Part shown: piece by piece, positions 1 to 64,000 of the stretch
How the letters are laid out: every line of letters starts with the position of its first letter
Numbering within the stretch: position 1 is the stretch's first letter
Source: Actinomyces ruminicola
Lineage (GTDB): Bacteria > Actinomycetota > Actinomycetes > Actinomycetales > Actinomycetaceae
Length of the DNA: 64,000 bases
Direction of reading: 5' to 3'
Assembly (NCBI RefSeq): GCF_900103885.1
Contig: NZ_FNIM01000011.1
Span: 1 to 64,000 of the forward strand
Translations under genes and position numbers: made by a program
Notes under the pieces: model-generated
Database searches by the model: none
What the model saw: only the letters and a program-made list of their open reading frames with translations
Told to the model about the DNA's origin: nothing

Positions 1-321
1 CGCACCAGGCCGCAGATGGTGCTGGCCGACAAGGCCTACTCATCCCGTGCTAACCGGGCCTGGCTGCGCAACCACCACATCAAGGCCACCATCCCCATCA
101 AGGCAGACCAGGCCGCCCACCGCCGCGCCAAGGGATCCCGTGGCGGGCGCCCTCCCGCCTTCGACCCGATCGCCTATAAGGACCGCAACGCGGTGGAGCG
201 ATGCTTCGGCCAGCTCAAACAGCACCGCGGTCTCGCCACCAGATACGACAAACTCGCCGTCCGCTACCAAGCCACCACCCACATCGCCAGCATCGACCAC
301 TGGCTCAAACGACTTACATAA
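1..321 (+). CDS. IS5-like DDE transposase, C-terminal part (cut by window edge)
   Basis: The frame is open from base 1 and stops at 319-321, so only the last ~106 residues are seen. The sequence ADKAYSS, a basic middle and the stretch YKDRNAVERCFGQLKQ near residue 60 match the C-terminal DDE region of IS5-type transposases, where the glutamate of RNAVERCF is the third catalytic acid. The element's right end probably lies near base 328, because the subtilase remnant resumes directly after it. The upstream half, the left inverted repeat and the target duplication are outside the window. Family assignment is good; the exact IS is unknown. Confidence 0.8.
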   Translation, partial: RTRPQMVLADKAYSSRANRAWLRNHHIKATIPIKADQAAHRRAKGSRGGRPPAFDPIAYKDRNAVERCFGQLKQHRGLATRYDKLAVRYQATTHIASIDHWLKRLT

Positions 322-329
322 CACGCCCT

Positions 330-578
330 AAAACGTGCCGCTACTACTGGTATGTATGCGGCACCTCCTTTGCCGCTCCACAAGTCGCTGCGGCCGCGGC
401 CATACTGATCGCACGCGGTACGTCGGCCTCCCGGGTGGAAAACAAGTTGCTGGCCTTGGCCTCGCCGATCGGTTGTCCCGCGCAGGGCAGTGAACTGCTG
501 TGCCAGGACCGGGCGGCCGGAGGCAACACGTGGTACGGCTCCGGGACCCTCCGACTGGGAAGGCATGCCAGGTGGTGA
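330..578 (+). pseudogene. Subtilase (S8 peptidase) C-terminal remnant
   Basis: The frame encodes GTSFAAPQVAAAAAIL, the active-site serine block of subtilases (GTSxAxP), followed by ~60 residues with two cysteines and a stop at 576-578. The catalytic Asp and His regions are absent. The piece abuts the right end of the IS5-like element, so the gene was most likely cut by that insertion. Mycosin-like and other secreted actinobacterial subtilases carry this block; which kind this was cannot be told. It has no plausible start of its own. Confidence 0.7.
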
Positions 579-588
579 CGGTCTCAGG

Positions 589-1266
589 CTACGGATGTTG
601 AGCCTTGGTGGCTTCAATTACGAGCCGCAGGCGTGAGTCAACGCCGTACTTGCGCATCAGACTGGAAACGTGGCGTTTAACAGTGCTCTCCGCGATGAAC
701 AACTGGTTTGCAACCTCCGCGTTGGACATGCCCTCACACAGCAGTTCCAGGACATTCTGCTCGGCCGGGGTGACACTGTCGGGAGCCCGCCTTCGCTGCA
801 CCGGGCGCAGGTGGTCGGCGACTAGCCTGGAGGCAGCGTCCGGGGAGATGCTGGTGCCGCCTTGGTGCGCGGCCACGATGGCACGGACAACTTCATTCGG
901 CTCATCGGTCTTGTACAGGAAGCCGTTGGCGTGCTGAGTCAACGCAGTCAGCATGGCGGTGTCATCGTCGAAGCCTGTGAGGAACACCACGGCAATCTCA
1001 GGAGACTCCTGCTTGATGCGCGACAGCAGCTCAAGCCCGTCCATCCCGGGCATCCGTACATCGGTGAGCACAACATCGACGCGCCTGCCGCGCAGAAAGC
1101 GAAGCGCATCCGTGGCGGACTCGAATGTGCGCAACAGCTCGATATGGGGCGCGCTCTCCAAGTAGGCACGTAGTGCGTGCAGGACGTACACGTCGTTGTC
1201 CACCACGACCACCCGGATGGGGGCGTCGCTGGTTCCCTCTGTTGGGAGTGCGTCAGGGGTAGGCAT
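589..1266 (-). CDS. NarL/LuxR-family response regulator
   Basis: A 225-residue protein with an N-terminal receiver domain (VVVVDND acidic patch, phospho-acceptor Asp in VLTDVRMPGMDG, later FLYKTDEP with the conserved Lys) and a C-terminal LuxR-type helix-turn-helix (VTPAEQNVLELLCEGMSNAE, then STVKRHVSSLM). It is divergent from a matching histidine kinase, with only 45 bp between the starts, so the two should form one system. The ATG at 1266 leaves no overlap with the kinase. Targets are not visible; nearby candidates are the secreted-peptide gene and the lost subtilase. Confidence 0.9.
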   Translation of the reverse strand: MPTPDALPTEGTSDAPIRVVVVDNDVYVLHALRAYLESAPHIELLRTFESATDALRFLRGRRVDVVLTDVRMPGMDGLELLSRIKQESPEIAVVFLTGFDDDTAMLTALTQHANGFLYKTDEPNEVVRAIVAAHQGGTSISPDAASRLVADHLRPVQRRRAPDSVTPAEQNVLELLCEGMSNAEVANQLFIAESTVKRHVSSLMRKYGVDSRLRLVIEATKAQHP

Positions 1267-1268
1267 GG

Positions 1269-1280
1269 CCTAAGCTTAGG
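1269..1280. promoter_or_regulatory. 12-bp perfect palindrome between regulator and kinase genes
   Basis: CCTAAGCTTAGG is a perfect palindrome lying 3 bp upstream of the regulator start and 31 bp upstream of the kinase GTG. In so short a divergent region it could be an autoregulatory operator. It may equally be chance; no second copy was found nearby. Confidence 0.3.
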
Positions 1281-1311
1281 CGCGAACCCGTCCCCGTCGG
1301 GAGCTGTCACC

Positions 1312-2523
1312 GTGTCTGTGTTCTCTTCGCTACGTTCGTCCCTCGCCTCGTTGCACTCATTCCTCCTGGCCACGCAGGAGGAGCCGGGCCTGTGGCGGCC
1401 AACGCGCCGGACGCACCTGCTGCACCTAGGCGTGGCGGTGTTCCTCTTTGTCTTCGCCTACTTCTTCACGGAGCTTCCTCGCGAGCCGGTTGCGGTTGGG
1501 CTGACGGTGCTCGCCTGCGTTGCGCTTCCTGTGTTCTCTGTGATGCCGGTAGCCGGCTTGTTGCTGGGCATCGTGGCGACGTGGGCTGCTTCATCTGTTG
1601 AGCATGACACCGGTATCGTTGCAACTCTGGCGGTATGGAGTGTCATTAGCGTATTGATCGCTCGCGGTTGTCCCAGGTGGTTAGTTTATTGCTTCGCGTA
1701 TCTGGTTGCTGTTCCAGTGGTTTGGGCCGCGGCACGTCAAGGGCAATGGGTTAATGGGTTTATTTGGATAGTGCTTGTTGGGATTCCCTGTGTGGTGCTG
1801 GGGGAATTATTGCGCCGTCAGCGCGACCGCGCCAGAGAAAACGCTCGTGACAGGCGTCGGGCGCTGGTACGGCAGCGTCGGCTTGTTGCCTCCGAGCTAC
1901 ATGATACGGTAGCGCGTGACCTCACCTACGCGGTAATGACTGCCGAGCAATTGAAATTCGCTCACCCAGAAGACGATGGTCTTGTGCGTGGACTTGATGC
2001 TGTGATCGAACCCGTGCGCACGGCTGTGGGCCAGCTACGGCGCAGCCTGCAGGATATGGCCACGGTGGACAATGATGACGCTGTGCTGCTTTCGTCTGTC
2101 ACATCGCCGCGGCCTATTACATCAGTGCTCGCGGATGCGCGGCGCGTGCTAGAGGCACGTGGAGCTTCGTTGGAGGTTGAAGGGACAGAACTGTTCGAGA
2201 GCGAGGGAGTTCTCACTCCGGGTACGCAGCACCTGTTGCTGCGTGTGATCAACGAGCTTATTGATAACGCTACTAAATATACATCCGTCGATGGTCGAGT
2301 CCGAATAGCGGTTGAGATCAATGGCAATGCACTCGAATGTATGGTAACGAACCCCGTTGATGTGAACTCCTCGAAGGATGTCGTGCTCTCGTCGGGAATC
2401 GGTCTGGAGGGTGCCCGCCGACGGGTAGAGACTCTGGGTGGAGAGCTTGTCACTAACCAGGGTGGAGGGCGCTGGGCGGTGACTTTTACTGTACCTGTGC
2501 GAGGTGCGTGGCAGAACGCGTAG
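1312..2523 (+). CDS. NarL-type sensor histidine kinase (HisKA_3)
   Basis: 403 residues from the GTG at 1312, chosen because GGGAG (1299-1303) lies 8 bp upstream; earlier in-frame starts would overlap the divergent regulator. The N-terminal half (about residues 35-165) holds four or five hydrophobic segments with no obvious extracellular sensor. A basic linker leads to the phospho-acceptor box SELHDTVARDL (His ~197) and an ATPase domain with N-box INELIDNATKY and a late SGIGLEGARRRVETLGG. This architecture often senses the membrane or a small ligand. It pairs with the divergent response regulator. An ISL3 element inserted 28 bp beyond the stop. Confidence 0.88.
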   Translation: MSVFSSLRSSLASLHSFLLATQEEPGLWRPTRRTHLLHLGVAVFLFVFAYFFTELPREPVAVGLTVLACVALPVFSVMPVAGLLLGIVATWAASSVEHDTGIVATLAVWSVISVLIARGCPRWLVYCFAYLVAVPVVWAAARQGQWVNGFIWIVLVGIPCVVLGELLRRQRDRARENARDRRRALVRQRRLVASELHDTVARDLTYAVMTAEQLKFAHPEDDGLVRGLDAVIEPVRTAVGQLRRSLQDMATVDNDDAVLLSSVTSPRPITSVLADARRVLEARGASLEVEGTELFESEGVLTPGTQHLLLRVINELIDNATKYTSVDGRVRIAVEINGNALECMVTNPVDVNSSKDVVLSSGIGLEGARRRVETLGGELVTNQGGGRWAVTFTVPVRGAWQNA

Positions 2524-2551
2524 GAGTTGGAGTCATCAATCACCTGCCCGG

Positions 2552-2559
2552 TGTAAAAC
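2552..2559. repeat. Target-site duplication, left of ISL3 element
   Basis: TGTAAAAC immediately precedes the left inverted repeat. The same octamer immediately follows the right inverted repeat at 4007-4014. Eight-bp duplications are typical of ISL3. Confidence 0.92.
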
Positions 2560-4006
2560 GGCGCTTCGCGTTTGGGGGTGTGGTGGGGTGGTCGCGGGTG
2601 CGCGTGTCGCAGGGGTGGGTGTGGGTCGAGGTCCCCGATGATTGGGAGTCGCTTAACACCACCGATCACGGAGACCTCGACATGGCCGAGTACTGCCTTC
2701 ACTGTCCCTGATCTTGCTGGTTTCCTGGGCCTGGACGGCCTGGGACTGACCGCCACCGGCCAGCGGATCACCCCTGAGCAGGCGCTGGTGGAGTGCCGCC
2801 TGGAAGCCTTGGAGGAGGACGCGTTCTGCCGGGTCTGCGGGGCCCAGGGCGATCCGGTGGGGACCGTGTCCAGGCACCTGGCGCACGTGCCGTTGGGCTG
2901 GCGGCCCACGCACCTGCTGGTGCGGCTGCGCCGGTGGCGGTGCCAGGGCTGTGGGAGGGTGTGGAGGCAGGACGCGTCTCGTGCCGCCGTCAAGCGGGCC
3001 CGGTTGACCCTGGCAGCCGAGCAGTGGGCGATGCGGGCCGTCGGAGTGGAGTTCATGTCCGTCTCGCGCGTGGCGGCAGCTCTGGGGGTGTCCTGGCACA
3101 CTGAGGGCGACGCCGTCCTGGAGCGCGCCAAGAACACGCTCCTGAAGGCCCCCGGCCGTCTGGAGGGTGTGGAGGTTATCGGGGTGGACGAGCATATCTG
3201 GCGGCACACCCGCAAGGGCGACCGGTATGTCACCGTCATTATTGACCTGACCCCGGTGCGCGACCGGTCGGGCTCCTCCCGGCTGCTGGACATGGTCGAG
3301 GGCAGGTCCAAGCAGGTGCTCAAGCAGTGGCTCCAGGAACGTGATGAGGCTTGGCGCGGCCGGATCGAGGTGGTGGCGATGGACGGTTTCACCGGTTTTA
3401 AGACCGCCGCTGCCGAGGCCCTACCCGATGCGGCGGAGGTGATGGACCCCTACCCGCGTGGTTGCCCTGGCGGGGGACAAGCTGGATGAGTGCCGCCGCC
3501 GCACCCAGCGCGAGACCACCGGGGGACGGGGGCGTAAGGATGACCCCCTGTACAAGGCCAGGCGCCTGCTGCGGACCGGGGCGGGGCCGGTGGGCGACAG
3601 GGGCTGGGAGCGTCTCGAACAGCTGTTCGCCGACCCCCAGAACACGCCGGTAGAGGCCGCCTGGGCTGTGTATCAGAAGATCGTGGCCGCCTACCGCGCC
3701 AGCAACCCCGCCCAGGGCAAGACCCGGATGGAGAAGGTAATGGAGACTCTCAAAGCCGGCGTGCCTGAGGCCCTGGAAGAGCTGAAGTCGCTGGGCAAGA
3801 CCCTGGCCCAGCGGCGCGATGACATCCTGGCCTACTTCAATCACCCTGGCACCTCCAACGGGCCCACCGAAGCAGTCAACGGCCGCCTGGAGCACCTACG
3901 CGGCATCGCCCTCGGCTTCCGCAACCTGACCAACTACACCGTACGCAGCCTCATCCACGCCGGCGGCTTCCGCAACCAGCTACTACACCCCTAAACGCGA
4001 AGAGCC
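2560..4006 (+). mobile_element. ISL3-family insertion sequence, 1447 bp
   Basis: Both ends are defined. The 24-bp inverted repeats at 2560-2583 and 3983-4006 agree at 21 of 24 positions; the right one starts GGCTCTTCGCG read inward, as in many ISL3 elements. They are flanked by identical 8-bp TGTAAAAC repeats. The only content is one transposase gene, frameshifted near 3455. The perfect duplication suggests a recent insertion. It separates the histidine-kinase gene from the small secreted-peptide gene. Confidence 0.93.
2638..3994 (+). pseudogene. ISL3-family transposase, single-base frameshift
   Basis: The N-terminal part has a zinc-binding region (CRVCG then CQGCGRVWRQD) and the DDE motif VIGVDEHIW; a second Asp is in VVAMDGFTG. 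The frame runs to DPYPRGCPGG near 3455 and then leaves the family sequence, which resumes in the next frame as VVALAGDKLDECRRR and continues to the stop at 3994 with the late NGPTEAVNGRLEHLRG block (catalytic Glu). Removing one C from the CTACCC run restores one open frame. ATG 2638, after GAGG, is a reasonable start. It could be a dead copy or a sequencing error in a C run. Confidence 0.88.
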
Positions 4007-4014
4007 TGTAAAAC
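4007..4014. repeat. Target-site duplication, right of ISL3 element
   Basis: TGTAAAAC, identical to 2552-2559, directly after the right inverted repeat. Confidence 0.92.
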
Positions 4015-4140
4015 TTACTCCTTCCGTTGGAGGCAGATGCTACGGAAGTTGCGTGCGAATGTGGATCTATGTGGTATGGATGTTGTGAGGTGTCGCGACG
4101 CATGATGGACTTGAGCGTCCAAACCAAAGGAAGGTTGTTC

Positions 4141-4332
4141 ATGTCTTCGTGCGTCCGCGTTCCTGCTCTGTTCGTCAGTGCTGCTCTCGTATGTTCGCTG
4201 TCGGTTAGTGGTGTAGAAGGTTTTAGTCAGCGGTTTGTCGGTGATGCTGAGGCTGCTGTTTTCGTAGCGCCGTCCAATATCAATTTCTGTCCCGTTATTG
4301 CTGGTCAACGTATCGGTCTCTGCGGTAGGTGA
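4141..4332 (+). CDS. Small secreted peptide of unknown function (63 aa)
   Basis: The ATG at 4141 follows a strong AAGGAAGG site (4127-4134) by 6 bp, which marks a real start; an upstream in-frame ATG at 4027 has no such site. The product has a short polar start, a hydrophobic stretch (VPALFVSAALVCSLSVSG), then a segment ending DAEAA that could be a signal-peptidase site. The mature C-terminus would be ~24 residues with two cysteines ten residues apart (NFCPVIAGQRIGLCGR). No family is recognised. It lies just beyond the two-component system, split from it by the ISL3 element, and its 3' end overlaps the convergent methyltransferase remnant by 28 bp. It may be a peptide signal, a bacteriocin, or a truncated secreted protein. 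Confidence 0.55.
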   Translation: MSSCVRVPALFVSAALVCSLSVSGVEGFSQRFVGDAEAAVFVAPSNINFCPVIAGQRIGLCGR

Positions 4333-5323
4333 CCGCACGGGTTGTTCTCAGTGTGAATGTGTGAGCCTTGACCGAGCCGACGCAGCTGGTCCAGGCTGGG
4401 GAACCGCATCTGCCGCAGATCACCGGCGTTGACCTGGGTGTGTCCGGAGAAGACCCGGAAGTAGTCGTCAACCGGTTTCGAGTTCAGCCAGACCGCTAAG
4501 CCGGCAGCAACCTCCGGGTCCAGCCCGTGCCCAGCGCAGTGGATGTAGTTCAACTTGTTGTCGAATGCTGGCTGCCTGCCGTCGTCGGACCACACAGCGG
4601 CGACCAAGCGTCGCTTCTCCTCCTTCGCGGAGAAGCGTTTGACTAGAACATATGTTCCTGCCGGGACCAGGAACTTGGTGCGCATCGGTTCGGTCGCACG
4701 GACCCACTGCGGTTTCCTTACGCTATCGCGGGGATGCACCACTCGCTGCCGGGTGATATTGGCCGGGTACACCATCGGTACGGCACCGTCGGACGGCTCG
4801 TGGGCCAGGTATTCACGGGACCGGAAATCCACCACGCGTCCGGTTGAAACCGTCATGCCGAGGTCGGCAAGCGTGTATCTGGCGCAGTCCATCCACTTGA
4901 CCGCCTCGGCATCCTGTGAGGATGCGGGGACGAACACGAAGTCATTCGTGACTACCTGGGCCGCCGATACCTGTCGCGTCACGGGCGTGTCATGGTGATC
5001 CACGGATGAGGAGAGACGAATCATGTCCGGCTGTGGACCGTTGATGGCAGACACGATGATTGTCTCCTGAAGTACTCCCAGGTCGTCGAATACCTCGGAA
5101 CGCGACTGGAAGGTGTGGATAGCGTCGATTCCAAACGATGCCAGCAGAGTGCGACGGAAGTGGCTGAAGTAGGTGCCATTCATCCATGAGCGCGGCGTGA
5201 TGGACACCTGCTGCCCCCCGGTATCAACCAGGAGTGTGCCGAGTGCCATGAAGCCGGCGTAGATGTTCGGTACCGCTATGCCCGCGCTGCGCAGGTCAGC
5301 GTCCAGCGCCGAGCGGGCACGGA

Positions 5324-5331
5324 TCTTGTGA
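5324..5331. repeat. Target-site duplication, left of IS1595 element
   Basis: TCTTGTGA, repeated exactly at 6538-6545 on the far side of the element. Confidence 0.9.
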
Positions 5332-5363
5332 AAGGCGTATCCATCTTGGTGCCAGTGGGTTGG

Positions 5364-6493
5364 TTAGTGGTGCTGGTGCCAGGGGTAGTTGGTGATGGTG
5401 CCTTCGAGGGTGCCGGGGCGTGAGCGGGGGCCGGTGCGGCCTGCGGCGGTGGGATTGCCCGGCCTCGCGGCTGCGGTGAGGTCCTGGTAGCGCGTGGGTG
5501 GGGCGCTCACGGCCCGCTGGAGCAGTCTGAGGAAGACCAGCCCTCGGTGGTGGGAGCTGCGGCGGTTGAAGCGGAAGACGAACTCGTCCAGGTAGGAGTC
5601 CAGGTGCTCCCTGGACGCTGAGCCGCGGTAGGCGCCGGCCAGGAAGTGGTCCATAAGCGCGAACAAGCGGTGGACGGCAGGCAGCTCCTCGTGCGCGCGT
5701 CGGGGCGCCCCGACGCGCGCACGCTCCTGATCTCGTGGGTGTAGGGGCCCATCAACGGCGGGTAGGACGCCCAGGCGTCCGTGACCACGGTGGAGCCGGG
5801 GGCCACCGCCCAGGACAGGAACGAGCCCAGTGACTCCTTGGAGGCATCGGGAACGACGCGTAGGCGAGCCCTTCCCCACCTGTAAGAGCCGGTCTCGATA
5901 GCGCCCGCCACGAGCACCTTGCCGGCAGCGCCGCGGCCCGCGCTGCCGGGCCTTGGGCCGCCGACGTAGGTCTCGTCGACCTCCACCCGCCCCGACAAGG
6001 GCGCGCCATCCTGGCCCATCGCCGATCGGAGCCTGGCCAGGGCGGCCCAGGCCGTCTGGTACGAACCGATCGGCAGTACCCGCTGAAGATGAGCAGCGCT
6101 GATGCCGTCCTTACCGGAGGTCATCTGCCAAGCTATCTCCAACCACACCGTGGGCGGCAGGCGGGTCTTGTCCAGGAGCGTGCAGGAGGTGACGCTGACC
6201 CTTCTGCGACAGCCCGTGCAACGCCAGATACCCCCGATCGGGCCGGTAGCGCCGCGACCAGCGCAATGAGGGCACCGGAACCCATCTGGCCAACGCAGCC
6301 AGGCCAGGTAATCGCGGCACGCCCCATCAGTAGAGAACCAGGCCCTGAACTCCGCCAAGTCGCGCGGGTAGTCCACGCCCGCCACCAACCCCTCTGCGAG
6401 CCCGGCACGGGTATCGTCACCCACGACGACCACCCCCTCATGGTGTCGTCCACGCCCCCGGCTGCTCCAACAGCGCGGGGGCACTCTCACCAC
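5364..6493 (-). pseudogene. IS1595-family (ISXO2-like) transposase, frame broken near 5700
   Basis: The first frame gives YPRDLAEFRAWF, a zinc ribbon (FRCPHC then WRCTGCRRRVS) and the DDE block GRVEVDETYVGG, then VTDAWASYPPL. Near 5700 the family sequence continues in another frame as AHEELPAVHRLFALMDHFLA and the typical end YLDEFVFRFNRR, with the stop at 5364. The switch is -1 (equivalently +2) and coincides with a 32-bp perfect palindrome. Either the gene is dead, or the palindrome caused an assembly error. Programmed frameshifting is not usual in this family. Confidence 0.85.
5691..5722. repeat. 32-bp perfect palindrome inside the IS1595 transposase
   Basis: One arm reads GTGCGCGCGTCGGGGC and the other is its exact reverse complement, with no loop. 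It lies exactly where the transposase frame changes. A perfect GC-rich cruciform is a plausible site of mutation or of read error. Confidence 0.85.
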
Positions 6494-6537
6494 CCGACTC
6501 TACCCACCCCCCACTGGCACCAAGATGGATACGCCTT

Positions 6538-6545
6538 TCTTGTGA
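6538..6545. repeat. Target-site duplication, right of IS1595 element
   Basis: TCTTGTGA, identical to 5324-5331. The uninterrupted methyltransferase would contain this octamer once. Confidence 0.9.
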
Positions 6546-7136
6546 TACGGCGGGTTCTGGATCACTACGTCGAAGCGTTCGTCCGTGTGCAGTGCCCACT
6601 GCACGAAGTCGCTCTTGACCAACGACGTGCGTACTCCCGACTCGGCAGCACAGTCGGCAAGAGTATCAGCGAGCACAGGCCAAAGCCGTTGGTCCAACTC
6701 CACGGCCGTCACCGACACCTGAACATCTGGACGTTCTCGCCGCACACGATCCACCACGGCGGCGGACAGCATGCCCGAGCCTGCCCCGGGATCCAATACC
6801 CGTAGCGTTCCCGACGCAGGCAGATGCACCAGGTCTGCCATGATCCGTGCGACGGCTGTGGGCGTGAAGAACTGCCCCAGCTCCGCCTGGTTGGCCAAGT
6901 CAAGGCTCCCCAGCGTTACCTGGCGGCGAGCAGCGGCACGCTCCAAAAGGTTCATGCCAACCAGCGTACCGGTCCACTGTGACGCGAACTTGCTGACTAG
7001 TAATCGTCGGTGCGGAGAACTGCGTCCAGACGCTGGGCCAAGTCGGGCAGGTCAGGCTGCGGCATAGAGTGTCTCCGCGTCGGCAAGGACCTGTTCTCGG
7101 ATGAGCGGGTGCAGGCAGCGTCGGGAGACGCCGCCG

Positions 7137-7781
7137 CTAGCCCTGCGCCATCTTCACCTCGCGCAGCACCCGGGCGGGCACGCCGCCCACCACAGCGCCC
7201 GTGGGCACATCCCGGGTGACCACCGCCCCGGCGGCCACGATCGCACCGGCCCCGATACTCACTCCCGGGCAGACGACGGCGCCCGCCCCGATCCACACGT
7301 CGTCGCCGATGCTGATGGGGGCGGGCAGCAGCGTGCCGCGCTCGGCCACGGGCTCGGCGTGGTTGAGGGTAGCCAGCACCACGCGATGGCCGATCAGCAC
7401 CCGGTCGCCGACGGTGATGCCGCCCTGGTCCTGGAAGCAGCAGCCGGCGTTGATGAAGACATTGCGGCCGATACGTATGTTGCGGCCAAAGTCCGTGTGG
7501 AACGGGGGCACCAGGCCCAGCGTCCGGTTCACCGGCGTGCCGGTCAGGTGCGCGAAGAGCTCCTGAACCTCGGTGGGGGAGTGGTAGGGCCCGTTGAGCT
7601 CGGCCGTCACCCGCAGGGCCTCCTGCATCGTCCGGCCGGCCACGCCCTCCAGCGGCGAGTCAGACGTGATCGGCAGTCCCGCGGCCGTGTGGGCCACAAG
7701 ATCCTGCGGGCCGAGGACGGCGCCGCCGGGCTGCATGCCCGACGACGGCGCCGCGTCCGGCGGTTGAGCCGCGGATGCCAT
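7137..7781 (-). CDS. Maltose/galactoside-type O-acetyltransferase (left-handed beta-helix)
   Basis: 214 residues with an N-terminal ~45-residue low-complexity extension, then the NodL/LacA/Maa layout: [41 protein letters not shown], the catalytic His region ATLNHAEP, and hexapeptide repeats ([27 protein letters not shown]). It probably transfers acetyl from acetyl-CoA to a sugar hydroxyl. It starts 4 bp after the alcohol dehydrogenase stop, so the two are co-transcribed. The true substrate is unknown. The 181 bp between it and the methyltransferase hold no supportable gene. Confidence 0.85.
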
Positions 7782-7785
7782 CGGC

Positions 7786-8832
7786 TCAGACCTCGAGCAG
7801 GACCTTGATCTCGCGGCGCTCGTCCATGGCCTTGTAGCCCTCGGCGGCGGCGTCGAGTGGGATGCGGGTGGTGAAGACCCTGCCGGGGTGGATCTCGTCG
7901 GCCTGGATGCGCTTGATCAGGTCGGGCAGGAAACGGCGCACCGGGGCCGGGCCGCCGTGCAGGTGCACCTGGGAGAAGAACAGACCAATACCTTCTATCT
8001 GCTGGTCGTGGCTCACGCCCACGAAGCCCACATAGCCGCCGGGACGGCAGGAGGCGATGGCCTGGTCCATGGAGACCTGGTTGCCGACCGCCTCGACCAC
8101 GCCGTGGGCGCCGTAGCCGCCGGTCAGCTCCTTGACCTTGGCGGCGCCCTCCTCGCCGCGCTCGGCGATGACGACGTCGGCGCCGTACTCGCGGGCCAGG
8201 GCGGCACGGTCCTCGTGCCGGGAGAAGGCGATGACCCTCTCGGCGCCGAGCGTCTTGGCGGCCAGCACGGCGGACAGGCCCACCGCGCCGTCGCCGACCA
8301 CGGCGATGGTCTTGCCCGGGCCGGCCTCGGCGGCCACCGCGGCGAACCAGCCGGTGCCCAGCACGTCGGAGGCGGCCAGGTAGTCGGCGATGCGGTCGGG
8401 GTCGTCCGGCATTCCGCCGGGAACGGCCACCAGCGAGCCGTCGGCCAACTCCACGCGCATGTACTGCGCCTGGGAGCCGGTGTAGTGGCCGGCATTGGCG
8501 CAGCGGGACGGGTAGCCGGCCTGGCAGATCTCGCAGGTGCCATCGGACAGCATGAAGGAGCCGATGACGAAGTCGCCGACCTTGAGGGTCTCGACCTCGT
8601 CGCCGGCCTCCACGATGGTGCCCACGTACTCGTGCCCCATGGGCCGGTTCTCCACCGGCTCCAGGCCGCGGTAGGGCCACAGGTCGGAGCCGCAGATGCA
8701 GGCGGCGGCCAGCTTGATGACGACGTCGGTCGGCTTGACGACGCGGGGCACCTCCACGTCCTCGACGACGACGTCGCCGGGGCCGCGCATGACGACGGCG
8801 CGCATGGTCTCGGGCAGGGCAGTGGCAGTCAC
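7786..8832 (-). CDS. Zinc-dependent alcohol dehydrogenase
   Basis: 348 residues from the GTG at 8832, which has AGGAG five bp upstream; longer versions lack a ribosome site. MDR-family features are clear: catalytic zinc region CICGSDLW and [15 protein letters not shown], a partial structural-zinc loop ([13 protein letters not shown]), and a Rossmann nucleotide-binding motif [16 protein letters not shown]. It presumably oxidises an alcohol or reduces an aldehyde with NAD(P). It leads a two-gene operon with the acetyltransferase. The substrate cannot be read from sequence. Confidence 0.88.
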
Positions 8833-8967
8833 GAATACTCCTAGATTCGGGATGATGCGGGGCGAACAGCCCACGCCGGTTGTTCGTCACCGTCCAGACT
8901 AAGGCCGCCGGGCTCCGGTCCGCCAGGTATTGCCAGGGCCTGGCAACACGCCGGGTGGTTCTTGGCG

Positions 8968-9816
8968 TCAGCCTGCGGCAGGCTCGCCCCTGTCGGGGTC
9001 GCACCCGCGCGGCAGCGGCAGCACCAGCGGCGTGCCGGTGAGCGGGTCCGGGGCCACGTGCACTTCCAGGCCGAACACCTCCTGCACCAGCACCGGGGTG
9101 ATCACCTCCCGCGGGGCGCCGTTGGCCATAATGCGGCCCGAGCGCATGGCGATGATCCGGTCGGCGTAGCGGCACGCCTGATTCAGGTCGTGCAGCACCG
9201 CCACGATCGTGGTGCCGAGCTCGGCGTTCAGCTCCCGGCACAGCTCCAGCACGTCCACCTGGTGGGCCAGGTCCAGGTAGGTGGTGGGCTCGTCCAGCAG
9301 CAGCACGTCGGTGCGCTGGGCCAGCGCCATGGCGATCCACACCCGCTGCCGCTGCCCGCCCGACAGGGAGGCCACCCGCCTGCGGGCCAGGTCGGCCACA
9401 TGCGTGCGCTCCATCGCCTGAGTGACCGCCTCGTCGTCCTGCTCGGACCACTGGTGCAGCAGCGACTGGTGGGGGTAGCGGCCGCGGGCCACCAGCTCGT
9501 GCACGGTGATGCCCGCCGGCGCGATCGACGACTGGGCCAGCATACCCACCCTGCGGGCGAAGGACTTCGGCCGCAGGCTCGCAATGTCCTCGCCGTCGAG
9601 CAGCACCTGCCCGGCGGTGGGAGCGAGCACCCGGCTGAGGGCCCGCAGCAGCGTGGACTTCCCACAGGCATTCGGCCCCACAATCATGGTCACCGCGCCC
9701 GGCTCGACGCGCACGGTCAGTTCGTCGATGACCGGATGCTCGGGGTGGTAGGACAGGGACACGCCCCGGGCCCGCAACTCGCTGCGGCCCGGGGCGGTCT
9801 CGGCCATGGTCTGCAC
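8968..9816 (-). CDS. Siderophore/heme ABC transporter ATP-binding protein (FecE-like)
   Basis: 282 residues with all ABC ATPase motifs: Walker A GPNACGKST, signature LSGGQRQR, Walker B VLLLDEPTTYLD and the switch His in AVLHDLNQA. The sequence around the signature is of the FepC/FecE type that drives Fe3+-siderophore import. It is the second gene after the binding protein on the minus strand, 30 bp downstream, and belongs with the two permeases on the plus strand. It acts at the inner face of the membrane. Confidence 0.92.
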   Translation of the reverse strand: MQTMAETAPGRSELRARGVSLSYHPEHPVIDELTVRVEPGAVTMIVGPNACGKSTLLRALSRVLAPTAGQVLLDGEDIASLRPKSFARRVGMLAQSSIAPAGITVHELVARGRYPHQSLLHQWSEQDDEAVTQAMERTHVADLARRRVASLSGGQRQRVWIAMALAQRTDVLLLDEPTTYLDLAHQVDVLELCRELNAELGTTIVAVLHDLNQACRYADRIIAMRSGRIMANGAPREVITPVLVQEVFGLEVHVAPDPLTGTPLVLPLPRGCDPDRGEPAAG

Positions 9817-9846
9817 AGCGTTCGCGCTACTGCTCGTGAGCGGCGC

Positions 9847-10911
9847 TCACTTCACCGTCTGGGTGACGGTGTCCAGGACGAAGCGGGCCGCCGTCGGGCC
9901 AGCATTGAGATAGAAGGGGTCGTCCTCCACCTGCACGGCCTGACCGGCCTGCACCGCCGACAGCGTCGGCCACAGCGACATGCCGGTCAGCTCCGTCTCA
10001 TCCCCGCCCTGCACGCCGAACAGGATCCAGTCGGCGTCGGCCTGGTCGAGCTGCTCCTCGGAGATGTCGATGGAGGTGTCGTCGGTGAAGGTCTGGGTAC
10101 CCGGGCGGGCCACGCCCATGTCGGCCAGCACCGAGCCGGCGAAGGAGACGGCCCCGAAGATGCGGGTGCGGTCGCCGTTCTTGCGCAGCAGGGACACGGT
10201 CACGTCATCGGCGATGCCCTCACCGGCGGAGGCGGCGTCGGCGTGGAAGGCCTCCAGCCATGCCTGGGCCGTCTCCGGCTTGCCCAGGGCGTCCGCCAGC
10301 AGCAGGAAGTCCTGCTTCCAGTACTGGCCGGTGCCCTGCGTGGCCACGGTCGGGGCGATCTCGCTCAGCGAGCCGTACAGGGACTCGGCGTCCTTGCCCG
10401 CGATATTCATCAGGATCAGGTCGGGAGAGAGATTTGCGATCGCCTCCACGCTCGGCTCGGTGCGCGAGCCCACGTCGGTGATCGCCGCCAGGGCGTCGGC
10501 GTCGTCGGGGAAGGCGGTAGGCAGGTAGTCGGGGACGGTGCCGGCACCGTCGCCGGAGGTGGCGCCGACCGGGACGATGCCGAGCGTCAGGGCGGCGTCC
10601 AGCTGGCCGGTGGAGATGATCAAGACCCGTTCGGGCGCGGCCTCGATGGTGGTGTCCCCCAGGAAGTGGGTGACGGTGCGGGGGAACACGTCGTCGCCCT
10701 GACCGGAGCCCATGCCGTCGGGGATTGCGGTGGGCACGGTGGCGTCCGCCGCGGTGGCACTGGCCGCCTCTCCGGCTGCGGTGGAGGCGTCTGCCGACGC
10801 CGAGCCGGTCGCGGTGGAGGTCGTGGAGCCGGAGCAGGCGGCGAGGACGGGGACGGCGACGGCGGCGCCGAGCACGCCCAGGGCGGTGCGGCGCGAGAAC
10901 AGAGAGCTCAT
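9847..10911 (-). CDS. Siderophore-binding lipoprotein of ABC transporter
   Basis: 354 residues. An N-terminal arginine pair (SRRTAL) and hydrophobic stretch lead to the lipobox LAAC (Cys ~25), followed by a Ser/Thr/Ala linker and a class III periplasmic-binding fold (ERVLIISTGQLDAALTLGIVP, TDVGSRTEPSVEAIANLSPDLI). It captures an Fe3+-siderophore outside the membrane. It is divergent from the permease genes, with only 24 bp between start codons. A DtxR/IdeR-like site overlaps its start, so iron repression is likely. Confidence 0.9.
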   Translation of the reverse strand: MSSLFSRRTALGVLGAAVAVPVLAACSGSTTSTATGSASADASTAAGEAASATAADATVPTAIPDGMGSGQGDDVFPRTVTHFLGDTTIEAAPERVLIISTGQLDAALTLGIVPVGATSGDGAGTVPDYLPTAFPDDADALAAITDVGSRTEPSVEAIANLSPDLILMNIAGKDAESLYGSLSEIAPTVATQGTGQYWKQDFLLLADALGKPETAQAWLEAFHADAASAGEGIADDVTVSLLRKNGDRTRIFGAVSFAGSVLADMGVARPGTQTFTDDTSIDISEEQLDQADADWILFGVQGGDETELTGMSLWPTLSAVQAGQAVQVEDDPFYLNAGPTAARFVLDTVTQTVK

Positions 10912-10929
10912 ACGGTGAGGCTATCCTAA
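10911..10929. promoter_or_regulatory. DtxR/IdeR-type iron box with overlapping divergent promoters
   Basis: TACGGTGAGGCTATCCTAA matches the 19-bp consensus TTAGGTTAGGCTAACCTAA at 15 positions. It fills most of the 24-bp gap between the binding-protein and permease starts. Candidate -10 hexamers are TATCCT (10922-10927, plus) and TAGGAT (10928-10923, minus); both would place transcription starts at or within a few bases of the ATGs, implying leaderless mRNAs. An iron-loaded repressor here would block both arms. Confidence 0.65.
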
Positions 10930-10935
10930 AGAACT

Positions 10936-11952
10936 ATGTTCCGTGCAAGTGGCCTCCGTCCCCTCGCCCTGGACACGGGGGCGCTGTGCGGCGGCATCGG
11001 CGTACTCGTCGCACTGTGTCTGCTCAGCCTCGCCGTCGGTTCCCGGCCGCTGGGGCTGGCGGAGGCCTGGGACGGGCTGCGCGCCCACGACGACACGGTC
11101 GCCTCCCTCATCGTCTGGCGGCTGCGCCTGCCCCGCACCGCGCTGGCCGTCGTCACCGGCGCAGCCCTGGCCGTGGCCGGGGTGGTCATGCAGGCGCTCA
11201 CCCGCAACCCGCTGGCCGATCCCGGCATTCTGGGCGTGAATGCCGGCGCCTCCCTGGCGGTGGTGCTGTCCGTCTGGCTGGGCGGCATCACCGCCGTGTC
11301 CGGCCACCTCTGGTTCGCCTTCGCCGGCGCGGCGCTCGCGGCCGCCCTGGTCCAGCTCATGGCCCGCCGGTCCGCCGAGGTGGGCCCGACCCGGCTGGTG
11401 CTGGCCGGCATCGCCCTGGGCGCCAGCCTGAACGCCATCACCGGCACCATAACCATGTACGACACCAGCGCCTTCGACTCCTACCGCTTCTGGGTGGTGG
11501 GCGCCCTCGAGGGACGCGACGCCGCCCTGCTGGCCTGGGTGGCCCCGTTCCTCGCAGCGGGGCTCGCCCTCGCCCTCGCCTCCGGGCACACCCTCAACGT
11601 CCTGGCCCTGGGGGAGGAGCAGGCCACCGCGCTGGGTGCCCGGCTGGGGCGGGCCCGGGCGCTCGCCCTGCTCGCCATCACCCTGTTGTGCGGGGCGGCG
11701 ACGGCGGCGGTCGGCCCCATCTCCTTCGTGGGGCTGGTGGTGCCCCACGTGCTGCGGCTGGTGCTGGGCGCCGACCAGCGGCGGCTCCTGACCGCCTCCC
11801 TGGTGGCCGGGCCGATCCTGCTACTGACCGCGGACATCGTGGGACGCGTCCTGATCCGTCCCGACGAGATGGAGGCGGGCGTGGTCACCGCCTTCATCGG
11901 CGGCCCCGTGCTACTGGGCATGGTGCTGCGGCGTGGGGAGGGACGTCGATGA
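10936..11952 (+). CDS. FecCD-family siderophore ABC permease, first subunit
   Basis: 338 residues with about nine or ten hydrophobic segments. The family blocks are present: WRLRLPRTALAVVTGAALAVAG, VVMQALTRNPLADPGILGVN, VLAGIALGASLNA, and the late GPISFVGLVVPHVLRLVLG that contacts the ATPase. No ribosome site precedes the ATG at 10936, consistent with a leaderless start under the iron box. It overlaps the next permease by 4 bp (ATGA). Confidence 0.92.
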   Translation: MFRASGLRPLALDTGALCGGIGVLVALCLLSLAVGSRPLGLAEAWDGLRAHDDTVASLIVWRLRLPRTALAVVTGAALAVAGVVMQALTRNPLADPGILGVNAGASLAVVLSVWLGGITAVSGHLWFAFAGAALAAALVQLMARRSAEVGPTRLVLAGIALGASLNAITGTITMYDTSAFDSYRFWVVGALEGRDAALLAWVAPFLAAGLALALASGHTLNVLALGEEQATALGARLGRARALALLAITLLCGAATAAVGPISFVGLVVPHVLRLVLGADQRRLLTASLVAGPILLLTADIVGRVLIRPDEMEAGVVTAFIGGPVLLGMVLRRGEGRR

Positions 11953-13094
11953 GGCAGAACTGGTGTCGCAGCGCCGCTCGCGGGACTCCGGAGGAGACGG
12001 CGGCAGCGCCCGACGGCGTCGGCTCCGACTGCTCCAATCCCCGGTCCGCCGTCGGCCCGCCCGCCGGGAACCTGCTGCTGCACCCGGGCGGCGGTCGCAG
12101 CCTGCTGGCGCGCCGTCGGGCCCTGGCCGTGGCGGCAGCACTTGTGGCGATCGCGGCGGCCGTGGGCGTCTACACATTGCTGACCGGCGCCTACGAGCTG
12201 TCCGTCGCGGACGCCCTGCGGGTGCTGGCCGGGGAGGGCGACCGGGTCGACCGCTTCATCGTGCTGGGGCAGCGGCTGCCCCGCGTGGTCGCCGCCGTCC
12301 TGATCGGCGCCATGCTGGCCGTCTCCGGCGCCCTCTTCCAGAGCCTGTCGCGCAACCCGCTGGGCAGCCCCGACATCGTCGGCTTCACCACCGGCGCCAC
12401 CACGGGCGGCCTGCTGGTCATCCTCGTGTCCGCGGCCTCCTCCACCGCCACCATCGCCCTGGGCACCACCGTGGGCGGCTTCGTGACCGCCGCCGTCGTG
12501 GTCGTGGTGGCCATGCGCCGCGGGGGCGCCGGCGAGAATCTGGTGCTCGCGGGCGTCGCCCTGTCCCAGACGCTGTCCGCGGTCAACGACTACCTGCTCT
12601 CGCGCGCCACCATCCAGCAGGCCGAGGTGGCCCGCGCCTGGCAGTACGGCTCCCTGAACGCCATCACCTGGGCGCAGGTGCGTCCCCTGGCGGTGGCCGC
12701 CGTCGTGCTGCTCCCGTTCGCTATCTGGCTCGGCCGCCCGGCCGCCGTCCTGGAGATGGGCGACGACGCCGCCGCCTCCCTCGGACTGGGCGTGGGGCGG
12801 CTGCGCGCCGCCATGGTCGGCTACGGGGTGGTGCTCGCAGCCGTCTGTGTGTCCGTGGCCGGGCCCATCGGCTTCCTGGCGCTGGCCGCACCGCAGCTGG
12901 CGCAGCGGCTGGCGCGGACGGCGGGACTGACGCTCGGCGTGTCCGCCGCCATGGGCGCCGCCCTGCTGGTGGTCGCCGACCTGCTGGCACAGCGGCTGCT
13001 GGCACCTTTCCAGATCCCGGTCGGGCTGCTGGCCGCGGCCTGCGGCGGGCTGTACCTCATGTGGATGCTGGGGCTGCGCCGGACCGTACGCTAG
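11949..13094 (+). CDS. FecCD-family siderophore ABC permease, second subunit
   Basis: 381 residues from the ATG at 11949, translationally coupled to the first permease. A polar N-terminal ~50 residues precedes the membrane domain with QRLPRVVAAVLIGAMLAVSG, LFQSLSRNPLGSPDIVGFT, ENLVLAGVALSQTLSAVNDY and GPIGFLALAAPQLAQRLAR. It should pair with the first permease as a heterodimer. The frame stays open far upstream, but that stretch lies inside the first permease and is rejected. Its 3' end overlaps the convergent pafA by 4 bp. Confidence 0.92.
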   Translation: MRQNWCRSAARGTPEETAAAPDGVGSDCSNPRSAVGPPAGNLLLHPGGGRSLLARRRALAVAAALVAIAAAVGVYTLLTGAYELSVADALRVLAGEGDRVDRFIVLGQRLPRVVAAVLIGAMLAVSGALFQSLSRNPLGSPDIVGFTTGATTGGLLVILVSAASSTATIALGTTVGGFVTAAVVVVVAMRRGGAGENLVLAGVALSQTLSAVNDYLLSRATIQQAEVARAWQYGSLNAITWAQVRPLAVAAVVLLPFAIWLGRPAAVLEMGDDAAASLGLGVGRLRAAMVGYGVVLAAVCVSVAGPIGFLALAAPQLAQRLARTAGLTLGVSAAMGAALLVVADLLAQRLLAPFQIPVGLLAAACGGLYLMWMLGLRRTVR

Positions 13095-14509
13095 TCGAGG
13101 CTGCGGGGGCCGAGGGCCTCAATGCGTTCCAACAGCGCCTCCACCTGCGGGCTCTCGGTCGCCTGGGGGTCGAGCAGGTCGATCTGCGGGCTGGGCGGGG
13201 AGTCTAGGCGCACATGCGCCCAGCCGATGGAGGCGTGGCGCCGGGTGCGGTTGCAGGCCTCCACCACCCGCCCCCGCAGAGCGGCCCGGGTGCCGTGAGG
13301 GGCGCGTTCGAACGCCGCCTCCACCGCCTCCGGCTCCACGAGCGGGGTCATGAGGCCTGCCGCCGTCAGCGGCTCGCGCAGACCCGTGGTGGGGGACAGG
13401 TCGTGGTAGGCCAACTCGGCCCGACGCACCCGAGGATCGGCCCAACCCCGTGGGGCGCGCTCTGCCACCCGCGCCAACACCGTGTGCTTGATGGCCCAGT
13501 CCAGCTCGGTGGACACTGTTGAGGCGTCACCCGTGCGCAGCGCACGCGTCCCGCGTCGCGCCAGATCCATGACCCGCTTCCTCAGGAGATCGCCCTCCTG
13601 CTCGAACTCCCCAAGGCGGCTCAGAGCGGTCTCCAGCAGCTGCGGGCAGGTGACCGAACCCCGCACGGGGCGGTCGCAGGGCATGAGCGGGTCGAGGTTC
13701 CAGGCCTGGGCCGCGGTGGCCGGGTCGACCAACTCACATTCGGCCAGGTCCCACAGCCCTCGCTCGGCCGCAGTCAGAGCGGCGTCTAGGAGCACGACCT
13801 TCAGTGCCGTCGTCCATGGGCTGATGGCCGAGTCCCCAGCCACCACGTGCAGGCGGCGCCACCGACCGGCGTCGGCGTGCGGCTCGTCGCGAGTGTTGAT
13901 GAAGGCGCGCTCGTGAGTGGGGTCCTCGGAGGTCGCCGCGCGGATGTGCTCGGCGCGGGCTGAGTAGCGCAGGGGGCCGATCGGGCCCATGGCGCCGGGA
14001 TCCTGATCCGGGCCGGGCAACGCGCCGGCCCCCGCCAGTACCTGGCGTGCCGCCAGCAGACCGATGAGCCCGCCCAGCGGCAGACGAGCGTCGCGCTCGA
14101 CCTGGTAGTTCTCGTGGCAGCCGAAGGTCGCCCCCCACCCGTCGGTGTTGGACTTGAGGACGTGCACGCGTGCGCCGTGCGAGGCCAGGCGCTCGTTGGC
14201 GGCCTGCGCCATCGAGTACAGCCGGGAGTCCCCGGCCAGGTCCTGGGCGACGACGTCGCTGACCCACAGGCATTCGGGGCCCGCGAACTCCGGATGCAGG
14301 CCGATGTCAAGGTACAGGCGGGCACCGGAGGCGGTGAAGCGGTGCGTGCCGCTGGGCGCGGAATCGGCACCGCGGAAGACCTCCCGCACCGCCTCCTCCA
14401 CGCTCAGCGGCATGCCCTCGCGGGTCTCGGCACCCAGGTAGGAGCTGGTGACCCCGTACTCGGTCTCGATGCCGACGACCCGGTGCAGGCGCCCCGCAGG
14501 GGCGCTCAC
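13091..14509 (-). CDS. pafA: Pup-protein ligase PafA
   Basis: 472 residues of the carboxylate-amine ligase fold. It begins VVGIETEYGVT and has GARLYLDIGLHPEFAGPEC, LKSNTDGWGATFGCHENYQV and NTRDEPHADAGRWRRLHVVAGD. PafA ATP-dependently joins the C-terminal glutamate of Pup to substrate lysines. It is told apart from Dop by the HPEF/HPEY-AGPEC block and its place after pup. The GTG start overlaps the pup stop (GTGA), so it is coupled. It is the last gene of the arc-dop-pup-pafA operon. Confidence 0.93.
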   Translation of the reverse strand: MSAPAGRLHRVVGIETEYGVTSSYLGAETREGMPLSVEEAVREVFRGADSAPSGTHRFTASGARLYLDIGLHPEFAGPECLWVSDVVAQDLAGDSRLYSMAQAANERLASHGARVHVLKSNTDGWGATFGCHENYQVERDARLPLGGLIGLLAARQVLAGAGALPGPDQDPGAMGPIGPLRYSARAEHIRAATSEDPTHERAFINTRDEPHADAGRWRRLHVVAGDSAISPWTTALKVVLLDAALTAAERGLWDLAECELVDPATAAQAWNLDPLMPCDRPVRGSVTCPQLLETALSRLGEFEQEGDLLRKRVMDLARRGTRALRTGDASTVSTELDWAIKHTVLARVAERAPRGWADPRVRRAELAYHDLSPTTGLREPLTAAGLMTPLVEPEAVEAAFERAPHGTRAALRGRVVEACNRTRRHASIGWAHVRLDSPPSPQIDLLDPQATESPQVEALLERIEALGPRSLD

Positions 14510-14691
14510 TGCCCACCCTGCTGGCGAAAGCTCTGCACAAAGGTAAGGGCGTTCACCTCCAGGACCTCGTCGATGCCGTCAAGCACCTCGTCCAGGCCCA
14601 GGGCCTGGACGGCCGGCGGGGCCGCGGGTGAGACCTCGGGTTCGGGCTCGGAATCGTTGTGGGAGATCTGAGCGTGGATGCGTTCTGACAT
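14506..14691 (-). CDS. pup: Prokaryotic ubiquitin-like protein Pup
   Basis: 61 residues, acidic and predicted largely disordered, with the conserved C-terminal region (LDGIDEVLEVNALTFVQSF) and terminal GGQ. The final Gln must be deamidated by Dop to Glu before ligation. AAGGAGG lies about 6 bp before the ATG. It sits between dop (46 bp) and pafA (4-bp overlap). In mycobacteria prcB and prcA would follow; here they are absent. Confidence 0.96.
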   Translation of the reverse strand: MSERIHAQISHNDSEPEPEVSPAAPPAVQALGLDEVLDGIDEVLEVNALTFVQSFRQQGGQ

Positions 14692-14737
14692 GGGTTCCTC
14701 CTTGTCTTGCCTGGTTGTGCATGGTGGTCAGCGGCGC

Positions 14738-16606
14738 TCACCGAGCCGGTGGGCGCTCCCGGTCCTCGGCGTAGAAGCCCTCATCCCAGCCGTAGATCTC
14801 CGGTTCGGGAGGAGCTACCAGGCCGAGGAGCTCAAGCGTCGCTACGAGCACGGCGTCTTCCTGGGACCTTGGGTCGGGCGCCACGAGTCCGGCGCTCGCC
14901 CCGCAGCGGGCGACGGTGTCGGGTCCGGAGTCGGCTGCGGCGCCGGTCTCGGGTCGGGACATGCGCTCACGGGCCCTGCGTGCCGCCTGCTCGACCTGCG
15001 TTGCCGTCGGGCTGCCGGGATCGGACAGGGTGACCCGCAGCAGGTGGCGGGCTCCGATGTCCACCAGCACCGAGGTCCAGCTGGCCGCCCAGACCTGGTC
15101 GGGGAAGAGTCTTAGCAGCGCCGCCCGCCCGCCGGCCCGGGTGTCCGCTGGCGCTGTCGTCACCGCGGCCTCGACCTCGGCCTCTTCCAGGACGATGCGT
15201 GCCGAGCCCGCCCGCTCCAGGCGGGTGGCCAGAGAAGTGCTCGGATCGACCACGCTGAACTGGAGGTCGGCGGCCCGCAGCCGGGCATCGTCCCAGTCGC
15301 AGCCGTAGCGCGAGCGCAGCCGCTCCAGCAGCGTCAGCTTGGCGCACCACTCCACCAGTTGGGCGGCGTGCTCGGGGCCGGCATCCAGGACATCGAGGGC
15401 CTCGGCCCACAGGCTGAGCACCAATGCGGTCTCCTCCTCCGCCCGGGCCGCTTCACGCACCGAGGTACCCACCACCGGAGCACCGGTGTCCTGTGCCGCC
15501 GCCTCGCGCACCTCCTGGAGGAAGGCCCGCTGCATCTCCAGGGCGCTGGCCTCCCCGCCCGCGGCCAAAGGGCAGCGCACCCGCAGGGTGAGATCGTGGG
15601 AGAAGGCCCTGATCGCCGCCACCGGGTCGGCCATGGCCAGACGGTCTGCCAGCGCCCGGGCCCGCTCGGGGAAGTTCTCGACCAGCGACAACAGGGCCGC
15701 CGTCGATCCCAGACGCAGTAGGGCGCTGACCGCCAGGCTCGAGGAGTCGGCGGTGATGACGTGCAGGCGGCGCCAGCGGGAGGCATCGGCATGGGGCTCG
15801 TCACGCGTGTTGACAATGGGACGCTCACGGGTGGTGTACAGCGAGACCTCCTGCTCCACGAAGTCGGCGCGGGCCAGCACCTGGAAACCGGGCTCCTCGC
15901 TCGCCGGACCTATGCCCACCCGCCCCGAGCCGCACAGCACCGAGCGGCTGACAAGGAAGGGCACCAGCAGATCGTTCAGCAGCTCCCAGGGCACCCTCCG
16001 GTCCACCGCGTAGGACTCGTGTGCCCCCCAGGCCGAGCCGTGGCCGTCGGTGTTGTTCTTGATGACCTGGATACGGCCGGGGCGGCGGGCCGACAGCGCC
16101 TGCTCCGCGCGGTGCATGAGCCGGTCCCCGGCGCGGTCATAACGCACGGCTTCCAGGGGGCCGTAGGCCTCCGGTGCGGCGTACTCGGGATGGGAGTGGT
16201 CGACGTACAGGCGGGCGCCGTTGGCGGCGTGCGTGGCCGAGCCCCGGTAGTAGTGCTGGCCGAAGCGGTCCACCCTCTGGATCCAGCGGACCGGAGTCCC
16301 TGTAAGCACCGCCCCCGCCTCCAAGTCGGTGCGGGCCTCTCGGACCAGGTCGTGGTCGCGCCCGTCGCGGGCGTCACGGGTGGGCAGCTCCCCGGAGTAG
16401 TCGAAGCGACAGCCTGCCCCCCGTTCCAGGTCGCGCGAGCCCTCGGCCGGCACGTGCAACGTCGAGGGGACGCCCTCGACGGCGGCAGCGCGGGCGTAGG
16501 CGTAGAGCAGTTGCGAGGCCAGCGCCTCGGGGTCGGCCTCGGGGTCGTCACGGTCTATGAGGGCGTACTCGGTCTCGACGCCCATGATGCGTCGCACGGT
16601 GATCAT
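14738..16606 (-). CDS. dop: Depupylase/deamidase Dop
   Basis: 622 residues from the ATG at 16606, which overlaps the arc stop by one base. Dop hallmarks: RRIMGVETEYAL, NGARLYVDHSHPEYAAPEA, VIKNNTDGHGSAWGAHESY, GSGRVGIGPASEEPGFQVLA and NTRDEPHADASRWRRLHVI. It deamidates Pup and removes it from substrates. It is well over 100 residues longer than the ~500 typical; about 70 residues after RARERM form a low-complexity then acidic tail (YGWDEGFYAEDRERP). The extra tail is real in frame and has no recognised domain. Confidence 0.93.
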   Translation of the reverse strand: MITVRRIMGVETEYALIDRDDPEADPEALASQLLYAYARAAAVEGVPSTLHVPAEGSRDLERGAGCRFDYSGELPTRDARDGRDHDLVREARTDLEAGAVLTGTPVRWIQRVDRFGQHYYRGSATHAANGARLYVDHSHPEYAAPEAYGPLEAVRYDRAGDRLMHRAEQALSARRPGRIQVIKNNTDGHGSAWGAHESYAVDRRVPWELLNDLLVPFLVSRSVLCGSGRVGIGPASEEPGFQVLARADFVEQEVSLYTTRERPIVNTRDEPHADASRWRRLHVITADSSSLAVSALLRLGSTAALLSLVENFPERARALADRLAMADPVAAIRAFSHDLTLRVRCPLAAGGEASALEMQRAFLQEVREAAAQDTGAPVVGTSVREAARAEEETALVLSLWAEALDVLDAGPEHAAQLVEWCAKLTLLERLRSRYGCDWDDARLRAADLQFSVVDPSTSLATRLERAGSARIVLEEAEVEAAVTTAPADTRAGGRAALLRLFPDQVWAASWTSVLVDIGARHLLRVTLSDPGSPTATQVEQAARRARERMSRPETGAAADSGPDTVARCGASAGLVAPDPRSQEDAVLVATLELLGLVAPPEPEIYGWDEGFYAEDRERPPAR

Positions 16607-18213
16607 CAGGACTCCCCTCCCCCTGCCGGGATCAGGGCGACAACTGGGTCGGTGCGCCGGCCCCTGCCGACCACGCGCGCCCACTCCTCGGGGTCGGAGG
16701 CGCCGGGCAGGTCCGCGGTCTCGACCACTTCTGCGCGCACCGCCTCCAGCAGGTGCTCGGTGCGCAGCCCCGGCCTGCCCGCCAGCGCCTCCTGGATGGC
16801 GGCGGCCTTGGCGCGCTCGACCACTGAGGAGATCATGGCCCCGGAGATCAGGTCCGCCAGGTGCCAGGTCTCCACGGCCCCCGAGCGGCGGTGCACCCGC
16901 AGAACGGCGGTGGACTCGTCGCGGGTGAACAGGGAGGTCAGCAGCGCCTCACTCATGGCGGACACCGCCGCCTCCGGCGAGCCCGCGGCGTCGAGTTCCC
17001 CCGGGGCCAGGGGCAGGTCTGCGGTGAGGTAGCGCGAGAGGATCTCGCGGCAGGCCCCCGGGCCGGGTCGGTCGACACGCACTCGCACGTCCAGGCGTCC
17101 CGGCCGCAGGATCGCGGGATCGATCATGTCCTCGCGGTTGGAGGCGCCGATGACCACGACGTTGCGCATCTCCTCCACGCCGTCGATCTCCGCCAGCAGC
17201 TGTGGGACCACGGTGGTCTCCACGTCCGAGGACACCCCCGTGCCGCGGGTGCGGAACAGCGACTCCATCTCATCGAAGAAGACGACCACCGGCACGCCCC
17301 GGTCAGCCTTGTCCCGGGCCCGAGTGAAGATGAGGCGGACGCGGCGCTCGGTCTCCCCGACGTACTTGTCCAGCAACTGGGGTCCCTTGATGCTCAAGAA
17401 GTGGGTGCGCCGGCCCGTAACCTCCGCCAAGGAGGTGGCTACCGCCTTGGCGATCATGGTCTTGCCCACCCCCGGCGGCCCGTAGAGCAGCAGACCGCGC
17501 GGGGGCCGCAGTCGGTGCTCGGCAAAGAGTTCGGGGTGGGTCATCGGCAGCTCGATGGTGTCGCGGATGCGTTTGATGGTGGCGTCCAGGCCGCCGATAG
17601 CCTCCCAGGGGGTGTCCGGGGTGCTCTCCAGCAGCAGGTCCTCCACCTCGCGGCGCGGCACCACCGACAGGACGAAGCCCTCCTTGAGGTCTGCCATGAG
17701 GCTGTCGCCTGGGCGCAGGCGCTCACGGGCCAGCGCCGGGGGCAGTCGCAGGACGCGCACGTCCTCGCTGCGCGCGCTCACCAAGACGTGGCTGTCGTCA
17801 AGACGCTGCTCCAGTCCCACCAGTTCGCCGATGTCGGCGGTCGGGGCCGTGGACACGGCGTCGAGGTTGGCGTTGAGCAGCATGCTCGTGCCGGGCTCCA
17901 GGCCACCCAGCGGCAGGGCGGCAGAGGCCCGCACCCGCATGCGGCGCCCGGATTGGGAGACGTCGAGAGTGCGCTGGAGGGGGTCGGCGACACGTAGCAG
18001 GGTGGCGTAGGTCAGGGCCGGAGCACTCAGGCGCTCGACCTCGGCGTGTGCGGCAGCCAGCTCTGCGCGGGCGGCGCGCAGAGCCTTGGCCAGACTGCGA
18101 TTCTTGCGTTCGACGAGTCCCGGCTCGACCGTCGAGGCGGTGGGTCGGGCGCAGTCGGATTGTGCCGGTAGCGGCGATGCGGCGTGGTTGGTTGGGGTGG
18201 GTGAGTCGTCCAC
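16606..18213 (-). CDS. arc: AAA ATPase forming ring complexes (ARC/Mpa homologue)
   Basis: 535 residues: coiled coil ~34-62 (Pup-binding in the family), two OB-like inter-domains ~70-190, then an AAA module with Walker A GPPGVGKT (~245-252), Walker B VVFFDEME and sensor VIGASNREDMIDPAILRPGR. It unfolds pupylated proteins. The C-terminus ends GGGES, without the QYL-type tail that docks Mpa on the 20S proteasome. Its GTG start has AAGGAG six bp upstream. It leads the pupylation operon; its promoter must lie in the 66 bp before modBC, where TAGTAT-like hexamers occur. Confidence 0.93.
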   Translation of the reverse strand: MDDSPTPTNHAASPLPAQSDCARPTASTVEPGLVERKNRSLAKALRAARAELAAAHAEVERLSAPALTYATLLRVADPLQRTLDVSQSGRRMRVRASAALPLGGLEPGTSMLLNANLDAVSTAPTADIGELVGLEQRLDDSHVLVSARSEDVRVLRLPPALARERLRPGDSLMADLKEGFVLSVVPRREVEDLLLESTPDTPWEAIGGLDATIKRIRDTIELPMTHPELFAEHRLRPPRGLLLYGPPGVGKTMIAKAVATSLAEVTGRRTHFLSIKGPQLLDKYVGETERRVRLIFTRARDKADRGVPVVVFFDEMESLFRTRGTGVSSDVETTVVPQLLAEIDGVEEMRNVVVIGASNREDMIDPAILRPGRLDVRVRVDRPGPGACREILSRYLTADLPLAPGELDAAGSPEAAVSAMSEALLTSLFTRDESTAVLRVHRRSGAVETWHLADLISGAMISSVVERAKAAAIQEALAGRPGLRTEHLLEAVRAEVVETADLPGASDPEEWARVVGRGRRTDPVVALIPAGGGES

Positions 18214-18279
18214 AGCCAGCTCCTTCGCACGATCTTGATGCCCCGGCGCCGTCGGAATGGGACATCTGTACTAGAAATA

Positions 18280-20391
18280 CTATCGTGTCGCCGGAGTGTT
18301 CCGCACCACACTTCCGCGAGGCGTGATGCGCACCTGGGCAGCCTTGATCACCGCCACCACCGGCAGGCCCGGGCGCAGCCCCAGTTCGGCGACCGCCGCC
18401 GCCGTCAGCAGGGCCCGCAGCGACTGCCCGTCACCCAGCTCCAGCACCACCGTCACCAGGCCGCCGTTGCCGCCGACCTCGCGCACCGTGGCGGTAAGGG
18501 CATTGCGGGGGCTTCCCCCGGGTATGCGGCTGATCTCGTCTGTGGGCCGGCGGGCATAGACAGCAACCGCCTCTGGCGGCAGCAGCGCCGATGCCGACCG
18601 GCCAGGCTGAAAGCCCGCCCGCTCGACGGCGTTCTCCAGCGGCGCGGCCACCACCTCGGCGCCCCCCTCCAGCCGCAGCCGCGGCCGGTCCGGGCTGCCG
18701 GCGAGCGTGCCGCGCAGCAGCGTCGTCCCGGTCAGCCTGGCGGTGAAGGTGCTCGTCGGCGCTGCCAGCACCCGGGCGGCCGGCCCCGTCTCCACCACCC
18801 GCCCCCGGTCCAGGACGGCCACGTCGTCGGCCAGGGCGGCCACCTCCGCCACGTCGTGAGTGACCAGCAGCACCGTCAGGCCGTCATGGGCGGCGCGGCG
18901 GGCCACCAGGGTGCGCAGCTCCTGGCGGGCGGCGACGTCGACGGCGGCGGTCGGCTCATCCAGCACCAGCACCGCGGGCCGAGTGGCCAGGGCCCGGGCC
19001 AGGGCCACCCTGGCCGCCTGCCCGCCCGACAGCTCCTCCCCACGGCGTTCGGCCAAGTGCGCGGCACCTACTGCGGCCAGCTCGGCCCGGGCCAGCTGCC
19101 GCGCGGCGGCACGGGAGGCGCCCCGGCAGCGCGGCCCGAAGGCGACGTTGTCCAGCACCGACATGTGGGCGAACACGCCCGGCGCCTGCGCCAGCAGGGC
19201 CACCTCGCGCTGCCCGGCGGGCACGAAGCCGGCCGGGCCGTCCACCACCCGCTCGCCCAGGCGCACCTCGCCGCCGACGGCGTCCAGCAGGCCGGCGATA
19301 ACGGCGCACACGGTCGACTTGCCCGAGCCGTTGGGGCCGATCAGGGCCAGGGTGCGGCCCGCCGGGATGCGCAGGTCGACGGCGACGTCCCGCCCGGAGG
19401 CGGTGAAGCACAGGTGCACGGCCCTCCCGCGGGGGGAGGGCGCGCCGGGGAGCGGCGGGAGCGGCCCGGCGGGGTCGTCGTCGGGAGCGGACACGGTGTG
19501 GGCGGAGGAGCCGGCGGGACCGGGCGCCGTCGACCCGCTCGGGCGAGCGCGCAGGCGGCGGACCAGCAGGTCCCAGCGCACGCCCGTGGCGCCGACCACC
19601 AGGAACGAGGCCGCGATCAGCACCACCGCCAGCGCGAGGGCGGTGGGGGTGTCGTGCTCCCGCTCCAGGTAGACCGCCAGCGGCACGGTGCGGGTGACGC
19701 CCGCGCGCGAGCCGGCGAAGGCGATGGTGGCGCCGAACTCGCCCAGGCTGCGGCCCAGCGCCAGGGCCGCCCCGCGCGCCAGGGCCGGTGCGGCCAGGGG
19801 CAGGGTGATGCGGGCCAGCAACGTCGCCGGGCCGGCGCCGAGCGTGCGGGCGATCGTCTCGGGACGAGTGTCGCGCGAGCGCAGCGCCGCCTCCAGGGTG
19901 ACCACCAGGTAGGGCATGGAGACGAATACCTGGGCGATCACCACGGCCGCGGTGGTGAAGGACACCTGGATGCCGACTCGCTCCAGGAGCGGGCCGAGCA
20001 GTCCGCGCTTGCCCAGCGTGGCCAGCAGCGCGGTGCCGGCCACCACCGGCGGCATGGCCATCGGCAGCACCGCCAGCACCCGGGCCACGCGCACCCCCGG
20101 CCACTCGTGGGCCAGCACAATGGCCAGCGGCACCCCCAGCACCACCGAGATGGCGGTCGCCAGCAGGCAGGTGCGCAGCGACAGGCCCAGCGCCAGGCGA
20201 GCCTGCTCGGAGGCGAGCAGGGCGGGCAGCCGCGTCCAGGCCACCCGGGTGCCCAGGCCGACGGAGGGCAGGATGGTGGCGCAGGCGCCGATCACCGCCA
20301 GGAGCACCACGGAGACCGGTAGGCGGGTGCGGGCGGCGCGGGAGCCCCGGGGGCCGCGGGCGGCGTCGGCGTCGGGCATTGGCCGGCTCAC
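18280..20391 (-). CDS. modBC: Fused molybdate ABC transporter, ModB permease plus ModC ATPase
   Basis: 703 residues. Residues ~25-280 are a ModB-type permease with the EAA loop (ARTLGAGPATLLARITLPLA, then GRSLGEFGATI). After a Pro/Ala/Ser linker (~285-330) comes an ABC ATPase: Walker A GPNGSGKST, signature LSGGQAARVALARAL, Walker B VLVLDEPTAAVD. A C-terminal TOBE/MOP-like domain follows (SASALLPPEAVAVYARRP, NALTATVREVGG). ModB and ModC are separate in most bacteria; the fusion would make a two-chain transporter dimer. GTG 20391 overlaps the modA stop by 4 bp. Confidence 0.93.
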   Translation of the reverse strand: MSRPMPDADAARGPRGSRAARTRLPVSVVLLAVIGACATILPSVGLGTRVAWTRLPALLASEQARLALGLSLRTCLLATAISVVLGVPLAIVLAHEWPGVRVARVLAVLPMAMPPVVAGTALLATLGKRGLLGPLLERVGIQVSFTTAAVVIAQVFVSMPYLVVTLEAALRSRDTRPETIARTLGAGPATLLARITLPLAAPALARGAALALGRSLGEFGATIAFAGSRAGVTRTVPLAVYLEREHDTPTALALAVVLIAASFLVVGATGVRWDLLVRRLRARPSGSTAPGPAGSSAHTVSAPDDDPAGPLPPLPGAPSPRGRAVHLCFTASGRDVAVDLRIPAGRTLALIGPNGSGKSTVCAVIAGLLDAVGGEVRLGERVVDGPAGFVPAGQREVALLAQAPGVFAHMSVLDNVAFGPRCRGASRAAARQLARAELAAVGAAHLAERRGEELSGGQAARVALARALATRPAVLVLDEPTAAVDVAARQELRTLVARRAAHDGLTVLLVTHDVAEVAALADDVAVLDRGRVVETGPAARVLAAPTSTFTARLTGTTLLRGTLAGSPDRPRLRLEGGAEVVAAPLENAVERAGFQPGRSASALLPPEAVAVYARRPTDEISRIPGGSPRNALTATVREVGGNGGLVTVVLELGDGQSLRALLTAAAVAELGLRPGLPVVAVIKAAQVRITPRGSVVRNTPATR

Positions 20392-21242
20392 CGGCCGGTG
20401 GGGGCGCCGAATCCGTGCTCGGCCAGGATCGCCTGCCCGGCGTCGGACAGGACCAGGTCGACGAAGGCCCGGGCGGCACCGGGGTTCACGGTGTCCCGGG
20501 TGAGCGCGATCGGATAGTGGTTGACGACGTCGTTGTCGGGCAGGGGAATGGTTTCGACGGCGTCGCCCGCGTCGGCGGCGTCGGTGGCGTAGACGATGCC
20601 GGCGTCGGCCTCCCCGGACTCCACCTTGCCGCGCACGTCGGTGACCTTCTGCTCCTCGGATACCGGGCTGAGGGTGACGCCGAGCTGCTCGGCGAGCGTC
20701 CGGGTGGCCTCGCCGCAGGGCGCCTCGGCGGCGCAGACGACCAGGTCCGCGCCGTCCAGGGAGCCGTCGTCGATGCCGGTGACGCCGGCGGGGTTGCCGA
20801 CCGGGACGATGAGGGTGAGCACATTGGTGGCGAACTCGGTCTGCTCGGCGAGCAGGGACCGGGAGGCGGCGTCGTCCATGGTGGAGTTGTTGGCGGTGGC
20901 CAGGACATCGGCCTCGGCGCCCTCCGACAGCGCTGACACCAGGTCCTGCGAGCCCTGGAAGTCGAAGGTGATGGAGACGTCCGGGTTGGCCTGCTGGAAC
21001 TCCTCGGCGATCTCCTCGAAGGCCTCCTGGAGCGAGGCGGCGGCGAACACCACCACCTCCCCGGAGATGCTGTCAGCCGTCCCGGAGGAGGCGGCGGTGC
21101 CCGTGGCGGCGGCGTCGGAGGCGGTCGGGGAGGCCGCACCACCACAGGCGGCGAGCCAGAGCGAGGCGACCACGGCGGCGGCGCTCAGCGCGGATCGCCG
21201 CGCGAGCGCGGGGGTGGGCGTGGTCCGGTGGGGGAGCTGCAT
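20388..21242 (-). CDS. modA: Molybdate-binding lipoprotein ModA
   Basis: 284 residues. A signal with lipobox LAAC (SLWLAACGG, Cys ~33) leads through a Ser/Ala/Thr linker to a type II binding fold beginning GEVVVFAAASLQEAFEEIAE, with DFQGSQDLVSALSEGAEADV, KVESGEADAGIVYATDA and YPIALTRD. The fold binds tungstate or molybdate oxyanions. It is coupled to modBC. Its product supplies the molybdenum used by the cofactor genes and nitrate reductase further along. Repeat element R1 lies ~75 bp upstream of the start. Confidence 0.93.
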   Translation of the reverse strand: MQLPHRTTPTPALARRSALSAAAVVASLWLAACGGAASPTASDAAATGTAASSGTADSISGEVVVFAAASLQEAFEEIAEEFQQANPDVSITFDFQGSQDLVSALSEGAEADVLATANNSTMDDAASRSLLAEQTEFATNVLTLIVPVGNPAGVTGIDDGSLDGADLVVCAAEAPCGEATRTLAEQLGVTLSPVSEEQKVTDVRGKVESGEADAGIVYATDAADAGDAVETIPLPDNDVVNHYPIALTRDTVNPGAARAFVDLVLSDAGQAILAEHGFGAPTGR

Positions 21243-21316
21243 GGCGGCCGTTCCTTTCGGGGCGTGGGTGCTTATGAGGCCGGGGCCCGCGCATGGACGG
21301 CGCCGGATCGACCCCG

Positions 21317-21372
21317 CCGAGATCGGTAGAAATCACGTACCGAGATCGGTAGAAATCACGTACCGAGATCGG
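21317..21372. repeat. Dispersed 23-bp tandem repeat element, copy R1
   Basis: Three cores CCGAGATCGG at 21317, 21340 and 21363, exactly 23 bp apart, joined by the linker TAGAAATCACGTA. This is the reverse-complement orientation of the family consensus (core CCGATCTCGG, linker YACGTGACTTCTA). It lies between narI (stop 11 bp away) and modA. Confidence 0.95.
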
Positions 21373-21383
21373 CGATAGGGCGG

Positions 21384-22178
21384 CTAGGCCCCCTGGGAGG
21401 GGGCGAGATCGTCGGCGCCCTGGTTGCCGGTGCCCTGGGTGTGCACGGGTTGCCAGCCGCGCCGGGGCCGCACCGTTGAGGTGGCGCCCTCGCGGGAACG
21501 GTAGACCACATAGGGGCGGGTCACGTAGCCCACCGGCGCGGAGACCACGTGCACCAACCGGGTGAAGGGCCAGATCGCGAACAGAACCAGCCCCGCCACG
21601 ATGTGCAGCTTGAACACCATGGGCACATCCGCCATCAGCTCAGGGGCCGGGCTGAGGGCGAAGATCGACCGGAACCAGGGGCTGATCGTCTCGCGGTAGT
21701 CGTAGCCGCCGCCGGCACCGCCCAGCACCTGGGTGGAGAGCGTCGCCCATGCGCCCAGGCACACTGGCACCACCAGCAGCACGTACATGAGCTTGTCGTT
21801 GGCGGTGGTGGCCAGGCGCACCGACTTGACCACCAGGCGCCGGTAGAGCAGGCCCACCATCCCCACCAGTGTCATCAGGCCGGCGATCGAACCCGGGATA
21901 ACCGCCATCAGGTGATAGACGTGCTCCGGGATGCCAGCGGCCTGCGTCCAGGTGTTCGGGATCACCAGGCCCATGAAGTGGCCCAGCGCCACCAGCAGGA
22001 TCCCGAAGTGGAACAGGGGAGAGGACCAGCGCAGTATCGCCGACTCGTGCCACTGGGAGGACCGGCTCGTCCACCCGAACTGGTCGTTGCGGTAGCGCCA
22101 TATCAGCCCCACCACCAGCAGGATGAAGGACACGTAGGGCAGGGCGGTCCACACGACCGCCGACTCGAAGGTGCTCAT
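21384..22178 (-). CDS. narI: Respiratory nitrate reductase gamma subunit NarI
   Basis: 264 residues with five hydrophobic segments and the heme-ligand histidines of NarI (SSPLFHFGILLVALGHFMGL; later FKLHIVAGLVLFAIWPFTRLVH). It anchors NarGH in the membrane and passes quinol electrons through two b hemes. Its start overlaps the narJ stop (ATGA), and it is the last gene of narGHJI. The C-terminal ~35 residues are polar and Gln/Gly-rich. Confidence 0.95.
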   Translation of the reverse strand: MSTFESAVVWTALPYVSFILLVVGLIWRYRNDQFGWTSRSSQWHESAILRWSSPLFHFGILLVALGHFMGLVIPNTWTQAAGIPEHVYHLMAVIPGSIAGLMTLVGMVGLLYRRLVVKSVRLATTANDKLMYVLLVVPVCLGAWATLSTQVLGGAGGGYDYRETISPWFRSIFALSPAPELMADVPMVFKLHIVAGLVLFAIWPFTRLVHVVSAPVGYVTRPYVVYRSREGATSTVRPRRGWQPVHTQGTGNQGADDLAPSQGA

Positions 22179-22906
22179 GACTGCTCCTGGGGGATGAAGG
22201 ACGACGGGCGGCCGACAGGCGGCGCGGGCGGCATGGTCGGGAAGGGTAGGGCATCGGTGACGCCGACGGTCTCCGTGGGCGGGCCTGCCGCCACCAGGGC
22301 GCGCACCCGCGCGGCGGTGGCGGCGTCCACCGCCGGCAGCGTGGCGACGACGGCGTCGAGCAGGCGGGCGTAGGGGGAGTCGGCGTCGCTCAGTGCCCGG
22401 CGCAGCACCTCCAGCCCGTCCCGGTGCGAGGACAGCAGCACGTCGGCCACCTCGTCACCGCTGCGGGCGCTGAGCTCCAGCACCACCGGCAGGTAGTCCG
22501 GCAACTCGTCGCGATCCAGTTCGTAGCCTGCGGCCGCCAGCGCCTGCTTGAAGGCAAGCAGGGCGGCACCCCGGTAGCGGGTGTCGCCGACGGCGTAGTA
22601 GCTCAGGTACAGGCAGCAGCGCCGCCTCCGGTCGAAGACCTCCACGTAGTGCTCGGCCAGGGCGCGCGTGCCCCGGGCCCGCGCCTCGGCCACGAACTCC
22701 TCCAGTGGCCCGGACACCGCCGGCGGCAGCTCGGGGGCGTCCGCCAGCGCCGCGGCGACGGCATCGAGCCGCTCGGCGAACACCCCCTCGGCGGGGTAGT
22801 CCAGCAGCAGCGAGGCGCTCATGTGGACGATCGCCCGCCCGGCGGCGTCGATGTCCGCCGCGGCCGGTGCCAGCGGCCCCACGCCTAGGCCCGTCCTCGC
22901 CTCCAT
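22175..22906 (-). CDS. narJ: Nitrate reductase assembly chaperone NarJ
   Basis: 243 residues from the ATG at 22906, one base after the narH stop; longer frames run into narH and are rejected. TorD-like helical fold, with SASLLLDYPAEGVFAERLDAV, HYVEVFDRRRRCCLYLSYY and DELPDYLPVVLELSA as in NarJ. It holds NarG open for molybdenum cofactor insertion and is not part of the final enzyme. The tail (~40 residues) is Pro-rich. Confidence 0.93.
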   Translation of the reverse strand: MEARTGLGVGPLAPAAADIDAAGRAIVHMSASLLLDYPAEGVFAERLDAVAAALADAPELPPAVSGPLEEFVAEARARGTRALAEHYVEVFDRRRRCCLYLSYYAVGDTRYRGAALLAFKQALAAAGYELDRDELPDYLPVVLELSARSGDEVADVLLSSHRDGLEVLRRALSDADSPYARLLDAVVATLPAVDAATAARVRALVAAGPPTETVGVTDALPFPTMPPAPPVGRPSSFIPQEQS

Positions 22907-22907
22907 G

Positions 22908-24506
22908 TCAGCGGCCTCCGCCCCGGCCGGCCGCGCCCGCACCAATGCCAGGCCCCGCCGTCGGCACCGGGCTGCGACGCGCAGTCGGCAGCGGCAGGCG
23001 CACCGGCCCGCCCGCGCCCTGGGCGGAACCGCCACAGGCGGCGGGGGCGCCCTCGCCCAGGAGGGTGCGCACGTCCTCAGCCATCGCCGTCATACCGCGC
23101 GGCACCTCCGGACTGGCGGTGGGCACGACGTAGCGATCGTCGTACTTGGCGATCGCCAGCAGCCGGTACATGTCCTCCAGCTGCGCCCCGCTCATGCCGA
23201 CAGCGGCGGCGATGGCCGGGTCGGCCTCGTGGCCCAGGCGCACCTGACGCATGTGGGAGCGCATGGCCGCCAGCCGCCGCAGCACCAGCTCGACGGCGTT
23301 CGTGTCCCCGGCGGTGAACAGGCCGGCCAGGTATTCCAGCGGGATGCGCATCTCGGATACGGCGGTCAGCAGCACCCGGTGGTCCTCGCCGTCCAGGCCC
23401 GCGGCGGCGACCTCGTCCACCACCGGCGACAGCGGCGGGATGTACCAGACCATCGGCATCGTGCGGTACTCCGGGTGCAGCGGCAGCGCCACCCGGTAGG
23501 TGGAGATCAGGTCCCACACGGGGGAGCGCTGGGCGGCCTGCACCCACGAGGCGGGCACGCCCGCCTGGCGCGCGGCCCGCACCACCTCCGGGTCGTGGGG
23601 GTCCAGCAGAATCTCCCGCTGCGCCGGGAACAGGTCCTGCGGGTCGGCGACGGCGGCCGCCTGGGAGACCCGGTCGGCGTCGTACAGCAGCACCCCCAGA
23701 TAGCGCAGGCGGCCCACGCAGGTCTCGGAGCAGACGGTGGGCTGCCCGGCCTCCAGCCGCGGGTAGCACAGCGTGCACTTCTCCGCCTTGCCGGTGGTGT
23801 GGTTGAAGTACACCTTCTTGTACGGGCAGGCGGACACACACATGCGCCAGCCGCGGCAGGCGTCCTGGTCCACCAGCACAATGCCGTCCTCGCTGCGCTT
23901 GTACATGGCGCCGGACGGGCAGGCGGACACGCAGGTGGGGTTCAGGCAGTGCTCGCAGATGCGCGGCAGGTAGAACATGAAGGCCTGGTCGATCTCGGTG
24001 GCGACCTTCCGGCTCATGGACGCCACGATCGGGTCCTCGTGCAGGGTCTGGGTGGAGCCGCCCAGGTCGTCGTCCCAGTTGGGGCCCCACTGGATCGTGG
24101 GCATGTACTCGCCGGTCAGCTGGCTCTTGGCGCGCGCCACCGGAATGTTGGGGGAGTCCTTCGGCGCCGACAGCAGCCGGTCGTACTCGTAGGTCCACGG
24201 CTCGTAGTAGTCCTGGACGCCCGGCAGGTCCGGGTTGGCGAAGATATGCGCCAGACGGCGCAGCCGCCCGCCCGAGCGCGGCACCAGCCGACCACTGGCG
24301 GTGCGCTCCCAGCCTCCGTGCCAGCGCTCCTGGTCCTCCCAGCCCTTGGGGTAGCCGACGCCGGGGCGGGTCTCGACATTGTTGAACCACATGTACTCGG
24401 TGCCCTCGCGGTTGGTCCACGCCTGCTTGCAGGTGACCGAGCACGTGTGGCAGCCGATGCACTTGTCCAGGTTCATCACCATGGCGATCTGGGCCATCAC
24501 CTTCAT
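22908..24506 (-). CDS. narH: Respiratory nitrate reductase beta subunit NarH
   Basis: 532 residues. Four cysteine groups bind the Fe-S clusters: CIGCHTCSVTC (Cys 16, 19, 22, 26), CEHCLNPTCVSACP, CRGWRMCVSACP with Trp in place of one Cys (the [3Fe-4S] hallmark of NarH), and CTLCYPRLEAGQPTVCSETC. It carries electrons from NarI heme to NarG on the cytoplasmic face. Its ATG overlaps the narG stop by one base (TGATG). Confidence 0.97.
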   Translation of the reverse strand: MKVMAQIAMVMNLDKCIGCHTCSVTCKQAWTNREGTEYMWFNNVETRPGVGYPKGWEDQERWHGGWERTASGRLVPRSGGRLRRLAHIFANPDLPGVQDYYEPWTYEYDRLLSAPKDSPNIPVARAKSQLTGEYMPTIQWGPNWDDDLGGSTQTLHEDPIVASMSRKVATEIDQAFMFYLPRICEHCLNPTCVSACPSGAMYKRSEDGIVLVDQDACRGWRMCVSACPYKKVYFNHTTGKAEKCTLCYPRLEAGQPTVCSETCVGRLRYLGVLLYDADRVSQAAAVADPQDLFPAQREILLDPHDPEVVRAARQAGVPASWVQAAQRSPVWDLISTYRVALPLHPEYRTMPMVWYIPPLSPVVDEVAAAGLDGEDHRVLLTAVSEMRIPLEYLAGLFTAGDTNAVELVLRRLAAMRSHMRQVRLGHEADPAIAAAVGMSGAQLEDMYRLLAIAKYDDRYVVPTASPEVPRGMTAMAEDVRTLLGEGAPAACGGSAQGAGGPVRLPLPTARRSPVPTAGPGIGAGAAGRGGGR

Positions 24507-27500
24507 CAGAAGGTCACCTCCTGGTTGGTGCGACGACGAATGCGGGTGACCTCGTCGCGGTTGTTGCCGGTGGGGCCTATGTAGTTGAAGGCGTAGGACA
24601 GCTGCGCGTAGCCGCCCGCGAAGTGACTGGGCTTGAGCACAATGCGTGTCAGTGAGTTGTGGGTGCCGCCGCGCCGCCCCGAGGACTCGGTCAGCGGGGT
24701 GTTCATGGTGCGCTCCTGGGCGTGGTGCATGAACACGGTGCCCTCGGGGATGCGGTGGGAGACGACCGCCCGGGCCGCCACGATCCCGTTGCGGTTGTAG
24801 GCCTCCACCCACTCGTTGTCGCGCACGCCGATCTTGTCCGCATCGGCCGGGCTCATCCAGATCGTCTGCCCGCCCCGGCCCAGGGTGAGCATGTGCAGGT
24901 TGTCGTAGTACTGGGAGTGGATCGCCCACTTGTTGTGCACGGTCAGGTAGCGCACCGCCACCTCGACGCCGCCGTCCTGGGCGGTGCCCACCTGCCCGGG
25001 GGCCGCCTCCCCGTACAGGGAGGCGAAGTCCAGCGGCGGGCGGAAGGCCGGCAGCGACTCGCCCATGTCCCGCACCCAGTCGTGGTCCAGGTAGTAGTGC
25101 ATGCGGCCGGTGAGCGTGTGCCACGGCTTGGCGTGCTCCACATTGACCACGAAGGCCGAGTAGCGCCTGCCCCCGTGCTCGGAGCCGGACCACTCCGGGG
25201 TGGTGATCACCGGCTGCGGCTTCACCTGGGTGTCTGCGAAGGTGACCTGCTTGCCGGCCTCCTCCTCGCTGAGCTCCACCAGGGGGGTGCCGGTGCGCCG
25301 GGACAGGGTCTGCCAGCCCTGGGTGGCCAGGTGGCCGTTGGTGGCGCCGGACATGTGCATGACGGCGTCGCCGGCCCTGATGGGCGTGTCGATCAGCGGG
25401 CGGCCCTCGGCGGCGCCGGCGCCGGTGCCGTGGGCGCGGCGCAGCCGCTCCATCTCCCGCTCCGGGTGCAGCATGATGCCCTTGATGGGGATGCCGGGGG
25501 ACTCCACCAGCGGGCCGACGGCGTCGAACTTGTTGCGGATCTGGGTGTAGTCCCGCTCGACCGGCACCAGCTTGGGCATGGTCACGCCCGGCACCCACGC
25601 CTGCGGCAGGGCGGAGACGTCCCCGTGCGGCATGGTCATGGCGTCGGGGGTGTCGTGGGTGAGCGGGGCGGCGACGACGTCGGTCTGGGTGCCCAGGTAC
25701 TTCGGCGCCCACTGGCTGACCAGCTCGGCCAGCTGCTGGTAGATGTCGAAGTCGCTGCGCGCCTCCCACGGCGGGTCGATCGCCAGGTTGAAGGAGTGGA
25801 TGAAGGGGTGCATGTCCGTGGTGGACAGGTCGTACTTCTCGTACCAGGTGGCCGCGGGCAGCACGACGTCGGAGTGCAGCGTGGTGGAGGTGTTGCGGAA
25901 GTCCGCCGTCCACATCAGGTCGAGCTTGCCCTGGGGCGCCTGCTCCCGCCAGGTCATGGACACCGGGCGGCGCTCCGCGGGGGTCTCGGCGGCGTTCACG
26001 TCATTCGCGGCGCCCACCATGTGTCGCAGGAAGAACTCGGTGCCCTTGGCCGACGAGCCCAGCAGGTTGGTGCGCCAGGAGGCCAGGATGCGCGGGAAGT
26101 TCTCCGGGGCGTCCGGGTCCTCGCAGGCGAAGCGCAGCTCCCCCTTGGACAGCTGGTCGACGACGTAGTCCTGTGGCTTCATGCCCGACTCGGCGGCCTG
26201 CTGCCCCAGCAGCAGCGGACTGCGGTCGAAGGTCGGGTAGGAGGGCGTCCAGCCGCGCCGCATCGCCTCCACCAGCGTGTCCGAGGCGGTCTTGCCGGCC
26301 AGGGTGCCGGCCCCCAGCGGGGAGGCGAGCCGCTCGGCCGGGGTGTCGTCGTAGCGCCACTGGTCGGTGGTCAGGTACCAGAAGCCGGTGGAGATCATCT
26401 GGCGGGCGGGTCGGTGCCAGTCCAGGGCGAAGGCGAACTGCGACCAGCCGGCGATCGGGCGCACCTTCTCCTGGCCGACGTAGTGGGCCCAGCCGCCGCC
26501 GTTGACGCCCTGGGTGGCGCACATGGAGGTCAGCGCCAGGATCGTCCGGTAGATCTCGTCGGCGTGGTAGTAGTGGTTGATGCCGGCGCCCATGATGATC
26601 TGGGAGCGGCCGCCGGACTCGATGGCGTTGGCGGCGAAGTCGCGCGCCACCCGGATGGTGGCCGGTCCGGGTACACCGGTCAGCTCGGCCGCCCAGGCGG
26701 GCGTGCCGGGGACGGTGGCGTCGTGGTAGTCGGCGGGCCACTGGCCGGGCAGGCCGGGGCGGGTGACGCCGTAGTCGGCCAGCAGCAGGTCGTAGACGGT
26801 GGTGACCAGGCGCCCGTCGGGCAGTCGGGTGGCGGGCACGCCCCGCCGGATGACGCCGCCGCCGACGGAGCCGGTGGGCGTCTGGGAGCCGGGCAGGTCG
26901 AAGCGGGGCAGCAGGATCTCCGTGGGCTCGACGACGGCGCCCGTCGGGCCGGGGAGATCTCCGGCGGCCCCGCGGTCGGCGGCAGGCGGGCCCGCGGCGG
27001 GCGCGGCGCCGTCGAGGTCGGCGATGGACATGATCGGGTCCACGCCCTCCATGAGCAGGTTCCACCTGCCCTCACCCTCGGGGGTGAAGCGATCGGCCAG
27101 CGTGCCGCCGGGGTCGGCGGGGCCGCGCTCGCGGTCCCACACCAGCGGGCGGAACTCGCCGCGGGGCCGGTCATCGGCCACCCCCGGCACGCCGTCGGCG
27201 GTGACGAAGCGGCCCGGCACCAGGCTGGTGCCGTCGGGGGAGGGGACCAGCTCCACCAGGAAGGGGGCGTCGGTGTGGCGGCGCATGTAGTCCAGGAAGA
27301 AGGGCTCGCGCCGGCCCACGTGGAACTCGGACAGAATCACGTGCCCCATGGCCATTCCCAGCGCCCCGTCGGTGCCGGGCGCCACCCGCAGCCACTGGTC
27401 GGCGAACTTGGTGTTGTCGGCGTAGTCGGGGGAGACCGCCACGACCTTCTGCCCGTGGTAGCGGGCCTCGGCCATGAAGTGGGCGTCCGGGGTGCGGGTC

Positions 27501-28330
27501 AGCGGCAGGTTCGAGCCCCACATGATCAGGTACTGGGCGTTGTACCAGTCGCCCGCCTCCGGCACGTCGGTCTGGTCGCCGAACACCTGCGGGGAGGCCG
27601 GCGGCAGGTCCGCGTACCAGTCGTAGAAGGACAGCATGGTGCCGCCGATCAGCTCGTGGAAGCGGGCGCCCGCCCCGTAGGAGAGCATGGACATGGCCGG
27701 GATGACGGAGAAGCCGGCGCAGCGGTCCGGGCCCCAGGTGCGGATCGTGTGCACGTAGGCGGCGGCGATGATGTCCATCGCCTCGTCCCAGCCGACGCGC
27801 ACCATGCCGCCTCGCCCACGGGCGGACTTGTAGGCGCGGGAGGTCTCCTCGTCCCCGGTGACCTCGGCCCAGGCGGCCACGGCGTCGCCGTCGTGCCGCT
27901 GACGGGCGGCGCGGAAGGCGTCCAGCAGCACGCTGCGCACATACGGGTAGCGGATGCGGGTGGGGGAGTAGGTGTACCAGGAGAAGGCGGCGCCGCGCGG
28001 GCAGCCGCGGGGCTCGTACTCGGGCATGTCCGGCCCGGTGGTGGGGTAGTCGGTGATCTGCTTCTCCCAGGTGATCACGCCGTCGGTGACATACACCTCC
28101 CAGGCGCACGAGCCGGTGCAGTTGACCCCGTGGGTGGAGTGGACCATCTTGTCGTGGCTCCACCGGTGCCGGTAGAAGGTGTCGGCGTCGCGGCCGCCCT
28201 GGAGGAACAGGCGGCGGGCGTCGGCGGAGGCCTCGCCCCGGCGCAGGTAGGAGCCCAGGGTGAACAGGCCCGGGGCGCTTTCTACCCTGGCGTCGGGTCC
28301 GGGGACGATCGGGGCGGTCGGTGTGCTCAT
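24506..28330 (-). CDS. narG: Respiratory nitrate reductase alpha subunit NarG
   Basis: 1274 residues, close to the ~1250 usual. The FS0 cluster ligands are His67, Cys71, Cys75 and Cys110 with the exact H-x3-C-x3-C-x34-C spacing of NarG. The molybdenum-binding region shows MLSFYDWYADLPPASPQVFG, and later QTDVPEAGDWYNAQYLIMWG and MHPFIHSFNLAIDPPWE. It reduces nitrate to nitrite with a bis-MGD cofactor. There is no Tat signal, so it is cytoplasmic-facing. The ATG at 28330 was chosen because the frame further upstream lies in narK. A ~100-bp gap separates it from narK. Confidence 0.97.
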   Translation of the reverse strand: MSTPTAPIVPGPDARVESAPGLFTLGSYLRRGEASADARRLFLQGGRDADTFYRHRWSHDKMVHSTHGVNCTGSCAWEVYVTDGVITWEKQITDYPTTGPDMPEYEPRGCPRGAAFSWYTYSPTRIRYPYVRSVLLDAFRAARQRHDGDAVAAWAEVTGDEETSRAYKSARGRGGMVRVGWDEAMDIIAAAYVHTIRTWGPDRCAGFSVIPAMSMLSYGAGARFHELIGGTMLSFYDWYADLPPASPQVFGDQTDVPEAGDWYNAQYLIMWGSNLPLTRTPDAHFMAEARYHGQKVVAVSPDYADNTKFADQWLRVAPGTDGALGMAMGHVILSEFHVGRREPFFLDYMRRHTDAPFLVELVPSPDGTSLVPGRFVTADGVPGVADDRPRGEFRPLVWDRERGPADPGGTLADRFTPEGEGRWNLLMEGVDPIMSIADLDGAAPAAGPPAADRGAAGDLPGPTGAVVEPTEILLPRFDLPGSQTPTGSVGGGVIRRGVPATRLPDGRLVTTVYDLLLADYGVTRPGLPGQWPADYHDATVPGTPAWAAELTGVPGPATIRVARDFAANAIESGGRSQIIMGAGINHYYHADEIYRTILALTSMCATQGVNGGGWAHYVGQEKVRPIAGWSQFAFALDWHRPARQMISTGFWYLTTDQWRYDDTPAERLASPLGAGTLAGKTASDTLVEAMRRGWTPSYPTFDRSPLLLGQQAAESGMKPQDYVVDQLSKGELRFACEDPDAPENFPRILASWRTNLLGSSAKGTEFFLRHMVGAANDVNAAETPAERRPVSMTWREQAPQGKLDLMWTADFRNTSTTLHSDVVLPAATWYEKYDLSTTDMHPFIHSFNLAIDPPWEARSDFDIYQQLAELVSQWAPKYLGTQTDVVAAPLTHDTPDAMTMPHGDVSALPQAWVPGVTMPKLVPVERDYTQIRNKFDAVGPLVESPGIPIKGIMLHPEREMERLRRAHGTGAGAAEGRPLIDTPIRAGDAVMHMSGATNGHLATQGWQTLSRRTGTPLVELSEEEAGKQVTFADTQVKPQPVITTPEWSGSEHGGRRYSAFVVNVEHAKPWHTLTGRMHYYLDHDWVRDMGESLPAFRPPLDFASLYGEAAPGQVGTAQDGGVEVAVRYLTVHNKWAIHSQYYDNLHMLTLGRGGQTIWMSPADADKIGVRDNEWVEAYNRNGIVAARAVVSHRIPEGTVFMHHAQERTMNTPLTESSGRRGGTHNSLTRIVLKPSHFAGGYAQLSYAFNYIGPTGNNRDEVTRIRRRTNQEVTF

Positions 28331-28434
28331 CGCGGGTCCTTGACGGGGTGTGGGCGGTAGGTAGGAGCGGTTTGGCGAGTCGGTCGGCCGCTTCGTGCCC
28401 CCGGGGCGGCAGCGGCGCGCCGTCGTCGGGCGGA

Positions 28435-29763
28435 TCAGCCCGGGCGCTTGGCGGAGGGGCCGGCGTAGCGGATCCAGCAGATGACGGCGCACACCACGCA
28501 GAAGACGGCGCAGCCGTAGAAGAACGTGGAGGTGGGCATCAGGGTCAGGGCGATGCCGACCAGGAAGGGGCCCAGCGAGGCGACGGCGGCGGTGAAGCCG
28601 ATCGCACCGCCCGCCTGGCGCTTGGGCATGATCATGGGCATCTGCTTGAAGGTGGAGGCATTGCCCACTCCGGCGAAGAAGAACATGGCCAGCAGGCCGA
28701 TCATGAACACGCGGAAGTCGCCGGCGTCGTTCGCGGTGGCCACCTGCCAGCCGCAGAAGGCCATGGTGGCGGCCATGCCGACGGCGGAGACGAAGGTCCA
28801 GATGGCGCCGCCGAAGCGGTCGCACAGCGGACCCCAGGCGAAGCGCAGGAAGGAGCCCAGCAGCGTGCCGATGAAGGCATAGGAGGCGCCCTTGGGCAGG
28901 TCGGCGGCGGCGAGCGTCTGCGCCAGCGGGGAGGAGGCCCCGTAGTTGTTGTTGATGATGTTGGCGGTCTGCGCGGCGAAGCCGGAGAAGATTCCGAAGG
29001 TCATGATGTACAGGACGGTCATCAGCCAGGTGTCGATGTTGCCGAAGATGTCCAACTGCTGGCGGATGTTCGCCTTGACCGGGACGTCCTTGATGTAGAC
29101 GAAGGCCAGGGCGGCGGCGATCAGGGACCACGGCAGGAAGAACACGGTGGCGTTGAAGACCCTGGGGGCGTCGGGCGCGTAGGGGGCCACCCAGGTGAGC
29201 CCGAACAGGCTCGTGCTCATCAGGAACGGGGCCGCGAGCTGGATGACACTCATGCCCATGTTGCCCAGTCCGCCCTGCAGGCCCAGGGCCGTGCCGGACA
29301 GGCGCTTGGGGAAGAAGAAGCCGGTGGAGGGCATGTAGCCGGAGAAGGTCGCCGCGCCGATGCCGCAGGTGAAGGACAGCGCCAGCAGCGTGCCGAAGGA
29401 GGTGGAGGGGCTCTGCACGGCGAAGAACCAGCCGAGCATGGGCAGCACGTACAGCAGGGAGGACCAGCCGATCATCTTGCGCGAGCCGATCGTGGCCGGC
29501 AGGAACATGTAGATCAGGCGCAGCGCCGCGCAGGACAGGCCCGGCATGGAGGTGATCCAGTAGATCTGGTTCTTGGTCAGCGCGAAGCCGACCTCGTTCA
29601 GGCGCGGGGCGACGGCGCTGGGCAGGAACCACACCGTGAAGCCGAGCATCAGGGAGAAAGTGGTGATGGCCAGGGTGCGCCAGGCGATCGACGCCGACCA
29701 GTTCTCCGACTCCTCCGGATTCCAGCCGGTCAGGACGCGGCCGGTGGTGTCGAGTTGACTCAT
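28435..29763 (-). CDS. narK: Nitrate/nitrite transporter NarK
   Basis: 442 residues of the major facilitator superfamily, about twelve membrane spans. NarK signatures are present: FSLMLGFTVWFLPSAVAPRL, ATFSGYMPSTGFFFPKRLSG and GLQGGLGNMGMSVIQLAAPF. It imports nitrate or exchanges it for nitrite. AGGAG lies ~10 bp before the ATG. It leads narK-narGHJI, probably one transcript, whose promoter should lie in the ~380-bp region upstream. Confidence 0.95.
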   Translation of the reverse strand: MSQLDTTGRVLTGWNPEESENWSASIAWRTLAITTFSLMLGFTVWFLPSAVAPRLNEVGFALTKNQIYWITSMPGLSCAALRLIYMFLPATIGSRKMIGWSSLLYVLPMLGWFFAVQSPSTSFGTLLALSFTCGIGAATFSGYMPSTGFFFPKRLSGTALGLQGGLGNMGMSVIQLAAPFLMSTSLFGLTWVAPYAPDAPRVFNATVFFLPWSLIAAALAFVYIKDVPVKANIRQQLDIFGNIDTWLMTVLYIMTFGIFSGFAAQTANIINNNYGASSPLAQTLAAADLPKGASYAFIGTLLGSFLRFAWGPLCDRFGGAIWTFVSAVGMAATMAFCGWQVATANDAGDFRVFMIGLLAMFFFAGVGNASTFKQMPMIMPKRQAGGAIGFTAAVASLGPFLVGIALTLMPTSTFFYGCAVFCVVCAVICWIRYAGPSAKRPG

Positions 29764-30143
29764 GGTGCTGAGACTCCTGGGGGTTGGGCGCGGTAACCGT
29801 GAGTGAGCCGGGTGCGGTCCCGGCGTCGCCGCCCGTGGGAGCAGCCCCGAGCGGTTGCTTCATGGTGCCTGAACGTTTAGTGATTCCGGGCGCGGGTGGA
29901 CTTTTCGGCTTGTCCCCGTGGCTCCGGCCCATGGGTTTGATCCGGTTTGCACCGGAATAAGAAACGTGGGTGTGAGCTAATGCATAATCCTGGGCGAGGT
30001 GCTGGCATCTTCCCTGGTCAGGCAGGGCAACGTCGGACTGTCGCCGGGCGCGGGGCGGCGCTTGGGCGTCGCCGGCAACAACCCGGACCGGGAGCGCGGC
30101 CCGCTGTGGGCGCTTCCCGGCGTCGCCGACTACCGTGGCCGCC
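29764..30143. promoter_or_regulatory. Divergent intergenic region of the nitrate reductase operon and mog
   Basis: This 380-bp gap holds no supportable gene. Two dyads stand out: TTCATGGTGCCTGAA (29859-29873, outer arms TTCA/TGAA), ~95 bp before narK, and TCCGGTTTGCACCGGA (29941-29956, perfect 6-bp arms, 4-bp spacer). A TAATGCATAATC stretch at 29978-29989 could carry -10 hexamers on either strand. Oxygen or nitrate control is expected for such an operon, but no consensus FNR box is seen. Confidence 0.45.
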
Positions 30144-30737
30144 ATGAGCCAGCCGACGCCGCACCGTCCCCTCACGGAGCCTGTCTCCGAGCCCGCCGCC
30201 GAGCCCGAGTCGGCCCCCGTTCCTCAGAAGGGGCTGCGCCCCCTGCTCGCGCCGGTCAGGGGCGCCGTCATCACCGTCTCCGACCGCTGCGTCAGCGGTG
30301 AGCGTGAGGACGTCTCCGGTCCTCTGGCCGTGCGGCTGCTTCGCGAGCACGACGTCGTGGTCGACGCCGTGCGGGTGGTGCCCGACGGCGTGGAGCCGGT
30401 GCGCACGGCCATCGAGGAGGCGGTTGCGGCCGGTGCCCGGGTCGTGCTGACCACCGGCGGCACCGGCGTCACCCCGCGCGACCTGACCCCCGAGGGCACC
30501 GCGCCCCTGCTGGCGGTGCGGCTGGAGGGGATCGAGGCGCAGATCCGCACCTACGGGCTGAAGCAGACGCCGCTGTCGAGCCTGTCGCGCGGGCTCGTCG
30601 GGGTCACCAGCCGCGATGCCGACGGCGTGCTCGTGGTCAACGCCCCCGGCTCGCGCGGCGGTGTCAAGGACACCATCGCCGTGGTGGGCCCGCTGGTGCC
30701 GCATGTGCTGGAGCAGCTGGGCGGCGGCGACCACTGA
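30144..30737 (+). CDS. mog: Molybdopterin adenylyltransferase Mog/MoaB-type
   Basis: 197 residues from the ATG at 30144; an in-frame GTG at 30135 is also possible and neither has a good ribosome site. After a ~35-residue Pro/Glu-rich lead comes the MogA fold: GAVITVSDRCVSGEREDVSGP, the MPT-binding loop TTGGTGVTPRDLTPE, and VVNAPGSRGGVKDTIA. It adenylylates molybdopterin before MoeA inserts molybdate. It is divergent from narK. Confidence 0.9.
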   Translation: MSQPTPHRPLTEPVSEPAAEPESAPVPQKGLRPLLAPVRGAVITVSDRCVSGEREDVSGPLAVRLLREHDVVVDAVRVVPDGVEPVRTAIEEAVAAGARVVLTTGGTGVTPRDLTPEGTAPLLAVRLEGIEAQIRTYGLKQTPLSSLSRGLVGVTSRDADGVLVVNAPGSRGGVKDTIAVVGPLVPHVLEQLGGGDH

Positions 30738-30750
30738 CCGCCCCCCTTCG

Positions 30751-30783
30751 CCGAGTTCGGTAGAAGTCACGTGCCGAGTTCGG
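30751..30783. repeat. Dispersed 23-bp tandem repeat element, copy R2
   Basis: Two cores CCGAGTTCGG at 30751 and 30774, 23 bp apart, linker TAGAAGTCACGTG; a third linker start (TAGAAGT) follows and then decays. The central two bases of the core differ from the consensus, but both CCGA/TCGG arms are kept. It lies 13 bp after the mog stop. Confidence 0.93.
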
Positions 30784-30900
30784 TAGAAGTGGTCGGTATC
30801 CACCGCCGCCGTCGTCCACAGACCGGATTCACCGCATACCCGAGCGTGCGCGTCCACAGGCCGCCAGCGTTGATCCGGCTGGTTACTGCACGCTCTCCCC

Positions 30901-32040
30901 ATGGATAACGAGGCGTTCTTCCACAAGCCACCAAGCGCGATTCCTCCGGCGCTGGTGCGACGCTCCACCGTGGGGCGCAGTCTGCTAGAAGACGGCGTTG
31001 ACTCGGGGCGGCTCACTCGGATACGGCGTGACGCCTACGTGCACGTCTCCCGCGACGTCGCCGCGTGGGAACAACGCGCAGCCATACACCATGCGATGCT
31101 CGAAGCCTTTCGAGCCGACGCTCTCGAGGGGGTGATTGTGTTGGAGAGCGCCGTCCTGCTTCACGGAGGCACGACATGGCGCACGCCCCAGTCGCTACAT
31201 CTGGCGGTCTCTTACCGGCCGGCGGGTATGCATCGGCCGCCGACGCGACGCGACCCTACACGCCCGCCCAGCCGAGAGCTCGGGCCGCTTGACCGCCGTC
31301 GTGCACTCGCGCGCCGTCCCGTCACCCGGCACACCTTCCCGGTCTCAGGCGACGACGTCGTCACCATAGGCGGGCTGCGCGTGACCGGAATCGAACGCAC
31401 CATCGAGGACTGCGCCCGTTATTTGGAGCCCGACGCCGCATTGGTCGCCGTCGACTCGCTACTTGCCGTGGCCTCGGGCGCCCTGCCGCCTGCCGGTGTC
31501 GACCCCTCCGGACCCGACGGCGTCGATCGCCCTTGGGACCGTGCCGTCGAGATCAACCAGGTGGCGGCTGCTATACGGGCAAGAGTCCTGGCAAGGCTGA
31601 ACGACCGGAGCGGAGAGCGCGGGGTGCGGCGGGCTCGCGCCGTCATCGGGGCCGCCACGCCCTGGAGCCAGTCTCCGTATGAGACGGAACTGCGCCGAAT
31701 CTGCCTGGTCAATGGAATCACCACCCCCACGCCGCAAATGCCCTTACGCACCGCGGAGAAAACGTGCTATGCGGACCTCGGCTGGTGGAGCCTGCGCAGG
31801 GTGGCTGAAGTGGATGGCCTGATCAAGTACGCGCACGACGCCGATACCACCAAAGCCAAGCAGTCCGCACGCGATGAACTCTTCACTGAGCACGGCTTCG
31901 AGCTTGCGCATTTCTCGCCGGACGACGTACTCGACGCCGGGCGGGCGCTAGCGATGTTGCGCGCGTTGCTGCCCCGGACGGCGTGTGAGGAGCGGCCGGT
32001 CACGAGTCTGCGAACCAAGCGCGAGCGCTTGCAACACTGA
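30901..32040 (+). CDS. AbiEi-like HTH plus DUF559/PD-(D/E)XK-like protein
   Basis: 379 residues. The N-terminus (ALVRRSTVGRSLLEDGVDSGRLTRIRRDAYVHV) resembles the winged-helix start of AbiEi-type antitoxins. A middle block GLRVTGIERTIEDCARYL follows. The C-terminus (SQSPYETELRRICLVNGITT, then ADLGWWSLRRVAEVDGLIKY) resembles the DUF559/Vsr-like PD-(D/E)XK fold, with D in ADLGW and E in AEVDG as likely acids. Such proteins are common and uncharacterised in actinobacteria. No AbiEii-type toxin is adjacent, so a classical pair is not supported. It sits alone between repeats R2 and R3. Confidence 0.6.
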   Translation: MDNEAFFHKPPSAIPPALVRRSTVGRSLLEDGVDSGRLTRIRRDAYVHVSRDVAAWEQRAAIHHAMLEAFRADALEGVIVLESAVLLHGGTTWRTPQSLHLAVSYRPAGMHRPPTRRDPTRPPSRELGPLDRRRALARRPVTRHTFPVSGDDVVTIGGLRVTGIERTIEDCARYLEPDAALVAVDSLLAVASGALPPAGVDPSGPDGVDRPWDRAVEINQVAAAIRARVLARLNDRSGERGVRRARAVIGAATPWSQSPYETELRRICLVNGITTPTPQMPLRTAEKTCYADLGWWSLRRVAEVDGLIKYAHDADTTKAKQSARDELFTEHGFELAHFSPDDVLDAGRALAMLRALLPRTACEERPVTSLRTKRERLQH

Positions 32041-32077
32041 GCCGCGCGTCGCCACGGCTGCGCTTCAGCCATATCTA

Positions 32078-32133
32078 CCGATCTGGGCACGTAACGTCTA
32101 CCGATCTGGGCACGTAACGTCTACCGATCTCGC
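32078..32133. repeat. Dispersed 23-bp tandem repeat element, copy R3
   Basis: Cores CCGATCTGGG at 32078 and 32101 and CCGATCTCGC at 32124, each 23 bp apart, linker CACGTAACGTCTA. It fills the space between two convergent genes, and its last unit forms the 3' end of mobA, including the TAG stop. Confidence 0.95.
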
Positions 32134-32888
32134 GGGGTGGGGGTGGGGGAGTAGGCGCGGATGTCCTCCCAGGTGTCCAGGTCGTGGGCGGCACGGGCGA
32201 GTTCATCGCCCCGATCCTCCAGGTTGACGTGCACCAGGTCCATTCTGCCCAGCACCCGCCGCACTGCCACATCCCGGAGCGCCACGCCCCCGGGCGCGAC
32301 CACGGCCGCCAGCGCGGCGGTTCGGTACGCGCCCAGCAGGTACTGAACATGGTCGCCGTCGACGGCGCATGCGCCCGGGGCTCCCTCACAGTTCTCCAAC
32401 GCCTCCAGCAATACGGGCAGGGCTCGCCACGAATCCGGCGCATCGCAGGTGACGACGGCGGTCAGGTGCTCGTCGCCGACGGCGCCCGCAGGCCCGGGCG
32501 GTTCGGTTTCCGATGCCTGCTCGAGGGCGGCCAGCCGCGCCAATCCGGCCGCGATCCCCGCCACCGGCCCGCCCCACGGCGGATCCTCCAGCGCCCGCAG
32601 TACTCCGGCTGGTACGGCAACCGTCGGCGGCGCCACCACGACTACGTCCCCGGGCGGCAACTGGGCGCGTACCCTTTCAATCCCGCCCAGCACGTGGTCC
32701 AACAGGCGCGCGCCGCGGACGACCACATCCGGCTTCGACGCCCCGCCCAGGCGCCTCCCGGTCCCGCCGGCGAGCACAACCACGTCGAGCTTGCGGGTTC
32801 CGACTGCCCGGCCGCCCTCCGGGGCCTCGGCGTTGTCCATCACTGTGCTCCGGGCGGCCCCGGGGACTCCCGCCGCAAAGGCACTCAT
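32121..32888 (-). CDS. mobA: Molybdenum cofactor nucleotidyltransferase MobA-like
   Basis: 255 residues. The nucleotidyltransferase loop VVLAGGTGRRLGGASKPDV is near residue 37; later VTCDAPDSWRALPVLLEAL and a C-terminal RVLGRMDLVHVNLEDRGDE. MobA adds GMP to Mo-molybdopterin to make the bis-MGD cofactor NarG needs. The ATG overlaps the moaC stop (TAATG). The last residues and the TAG stop are supplied by repeat R3, so the original end may have been different. Confidence 0.85.
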   Translation of the reverse strand: MSAFAAGVPGAARSTVMDNAEAPEGGRAVGTRKLDVVVLAGGTGRRLGGASKPDVVVRGARLLDHVLGGIERVRAQLPPGDVVVVAPPTVAVPAGVLRALEDPPWGGPVAGIAAGLARLAALEQASETEPPGPAGAVGDEHLTAVVTCDAPDSWRALPVLLEALENCEGAPGACAVDGDHVQYLLGAYRTAALAAVVAPGGVALRDVAVRRVLGRMDLVHVNLEDRGDELARAAHDLDTWEDIRAYSPTPTPRDR

Positions 32889-33514
32889 TAGGCGCTGGCC
32901 CGCCCGGCGTCGCCCGCGTCGGAGTCTTCGGACGGGCGGACCCAGTGGCCGGAGCGGCCGCCGGACTTGGACGTCACCTTGGCCTCGTGCAGCGCCACGC
33001 CCCGGTCTACGCCCTTGACCATGTCAACCAGTGCCAGGCCCGCAACCGTGGCCGCCGTCAGCGCCTCCATCTCCACCCCCGTGCGGTCGGCGGTGCGCAC
33101 CAGCGTCTCAATGCGCACGCCGTCGTCGTGAATGCTCAGCTTCACGTTGCACGCGTGCACGCCGATGACGTGCGCCAGCGGCAGCAGCTCCGGAACCCGC
33201 TTGGCGGCGGCGATCCCGGCGATGCGCGCGACCGCGAGCGCGTCCCCCTTGGGGACGGCATCGTCGCGCAGCGCCGCAATGATCGCCGGGGAGCAGGACA
33301 CGAAGGCGGTGGCGGTGGCGGTGCGGACGGTGGGCTGCTTGGCGGACACGTCGACCATGTGTGCGGCCCCGGAGCCATCGAGGTGGGGCAGGCGGACGGG
33401 ACCGCTCGCCGCGGTCTCGGCAGGCGCAGAAGTAGCGGCGGGCAAGGTGCCTTCGGGGCTGCTCGTGGGCATTGCCATCCCGGTGGGGTTGGCCTTACGA
33501 CGGAACAGGCGCAT
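32888..33514 (-). CDS. moaC: Cyclic pyranopterin monophosphate synthase MoaC
   Basis: 208 residues from the ATG at 33514, with AAGGAG 4 bp upstream. After a ~50-residue Ala/Pro/Thr-rich lead the MoaC core begins GSGAAHMVDVSAKQPTVRTA and has GDALAVARIAGIAAAKRVPE, LLPLAHVI, VRTADRTGVEMEALTAATVA and DMVKGVD. It works with MoaA on the first step of cofactor synthesis. It is coupled to mobA and follows moeA by 51 bp. Confidence 0.95.
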   Translation of the reverse strand: MRLFRRKANPTGMAMPTSSPEGTLPAATSAPAETAASGPVRLPHLDGSGAAHMVDVSAKQPTVRTATATAFVSCSPAIIAALRDDAVPKGDALAVARIAGIAAAKRVPELLPLAHVIGVHACNVKLSIHDDGVRIETLVRTADRTGVEMEALTAATVAGLALVDMVKGVDRGVALHEAKVTSKSGGRSGHWVRPSEDSDAGDAGRASA

Positions 33515-33565
33515 GGATCTCCTTGGGAGGTGTGGAATCAAGTGGTTTTGTGCCGGGGCACGCCC

Positions 33566-34933
33566 CTACCGGATCGAATACTGCACCGGCCCGGAGGGGG
33601 CCGACAGCGCGAGCAGCCGGACCGGGTCGCCGACGGCGACGGCGTCGACGTCGGCCTCCACCACGGCCAGCGCCTGGGCTGCGGGCAGTGAGGCGACCAG
33701 GTGGGAGCCCGATCCCAGCCGGTGCGACGGCGCCACCCAGACGGCTTCAGGCGCCGCCCCGGCGGGCAGCGGCTCCGGCGGTGCGACGAAGCGCACCGGC
33801 ACATGCTGTCGGCGCCCCAGCGGGCCGCGCCAGCCGACGGCGGCCCGCGCCATCGTCGTCGGCATCCCGATACCGCCGGAAGCATCCAGCCCGGCCCCCG
33901 TTTCGTGGCCGGACAGGCGGGCCAGAGCTGGGGCGACGATGGTGGTGAAGGACACGAGCACGCTCACCGGGTTGCCGGGCAGCCCGATGACCGGAACCCG
34001 GCGCCCGTCCCGGGTCCGCACGGCGCCGTATCCCTGTGGCTTGCCGGGCTGCATCGCCACCTTGACCGTTGCCAGCTCGATGCGGTTCCCGGATGGGCCA
34101 TTCACCTGCCCGCGGGCGTCGGCCAGGGCGGTGAACGGGTCGAAGGCCCCCACCGACACGCCCCCGGAGGTGATGATCAGATCGGCGTCTACGGCGGCCG
34201 CGCGCAGGGCATCGGCCAGCGCCGCGGGGGTGTCGACGCTGCGGGCGACCGACGTGAGTCGCGCGCCGTGCTCGGCCACGAGCCCGGACAGCAGCGGGCC
34301 GTTGGAGTCGGGGATGGTTCCGGCCGCCGGATCGCGACCGGCTCCGGCCAGCTCCGCGCCGGTGACGACGACGGCGACGCGCGGCCGTGGCACTGCCCGC
34401 ACCGCGCGGCGGCCTACAGCGGCGGCGGCGGACACGGCGGTGGCCTTGAGCACCGTCCCACGGGCGAGCACCAGGTCGCCCACGGCCACGTCCTCGCCGG
34501 CGTGACGCACGTTAGTGCCCGGAGCGACGGCGGTGCGCACCTCCACCCGTTCCGGCAGCGGGCCCGCGCCCGGAGGCTGGTCGGTGTCCTCCACCCTGAC
34601 CACCGCGTCGGCGCCCTCTGGCAGCATGGCACCGGTCATGATCCGCTGCGCCGTCCCGGCGGCCAGCGGCCCCGGCGCCGCCCCCGCCGGGACGTCGCCC
34701 GCCACCGGCAGGGTGACGGCGGCCGTGTGGGCGCCCGCCACATCCGCAGCGCGCACGGCGTAACCGTCCATGGCCGAGTTAGTCCAGGGCGGGACCGGCA
34801 CGGCGGAGCGCACATCCTCGGCCAGGACCAGTCCGTGGGCCCGCTCCAGCGGCACCTCGACCGGGTCCAACGGTGTCAGCGCGGCGAGTACCCGGGTGAG
34901 GTATTCCTCGGGCGACAGCATGTCGGAGGTCAT
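33566..34933 (-). CDS. moeA: Molybdopterin molybdenumtransferase MoeA
   Basis: 455 residues from the ATG at 34933 (AAGGAA 7 bp upstream; another in-frame ATG at 34951 is possible). MoeA landmarks: PPWTNSAMDGYAVRAADV, RIMTGAMLPEGADAVVRVED, GTIPDSNGPLLSGLV, ITSGGVSVGAFD and VPVIGLPGNPVSVLVSFTTI. It inserts molybdate into adenylylated molybdopterin. It leads moeA-moaC-mobA on the minus strand and is divergent from moaE. Confidence 0.95.
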   Translation of the reverse strand: MTSDMLSPEEYLTRVLAALTPLDPVEVPLERAHGLVLAEDVRSAVPVPPWTNSAMDGYAVRAADVAGAHTAAVTLPVAGDVPAGAAPGPLAAGTAQRIMTGAMLPEGADAVVRVEDTDQPPGAGPLPERVEVRTAVAPGTNVRHAGEDVAVGDLVLARGTVLKATAVSAAAAVGRRAVRAVPRPRVAVVVTGAELAGAGRDPAAGTIPDSNGPLLSGLVAEHGARLTSVARSVDTPAALADALRAAAVDADLIITSGGVSVGAFDPFTALADARGQVNGPSGNRIELATVKVAMQPGKPQGYGAVRTRDGRRVPVIGLPGNPVSVLVSFTTIVAPALARLSGHETGAGLDASGGIGMPTTMARAAVGWRGPLGRRQHVPVRFVAPPEPLPAGAAPEAVWVAPSHRLGSGSHLVASLPAAQALAVVEADVDAVAVGDPVRLLALSAPSGPVQYSIR

Positions 34934-35159
34934 GGAGGGGTTCCTTGTCATGCGTTTACGTTGCTGAGGGGCTGTGCCCCGCTGCGGCGGAAGGCGACGC
35001 TCCCTTGGCCCATCATGCCCCGCCGTCGTCCGCGGCTGCATCTCTCGGACCACGGCGTCATCGCCCGGCGGCGTGTACCCTCCCAGGGGCCGCTCACGCC
35101 GCACGGCAACCCGCCGCGTATGGCGCTGCCGGAGCGGCAACCGCCAGGAGGAGACGACA

Positions 35160-35636
35160 GTGACCCAGGCCGACTCGCCCCCCGGACTCCGCCACGCCGC
35201 CGAGACGCCGTCGTCGGCCCGGATCGTATGTGCAGAGGTCTCCTCCGCCCCCGTCGACACCGGTCGGCTCACCGCCGCGGTGGCGGACCCGGCCGCGGGC
35301 GCCGTCGTCACTTTTGATGGCAGGGTCCGCAACCACGACGACGGGCGCGGGGTCACCGCAATTCTCTACTCAGCGCATCCCAGTGCGGACGAGGTCATCG
35401 GCACGATCGCCGCTCAGATCGCCGCCCGCGAGGGACTGCGCGCACTCGCGGTCGCGCACCGCGTCGGCGAGCTGGCCGTGGGGGAGACTGCACTAGCGGT
35501 AGCGGTCAGCGCCGACCATAGGGCGGCCGCCTTCGCGGCCGTGGGCGATCTCGTCGAGAAGATCAAGGCCAGTCTGCCCATTTGGAAGCAACAGGTATTC
35601 GCCGACGGCACCCGCGCCTGGTCCAACACGCCCTGA
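35160..35636 (+). CDS. moaE: Molybdopterin synthase catalytic subunit MoaE
   Basis: 158 residues from the GTG at 35160, with AGGAGG 8 bp upstream. MoaE features: GAVVTFDGRVRNHDDGRGV, YSAHPSADEVIGTIAAQIAA, VAHRVGELAVGETALAVAVS and the catalytic Lys region VEKIKASLPIWKQQVFADGT. With MoaD it adds two sulfurs to make molybdopterin. Unlike most clusters, moaD is on the other strand just downstream, so the pair is convergent. Confidence 0.94.
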   Translation: MTQADSPPGLRHAAETPSSARIVCAEVSSAPVDTGRLTAAVADPAAGAVVTFDGRVRNHDDGRGVTAILYSAHPSADEVIGTIAAQIAAREGLRALAVAHRVGELAVGETALAVAVSADHRAAAFAAVGDLVEKIKASLPIWKQQVFADGTRAWSNTP

Positions 35637-35739
35637 GCGTCGGTGAGCGACGGCGGCCGCGCACCGTAGATCCTCCGGCCGAGGGACTCGGCTGCGCGGT
35701 GCCCGCGCGGACCCTGCCTCCCGCGCTTCGCCCGCGGGC

Positions 35740-36027
35740 TCAGCCGCCCGCGAAGGGCGGCAGCACGTCCACCCGGTCGCCGTCGCGCAACTCTGTCAGT
35801 GAATCGGACGGGGTCGAAACCGAATTGACCAGGTAGCTGGACACGCCGATGACCTTGGCCAGTTCCAGCCCGCGCCCGGCCAGCAGCTCGCGCAGCCCGG
35901 CCAGGGTCATGCCGGTGGGCAGCTCCAGCCGCTCCTCGGCGCACCCGGCGGCCGCGGCTGCCGCGGCGAAGTAATGCACTTCGAGCACCATGAGGTCGGG
36001 GTTGCCGGTGTCGGCCGTGTTGGTCAA
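35740..36027 (-). CDS. moaD: Molybdopterin synthase sulfur carrier MoaD
   Basis: 95 residues from a TTG at 36027, chosen because AAGGAG lies exactly 7 bp upstream; the only nearby in-frame ATG (VLEVHYF start) lacks a site. Ubiquitin-like fold with a C-terminal VDVLPPFAGG; the terminal Gly-Gly is thiocarboxylated and supplies sulfur to MoaE. Activation needs a MoeB-like enzyme, which is not in this window. Confidence 0.9.
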   Translation of the reverse strand: MTNTADTGNPDLMVLEVHYFAAAAAAAGCAEERLELPTGMTLAGLRELLAGRGLELAKVIGVSSYLVNSVSTPSDSLTELRDGDRVDVLPPFAGG

Positions 36028-36352
36028 GACGCCTCTCCTTGGTTGTGTGTAGTCCTGGGGCGTGGTGTGAGCGCAACGGCTCGGGGGGACTCGTCGGTTC
36101 AGGAACTGACTGTATAGCTGCGGGCGCAGGGGCCGGCAAACGGTGCCCGCGGTGGCGACGTCGACGACTGGATGCGCTCGAGCCCCACTCCGCACGACCT
36201 CGTTGGCGAGGATTGTCGGCCCGGCAGGATGGCCTGCCCGGAGTCGGCGCAGCAATTGTGCCGCCTTCCTCGACTCGGACCGATCTCGGCACGTGACTTC
36301 TACCGATCTCGGCACGTGACTTCTACCGATCTCGGCGCGCGGGGTTGGGGGT
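36028..36352. other. 325-bp intergenic region between moaD and moaA
   Basis: No gene is supported here. It holds repeat R4 at 36280-36335, directly after the moaA stop, and about 250 bp of ordinary sequence that must include the moaD promoter. No clear terminator or dyad apart from R4. Confidence 0.5.
36280..36335. repeat. Dispersed 23-bp tandem repeat element, copy R4
   Basis: Three perfect consensus cores CCGATCTCGG at 36280, 36303 and 36326, exactly 23 bp apart, linker CACGTGACTTCTA twice without change. This is the best-conserved copy. It ends 17 bp beyond the moaA stop and lies ~250 bp upstream of moaD. Confidence 0.97.
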
Positions 36353-37438
36353 TCAGCCGCCGATGGCGGACATGGTGCGGGTGGGGGTGGTGAACCCGTC
36401 GGGCGCCGCTTGCGGATCATCCGTTCCGTGCGCGCGCGGCTTTCCCCAGGTCGCAGTGGTCCAGAGGCGCAGCAGCTCCTCGTCGTCGGCGCCCGCACGC
36501 AGGGGGCCGCGCAGGTCCGTGTCGGTGGTCGAGAACAGACAGGTGAGCAGGCGGCCATTGGCGGTGATCCGGGTGCGGTCGCAGTCGGCGCAGAAGGGCG
36601 TGGTAACCGAGGCGATCACCCCGACCCGCCCCGCCGGATAATCCAGTCCGTCCGGACCGGTGCCCGCGGCGACGTCCCACAGTGCGGCCGGGCGCCGGTC
36701 GGGCCGGCCCGCCGGGGCGAGCGTGAAACCCGCCCGCCGCAGCACCGCCAGCACCTGCTGCGCGCCGACGACGTCGCCGGCCCGCCAGGATCCGCGCGGG
36801 CCCAGCGGCATGTGCTCGATGAAGCGCAGCTGCCATCCACGACGCAGGCACTCGGCCAGCAGCCGCGGCGCCCGCTCATCAAGGCCGCCGGGGACGGCCA
36901 CCGCGTTGACCTTGATGGGGGAGAGCCCAGCGTCCTGGGCGCCCGCGACTCCGCGGAGCACATCCCCCAGCCGGTCGCGGCGCGTCAGCCGTGCGTACTC
37001 ACCCGGGTCGAGGGCGTCGATGGAGACGTTGACCCGGTCCAAACCGGCCGCGCGCAGCCCGGCGGCCCGCCTCTCCAGGCCCAGGGCGTTGGTGGTAAGC
37101 CCGATGTCCGGCTTGAAGCCGCCGCGGGTGCGCAGCCCCGCCATGGCGGCGACGATCTCCTCCAGGTCGCGGCGCAGCAGCGGCTCCCCGCCGGTGAGCC
37201 GGATCCGCTCCACGCCCAGGCGCTCAACCGCCAACCGCGCCAGCCGGGCGAGCTCGTCCACAGTCAGCAGCTGCGGGCCGGGCAACCACTCCAGGCCCTG
37301 CTCCGGCATGCAGTAGGTGCAGCGCAGGTTGCAGCGGTCGGTCACCGACAGGCGCAGGTCACGCACGGTGCGCCCGAAGCGATCCACCAATTGATCCGGG
37401 ACGGCCGCGGGCGCGGCGACGACGGCCTGCGCACTCAT
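36353..37438 (-). CDS. moaA: GTP 3',8-cyclase MoaA (radical SAM)
   Basis: 361 residues. Radical-SAM cysteines in TDRCNLRCTYC (Cys 36, 40, 43), SAM-binding RLTGGEPLLRRDLEEIV, a second C-terminal cluster (FCADCDRTRITANGRLLTC) and the C-terminal Gly-Gly (MSAIGG) needed for activity in the family. It rearranges GTP in the first cofactor step with MoaC. The DUF2249 gene lies just upstream on the same strand, 13 bp away. Confidence 0.96.
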   Translation of the reverse strand: MSAQAVVAAPAAVPDQLVDRFGRTVRDLRLSVTDRCNLRCTYCMPEQGLEWLPGPQLLTVDELARLARLAVERLGVERIRLTGGEPLLRRDLEEIVAAMAGLRTRGGFKPDIGLTTNALGLERRAAGLRAAGLDRVNVSIDALDPGEYARLTRRDRLGDVLRGVAGAQDAGLSPIKVNAVAVPGGLDERAPRLLAECLRRGWQLRFIEHMPLGPRGSWRAGDVVGAQQVLAVLRRAGFTLAPAGRPDRRPAALWDVAAGTGPDGLDYPAGRVGVIASVTTPFCADCDRTRITANGRLLTCLFSTTDTDLRGPLRAGADDEELLRLWTTATWGKPRAHGTDDPQAAPDGFTTPTRTMSAIGG

Positions 37439-37451
37439 GCGGTGATGGTAC

Positions 37452-37760
37452 TCAGCCGACCCGGAGGATCTCCACGCGGGCGAAGCCGTCCTCCACCTCC
37501 AGCAGCGTGTGCTCCACGGTCATGGGCAGCTGGTCGATCTGTGCCAGCAGCGGCGTGGGCACGTGCGGGGCGAGAAGGTCGAAGCCCTCGCCCACGCCCA
37601 GCGAGGAGACTGCGCCGAGGACCGCGGGGTGGCGCAGTCGGTGAGGGATGGGGCGCACATCCAGGGTCAGGCGCTCTGCGCCCGCCCCGCCGCAGCCGCA
37701 CCCACAGCCGCCGTGGGAGCGGGTCTCCTGGATCGGGATGAGTCTGGGGTCTGCGCTCAA
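37452..37760 (-). CDS. DUF2249-domain protein with Cys-rich N-terminus
   Basis: 102 residues from a TTG at 37760, with AGGAGG 5 bp upstream; the ATG at 37778 lies before that site and is less likely. A glycine-cysteine run (HGGCGCGCGG) precedes a DUF2249-like core: LDVRPIPHRLRHPAVLGAV, GEGFDLLAPHVPTPLLAQI and a final ARVEILRV strand. DUF2249 proteins often sit near nitrate, nitrite or NO-metabolism genes and may bind redox partners or metals. Here it precedes moaA. Confidence 0.75.
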   Translation of the reverse strand: MSADPRLIPIQETRSHGGCGCGCGGAGAERLTLDVRPIPHRLRHPAVLGAVSSLGVGEGFDLLAPHVPTPLLAQIDQLPMTVEHTLLEVEDGFARVEILRVG

Positions 37761-37920
37761 GGGTGCCTCCTGGTGCATGGTTCCGGATGCTGATGCGGTG
37801 GGCCCCGTCCCGGTGCGCTGGCGCGGTCGGGCTCGGGGACTCCCGGCACGGACCGGCTGTGGAGCCGGTCCGGTAGTACATGATTGCCGGGAGCCACCAC
37901 ATTTTATTACGGTATCGGGC

Positions 37921-38766
37921 ATGGAAAACAAGGTGGCGGTCGTCCTGCCGTGCAGCCCTCGGCGGCGTCGCCGCCTGGCGCGCCGCCCTGGCCGCACGCG
38001 TAGACGAGCAGGACACGACGCCACCGGCAGCACCACCGCGGTGACCGTCACGGTGGAGGGCATGCGCTTCGTGCCCGACGCGGTGGAGCCCTCCGACGCC
38101 GCGCTGGCGCCCGCCGACACCTCAGCCACCGTCCACGAGCGCACCCTCACCGTCACCGAGCAGGCCATGCACGTGGGCGGCGGCGTCACCCAGCGGCGCA
38201 TGACCTCCAGCGGGCGGGTGCCCGGCCCGGTGCTGCGCGGCAAGGTGGGCGACACCTTCCTCATCACCCTGGTCAATGACGGCTCCATGAGTCACTCGAT
38301 CGACTTCCACGTCGGCGTGGTCCCACCCGACGAGGTGATGCGCTCCATCGATCCCGGCGACTCCCTCGTCTACGAGTTCACGGCGCAGCGCTCGGGCATC
38401 TAGCTGTGCCACTGCTCCACGGCCCCGATGAGTGTCCACCTGGACGGCGGCATGCACGGCGCCGTCATCATCGATCCGCCCGGGCCGACCGAGGTGGACC
38501 GCGCATACGTGATGATCCAGTCGGAGGTCTACCTCGGTCTTGCGGGCGGCGGGACCGACGCGGACAAGGTGTCCGCCAAGGCCCCGACCTGCTGGCCTTG
38601 GCGGGGCCTGGTCCGGGGGCGGGCAGGCGCTCGGCCTGCAGCCGGCCCAGGGCGGATTCGTCGAATGCGTGCCGCCCGCTCCGGGCGCCTACGCGCTTGT
38701 GAGCCACGCCTTCGCCCATATGGAGAAATGGAGAAGGGGCCATGGGACGCCTGCGGGTCAGCGCTT
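37921..38766 (+). pseudogene. nirK: Copper-containing nitrite reductase (NirK/AniA-like), multiply broken
   Basis: The first part encodes RVPGPVLRGKVGDTFLITLV and HSIDFHVG, the cupredoxin copper-site region. A TAG at 38401-38403 follows SGI where the family has Trp before YHC; the same frame continues LCHCSTAPM, MHGAVIIDPPG and AYVMIQSEVYLG. Near 38580-38620 about 80-90 residues are missing and the frame shifts to QALGLQPAQGGFVECVPPAP and ALVSHAFAHME. A tandem 8-bp duplication (ATGGAGAA, ~38718-38733) shifts the 3' end again. It should have made NO from nitrite. The N-terminal signal is also scrambled. Confidence 0.85.
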
Positions 38767-39540
38767 GAGTGCTGGAAAGCGCTTAGCGTGGGCGGGCGCC
38801 GCTTCCGTGACGGCGGTGGCGGTGACGTGGCAGCCATCGGCGCACAGTGGAGTGACCGAGAATCGGATCGATCCTGCGGGGCCGTCCACTGCGTCGTCGG
38901 ACCTTGGGGCATCCGCCGGCGCCTTGCCGTATCGCTCATTGAGGAATCCCTGATGCATCAGGCACACCAATGCGTGGGGCGGACGCGAGGAGGTGACCAG
39001 CGGACAGGCCTTGAGAACCACCTGCTCGCCGTCGAATTCGGGTGCGAATCCCATGACCGACAGGTGCGGCAGCAGGGCCTCCAACTGCGCGGCCGGGTTG
39101 GCGGCCTGTGCCGATGGGGCAGCGGGATCGGCTGGCGTCAGCTGCGCCCAGCGCCTTCCGATCGCCAGTGCTCGCTGCCGGGCCTGCTCGCCGTCGCCGA
39201 GCTGATCGACGATTGCATCCAGCAGCGCCAGGTAGGAGCCGACCACCTGCGCCGGGTCGGGCCCGGCGGGTGCATAGCGCAGGGCGGGGCGGCCGCGGCG
39301 GCCGGTGGAGCTGGTGGACACGGTGACGAGGCCTGCCTCCACCAGGGCGTCCAGATGCTCGCGCACGGTGTTGTGATGCAGGTCCAGGGCCCGGGCTACT
39401 TGCGCGGCGGTCAGCGGGTGGGAGGCGTGCTCGATCTCCTCGAGTACCCGACGACGTGCCTGGGAGAGCTCTGCCCGTGCAGACAGGTCCGCCCAGGCGG
39501 GGCGAGGCAGATGCGCCGCGGCGGCCAGGGGGACGGACAT
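38758..39540 (-). CDS. SufR/NsrR-like HTH regulator with four C-terminal cysteines
   Basis: 260 residues. A winged helix near 27-75 (ASHPLTAAQVARALDLHHNT, VREHLDALVEAGLV, GRRGRPALRYA wing) and a C-terminal domain with Cys179, 193, 233 and 237 in the patterns CPLVTSSRPPHALVCLMHQ and LCADGCHV. That spacing resembles Fe-S regulators of the SufR type, so an Fe-S cluster sensing NO, oxygen or Fe-S status is plausible. It is convergent with the dead nitrite reductase gene and may have controlled it or the nitrate operon. It looks intact. Confidence 0.75.
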   Translation of the reverse strand: MSVPLAAAAHLPRPAWADLSARAELSQARRRVLEEIEHASHPLTAAQVARALDLHHNTVREHLDALVEAGLVTVSTSSTGRRGRPALRYAPAGPDPAQVVGSYLALLDAIVDQLGDGEQARQRALAIGRRWAQLTPADPAAPSAQAANPAAQLEALLPHLSVMGFAPEFDGEQVVLKACPLVTSSRPPHALVCLMHQGFLNERYGKAPADAPRSDDAVDGPAGSIRFSVTPLCADGCHVTATAVTEAAPAHAKRFPALKR

Positions 39541-39626
39541 ATGCTCAGGCTAACGTCTGCCAAAGCCGGAAGTTGGGAAAACGACCGGCTGAACACAGCG
39601 CGTGTTTCTTCGTCCTCAGCCGTCCC

Positions 39627-40280
39627 TCACCGCCGCGTACGTGCGGGGCGGGTCATGGCCCAGTAGGTTGGCAGTGGGGGAGCAGCAAGTGTGGCCGTCA
39701 AGGTGAATCCCAGGCGCTGGTACAGCCGTCGCGAGCCAGGCGTGGTCGATTCCAGATGCGCGGTCATGCCGTCGGCGTCCACGCGTTTAAGACCGTGGCG
39801 CAGCAGTGCGGTGCCGGTGCCGTTGCCGCGGGCTTCGGGAACGACGGCGAGCATGTACAGGTACCAGTACGGATGGGGCGGCTGGGCGGCCGCGCACTGG
39901 ACGACGTCGAGCCGCACCAGTTCCCAGGCGTCGCCGAGCAGGCTCGGATCGAGACCGGTGGACAAATCGGGACCGAAGGCGCGTGTTGCATCCTCGCCGA
40001 GGGAAGGGGCGTCCCACAGCGCGACGCCGAGCACGCGATCGCCGGGACCGGCGTCGTCGTCGATCATCAGGTCCACGTGTGCGCCGGCGCGGCGGGCGGG
40101 ATCGGGGGAGAGATAGCGGCCGCCCAGCTCACAGCGATGCAGGTGGCCCAGGGCCGCCCGCGGGTCGGGAGCTGCCTTGGCAATGGTGCGCATGAGCGGG
40201 TCGGTGGCGAACACTGTGGTAAGCAGGTCCGCGACGGCGTCCAGGTCCTCCGGTCGGCCCGGCCGGATTACGGTGCTCAC
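39627..40280 (-). CDS. GNAT-family N-acetyltransferase
   Basis: 217 residues from a GTG at 40280 that overlaps the rsgA stop (GTGA). GNAT features: VIRPGRPEDLDAVADLLTTVF near the start and the acetyl-CoA loop LAVVPEARGNGTGTALLRHG, then STTPGSRRLYQRLGFTL. The acceptor is unknown. It is the last gene of an icd-aroA-rsgA-GNAT run with overlapping stops and starts. Confidence 0.85.
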   Translation of the reverse strand: MSTVIRPGRPEDLDAVADLLTTVFATDPLMRTIAKAAPDPRAALGHLHRCELGGRYLSPDPARRAGAHVDLMIDDDAGPGDRVLGVALWDAPSLGEDATRAFGPDLSTGLDPSLLGDAWELVRLDVVQCAAAQPPHPYWYLYMLAVVPEARGNGTGTALLRHGLKRVDADGMTAHLESTTPGSRRLYQRLGFTLTATLAAPPLPTYWAMTRPARTRR

Positions 40281-41380
40281 CGGCGGTGCGCCGGCGGACT
40301 CGTCGGGTCCTCCGCCTCCAGGGCGGGGGCGAGCAGCCGCCGGAAGGAGTCGACGCGGGCCCGGCGCCGCTCCCGCTTGGACGGCTCCAAGTCGCCAGCA
40401 GCGGCCCACTCGTCCAGGGCGCATTCGATGACGCCTGTTTGATGCGTGCAGCCGCGCGGGCAGTCCTCGGCGACCTCGGCCAGGTCGGGGAAGCCGCGCA
40501 GCACATCGGCGCTGGACACGTGCGCAACCCCGAAGGAGCGCACCCCGGGGGTGTCGATCACCCAGCCGCCGCCCGGCAGCTCGAGTGCCTGCAGGTTGGT
40601 GGAGGTGTGGCGGCCGCGGCCGGTGACCTCGTTGACCTCGCCGGTGACCCGGTCCGCCCCGGGCACGAGCGCATTGATGAGCGTCGACTTGCCCACCCCC
40701 GAGTGACCGACGAAAACCGAGGTGCGTCCGGTGATCAGCTCGCGGACCGCCTCCACGCCGTCGCCGCCGGCACGGGTGGCCTCCGCCCGGCTGGACGGGT
40801 CCAGCCGCGTCGCCACCGAGCGCACCCCCAGAGGCTCGTACAGGGTAAGCAGTGGGGCGGCGTCGGCCAGGTCCGACTTGGTGAGGATCAGCAGCGGCTC
40901 CATGCCGGCGTCGTAGGCGGCCACCAGGTAGCGGTCGATCATGCGCGGGCGCGGCTGCGGGTCCGCCAGGGCGGTGACGATCACCAGCAGGTCGGCGTTG
41001 GCCACCACCGGCTTCTCCGTGCCGGCGGCGTCGCCGTCCTCGGCGCTGCGGCGCAGCAGGGTGCGCCGCTCCCCCACGCGCACCATGCGGGCGAGGGTGT
41101 CCTTGCGGCCGGAGACGTCGCCGACGACGGCTACCCGGTCCCCGACTACGACCTTCCCCCGTCCCAGCTCGCGGGCCTTCATCGCGGTGATGTCCCCGGT
41201 GCCGTCGGCGGTGAGGGCGGGGTCCTCCAGGCGGATGCGGTAGTGGCCGCGGTCGATGCGGGTGACCATGCCGGGCACGGCGTCGGCGTGGGCCGGGCGC
41301 TGCTTGGTGCGCGGGCGTGACCGCTTGCCGGGGCGCACCCGCACGCGCGGGTCGTCGGTGCCGATGTCGCGGCGGGCCAT
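40277..41380 (-). CDS. rsgA: Ribosome small-subunit-dependent GTPase RsgA
   Basis: 367 residues from the ATG at 41380, overlapping the aroA stop by one base. A basic lead, OB-fold (GKVVVGDRVAVVGD), then a circularly permuted GTPase: G4 LTKSD, G1 GHSGVGKSTLINAL, G3 DTPGVRSFG, and a zinc-binding end (CPRGCTHQTGVIEC). It checks 30S subunit maturation. Placement beside aroA is common in actinobacteria. Confidence 0.95.
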   Translation of the reverse strand: MARRDIGTDDPRVRVRPGKRSRPRTKQRPAHADAVPGMVTRIDRGHYRIRLEDPALTADGTGDITAMKARELGRGKVVVGDRVAVVGDVSGRKDTLARMVRVGERRTLLRRSAEDGDAAGTEKPVVANADLLVIVTALADPQPRPRMIDRYLVAAYDAGMEPLLILTKSDLADAAPLLTLYEPLGVRSVATRLDPSSRAEATRAGGDGVEAVRELITGRTSVFVGHSGVGKSTLINALVPGADRVTGEVNEVTGRGRHTSTNLQALELPGGGWVIDTPGVRSFGVAHVSSADVLRGFPDLAEVAEDCPRGCTHQTGVIECALDEWAAAGDLEPSKRERRRARVDSFRRLLAPALEAEDPTSPPAHRR

Positions 41381-42812
41381 CAGCGTGCCTCCTGGTCGGT
41401 GAGCAGGCTCGTCCAGAGGGCGGGGAAGTCGGGCAGGGTCTTGGCGGTGCAGGCGATGTCGTCCACTTCGATTCCGGGCACGCCCAGGCCGACTACGGCG
41501 GCGAAGGTCGCCATCCGGTGATCGGCGTAGGCGCGCAGCCGGGCCGGGCGCAGACGCGCCCCGGCGTGCAGGGCGGCGATCTCCAAGCCGTCGGCGGTCT
41601 GGTGGGCCCTCCCACCGACCCGGTTGATCTCGGCCTCCAGCGCGGCCAGGCGGTCGGTCTCGTGCCCGCGCAGGTGGCCGATGCCGCGCAGGCGCGAGGC
41701 GTGGCCCTGCGCCGAGGCCAGGGCGGCCAGCGCCGCCACCGTGGGGGTCAGCTCCCCGACGGCGGACAGATCCGCGTCGATCCCGTGCAGCTCGCCTGTG
41801 CCGACGGCGGTGAGCGTGAGCGACCCGTCCGCAGCGGGGGCCTCCTCGACGGCGCCGCCCAGGCGCGGCAGCAGCCACCGCCAGGCGTCGCCCGCCTGGG
41901 TGGTGCCTCCCGGCCAGCGGCGCACGCCGACGCGCCCGCCCGCCACCAGTGCCGCCGCCAGAAACGGGCCGGCGTTGGACAGGTCCGGCTCAATGACCAG
42001 AGTGCCGCCCTGCGGCGTTCCCGGGTGCACCGTCCAGGTGCGCGCGCCCACCGGAGCGTCGGGTGCGGGCTCGTCCACGGTGACGCCGCGCCCGCGCAGG
42101 AACTCCACGGTCATCGCCACATGCGGCAGGGACGGCACCGGCCCGGAGGGGGTGACGGCCAGGCCGCCGGGAAGCAGGCACCCGACCAGCAGCAGTGCGG
42201 ACAGGAACTGGGAGGAACCGGAGGCGTCCACACCCGCTTGGTGCGGCAGGTCGGGGCGGGCCGGGTCGGCCGGACGCAGCAGGGCGCCGTCGCCGGGACC
42301 GACCCGCACCGGCAGGAAGCCGGGCTCACCCAGGTACTCAACCTCCGCGCCGAGGGCGGCCAGCGCCTCCAGGAGCGGAGCCAGCGGGCGACGGCGGGCG
42401 GCGGCGTCGCCGTCGAAGACCACCGGCGCATCGGCCAGGGCGGCCAGCGGCGGGATGAAGCGCATGACCGTGCCGGCCAGGCCACAGTCGATGCGGGCCA
42501 CGGCGTCGCCGTCGGCGCGGGTCGGGAACGGGCGCGGCGCGGGCGTGACTCGCAGCGCGGCGTCGGCGCAGCCGCCGGACTCATCGGGAAGCTCCTCGAA
42601 GCGCGCCCCCAGCGTGGTCAGGGCGGCGCGCATGAGCTCGGTGTCGCGCGAGCGCAGGGCGCCGTGCAGCGTGGTCGGGCCGTCCGCCACCGCCGCCGTC
42701 ACCAGCGCCCGCGCCGAAAGCGACTTCGACCCCGGCAGCTCCACGACGGCGTCCAGCGGGCCGGAGGCCACGGGCGCCGGCCAGGGGGCGGATACGACTG
42801 AGACCACAGCGG

Positions 42813-42816
<4 letters not shown>
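41380..42816 (-). CDS. aroA: 3-phosphoshikimate 1-carboxyvinyltransferase (EPSP synthase)
   Basis: 478 residues, a little longer than the usual ~430-450. Substrate motifs: [18 protein letters not shown] (PEP and shikimate binding), [30 protein letters not shown] and [11 protein letters not shown] at the end. It joins PEP to shikimate-3-phosphate in aromatic amino-acid synthesis. GTG start overlaps the icd stop. Confidence 0.95.
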
Positions 42817-45059
<2,243 letters not shown>

Positions 45060-45174
45060 CGGTCGTGTTCCTTCATGCTGCTCGAGGTCGGGGGAGAGCC
45101 GTTCCCCGGATGCCGACAGCGGTCGGCGGGGGGCTTCCACCAACGAGGGTAGCGCCACGCGGCGGTTACTTGCG

Positions 45175-45207
45175 TCGAGACCGGCACTAGTGACATGCCG
45201 AGACCGG
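45175..45207. repeat. Dispersed 23-bp tandem repeat element, divergent copy R5
   Basis: Cores TCGAGACCGG (45175) and CCGAGACCGG (45198), still exactly 23 bp apart, linker CACTAGTGACATG. In consensus orientation the linker matches 8 of 13 positions. The changed linker keeps a palindromic centre (CACTAGTG versus CACGTG). Less certain than the other copies. Confidence 0.7.
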
Positions 45208-45352
45208 CACTAGTGACACGGCCCTGGCGAATGACTGCTCGCCGGTGAGGCTTCGGGAAGTCTGACAGCTCGGCGGGCTCTGGTCGATGAGTATTCGGCC
45301 AGCATTCGCCTGCCTGCCGGGCGGGATTGCACACGGGAGCTGTCGGGACAAT

Positions 45353-45372
45353 ACCGGCCAATCCGGTTTTTT
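45353..45372 (+). terminator. Possible rho-independent terminator
   Basis: ACCGG, loop CCAAT, CCGGT, then a run of six T including the last stem base. The shape is right for the plus strand, yet no plus-strand gene lies just upstream, so it may end an unseen transcript or be chance. Confidence 0.3.
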
Positions 45373-45680
45373 CGTTGGTTTTATGCGGAAAACGCGGATA
45401 GGGGCGGCAGGCGCTGAAGGTGCTCCGGTGTGCGGCGGGGACTCCGTCGCACACCGGAAGCGCCTCACGCATTCAGGTGTTTGAAGAAAACCGCGGAATC
45501 ATGCGGAATACGGCCGCGTGTGCAGAGCGGACGTGTGCAACCCGGGGCTAGGCCCGGACAAGCGTGTGGCCTAGGGGCGCATGCCGCGTGCGTGCAACTG
45601 GAATGAGCCTCCGGCGGGAGCGGCTTGAACATGCCGCGCGTTGTCGGAGGCAGTCATGCGCGTCGTGTCCGCTGAGCGCT

Positions 45681-46190
45681 TCAAGCCGCCTGTGTCGGCT
45701 CGTACTGGGCGCGCACCTGCGCCTGCGCCGCCGCGATGGCGGCCTGGACCCGGCGCCGGTTCTCCCGCCGCCACGCCAGTGACGGGCGTCCCTCACGGTC
45801 AACTGCGGACAGGGCCAGCCCCGCCCCGACGGCGGTGCCGCGCATGAGTCCCGACAATGCCTGCTTGCGGGCGTCCTGTCCCTTCACGGCCCACACCGGG
45901 TTGTTGACCAGCGTCAGCGGGACATTGAGCGCGGCCAGTACCGCTGCGCACGTGCGCGGCGCCCGACCGGTGGCCAGCCCCAGGCCGGCCAGCACGCTCA
46001 CGGCCCCACTGACGCGGGTGAGCAGTTCGGCATCCGAGTGCAGCACCGGTGGCAGCCCGGCCCTCTCCAGCACGGGCTGCACCTTCTCGAACTTCTCCGC
46101 GTGTCGCTTGGGTCGGGCGAGGGCGTCAATGCCATCGACGACGAAGGGGGCGGCGAGAGCCGGGCGGGCAACGGTGCGCAGAAGGTCCAT
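45681..46190 (-). CDS. DoxX-family membrane protein
   Basis: 169 residues from the ATG at 46190, with GAGGA upstream. DoxX-like layout: RTVARPALAAPFVVDGIDAL, then hydrophobic helices TRVSGAVSVLAGLGLATG and CAAVLAALNVPLTLVNNPVW, and a basic Ala/Gln-rich tail. Function is unknown; some relatives are tied to thiosulfate or redox stress. Monocistronic and divergent from sigR. Confidence 0.75.
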   Translation of the reverse strand: MDLLRTVARPALAAPFVVDGIDALARPKRHAEKFEKVQPVLERAGLPPVLHSDAELLTRVSGAVSVLAGLGLATGRAPRTCAAVLAALNVPLTLVNNPVWAVKGQDARKQALSGLMRGTAVGAGLALSAVDREGRPSLAWRRENRRRVQAAIAAAQAQVRAQYEPTQAA

Positions 46191-46494
46191 GCCCCTATCC
46201 TCTCGCACTAGGCGCCTGGGGGCCAGCGATAGAGCGACGAATCCGCCGTACCGGGTCCGGCGGCCGGCCGATGCGGCGGGTCGGTAGGCGGCCGGCGGGA
46301 ATGCGCCGGCGTGCGGCGCCGTTGAGACGGCGATGATTGCTTCCTCCACCCGTCCCGCCCCGGGGCCGTCCCCCAGCGCCACTCCAGGTGGCGCCATCGG
46401 CATGGCCCCGGACGCGGCGTTCGCTATCAGACCACTCGCCCACCGTGTCGATCCGCAGCGCACCACCGGTTTGGGCGGGCTAGGCTCGTGGACG

Positions 46495-47175
46495 ATGACG
46501 GACTCAGACAACCTCAGCCCTGCGGACCCGCCCGGCAGCGTGGCGCAGACGCCTACGGACGCCGACACCGATGAACTCGACCGCGCCCCGGCCGACGAGT
46601 CCGCCGCCGCCCGCGCTGCGCGCTTCGAGGCTGACGCTCTGCCCTACCTCGACCAGCTCTACGGTGCCGCCCTGCGCATGACCCGTAACCCGGCTGACGC
46701 CGAGGACCTCGTCCAGGACACCTACGCCCGGGCCTTCGGCGCCTTCCACCAGTACCGGCCCGGCACCAACCTCAAGGCCTGGCTCTACCGCATCCTGACT
46801 AACACCTTCATCAACACCTACCGCAAGAAGCAGCGTGAGCCGCTGCAGTCCGACGCCGACACGGTTGAGGACTGGCAGCTGCATCGGGCGGCCTCCCACG
46901 ACTCCGTCGGGCTGCCCAGCGCCGAGAACCTCGCCCTGGACGAGTTGCCGGACGAGGAGATCAAGGACGCGCTGGGGGAACTCAGCGAGGAACGGCGCCT
47001 GGCCGTGTACCTCGCCGATGTCGAGGGCTTCTCCTACAAGGAGATCGCGGACATCATGGGCACCCCCATCGGCACCGTCATGTCGCGCCTGCACCGCGGG
47101 CGGCGGCAGCTGCGCGAGCTGCTGGCGGACCACGCCCGGCAGCTGGGATACATCGGCGAGGAGGAGAAGCACTGA
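46495..47175 (+). CDS. sigR: ECF sigma factor, SigR/SigH type
   Basis: 226 residues. Region 2 ([59 protein letters not shown]) and region 4 ([40 protein letters not shown]) are complete. It is coupled to an HxxxCxxC anti-sigma gene, the SigR-RsrA pair that answers disulfide stress. The ATG at 46495 has a TAGGCT hexamer (46481-46486) at leaderless distance and no ribosome site. Autoregulation is common in the family. Confidence 0.92.
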
Positions 47176-47507
47176 TGGGCGAGAAGAATCCGACCGAACC
47201 CTGCTCGTGCTCCGAGGCCCGCGCGTATCTGGAGCGCTTCCTGGATCAGGAGTGCGACCAGGACCTTCAGACGCGTCTGGCCGAGCATGTCGACTCCTGT
47301 GAGCACTGCTCCCGCCAGGCCGACGCCGAACGGCACCTGCGCGAGCTGGTCCGCTCCCGCTGTGCCGAGCAGGCCCCGGCGGCGCTGCGCGCCCGCGTCC
47401 TGGGCTACCTGTCCACCGCGCGCATCACCTCCACGACGACGGTCGGTGTCTCGACCACCCGGATCACGACGACGGTGGTGCGCACCGAGCGCTTCGGACG
47501 CGGCTGA
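47175..47507 (+). CDS. rsrA: Zinc-binding redox-sensing anti-sigma factor, RsrA type
   Basis: 110 residues. The ZAS motif is HVDSCEHC (His-x3-Cys-x2-Cys), with further N-terminal cysteines (CSCSEARAYLERFLDQECD). Oxidation of such cysteines ejects zinc and frees the sigma factor. Its ATG overlaps the sigma stop (TGATG). The tail is Thr/Ser-rich and unusual. Confidence 0.88.
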   Translation: MGEKNPTEPCSCSEARAYLERFLDQECDQDLQTRLAEHVDSCEHCSRQADAERHLRELVRSRCAEQAPAALRARVLGYLSTARITSTTTVGVSTTRITTTVVRTERFGRG

Positions 47508-47694
47508 GGCGTCTGCGTTCCCGCTGTGGTCTCCCCGGCCACGGCACCGCGTGTGCTGTTGCCGTCCGCTTGTGTCCGCACTCACCGTGCGGGCGGCGCG
47601 GTCGGCTGGCAGCATCCGGGCGCAGTGTGCGAAGATACCCGGCGTTCCGTGCCCCTCGGGGCGGAGAAGAAACACCAGACATGAGGAGGCAGGA

Positions 47695-47769
47695 ATGAGC
47701 AAGCGCGGTCGTAAGCGCCGTTCGCGCGCCAAGAACAGCGCCAACCACGGCAAGCGTCCCAACGCCTGA
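47695..47769 (+). CDS. Small ribosomal protein bL37-like (24 aa)
   Basis: 24 residues, beginning MSKRGRKRRSRAK and ending NHGKRPNA, the pattern of the tiny actinobacterial 50S protein bL37. AGGAGG lies 5-6 bp before the ATG at 47695. Lone gene ~190 bp beyond rsrA, ending 30 bp before a strong hairpin. It is small enough to be missed by gene callers. Confidence 0.8.
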   Translation: MSKRGRKRRSRAKNSANHGKRPNA

Positions 47770-47798
47770 GCCGGGTGGCGCACACCCAAGCATTGAGG

Positions 47799-47831
47799 AT
47801 CGGCCGGTCACCGCAGCGGTGACCGGCCGAT
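47799..47831. terminator. Strong bidirectional hairpin terminator
   Basis: Perfect inverted repeat with 16-bp arms (ATCGGCCGGTCACCGC and its complement) around a single A. It sits between bL37 and the convergent SGNH hydrolase gene. No T run follows on the plus strand, so it could act as a hairpin barrier for both strands. Confidence 0.7.
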
Positions 47832-47938
47832 TGCTGCTGTGTCCAGGACCCGAGCCGGGAGATCGCGTCGCCGCCGAGGTGACCGCAGTAGGCCGAGCCC
47901 GCGCGTTTCGCGGCCGAGGGACGTCGGCTTGGTCACGT

Positions 47939-48535
47939 TCACCGCGGCGCGGGCACACCCAGCCACTCGTACCAGCCGCGGTGCAGCACCAGCCAGGCCA
48001 GCAAGCCGTATCCCGCCTGGCCCGGGTGCCCGCCGCCATCGGAGACGACGTCGGTCATCCACTGGTCGTGATTGCGCAGCGGCTCGAAGGTCTCCACGTA
48101 GGGGATGCCCCGGCGCTGACACACCTCACCGACCGCGCGCGACAGGGCGGCGGTGCCGTCGGGGTCGGCGTTCGGCAGCGGCGGCGGGCCGACCACGAAG
48201 CAGGAGCGGTGCTCGCTGGTGGCCGCATCCAGCACGTTGGCGATGGCCAGGCGGGAGCGTGCGTGAGAGACGCCGGCAAGCACGTCGGCCACCCCCAGGC
48301 CGATAACCAGCCGATTGACGCCGGTGGTCGTGGTCCGGCGGGCCACCTCGCCCTGCCAGCGCTCGGCCAGCCGCGCCGTGGTCTCGCCCGGGACCGCCAG
48401 CGTGTTCCACATGATGCCGAGCTCACGGGGTGTGCGGGCCATCACCCGTCCGGTCCACCCCAGGGCGCGGGCGTCCCCGTAGCCGGAGACCAGTTCGTCG
48501 CCGATGAAGCACAGGCTCGTGTCGTCCATGGCCAT
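47939..48535 (-). CDS. SGNH/GDSL-family hydrolase
   Basis: 198 residues from the ATG at 48535 with AAGGAG 8 bp upstream. Family blocks: CFIGDELVSGYGDARALGW (the GDS serine position reads GDE), TARLAERWQGEV, LVIGLGVADVLAGVS and the C-terminal DVVSDGGGHPGQAGYG with the His. Replacement of the nucleophile Ser by Glu in block I is notable; the enzyme may be inactive or use another Ser. No signal peptide is seen. Confidence 0.75.
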   Translation of the reverse strand: MAMDDTSLCFIGDELVSGYGDARALGWTGRVMARTPRELGIMWNTLAVPGETTARLAERWQGEVARRTTTTGVNRLVIGLGVADVLAGVSHARSRLAIANVLDAATSEHRSCFVVGPPPLPNADPDGTAALSRAVGEVCQRRGIPYVETFEPLRNHDQWMTDVVSDGGGHPGQAGYGLLAWLVLHRGWYEWLGVPAPR

Positions 48536-48782
48536 CCGCTCAGCTCCTTCCCACGCGGCAACTGCTTGCCGGTCGCATCGTCCTCGGAGGCTCCCGTCCC
48601 GAGCAGGAACCATCCTGCCATTGCCGACGTCAGCGGTTGCGCGCCACTCCCGACGCCTGCAGGTGATAACGTGCCAGCACTATGCGACGACATGCTCGCC
48701 GGGCGCGCAGCCGCCCCACCCGCTCCGGCTCGGAAGCCGATCACCCCCACCCTGAGCCCCGCCGATCCGCCGGAGGTCGGCC

Positions 48783-50159
48783 GTGAGGGAATGGCTCATG
48801 GTCGCCGTCGGCGTGCTGCTGACGGCCGGAACCGCGCTGTTCGTCGCCGGGGAGTTCTCCCTGGTGGCCCTCGACCCCTCCACCGTGGAGACCCGCGCCG
48901 TCGCCGGCGACCGGGGCGCCGCCCGAGTCCGCCGCGCGCTGACCCGACTGTCCACCCTCCTGTCCGGCGCGCAGGTGGGCATCACCCTGACCACCATTCT
49001 GCTCGGCTACACCATGCAGGCGGCGCTGGCCACCCTGCTGACCGGGCTGATGTCCACCTGGCTGGCCCAGTCGGTCGCCGCGGGCGTGGCGGCGACCGCC
49101 GCCCTGATCATCGTCAACGCCTTCTCCATGGTGGTCGGCGAGCTCATCCCCAAGAACGCCACCCTGTCCGACCCCATGGCGGCCGCCCGCGCCGTGACTC
49201 CCTTCCTCATGGGTTTCAGCACCGCTCTCAGGCCGGTCATCGCGGTGCTGAACGGCACCGCCAACCGGGTACTGCGCCGGATGGGCATCGAACCCGCGGA
49301 GGAGATCAGCGGCACGCGCTCCGCCTCCGAGCTGGCGGCCCTGGTGCGGCACAGCGCCGAGGAGGGGGTACTGGACGTCTCCACCGCCACCCTGCTGACC
49401 CGCTCCATCGGCGTGGGTGAGCTGACCGCCGTCGACGTCATGACCGACCGCGGTCGTCTGCGCACTCTTGCCGAGCAGGACACGGCCGCCGACGTTGTCG
49501 CCCTGGCACGTGCCAGCGGCCACTCCCGCTTCCCCGTCATCGGGGACGACAGCGACGACGTACTCGGCATTGTGCACCTGCGCCGAGCGATCGCCGTGCC
49601 CTACGACAAGCGGGGGGAGGTGCCGGTCACCTCCTCCTCCCTGATGACGCCCGCCCACCGCGTGCCGGAGACCATGCCGCTCGCCTCACTGCTGGTCGAA
49701 CTGCGCGACACCGGCAGCCAGATGGCACTCGTCGTCGACGAGTACGGTGGCACCGCCGGTGTGGTCACCCTCGAAGACGCCGTGGAGGAGATCGTCGGCG
49801 ACGTCGCCGACGAGCACGACCGACGCCGCTCGGGCGCCCACGCCGACGCCTCCGGTGACTGGCGCGTGCCCGGCTGGCTGCGCCCCGACGAACTCGCCGA
49901 CCGCGCCGGCGTGTACGTGCCCGACGACGGCCCCTACGAGACCCTGGCCGGCCTGGTCATGACCGAGCTCGGCCGGATTCCCGAGGTCGGTGACGCCGTC
50001 GCCACCCCGCAGGCGGTGCTCACCGTGGAGGCCATGGAGGGACGCCGTATCACCCGCCTGCGCATTCACCCGCTCGCCGACGCCGACGCCCCCACCACCG
50101 CCGAGGGAGCAGAACCGGGGCCGGACGACGCGGCCGCCGGGGGAGGGGGGACGAGATGA
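48783..50159 (+). CDS. CNNM/CorC-family membrane protein (DUF21, CBS pair, CorC_HlyC)
   Basis: 458 residues from a GTG at 48783 (GGAGG upstream). An N-terminal DUF21 transmembrane domain (~1-180: [35 protein letters not shown]), then two CBS motifs ([40 protein letters not shown]) and a C-terminal transporter-associated domain. Family members move or regulate Mg2+ and other ions. It overlaps a paralogue by 4 bp; the two likely work as a pair. Confidence 0.92.
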
Positions 50160-51283
50160 GCACCTCCCTCGCCCTGTTCCTGACCGTGGCGCTGCTGGCG
50201 GGGAACGCGTTCTTCGTGGCCGCCGAGTTCGCCGTCACCTCCTCGCGCCGCGCCCGGCTGGAGCCGCTAGCACAGGCCGGCGACCGGCGCGCCGCCACCG
50301 CCCTGTGGGCGCTCCAGCACGTCTCCCGCATGCTCGCCACCGCCCAACTCGGCGTGACGGTGTGCTCCACCGGACTGGGGGTGGTCGCCGAACCGGCCAT
50401 CGCCCACCTGCTGGCCCCGCTGCTCACACGTGTGGGCGTCGGCGCCGCCGGAGCGCACGCGATCGCCGTGGCGCTGGCCCTGGTGATCGTCGTGTACGCC
50501 CACGTCGTCGCCGGGGAGATGGTGCCCAAGAATCTTTCCATCTCCGCCCCCGAGACCGCTGCCCGCTGGATCGTGCCGCCGTTGGTGCGCATCTCCCGGA
50601 TCCTCGGTCCGGTCATCACCGCCCTCAACGGTTTCGCCAACGGGGTGCTGCACCTGGTGGGCATCGAGACCAGGGAGGAGGTCTCGGCCGCCTTCAACGC
50701 GGCCGAGGTCGCCTCCATCGTGGAACGCTCCACCGCTGAGGGGGTTCTCGACGACGAGACCGGCCTGCTGTCCGGTGCGCTGGAGTTCTCCGAGGAGACC
50801 GCCGGCAGCGTGATGGTGCCGGTCGCCGCCCTGATCACCCTCTCGAGCCGGTGCACGCCGGAGGACGTCGAGCACGCGGTGGCCGCCACCGGCTACTCCC
50901 GCTTCCCGGTCGTGAGGGCGGCGCCCTCCGCCGCCGGTCCCGCGGCGGAGCCCGCACCCGGCTCCGCCGCCGACCGGCCGGACGCGGGCATCATCGGCTA
51001 TCTGCATCTCAAGGACGTGCTGTACGCCGAGGATGCGGAGCGCTCCGAGCCGGTGCCGTCCTGGCGAGTGCGTGCGCTCGTGCCGGTACGCGCCGACGAC
51101 GAGGTGGAGGATGTGCTGGCGTCGATGCAGCGCTCCGGCGCACACCTTGGCCGCGTGGAGGACGAGACCGGAACCACTCTCGGTGTGGTCTTCCTGGAAG
51201 ACATTCTCGAAGAACTCGTCGGCGAGGTGCATGACGCCATGCAGCGGGAGGAGCACCGGCGGCGAGACCTGAGCCAGGGCTGA
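50156..51283 (+). CDS. CNNM/CorC-family membrane protein, paralogue (DUF21 and CBS)
   Basis: 375 residues, coupled to the preceding gene (ATGA). DUF21 part: FLTVALLAGNAFFVAAEFAV, TAQLGVTVCSTGLGVVAEPA, VVAGEMVPKNLSISAPE. CBS region: AATGYSRFPVVRAAP and VEDETGTTLGVVFLEDILEE. It lacks the long C-terminal domain of its partner and has an Ala/Pro-rich loop between the CBS motifs. Such tandem pairs are typical of actinobacteria. Confidence 0.9.
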   Translation: MSTSLALFLTVALLAGNAFFVAAEFAVTSSRRARLEPLAQAGDRRAATALWALQHVSRMLATAQLGVTVCSTGLGVVAEPAIAHLLAPLLTRVGVGAAGAHAIAVALALVIVVYAHVVAGEMVPKNLSISAPETAARWIVPPLVRISRILGPVITALNGFANGVLHLVGIETREEVSAAFNAAEVASIVERSTAEGVLDDETGLLSGALEFSEETAGSVMVPVAALITLSSRCTPEDVEHAVAATGYSRFPVVRAAPSAAGPAAEPAPGSAADRPDAGIIGYLHLKDVLYAEDAERSEPVPSWRVRALVPVRADDEVEDVLASMQRSGAHLGRVEDETGTTLGVVFLEDILEELVGEVHDAMQREEHRRRDLSQG

Positions 51284-51390
51284 GCCCTCCGGAGGTGTGA
51301 CGGCCGTCCTGGCAGGGACGCATCACGTTTGGTTAAAGTGCGGCAGTCGGCCGTGACGGCGGCCGCGAGCACTACCTATGGAGGCACTGC

Positions 51391-52458
51391 GTGTCCGAAC
51401 AGCCCATGACACGGCGCCAGCGTCGTGACGCGGAGCGCGCAGCCGAACGCGAACGGGCGGTCGCCGCACAGGCCGCCGACCTACCCCCCTCATATGGTCC
51501 CGCGCCGCGCGCGTCGGTCCCCGCCGCACCCGCTGCGGCCTCTGCTCCCCGGCGATCCCATGTTCCCCGGCAATCCCGCCCGGCCGATCCGGCCGGCGGT
51601 AACGCCGCCCCTCAGGCCGCTCAGACCACCTACCCGCCCGCACCACGGCAGCGCAGCCGCAGCCGCGCGGGGACGGTCGGGCGCGCCGGAGTGCTCACGG
51701 TCCTCGCTCTAGTAACCGTCGTCGCCCCCCTCACCTCGAACCTCCCGACCGGCCCGCAGGCGGTCGCCGCCCTGGGAGCCGGCAGCGCGGACCCGACCGG
51801 CACCGGAACGACCGATCCCTCCTCCTCGATCGCGGCCGCAGTGCTCGGATCCGACGCCGACGTCGATACCGACTCCGAGCTGTCCAACGTGCCCGACGCC
51901 GCCACCCTGGCCCGCATCCGCGAGGCCTACGAGAACGCGTCGACCACCTGCGCCGCACAGACCTCCGGCGCCTCCGGCGACACCGCCGCATTCAACTCCG
52001 CCCCCGAGCTGTTCTCCCCCATGATCGAGGGCACCTACACGGTCTCCTCCCCGTACGGCTACCGCCTGCACCCCACCCTGGGCTACATGAAGCTTCACGC
52101 CGGTCAGGACTATTCCGCCTCTGCAGGCACGCCCATCTACGCGGCTGCGGCGGGCACCGTCGTGGCCGCCGGCATGGTGGACGGCACCGGCACCGTCACC
52201 ATTGAGCACGAGGTCGACGGCGAGACCTGGTACACCAGCTACCTGCACATGTACGAGGACGGCATCTACGTCTCCGAGGGCGACCAGGTGGAGGCCGGCC
52301 AGCTCATCGCCGGCGTCGGCTCTACCGGATACTCCACCGGTCCGCACCTGCACTTCGAGGTGCGCACCGCCAATGACACCGCGGACTCCTCTACCGTCGA
52401 CCCGGAGAAGTGGCTCAAGGAGCACGGCGCCGTCGAGCTGACCACCGACTGCGCCTGA
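51391..52458 (+). CDS. Membrane-anchored M23-family peptidase
   Basis: 355 residues from a GTG at 51391, with GGAGG upstream. A basic, Pro/Ala-rich cytoplasmic lead (~1-95), one membrane span (AGVLTVLALVTVVAPLTSNL), a linker, then an M23 domain with YGYRLHPTLGYMKLHAGQDY (His and Asp zinc ligands) and GPHLHFEVR. It likely cleaves peptidoglycan cross-bridges outside the cell. A Cys pair in the linker (STTCAAQ and the final DCA) may form a disulfide. Confidence 0.9.
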   Translation: MSEQPMTRRQRRDAERAAERERAVAAQAADLPPSYGPAPRASVPAAPAAASAPRRSHVPRQSRPADPAGGNAAPQAAQTTYPPAPRQRSRSRAGTVGRAGVLTVLALVTVVAPLTSNLPTGPQAVAALGAGSADPTGTGTTDPSSSIAAAVLGSDADVDTDSELSNVPDAATLARIREAYENASTTCAAQTSGASGDTAAFNSAPELFSPMIEGTYTVSSPYGYRLHPTLGYMKLHAGQDYSASAGTPIYAAAAGTVVAAGMVDGTGTVTIEHEVDGETWYTSYLHMYEDGIYVSEGDQVEAGQLIAGVGSTGYSTGPHLHFEVRTANDTADSSTVDPEKWLKEHGAVELTTDCA

Positions 52459-52507
52459 ACGCCCACACGAGTCGCGGCCGCCGAGACAAACCGACAGGAA
52501 GCCGACC

Positions 52508-53251
52508 ATGTCCCCCTCACGCCGTTGCGCCGTCGTCGCCCACCGGGGCGGGGGCGTCGAGGTCCCCGAGAACACGTGGAGCGCCGTCGAGCACGTGGCC
52601 GAACTCGGCCTGACCTGGATGGAGACCGATCTGCGGGCCACCGCCGACGGCGTCGTAGTCCTCTCCCACGACGCGGACCTGCTGCGCACCGCGGGGGATC
52701 CGCGGCGCATCGGGGAGTTGGCCTGGGAGGAGCTGGCGCAGGTGGACGCGGGCGACGGGCGTTCCTTCGTGCGCCTGGACGAGGCGCTCGCCGCCCATCC
52801 GGGAATCAGCTTTAACATCGACCTGAAGGACTCCGCCGTCGTCCAGCCCGCGCTGCAGGCGGTGCGCGAGGCCGACGCCCTGGGGCGGGTGCGCTTCGCC
52901 TCCTTCTCGGCGCGCCGCCTGGCGGTGCTGCGGCGACAGGAGCCGCGGGCGACCACCTCGCTGGGGATAGGGGACGTCGCCGGGCTCATGCTGCTCAGCG
53001 AGGCGGCCGTGCCGGTGCCGCACACCCGCTGGGCCTGGACCAGGGGGCGCGTCGACGCCGCCCAGGTGCCGGTCAGCTATCACCGCGTGCCCGTGGTGAC
53101 GCGTCGCTTCATCGCCCGGGCGCACGCCGCCGGGCTGGAGGTGCACGTGTGGACCGTGGACGACCCCGAGCAGATGCGCTCCCTGGCCGCCCGCGGAGTC
53201 GACGCCGTCATCACCGACCGCCCCGCCCTGGCGCTGGACGTGCTCGGCTGA
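52508..53251 (+). CDS. Glycerophosphodiester phosphodiesterase
   Basis: 247 residues. GDPD motif: VVAHRGGGVEVPENTWSAV (catalytic His), METDLRATADGVVVLSHDAD, a later FNIDLKD and C-terminal VHVWTVDDPEQMRSLAARGV, DAVITDRPALAL. It has no signal peptide, so it likely acts inside on lipid-derived glycerophosphodiesters. ATG at 52508 follows a GACAGGAAGCCGACC site. Confidence 0.92.
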   Translation: MSPSRRCAVVAHRGGGVEVPENTWSAVEHVAELGLTWMETDLRATADGVVVLSHDADLLRTAGDPRRIGELAWEELAQVDAGDGRSFVRLDEALAAHPGISFNIDLKDSAVVQPALQAVREADALGRVRFASFSARRLAVLRRQEPRATTSLGIGDVAGLMLLSEAAVPVPHTRWAWTRGRVDAAQVPVSYHRVPVVTRRFIARAHAAGLEVHVWTVDDPEQMRSLAARGVDAVITDRPALALDVLG

Positions 53252-53339
53252 GGCCCCCGGGGCGCGGCGGCGCTGAGCAAGGGGCATGAAGCGGCGCCAG
53301 AGCCGTGACAGCAGGGGAGTTGCGGGCGAGAATCGGGGC

Positions 53340-55010
53340 ATGACCACTCCCGCCCAGCACGTCGCCTCCACCCCGATCGCCGTTCCCACGGAGGACGCCG
53401 GCCCCCGCGTGCAGACCGCCTGCGGGCCGGTGCGCGGTGTGTGGCGCGACATCGTCTCCGCCCCCGATCGTGTCGGCCCGGCCGCGCGCTACGAGCGCTC
53501 CGCCGCCTTCTACGGCATTCCCTATGCTGAGGCGCCGGTGGGGGAGCGGCGCTTCATGGCACCGGTGCGGCGCGGTTGCTGGACCGAGGAGCGCGCCGCC
53601 GTCGTCCCGGCTGCGACGCCGCAGCGCGGTTCGATCTTTCCGGACCCGGCCATCCCCGAGCCGAGCGTGCCGGGGGACGACTTCCTGACTCTCAACGTCT
53701 TCACGCCCACGCCCGCGGATGAGGAGGCGCGCCTGCCGGTGCTGGTGTGGATTCACGGCGGCGGCTGGACCTCCGGCTCCCACAACTCGCCCTGGTATGA
53801 CGGCGCCGCCTTCAACCGCGACGGCGTGGTCACCGTGTCGGTCGCCTACCGGCTCGGATTCGACGGCTACGGGTTCATCGCCGACTCCGACGCCCCGTAC
53901 AACCGAGCTGTCCTGGACCAGGTCATGGCCCTGGAATGGGTGCGTGACAACATTGCCCGCTTCGGCGGGGATCCGGGCCGGGTGACGATCGGAGGGCAGA
54001 GTGCCGGCGGTGGTAACTCCATGGTGCTGCTGTCCGTGCCCCGCGCCCGGGGACTGTTCCACGGCGTCATCTCCGAATCAGGTGCCGTTCCTGACGCGCC
54101 GGCCGCGCGCAACGCCGACAACGCCGCGCGCATGGCCGCCGCACTCGGGGTGGAGCCGAACCTGGCCGGTTACCGGTCTTGCAGCTATGACGAGATCTTC
54201 ACCGCGCAGAACGGCCTGAACGCCGTTGACGAGCATGCCGACGACGGCGGCGCCACCGCGGCCGGACCGGACCCGGTGGGAGCCGTGGCCGGGGTGCTGG
54301 CGGGAATCGGCGAGCCCGATACCGGTATTCCCTTCTGCCCGACCGTCGACGGCGAGATCATCACCGCGCCGATCCGCCAGGCCCTGCGCCGGGGGGACGG
54401 GGCGCGGGTGCCGGTCCTCGCCGGCTCGACCACGCACGACTTCGCCTTCTCCGGCATGGCCTACACCGAGGCGATGGCCGAGCGCGACCCGCGCGAGGTG
54501 CTGATCGCCGGCGGCATGAGCGAGGCGATGGCCGACCGGCTGCTGGCCGCGCACCACGAGCACGCCGACGCCCCGCATATGGTGATCGGCAACCTCATCT
54601 CGGACGGCGTCTTCCACATCCCGCTCGCAGGGTGGTTCCTGGCGCGTGCCGAGCACGCCGAGGCGGCGGGCGCCGTCGACGGCCCGGCCGGCAGCTACGC
54701 CTACGAGTTCAGCCACTGCTGCGGACCGATGGGACTGGCGACCCACTGCATGGAGATCCCCTTCGCCTTCGACTGCCTGAACGAGCCCTACTGCGAGCAC
54801 ACGCTCGGCGCCGCGCCGCCGCAGGCGCTCGCGGACGCGATGCACTCGGCCTGGGTACGTTTTGTCGAGACCGGTGATCCCGGATGGGAGCCGTGGACGG
54901 GGCGGAGTATCGGCCGCCGTTTCGGCGACAACCGCTCCGGGCAGCTGGTCGTGGCCGCGGACCGCGTCATCTTCGACACCGACCGGGATCTCGCGGCCGG
55001 GGCGTGCTGA
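53340..55010 (+). CDS. Type B carboxylesterase
   Basis: 556 residues from the ATG at 53340; a longer in-frame start is less likely. Alpha/beta hydrolase family: oxyanion loop VWIHGGGWTSGSHNSPWYDG, nucleophile elbow GGQSAGGGNSMVLL, later YAYEFSHCCGPMGLATHCME with the His region. No signal peptide is seen. It may hydrolyse esters or amides; the substrate is unknown. Confidence 0.9.
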   Translation: MTTPAQHVASTPIAVPTEDAGPRVQTACGPVRGVWRDIVSAPDRVGPAARYERSAAFYGIPYAEAPVGERRFMAPVRRGCWTEERAAVVPAATPQRGSIFPDPAIPEPSVPGDDFLTLNVFTPTPADEEARLPVLVWIHGGGWTSGSHNSPWYDGAAFNRDGVVTVSVAYRLGFDGYGFIADSDAPYNRAVLDQVMALEWVRDNIARFGGDPGRVTIGGQSAGGGNSMVLLSVPRARGLFHGVISESGAVPDAPAARNADNAARMAAALGVEPNLAGYRSCSYDEIFTAQNGLNAVDEHADDGGATAAGPDPVGAVAGVLAGIGEPDTGIPFCPTVDGEIITAPIRQALRRGDGARVPVLAGSTTHDFAFSGMAYTEAMAERDPREVLIAGGMSEAMADRLLAAHHEHADAPHMVIGNLISDGVFHIPLAGWFLARAEHAEAAGAVDGPAGSYAYEFSHCCGPMGLATHCMEIPFAFDCLNEPYCEHTLGAAPPQALADAMHSAWVRFVETGDPGWEPWTGRSIGRRFGDNRSGQLVVAADRVIFDTDRDLAAGAC

Positions 55011-55123
55011 TCGCAGTGCAGTAGCGTGCGGGCAACGCGGAAGCCCCGCCCTGACGTGTGACAACCCGACCTGTTTTGTGCTTTTTTGGCTTGCCAGCCA
55101 GGCAAGCCGACGGGCACAATAGA

Positions 55124-55157
55124 GGGGAGCCACCCGGGCGCAACCGGATGGCTCCCC
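55124..55157 (-). terminator. Terminator of the 47-codon gene
   Basis: On the minus strand a 9-bp perfect stem (GGGGAGCCA with TGGCTCCCC) extended by a further CCGG/CCGG pairing, 12 bp past the small gene's stop, followed by TCTATTGTG. It should end the small transcript. Confidence 0.65.
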
Positions 55158-55169
55158 GATGTAAGCGGC

Positions 55170-55313
55170 TCAGCTGAACCACTTGCTGAGGGCATCCACA
55201 AGGACACCAATGGCCCGGACCAGTTGAGCGAGTGATTCGAACATGTCGCTCAGCTTCCGGGCCATTCCCTTGCCCTTGCGGACTTTGGCATGTCGGCCCT
55301 TCGGCTTGGACAC
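55170..55313 (-). CDS. Small basic amphipathic peptide (47 aa) with perfect ribosome site
   Basis: GTG at 55313 is preceded by AAGGAGGT (55328-55321), a full match to the anti-Shine-Dalgarno, at 7 bp. The 47-residue product has a basic N-terminus (K/R/H in residues 3-20, e.g. KPKGRHAKVRKGKGMARK) and an amphipathic, hydrophobic C-terminal half (FESLAQLVRAIGVLVDALSK then WFS). There is no signal peptide and no cysteine. A terminator follows. It has no recognised family. Leaderless bacteriocin, modulin-like surfactant and small regulatory protein all fit. No immunity gene is obvious, though the CorC-type and ABC genes nearby have not been linked to it. Confidence 0.7.
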   Translation of the reverse strand: MSKPKGRHAKVRKGKGMARKLSDMFESLAQLVRAIGVLVDALSKWFS

Positions 55314-55500
55314 GGCCCCCACCTCCTTCCTGGCTCCTTACCTTCCCGGCCAAGGACATGGAATGTTCCGAGAGGAGGCGCCGAAGAAGGCGCGTCCAGC
55401 GTAGCAGCGGCCACCGACGCGCGACCGTGCCCCTGTTGGCGACGGTGCCTTGAGCTGTCAGGGACTCAGGGGCGCTGTGCACGGGTGCCCGATGATTGAC

Positions 55501-55535
55501 GAAGCCCCCGCCGACTCGGGGTCGGTGGGGGCTTC
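55501..55535 (-). terminator. tRNA-Arg terminator hairpin
   Basis: GAAGCCCCC paired with GGGGGCTTC plus an inner CCGAC/GTCGG stem, directly after the tRNA on the minus strand. Confidence 0.7.
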
Positions 55536-55540
55536 GGGGC

Positions 55541-55616
55541 TGGTGCCCCGGACAGGATTCGAACCTGCGGCCTTCTGCTCCGGAGGCAGACGCTCTATCC
55601 ACTGAGCTACCGGGGC
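55541..55616 (-). tRNA. tRNA-Arg (anticodon CCG)
   Basis: On the minus strand: acceptor GCCCCGG pairs with CCGGGGC, D region TAGCTCAGTGGATAGAGC, anticodon stem-loop TCTGCCTCCGGAGCAGA with CCG in the loop, T arm GCAGGTTCGAATCCTGT, discriminator A and encoded CCA at 55543-55541. It reads the CGG codon. Confidence 0.96.
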
Positions 55617-55694
55617 CCGAGGCGCGACTGTACCAGCGTTCGGGTGCCGGACGGAAACCGGGAGGCTGTGGTGTTCGACGGCGTTGCTCGCGCC

Positions 55695-57056
55695 TCACCC
55701 GTTGCCGGTCAGTGTCAGCACCACCAGCGCCACGTTGAGCACGATGATCAGCACCGCCGCCGCGCGGGAGGTCCAGCGCAGGACCGCGCCGTCGCGCCAC
55801 CGGCCCATGACCTGCTCAGAGCCGGTGGCCCGCATGAGCGGCACGATCGCCAGCGGGATCCCGAAGGACAGCACCACCTGGCTGAGCACGAGCGCCCAGG
55901 TGGGCTCGGCCCCCACGGCGATGATGATCAGTGCCGGGATCAGCGTGACCGCACGGCGCGCCAGCAGGGGCACCCGCACGTGCAGGAGCCCCGCCATGAT
56001 CTCGCTGCCCGCGTATGCCCCCACCGAGGTCGAGGCCAGTCCGGAGGCCAACAGCCCGACCGCGAACACCGCACCGACGGCGGGCCCCAGCGAGGCGGTG
56101 ATGGCGGCGTGCGCGCCTTCGATGGTGTCGGTGCCGCCGACGCCGGACAGCGCCGAGGCGGCCAGCAGCAGTAGGGCGATGTTGACGGCGCCAGCCAGCG
56201 CCAGCGCCCAGATCACATCCACGCGGGTGGCGCGAATGAGCCGGCCGGTGCGCTCCTGCCCGGAGGGGACGGCGTCGGCGTCTGGAATCGGCGCGGTGCC
56301 AGCGGCCTGACGGGCGGCGTGCCCCTCGCCGATCTCCTCGTGGTGGTCGCGCACCAGTGATGAGTGCAGGTAGATGGCGTGTGGCATGACGGTGGCGCCG
56401 AGCATTGAGGCGGCCACCAGCAGGCTGCCCGAGCCCTGCAGGCGGGGGATGAGGCCGGCGAAGGTCTCGCCCCAGTCCGGTGGGGAGATGAACAGCCCGC
56501 CCACGAAGCCGATCGTCACCACCACCAGGAGCGCGACCACGGCCCCCTCGAAGGTGCGCTGGCTACGGCGCTCCTGCAGGGCCAGCAGCAGCATGGAGAC
56601 GGCGCCGATGATCACGCCGCCGGTCAGCAGCGGGATGTTGAACAGCAGGTGCAGGGCGACGGCACCGCCGATGACTTCGGCCAGGTCGGTGGCGGCAGCG
56701 ACCAGCTCAGCCTGCGCCCAGTAGGCCAGGCGGGGGCCGCGGCCGAGCCGATCGCCCAGCACCTGCGGCAGTGAGCGGCCGGTGACGATACCGAGCTTGG
56801 CGCTCTGGTACTGGATCAGCACCGCCATGGCGTTCGCCAGTACCAGCACCCACACCAGCGTGTAGCCGTAGCGGGCGCCAGCGGTGATGTTCGCGGCCAC
56901 ATTGCCCGGGTCCACGTAGGCGACCGCGGCCACGAAGGCGGGTCCGAGCAGCGCCAGCAGCCGGTGCCGGGGCGGGCGCGGCCGTGGCGTGTGCTTGCGC
57001 ACGATTGCCTCTACGGCGGCGTCCGCGCCAGCGGCGGAGTCGATGGGATCGGGCAC
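55695..57056 (-). CDS. mntH: NRAMP-type Mn2+ transporter MntH
   Basis: 453 residues from a GTG at 57056 with AGGAGG 6 bp upstream; a GTG at 57071 would lie before that site. NRAMP motifs: metal-site DPGN (~49-52, [18 protein letters not shown]) and MPH in [12 protein letters not shown], about eleven spans, and an acidic loop [11 protein letters not shown]. It imports Mn2+ with protons. A perfect 18-bp palindrome just upstream is likely its operator. Confidence 0.95.
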
Positions 57057-57074
57057 GGTCGGCCTCCTCACATG

Positions 57075-57092
57075 GTTTCGGGTACCCGAAAC
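57075..57092. promoter_or_regulatory. 18-bp perfect palindrome, likely mntH operator
   Basis: GTTTCGGGTACCCGAAAC lies 19 bp before the chosen mntH start, within its leader. The size and place fit a metalloregulator of the MntR/DtxR type. The sequence is unlike the iron box at 10911, suggesting a separate regulator. Confidence 0.65.
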
Positions 57093-57146
57093 TCTACTCC
57101 TTTGTGGGGGAATGTGCGTGCAGGCGGCGTGGCAGAGCCGTATCTA

Positions 57147-57179
57147 CCGATCTCGGTACGTGACTTCTACCGATCTCGG
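57147..57179. repeat. Dispersed 23-bp tandem repeat element, copy R6
   Basis: Cores CCGATCTCGG at 57147 and 57170, 23 bp apart, linker TACGTGACTTCTA; a TCTA precedes the first core, as if a third unit had been cut. It lies between the mntH operator and argS. Confidence 0.95.
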
Positions 57180-57234
57180 CGTGGGAATCGGGATGGTTTC
57201 GGCGGGTCGGGGCGGTGCCGGTACGCTGGCGCGC

Positions 57235-58911
57235 GTGACCCCAGAAGAGCTCGCCGAAGCGATCCGCAACGTCCTCCTCGCCGCCGCCAGTGACGGCAGC
57301 CTCGCCCTGCCGGTGGAGGAGGTGCCGCTGCCCAAGGTCGAGCGCCCCCGCTCCCGCGAGCACGGCGACTGGGCCACCAACGTCGCCATGCAGCTGGCCA
57401 AGAAGGCCGGCACCAACCCGCGCGCCCTGGCCGAGTTGCTGGCCGAGCGCGTGGGCGCCCTGGACGGCGTCGCCTCCGCGGAGGTCGCCGGCCCCGGCTT
57501 CCTCAACATCCGCCTGGACGCTGCCAGCGCCGGCGAGCTCGCCCGCACCATCCTCAACGCGGGCACCGCCTACGGCACCAACGACTCCCTGGCCGGCCAG
57601 CACATCAACCTCGAGTACGTCTCCGCCAACCCCACCGGCCCAGTACACCTGGGCGGGGCCCGCTGGGCCGCCGTCGGCGACTCCCTGGCCCGCATCATGG
57701 CCGCCTGCGGCGCCGAGGTCACCCGCGAGTACTACTTCAACGACCACGGCACCCAGATCGACCGCTTCGCCCGCTCCCTGCTCGCCGCCGCCCGCGGCCA
57801 GGAGACCCCCGAGGACGGCTACGGCGGCTCCTACATCGGGGAGATCACCGCGCGCGTGACCGCGGACGAGGTCGCCGCCGGCCGCCCCGACCCCGCCGGC
57901 CTGCCCGACGCCGAGGCCACCGAGGTCTTCCGCGCCCGCGGCGTCGACCTCATGTTCGCCGCGGTCAAGGCCGAGCTGCACGACTTCCGCACCGACTTCG
58001 ACGTCTTCTTCCACGAGGACTCCCTGCACACCTCCGGCGCCGTCGAGCGCGCCATCGATCGCCTGCGCGAGCGCGGCGTCATCTTCGAGGCCGACGGCGC
58101 CACCTGGCTGCGCACCACCGACTTCGGTGATGACAAGGACCGCGTCCTGATCAAGTCCGACGGCGACCCCGCCTACTTCGCCGCCGACGTCGCCTACTAC
58201 CTGGACAAGCGCGCCCGCGGCGCCGACTGCGCCATCTACCTGCTCGGTGCCGACCACCACGGCTACATCGGCCGCATGATGGCCATGTGCGCCGCCTACG
58301 GCGACAAGCCCGGCGTCAACATGCAGATCATCATCGGCCAGCTGGTCAACCTGGTGCGCGACGGGCAGCCGGTGCGCATGTCCAAGCGCGCCGGCACCGT
58401 GGTCACCCTGGAGGACCTGGTCGACGCCGTCGGCGTGGACGCGGCCCGCTACGCCCTGGCCCGCTCCTCCATGGACTCCATGATCGACATCGACCTGAAC
58501 CTGCTGGCCTCCACCTCCAACGACAACCCCGTCTACTACGTCCAGTACGCCCACGCCCGCATCCGCTCCGTGGCCCGCAACGCCATCGAGCGGGGCGTGA
58601 CCCGTGAGGCCGGCTTCGACCCCGCCCAGCTGGACACCCCCCACGACTCCCAGCTGCTGGGCGTGCTCGCCCAGTACCCGGCCATCGTCGCCCAGGCCGC
58701 CTCCCTGCGCGAGCAGCACCGCGTGGCCCGCTACCTGGAGACGCTGGCCGCCGCCTACCACACCTGGTACGGCGCCACCCGCGTCACCCCACGCGGCGAC
58801 GACCCGGTCGACGCCGGTCACGTCGCCCGTCTGTGGGTCAACGACGCCGTCGGGCAGGTCATCGCCAACGGGCTGGGCCTGCTGGGCGTGAGCGCTCCGG
58901 AGCGCATGTGA
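57235..58911 (+). CDS. argS: Arginyl-tRNA synthetase
   Basis: 558 residues from the GTG at 57235; the upstream open frame passes through repeat R6 and is rejected. A TACGCT hexamer (57222-57227) sits at leaderless distance. Class I motifs: [20 protein letters not shown] (HIGH position reads HLGG as in other actinobacteria), [20 protein letters not shown] (KMSKS), and a C-terminal anticodon-binding domain. Stop overlaps the lysA ATG. Confidence 0.96.
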
Positions 58912-60371
58912 TGAGCGCCGTACCCGCAGGCGAGGCCCCCCTCGGCGCCCTGGTAGCCCCCGAACCCGAAGCCCGCCCCGACCTGTGGCCCTCGACCGCC
59001 AGGCGCGGCGCCGACGGCGCCCTGGAGATCGGCGGGCGCAGCGTGGGGGAGATCCTCGCCGACGCCCCCACCCCCGTGTTCGTCCTGGACGAGGCCGACC
59101 TGCGCGGCCGCGCCGCCACCTGGGCCGCCGCCATGGCCGAGGAGTTCTGGCCGGGCTACGACATGAACGGCGGTGAGGCCTACTACGCCGGCAAGGCCTT
59201 CCTGACCACGCGGGTGGCCCGGACCGTGCTGTCCGAGGGGCTGGGCATCGACACCGCCTCCGCCGGAGAGCTGGCCGTGGGCGTGGCCGCGCTGGCCGCC
59301 GTTGACGGCGAGGCCGCCACCGCCCACGCCACCCGGCTGGGCCTGCACGGCAACGGCAAGACCCGCGCCGAGATCCGCACCGCGCTGGCTCACCGGGTCG
59401 GCCACCTGGTCCTGGACTCGGCCGAGGAGATCGACCTGGCCGCCGCCGCCGTGCGCGAACTGCGCGAGTCCGGCACCTTCGGGCCCGAGGAGACCGGGTC
59501 GGTCATGCTGCGCCTGACCACCGGCATCCACGCCGGCGGGCACGAGTTCATCTCCACCGCCCACGAGGACCAGAAGTTCGGCATCTCCGTGGCCACCGGC
59601 GCCGCCCTCGACGCGGCCCGCGCCGTCGTGACCGCCCCTGAGCTGACCCTGCACGGGCTGCACTCCCACATCGGCTCCCAGATCTTCGACCTGGCCGGAT
59701 TCCGGGAGGCCGTCGGCGTCGTGCTGAGGCTGCGCCACCAGATCGCCGAGGCGACCGGCGTGCTGTGCCAGGAGGTGGACCTGGGCGGCGGTTACGGCAT
59801 CGCCTACACCGGCGCCGACCCCGTCGCCCCGTCGCCTGCCGAGGTCGCCCGCGCCCTGGCGGAGGCGGTCCGCTCCCTGTGCGCCGAGCTGGGCGACGCC
59901 GTCCCGCACGTATCGGTCGAGCCCGGCCGCTCCATCGCCGGCCCGGCCATGGTCACCCTGTACACCGTGACCGGGCTCAAGCGCGTGGAGCTGGGGGAGG
60001 GGGCCGCCCGCCTGTACGTGAGCGTCGACGGCGGCATGAGCGACAACATCCGCCCCGCCCTGTACGACGCCGCCTACACCGCCCTGGTCGCCAACCGGCG
60101 CCCCGACCCGGCGTCCGGGCTGGTGCGTGCGCGCGTGGTCGGCAAGCACTGCGAGAGCGGTGACGTGGTGGTGCGCGACGTGGACCTGCCCGCCGACCTC
60201 GCCGTCGGCGACGTGCTGGCGGTCCCGGCCACCGGCGCCTACGGACGCTCCATGGCGAGCAACTACAACCTGTTCACCCGGCCCGGCGTCGCCTGGGTCG
60301 AAGCGGGTCGGCAGGGGTGGGTGCTGCGCCCGGAGACCATCGCGGACCTGCTGGCCCTGGAGGGGGACTAG
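58911..60371 (+). CDS. lysA: Diaminopimelate decarboxylase
   Basis: 486 residues. Fold III PLP enzyme: FVLDEADLRGRA, the PLP lysine region GGEAYYAGKAFLTTRVARTV, SHIGSQIFDLAGFREAV, VDLGGGYGIAYTG, EPGRSIAGPAMVTLYTV and C-terminal VGKHCESGDVV. It makes lysine from meso-DAP. Coupled to argS, the usual actinobacterial order argS-lysA-hom-thrB, here interrupted by a toxin-antitoxin pair. Its end overlaps the convergent PIN gene by 4 bp. Confidence 0.96.
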   Translation: MSAVPAGEAPLGALVAPEPEARPDLWPSTARRGADGALEIGGRSVGEILADAPTPVFVLDEADLRGRAATWAAAMAEEFWPGYDMNGGEAYYAGKAFLTTRVARTVLSEGLGIDTASAGELAVGVAALAAVDGEAATAHATRLGLHGNGKTRAEIRTALAHRVGHLVLDSAEEIDLAAAAVRELRESGTFGPEETGSVMLRLTTGIHAGGHEFISTAHEDQKFGISVATGAALDAARAVVTAPELTLHGLHSHIGSQIFDLAGFREAVGVVLRLRHQIAEATGVLCQEVDLGGGYGIAYTGADPVAPSPAEVARALAEAVRSLCAELGDAVPHVSVEPGRSIAGPAMVTLYTVTGLKRVELGEGAARLYVSVDGGMSDNIRPALYDAAYTALVANRRPDPASGLVRARVVGKHCESGDVVVRDVDLPADLAVGDVLAVPATGAYGRSMASNYNLFTRPGVAWVEAGRQGWVLRPETIADLLALEGD

Positions 60372-60778
60372 GCAGACGGTTCTGCCGGGTCGAGTGCCCT
60401 CAGCCCCTGTGCGCGGGCGGCGGCGGCCAGGCGCGCGTCATGGGTGAGGACCGTGACCGGCTCGCGCGGGTCATCCAGTATGACGGCGGTTGCCAGGTGA
60501 ATCGCATCCAGCGACTTGAGCTCGCCCACGAATGAACAGGCGCGCTCAACGATGTCGTTGTTTATCCCGACAAGGCTCACATCACTGAGCGCCTGTGCCG
60601 CCGCTTCCTCGGTGATCCTGGTGCGGTGAGCGAGTCTCGCGGTCTCGATTTTGAGCAGAACCGAGGATATGAGCCTGTCCCTGTGGATCGCTGCATCCAG
60701 TATGGCCTGTGCAGAGTCCGCGCCTTCTTGGTCAAGGAGAACGAGGCCGATTGCGGAAGTGTCGATGTACATCACCAC
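60368..60778 (-). CDS. vapC: PIN-domain toxin (VapC type)
   Basis: 136 residues. PIN acids: Asp in MYIDTSAI, Glu in KIETARLAHRT, Asp in LKSLDAIHLATAVIL and a final VLTHDARLAAAARAQG. It should cleave a specific RNA, probably a tRNA. Start overlaps the antitoxin stop. The pair is inserted between lysA and hom, which usually adjoin, so it is probably an acquired module. Confidence 0.9.
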   Translation of the reverse strand: MVMYIDTSAIGLVLLDQEGADSAQAILDAAIHRDRLISSVLLKIETARLAHRTRITEEAAAQALSDVSLVGINNDIVERACSFVGELKSLDAIHLATAVILDDPREPVTVLTHDARLAAAARAQGLRALDPAEPSA

Positions 60779-61128
60779 GATTCCTCCCGATCCTCATCCA
60801 GTAGCTGCTGAAGCGTCATCCCCTCGGGGAGAGGGAAGCGAGGGATCGGTCCGGTTCGCTCGTGTGTGGCCTCTTGGATGAGTCCTTCACGTAGTAGACG
60901 CTCGTAGGGAGTCTCCTCGGGCTCGATCGGCACCAGGCGGACGACCGGGCGGCCACGGTCGGTGACGGTGACGGGGCGACCGGAGGAGACGACGTCGGCC
61001 ACGATCCGTCCGGAGCGCTGGTTGAGTTCGCGGAGGCTGACAGTGCGGGCGCCTGCGGCGACGCCTGGGCCGGAGGCGGAGGACTGTGCAGGGGCTCCAT
61101 GCGGACTGCCTACGGGTTGCGCGTTCAT
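60772..61128 (-). CDS. vapB: Phd/YefM-type antitoxin partner of PIN toxin
   Basis: 118 residues. Antitoxin DNA-binding core ARTVSLRELNQRSGRIVADV, SSGRPVTVTDRGRPVVRLVP and an acidic C-terminus (EDREESW-type end) that would bind the toxin. The first ~28 residues are low-complexity, so a start nearer SLRELN is possible. Directly upstream lie adjacent 9-bp repeats TGTTCTACA and TGCTCTACA (61146-61163) and a GATAAT -10, a fitting autoregulated promoter. Confidence 0.85.
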   Translation of the reverse strand: MNAQPVGSPHGAPAQSSASGPGVAAGARTVSLRELNQRSGRIVADVVSSGRPVTVTDRGRPVVRLVPIEPEETPYERLLREGLIQEATHERTGPIPRFPLPEGMTLQQLLDEDREESW

Positions 61129-61145
61129 GACTGGATTATCCCAAA

Positions 61146-61163
61146 TGTTCTACATGCTCTACA
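61146..61163. promoter_or_regulatory. Direct repeats in the toxin-antitoxin promoter
   Basis: Two adjacent 9-mers TGTTCTACA and TGCTCTACA, one mismatch, just before a GATAAT hexamer (minus strand, 61140-61135) that would start transcription at or near the antitoxin ATG. Confidence 0.5.
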
Positions 61164-61298
61164 AGGGTCTGGTCGGTAATCCGAGATGCCGGGCGAACCA
61201 TTAGGGAAACACCCCTACTACTCGGGGAGGAGGAAAGGTGGTCGCGGATCAGCCCCGGGGACGTACTGCGCCGGTGAGATCTTCCTTACGGTCTGGAT

Positions 61299-61730
61299 AT
61301 GGACATGACGCGCTCTTCCCTGGAGACCCCGCCCCCTGCTTGGGGACGGGATGACAATCCGTCGGTTTACGGGTGCCGCGTCGCCAGGTGGGGGAGCGAG
61401 GCCATGCTGGTGCTGTGGGCGCTGCTGACCTGCGTCCTGGTTGGCGTGCTGCTCATGGTCGCCATTACCCCGTCCCTGTACACCGTCATAGGAGTGGCGC
61501 TGAGCCTGTCGGCGCTTGGGGTCTGGGGCCTTCTCAGCGCTCGGGTGCTGCATAACCTGCGCCTACCGATCTCGGCACGTGACTTCTACCGATCTGGGCA
61601 CGTGACTTCTACCGATCTCAGTGCGTGTGCGGGAGGGGGCGGCGGTCTCAGCCCGAGGCCGCCTATGCTGTGCCGAGTCACGCTCGCCCACCCCGGCGAG
61701 CCCGCACACATCCGCGAGGTGGTTCTCTTG
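61299..61730 (+). other. Possible two-span membrane protein reading into hom through repeat R7
   Basis: An ATG at 61299 (or 61404) opens a frame with two hydrophobic helices (MLVLWALLTCVLVGVLLMVA and VIGVALSLSALGVWGLLSAR). The frame has no stop: it passes through R7, read as ISARDFYRSGHVTSTDLS, and enters hom in the same phase. Either it is a small membrane-protein gene whose original stop was displaced by R7, or it is not expressed. A fused homoserine dehydrogenase is unlikely. Confidence 0.35.
61566..61621. repeat. Dispersed 23-bp tandem repeat element, copy R7
   Basis: Cores CCGATCTCGG (61566), CCGATCTGGG (61589) and CCGATCTCAG (61612), each 23 bp apart, with the linker CACGTGACTTCTA twice. 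It ends ~105 bp before hom. Confidence 0.95.
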
Positions 61731-63089
61731 AGTCAGCAGGCAGCCCAGGAAACGGCACAGCCGACCGCTCCGGCCGCAGCGAGGCCGCAACGCCCCACAC
61801 TGCGCGTCGGCGTCCTCGGCTCCGGCACTGTCGGCTCCCAGGTGATCCGGCTGCTGCTCGAGCAGGCCGACGACTTCGCCGCCCGCTCCGGCGCCCGCCT
61901 GGAGATCACCGGCGTCGCCGTACGGGATGTGGACGCCCCCCGCGACGAGGCCGTCCCGCGCGAGCTGCTCACCGACGACGCCCAGGCCGTGGCCACCTCC
62001 AACGACATCGTCATCGAGCTCATCGGCGGCATTGAGCCGGCCCGCACCCTGATCCTGGCCGCCTTCGCCTCCGGCGCCAGCGTGATCACCGGCAACAAGG
62101 CGCTCATCGCGGCCCACGGCCCCGAGCTGTATGCGGCCGCCGCCGAGGCGAACACCGACTTCTACTACGAGGCCGCCGTCGCCGGCGCCATCCCCGTGGT
62201 CTACGCGCTGCGCGAGTCCATGGCCGGGGACCGCGTCACCAGCGTGCTCGGCATCGTCAACGGCACCACCAACTACATCCTGGACGAGATGAGCACCAAG
62301 GGCCTGTCCTTCGAGGAGGCCCTCGCCGCCGCCCAGGAGCTCGGCTACGCCGAGGCCGACCCTACAGCCGACGTCGACGGCCTTGACGCCGCCGCCAAGG
62401 CCGCCATCATCGCCTCCCTCGCCTTCCACACCCGCGTCGGAATGAACGACGTCGAGGTCGAGGGCATCCGCTCCATCACCGCCGATGACATCCGCGAGGC
62501 CCACGCCTCCGGCTGCGAGCTCAAGCTGCTGGCCGTCGCCCAGCGCCGCGAGGACGAGCAGGCCAACGGCATCTCGGTGCGCGTACACCCTGCCCTGGTT
62601 CCGGCGGACCACCCGCTCGCCAGCGTCCACGGAGGCTTCAACGCCGTGCTGGTGGAGGCCGAGGCCGCCGGACGGCTCATGTTCTACGGACAGGGCGCAG
62701 GGGGTACTCCCACCGCCTCCGCGGTGCTCTCCGACGTCGTCGCCGCCGCCGCGCACCGCGTCAACGGAGGGCAGGCGCCCCGTGAGTCCAGCTACGCCGA
62801 CCTGCCGATCCTTCCCCCCGAACTGGCGCTGACCCGCTACCAGGTGCAGCTGCGAGTAGCCGACGCGCCCGGCTCACTGGCCGCCGTCGCCCAGGTGTTC
62901 GCCGATCATGACGTGTCGATCAACTCGGTGCGCCAGGCGAGCTACGTGGACGTGGGCGACGAGCTGGCGCTGGTAACCATCGTCACCCATGCCGCACCGG
63001 TGGGCAGGCTCGAGGCCGCCGTCGAGGGGCTGCGCGCGCAGGAGCGCGTCGCCGAGGTCGTCTCCACCCGCCGCGTCGAGGGGCTGTGA
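61728..63089 (+). CDS. hom: Homoserine dehydrogenase
   Basis: 453 residues from a TTG at 61728, with GAGGTGG 6 bp upstream; an ATG at 61668 is possible. NAD-binding LRVGVLGSGTVGSQVIRLLL, catalytic region AAVAGAIPVVYALRESMAGD, SVLGIVNGTTNYILDEMSTK, ADPTADVDGLDAAAKA and a C-terminal ACT domain (VADAPGSLAAVAQVFADHDV) for threonine feedback. It makes homoserine for Thr and Met. Followed by thrB 7 bp later. Confidence 0.95.
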   Translation: MSQQAAQETAQPTAPAAARPQRPTLRVGVLGSGTVGSQVIRLLLEQADDFAARSGARLEITGVAVRDVDAPRDEAVPRELLTDDAQAVATSNDIVIELIGGIEPARTLILAAFASGASVITGNKALIAAHGPELYAAAAEANTDFYYEAAVAGAIPVVYALRESMAGDRVTSVLGIVNGTTNYILDEMSTKGLSFEEALAAAQELGYAEADPTADVDGLDAAAKAAIIASLAFHTRVGMNDVEVEGIRSITADDIREAHASGCELKLLAVAQRREDEQANGISVRVHPALVPADHPLASVHGGFNAVLVEAEAAGRLMFYGQGAGGTPTASAVLSDVVAAAAHRVNGGQAPRESSYADLPILPPELALTRYQVQLRVADAPGSLAAVAQVFADHDVSINSVRQASYVDVGDELALVTIVTHAAPVGRLEAAVEGLRAQERVAEVVSTRRVEGL

Positions 63090-63096
63090 AGCCGCA

Positions 63097-63996
63097 ATGA
63101 GACTGGCCAACGAGCGCGCGGCGGTGCGCGTGCCCGCAACCACCGCGAACATGGGCCCCGGCTTTGACTCCTTCGGCATGGCCTTCACCTACTACGACGA
63201 GGTCGAGGTTCGTCCGATCGTGGGCGCGACCAACGTCACGGTTGAGGGAGTGGGGGAGGGGGTCGTCCCCACCGACGACTCCAACCTGGTGGTGCGGGCG
63301 CTGCGCGCCGGCCTGGACGCCGCCGGCGCCCCGCAGGCCGGCTTCGAGATGCACTGCGTGAACCGCATCCCCCACGGCGGCGGCATGGGGTCCTCGGCGA
63401 GCGCCGCCGTCGCCGGGCTCATGCTCGCCCGCGGCCTGCTCTCCGATCCCGAGGCGCTGCCGGACGAGGAGATCTTCCGGATCGCCACCGGCTTCGAGGG
63501 GCACCCGGACAACGTCGCCCCGGCCGTATTCGGCGGCGCCACCGTCGCCTGGATCGAGGCCGACGGCACCCCGCGCTCCGCCCCCATGCCCGTGGACGCC
63601 ACCCTGGCGGTGAGCCTGCTCGTGCCGCCGTCGACCACACGACTGAGCACCGAGGAGGCCCGCAAGGTCCTGCCGGACTCGGTCCCGCGCGCCGACGCCC
63701 TGTTCAACACCTCACGGGCCGCGATCCTCATGCTGGCGCTTGCGGGCCGCCCCGATCTGCTCATGGCGGGGACCGAGGACCGGCTCCACCAGGAGTACCG
63801 GCGCGGCGTACTGCCCGCCTCCATGGCCGTCATGGACTCCCTGCGTGAGCAGGGCTACCCGGCGGTCATCTCCGGCGCCGGCCCCACCGTGCTGGTGCTG
63901 GCGGACATGTCGCAACAGACCCGCTTCACCCTGGAGCGTCACGGCTGGACGGTGCTGCGGCCCGGCATTGACCTGAGCGGTGCGCAGCTGGTGTAA
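63097..63996 (+). CDS. thrB: Homoserine kinase
   Basis: 299 residues. GHMP kinase: VRVPATTANMGPGFDSFGMA near the start, ATP loop IPHGGGMGSSASAAVAGLML, and VISGAGPTVLVLADM near the end. It phosphorylates homoserine before threonine synthase. Co-transcribed with hom. The window ends four bases after the stop. Confidence 0.96.
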   Translation: MRLANERAAVRVPATTANMGPGFDSFGMAFTYYDEVEVRPIVGATNVTVEGVGEGVVPTDDSNLVVRALRAGLDAAGAPQAGFEMHCVNRIPHGGGMGSSASAAVAGLMLARGLLSDPEALPDEEIFRIATGFEGHPDNVAPAVFGGATVAWIEADGTPRSAPMPVDATLAVSLLVPPSTTRLSTEEARKVLPDSVPRADALFNTSRAAILMLALAGRPDLLMAGTEDRLHQEYRRGVLPASMAVMDSLREQGYPAVISGAGPTVLVLADMSQQTRFTLERHGWTVLRPGIDLSGAQLV

Positions 63997-64000
63997 ACGG

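Follow-up and report, generated by a model that had tools for sequence, protein, structure and literature searches.

Polar arrays of a 22- or 23-bp unit between genes of Actinomyces: a candidate REPIN-like repeat family in genomes without RAYT

Introduction

Several families of short repeats are known from bacterial intergenic DNA. The BOX elements of Streptococcus pneumoniae are intergenic and carry a short module in variable-number tandem within a three-part boxA-B-C architecture. Neisserial DNA uptake sequences are single 10–12-mers that also occur as inverted pairs near gene ends. Dialects of these uptake sequences across related species are described in an excerpt of PMC3630211. REP sequences and REPINs are, in the excerpted account of PMC3116915, short, extragenic and present in many copies, with inverted doublets that form hairpins, singlets that are remnants, and diversity between lineages. 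The GTAG/CGTC-tagged palindromic repeats are dispersed as well, some of them in tandem clusters, and the portion of PMC3733652 that describes them presents each as an imperfect palindrome with the tag at one of its ends. The main text of that paper mentions neither "Actinomyces" nor "Actinobacteria". The array family of Actinomyces examined here was not found in any earlier description by literature searches.

Results

Arrays of the window and their repeat unit

The window is a 64-kb contig stretch from the genome of Actinomyces ruminicola (hereafter the own genome), and relatives are labelled G004, G005, G030 and so on. A sequence-only reading had reported seven places with two or three cores each, and all seven were recovered at their coordinates with successive core starts exactly 23 bp apart. 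The arrays are listed with the strand on which they read in the sense direction.

21317..21372, plus strand: three-core array between a periplasmic binding protein gene and narI; an exception in polarity, pointing toward narI
30751..30783, plus strand: two-core array, 13 bp past the stop of a moaB/mog-like gene
32078..32133, minus strand: three-core array at the 3' end of a mobA-like gene, facing the 30751 array across ORF 30901-32040
36280..36335, minus strand: three-core array, 17 bp past the moaA stop
45175..45207, plus strand: variant two-core array of the CCGAGACCGG type, upstream of isocitrate dehydrogenase
57147..57179, minus strand: two-core array between the starts of mntH (Nramp) and argS
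61566..61621, minus strand: three-core array upstream of homoserine dehydrogenase, whose domain starts near 61797

The variant at 45175 combines the core CCGAGACCGG with the linker CACTAGTGACATG, and the copy at 61566 falls in the part of an ORF that extends upstream of the homoserine dehydrogenase domain. Across the own genome, 122 exact matches to CCGANNTCGG-N13-CCGANNTCGG were counted, against none for the reversed-pattern control. The core-to-core distances in 785 kb of contig C10 were most often 23 (25 times), followed by 46 (7), 45 (3) and 69 (3). The fixed 23-bp spacing that had been claimed describes the window but not all arrays elsewhere; the curated own set has a spacing of 23 in 64 cases and of 22 in 8, and in G005 the spacing is 22 in 21 cases and 23 in none. 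Single units are near chance, with 17 singles in a three-mismatch search compared with 13 matches in shuffled sequence, and the same search returned 46 runs of two to five units. What is conserved is a direct-repeat unit, polar and 22 or 23 bp long, that occurs in runs of at least two. The proposal that the cores lie on one face of the DNA is weak, because 23 bp corresponds to 2.19 helical turns (10.5 bp per turn), which turns each unit by about 68 degrees relative to the one before, and because sister species use 22 bp.

The core had also been interpreted as a protein-bound dyad. Its near-symmetric arms in the own clade agree with this interpretation (position 1 C in 80/89 and position 10 G in 80/89 own neighbour cores, read without constraint), but its centre is asymmetric (position 5 G in 72/89, position 6 A in 65/89), and the palindrome is lost in G017 (CGAGAACGG) and in G036 and G004 (CGAGACCGG), where the direct repeat persists. 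Position 3 of the own core (G in 63/89) is weaker than its mate, position 8 (C in 81/89). One-sided conservation of positions 1 and 10 did not hold up in the unconstrained recount for the own genome and for G030 (152/163 and 150/163), and in G020 the difference remains (62/89 and 82/89). The array finder scored one of these two positions and not the other. A sense-strand excess of wobble pairs at positions 1 and 10 shares this bias and was set aside.

Distribution and excluded identities

Of the 49 Actinomyces genomes, 20 are enriched in the loose unit pattern (26–587 matches; at most 4 in the control), placing a dispersed, intergenic element of fixed period far above chance, as had been proposed. 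The remaining 29 of the 49 species show no clear family by this pattern, implying that the element is not essential. Outside the genus, the stricter form of the unit gave one single match in 389 genomes of the order.

The RAYT-like transposase suggested as a companion of the arrays (Y1 transposase, PF01797) was found in 0 of 49 Actinomyces genomes, with the control search positive in 5 of 14 known genomes. This absence excludes a RAYT-driven REP, and no other mobilising enzyme for the arrays was found. Scanned against Rfam 15, the window contains a single tRNA above the gathering threshold, and all matches with E values up to 1 are to tRNA or tRNA-Sec; the window arrays match no known structured RNA family there. 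One array (window 36270-36345) was searched for in the plasmid and phage collections and matched nothing, and 19 viral stretches that match the loose pattern have unrelated linkers and look like chance; a phage or plasmid origin was rejected on these grounds. An assembly or adapter artefact was dismissed since the copies differ and occur in many genomes and at orthologous places.

Position and polarity of the arrays

By a small home-made codon-usage caller, with which start codons are uncertain, 131 of the 139 curated arrays are entirely intergenic; of the others, 6 overlap with a called gene and 2 stand at a sequence edge. This is in line with the observation that no copy is inside a conserved coding region. 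Solo arrays point away from rather than toward the nearest coding sequence, both at stops (62:17) and at starts (24:6), and paired arrays do the same (12:1 at stops and 8:1 at starts). Within 60 nt of a stop, the ratio of sense to antisense arrays is 62:12, and 24 of 30 solo start-side arrays are antisense to the gene that they adjoin. The copies had been said to occur in both orientations. They do so on the chromosome strand, whereas relative to the nearest gene their orientation is ordered. In the window, as we read the gene calls, six of the seven arrays comply with this polarity, the exception being 21317.

The arrays are preceded by a C-rich, G-poor tract. The 20-nt flank has a C fraction of 0.51 and a G fraction of 0.21, compared with 0.39 and 0.35 after stops in array-free gaps. 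In addition, gaps with arrays are convergent in 41 cases and divergent in 19, against 143 and 202 in the background (P = 0.00013).

Facing arrays and RNA folding

Neighbouring arrays less than 1.5 kb apart are facing in 21 cases, back-to-back in 0 and parallel in 3, and two further species gave facing to back-to-back ratios of 14:0 and 9:0. A search with the longer unit, used because the core alone is near-palindromic, showed that only 21 of 131 curated arrays share their gap with a facing partner (1 mismatch). The stretches enclosed by facing arrays bear no relation to one another. A mobile gene cassette was rejected there, as the genes look like ordinary host genes, among them one that we take from its translation to be ndk; a single presumed IS30-like transposase, also named from its translation, lies between facing arrays in G020.

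Near-perfect hairpins are formed by 11 of 12 pairs fetched from G036, G004 and G063, which were picked as close and facing, and by many arrays in two species. The hairpins in G036 and G004 reach about -70 to -84 kcal/mol, and those of G036 have the same arms amid flanks that are unrelated. Inspected by eye, the 12 facing pairs show no T-run after the hairpin, and the G+C-rich hairpin followed by a T-run that characterizes an intrinsic terminator is therefore not seen in them. For single arrays (2–20 per genome), the mean sense z of RNA folding was -2.51 in the own genome, -1.87 in G033, -0.42 in G062, -0.24 in G028/G063 and 0.01 in G013, and in G030, G005 and G017 the opposite strand folds better than the sense strand. 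A core-to-core RNA hairpin as a conserved feature had support in the own genome (39 arrays, mean z -1.92 for sense and -0.62 for the other strand) and was rejected, as it is weakened by the other species. The own core-core contacts are mismatched at one inner G–C position in 37 of 88 cases.

Shared loci and species dialects

Of the 14 own arrays looked at, 12 have a counterpart array in the corresponding gap of one or more relatives; one of these counterparts is degenerate, and often the counterpart is built of a different type of unit. The 21317 gap contains two facing arrays around about 0.6 kb in G030 and G005, and the own array may be one remaining arm of such a pair. Arrays orthologous to 30751 are present in the same two genomes and are built of other units, and the gap of the 36280 array holds one with a 22-bp unit in G030. 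The gap orthologous to 57147 has arrays in G012 and G014, and by position a G030 array lies directly upstream of argS. Arrays related to 61566 occur in G012 and, imperfect, in G014. An array matching 45175 is missing from the corresponding gap of G030, G005, G012 and G014. No clean empty site or target duplication was seen around the arrays, where sequence aligns poorly with or without an array.

The NNN triplet of the unit is AAG in 42 of 72 own cases, compared with ATC in 63 and TTG in 33 of 115 in G030. At eight loci shared by these genomes, identity between loci within a genome is 0.872 and 0.893, orthologous identity is 0.838 and non-orthologous identity across genomes is 0.822, and the resemblance of orthologues does not clearly exceed that of randomly paired arrays (P = 0.06). 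As far as these sequences go, the NNN letters, free to vary in the family, are shown to be largely uniform per genome and to differ between the own genome and G030 even at the same locus. Judged from the shared loci of these two closely related genomes, each species has its own repeat dialect.

Discussion

Among the three roles proposed earlier, the REP-like repeat fits the arrays best, although its association with RAYT does not stand. Our tentative reading, which could well be right, is that the arrays form a REPIN-like dispersed repeat family of Actinomyces, copied without RAYT and probably acting at transcript ends. The units would be copied and would overwrite one another via a putative non-RAYT enzyme. 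Transcripts that leave the neighbouring gene would meet first the C-rich tract and then the array or hairpin, which would stop them in a polar fashion, and it is this role of the arrays at their sites that would keep many copies in place while their sequence is replaced. The counts above the controls, the occurrence in runs, the dialects at retained loci, the ordered polarity, the C-rich flank, the excess of convergent gaps and the facing pairs with their hairpins speak for this reading. Against it stand the failure to find a mobilising enzyme, a clean empty site or a target duplication, the 24 antisense arrays among 30 solo start-side ones, which a simple 3'-end terminator would not require, the hairpins with no T-run seen after them, the uneven RNA folding of single arrays, the mismatched core-core contacts (37 of 88), the small share of arrays with a facing partner (21 of 131) and the 29 of 49 species with no clear family.

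It is somewhat unlikely that the arrays are plain bidirectional terminators or insulators, made by the host and kept by selection only, with the likeness within a genome due to a shared reading factor. The sense excess near stops (62:12), the retention at orthologous places, the stable hairpins of G036 and G004 and the upstream C-rich, G-poor tract, a composition that Rho prefers, are all consistent with such elements. However, the uniformity within species reaches the freely varying NNN triplet, folding is weak in several species, and start-side arrays point away from starts. A genus-wide gene-boundary system, in which the 22–23-bp units would be polar barriers at gene ends, read by a putative sequence-specific factor and rewritten in place to the species dialect by non-RAYT copying, is rather unlikely.

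A selfish, MITE-like inverted-repeat element is distinctly unlikely. Its arms would be tandem sites of a putative transposase, the solo arrays leftover arms, and the polarity a result of inverted-pair insertion in small gaps. While the facing geometry, the G036 hairpins with their common arms and unrelated flanks, the patchy distribution and the gap that has one array in the own genome and a facing pair in G030 and G005 would suit it, only 21 of 131 arrays are accompanied by a facing one in their gap, the sequence between facing arrays is unrelated, the same places are kept in relatives and no target duplication was seen in the poorly aligning flanks. A binding-site array for a chromosomal architectural protein or regulator, the first role proposed, could explain the near-fixed period, the presence of at least two sites per array and the near-symmetric core arms of the own clade. 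We consider it very unlikely, since a period of 22 or 23 gives no common face over long runs, the palindrome is lost in other species, NNN is homogenised despite its free variation in the family, and the arrays are patchy across the genus. Most improbable is a recombination or DNA-uptake signal with species dialects like that of the Neisseriaceae; such dialects are on record in the excerpt of PMC3630211 and the inverted pairs near gene ends resemble it, but single units hardly occur and the copies are far fewer than is typical of uptake sequences.

REP-like repeats are thought to be RAYT-dependent, and a dialect-bearing, polar family replaced in place without RAYT would call for another copying agent. 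The roughly 20 species with arrays, some of them at the same loci, are material for seeking this agent. If the arrays stop transcripts, they would also mark gene boundaries in high-G+C bacteria in a lineage-specific way.

Comparison with known systems

By their general description, BOX elements resemble the Actinomyces arrays as intergenic tandem runs of a short module, whereas the three-part boxA-B-C layout is not apparent in the arrays. The neisserial uptake sequences have dialects as well; the Actinomyces arrays differ from them in being obligate tandem arrays of 22–23 bp. In common with the arrays, the GTAG/CGTC repeats, as far as the excerpt of PMC3733652 describes them, are dispersed and palindromic, with some in tandem clusters. 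However, GTAG in the own unit lies after the core in the sense direction and not before the stem, other dialects are without it, and by eye no CGTC or GTAG tag was seen ahead of the stem in Actinomyces arrays.

The REP sequences and REPINs of Pseudomonas and E. coli, to the extent that they are covered by the excerpt of PMC3116915, are similar in that the arrays are short, extragenic, many-copy, lineage-diverse and partly inverted doublets with hairpins. The extragenic location and the frequent occurrence of more than 100 copies per genome are both seen here (131 of 139 arrays intergenic; up to 587 loose-pattern matches per genome). In contrast to REP and REPINs, most curated Actinomyces arrays have no facing partner and no RAYT was found in the 49 genomes, the arm itself is a run of direct 22–23-bp repeats, and arrays are retained at the same locus while their sequence is replaced.

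Repeat arrays in the Actinomyces ruminicola genome

The seven arrays in the window, which start at 21317, 30751, 32078, 36280, 45175, 57147, and 61566, were found at the coordinates reported in the sequence-only reading, and their core starts are exactly 23 bp apart. An array is defined here as a run of at least two polar direct-repeat units of 22 or 23 bp, each with a 10-bp core, and the chosen unit polarity is called sense. Across the 3.10-Mb genome (39 contigs), the pattern CCGANNTCGG-N13-CCGANNTCGG had 122 exact matches versus 0 for the reversed-pattern control. The weight-matrix count proposed in that reading bore this out: it gave 10 core pairs for the window and 51 for C10 (a 785-kb contig of the same genome), compared with 0 for shuffled C10. 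The most frequent core-to-core distance in C10 was 23 bp (25 cases), followed by 46 (7), 45 (3), and 69 (3). While single units are about as frequent as expected by chance (17 isolated units versus 13 matches in a shuffled copy), the same search gave 46 runs of two to five units.

To describe the units, we used a curated set of 139 arrays from seven genomes, from which 46 of 185 loose candidates had been discarded as likely chance matches. The fixed 23-bp spacing held in all window arrays, but a 22-bp period is also present elsewhere in this set: the counts of 23- and 22-bp periods were 64 and 8 in A. ruminicola, 102 and 13 in G030, 105 and 0 in G020, and 0 and 21 in G005 (G numbers denote other Actinomyces genomes). 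In the curated arrays of the A. ruminicola clade, G020, and G016, the sense unit reads approximately CGAG-N-TCGG-nAS-NNN-T-K-R-C-RYV, a consensus influenced by the array finder, which demanded most core letters. A. ruminicola arrays often have CG before the first core and a partial unit, TAGATATGGC, at the end. The core had been described as an inverted repeat; in an unconstrained reading of A. ruminicola and G030 its arms are indeed near-symmetric, but its center is not. Moreover, the palindrome is absent from G017 (core CGAGAACGG, six arrays in 140 kb, similar 22-bp architecture) and from G036 and G004, whose core CGAGACCGG is likewise non-palindromic within a similar architecture. A subfamily with core CCGGTCTCGG and a linker ending like YACTNGTG was seen at window 45175–45207, at C10 267426, and at loci of G012 and G014; in relatives, it occupies loci where A. 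ruminicola has the main type.

Distribution within the genus

The exact core pair was present in A. ruminicola and in 7 of 58 other genomes, every one of the same genus, one of them with a single match. The stricter unit pattern was present in 10 of 49 Actinomyces genomes. In named genomes, a pattern stricter than the exact core pair was found in 15 stretches, only from A. succiniciruminis, A. glycerinitolerans, and A. ruminis; one A. ruminis stretch shares 94.7% identity with A. ruminicola DNA over 5.7 kb. Across 396 genomes of the order, 7 of them of this genus, the stricter unit pattern matched only A. ruminicola and one genome of another family, a lone match that we take for chance. Within the genus, the looser pattern CGAGNNCGG-N13/14-CGAGNNCGG gave 26 to 587 matches in 20 of 49 genomes and 0 to 9 in the other 29 (reversed control, at most 4), which shows that the repeat family is wider in the genus than the stricter unit pattern tells. 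Two CCGAATTCGG-N13-CCGAATTCGG pairs, with linkers unlike those of Actinomyces, were also noted in a viral contig, L068 (1221 and 2098).

The unit sequence varies between species, for example in the 22-bp units seen in G028 and G063 and in those of G036 and G004. From the common letters and architecture, we infer that the units of all species are homologous. In an ArgS tree of 48 genomes, which omits G016 because only half of its ArgS sequence was available, the carriers of the stricter unit pattern comprised one fully supported clade of seven genomes sharing the A. ruminicola dialect, with G020 and G059 apart.

Shared loci with different dialects

Orthologous gaps were compared for 14 A. ruminicola arrays: all seven window arrays plus seven more from two 20-kb stretches of C10. 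The sequence-only reading had asked whether such gaps lack arrays. For 12 of the 14, the orthologous gap contains a counterpart in one or more of G005, G012, G014, and G030; that of C10:172163, in G005, is degenerate. The exceptions, 45175 and C10:263656, have no array in alignable relatives, and the gaps of 268271 and 271481 are empty in some relatives. The unit type often differs at the same locus; for example, C10:272419 has CCGATCTCGG units in A. ruminicola versus CCGGT units in G012 and G014.

At eight loci shared with G030, identity was 0.872 and 0.893 between loci within a genome, 0.838 between orthologs, and 0.822 between non-orthologous arrays across genomes. Three of these pairings (57147, C10:174223, and C10:272419) were made by position and gene order without anchored alignment, and the partner chosen for 21317 was the closer of two arrays in G030 and has the opposite orientation. 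The NNN triplet is free over the whole family and nearly disjoint between A. ruminicola and G030 at the eight loci. This points to copying between loci, a form of concerted evolution in place, as the probable origin of the pattern rather than selection on each letter.

Placement and polarity

As anticipated in the sequence-only reading, arrays are largely confined to intergenic sites (131 of 139 curated arrays). Convergent gaps are preferred over divergent ones, with 41 and 19 arrays, respectively, against a background of 143 and 202. Where the flanking genes run in the same direction, 51 of 71 arrays are closer to the upstream stop, and the sense to antisense ratio is only 44:27 (P = 0.057). 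Because some of the loci in these polarity and placement counts are orthologous between related species, the P values given are optimistic. Arrays with a single stop no more than 60 nt away were sense in 62 cases and antisense in 12; a further 11 arrays had stops on both sides and 54 had none. In eight further genomes (24 loci), the stop-proximal score was 12:2 with 16 undecided, or 8:2 with overlapping loci counted once. Arrays that are alone in their gap are directed away from the closest coding sequence at both stops (62:17) and starts (24:6), and so are arrays with a facing partner (12:1 and 8:1, respectively). Six of the seven window arrays keep this rule. The exception, 21317, may be the left-over arm of a facing pair, since the matching gap in G030 and G005 holds two facing arrays. 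The 20 nt before arrays (n = 137) are rich in C (C 0.51, G 0.21) compared with those after 697 stop codons in array-free gaps (C 0.39, G 0.35), and the skew is equal on the start side. A palindrome, GTTTCGGGTACCCGAAAC, lies at window 57075–57092 just upstream of mntH (Nramp), and G012, G014, and G016 have closely similar versions of it; it is a possible operator for manganese control.

Facing arrays and hairpins

Neighboring arrays less than 1.5 kb apart were facing in 21 cases, back to back in 0, and parallel in 3; up to 10 kb, the counts were 38, 10, and 28. Among the matches listed, in the typed part, opposite-strand neighbors within 150 bp were facing rather than back to back in G036 (14:0) and G004 (9:0). 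Twelve close facing pairs were folded. The 11 from G036 and G004 form perfect or near-perfect hairpins (−69.7 to −83.5 kcal/mol) with six different arm sequences, every arm being matched by its own partner, and the one pair examined in G063 forms an imperfect hairpin (−47.9 kcal/mol). In contrast, only 21 of 131 arrays in the curated genomes share their gap with a facing partner.

In these genomes, facing arrays enclose either a host gene or noncoding DNA, some of it common to other dispersed repeats. A 379-residue ORF without a Pfam match (window 30901–32040) has facing arrays on both sides in A. ruminicola; facing arrays are likewise present in the corresponding stretches in G030 and G005, and a similar ORF was read in G005. 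G030 also carries a second dispersed repeat, noncoding and at most ~490 bp long (2560–3229 of stretch L130; matches in the first 400 kb, the longer ones 75 to 92% alike). It starts near GGCTCTTCGTGTTTG and has near-complements of GGCTCTTCGTGTTTG at the opposite end, and one of its copies lies between a pair of facing arrays. Another dispersed repeat, at C10 263787–264065 and 203558–203893 with matches in G030, contains GACGGTTCGGCACTTC-like segments and their complements.

Possible roles and known relatives

Several features favor a polar transcript stop or insulator, namely the C-rich tract, the location at gene ends, the hairpins, and the retained places. A simple RNA terminator, however, fits less well, as start-side arrays are antisense to their gene and, in several species, folding within arrays is weak or does not favor the sense strand. 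The patchy distribution, dialects, near-identical hairpins, and inverted geometry also favor a spreading repeat. REP-like elements elsewhere are regarded as combining transcript-stop and spreading roles. By analogy, the best reading is that the arrays are both a candidate polar stop or insulator and a candidate spreading repeat.

We found no published description of this family in the literature searched, which covered few subscription papers. Co-occurrence with a RAYT, the transposase tied to REP and REPIN repeats, had been raised as a possibility and was not borne out, as RAYT is absent from 49 of 49 Actinomyces genomes, and no copying agent came to light. Because RAYT is a defining feature of those repeats, we do not file the family as REP or REPIN; REPINs (PMC3116915) are its nearest analogue.
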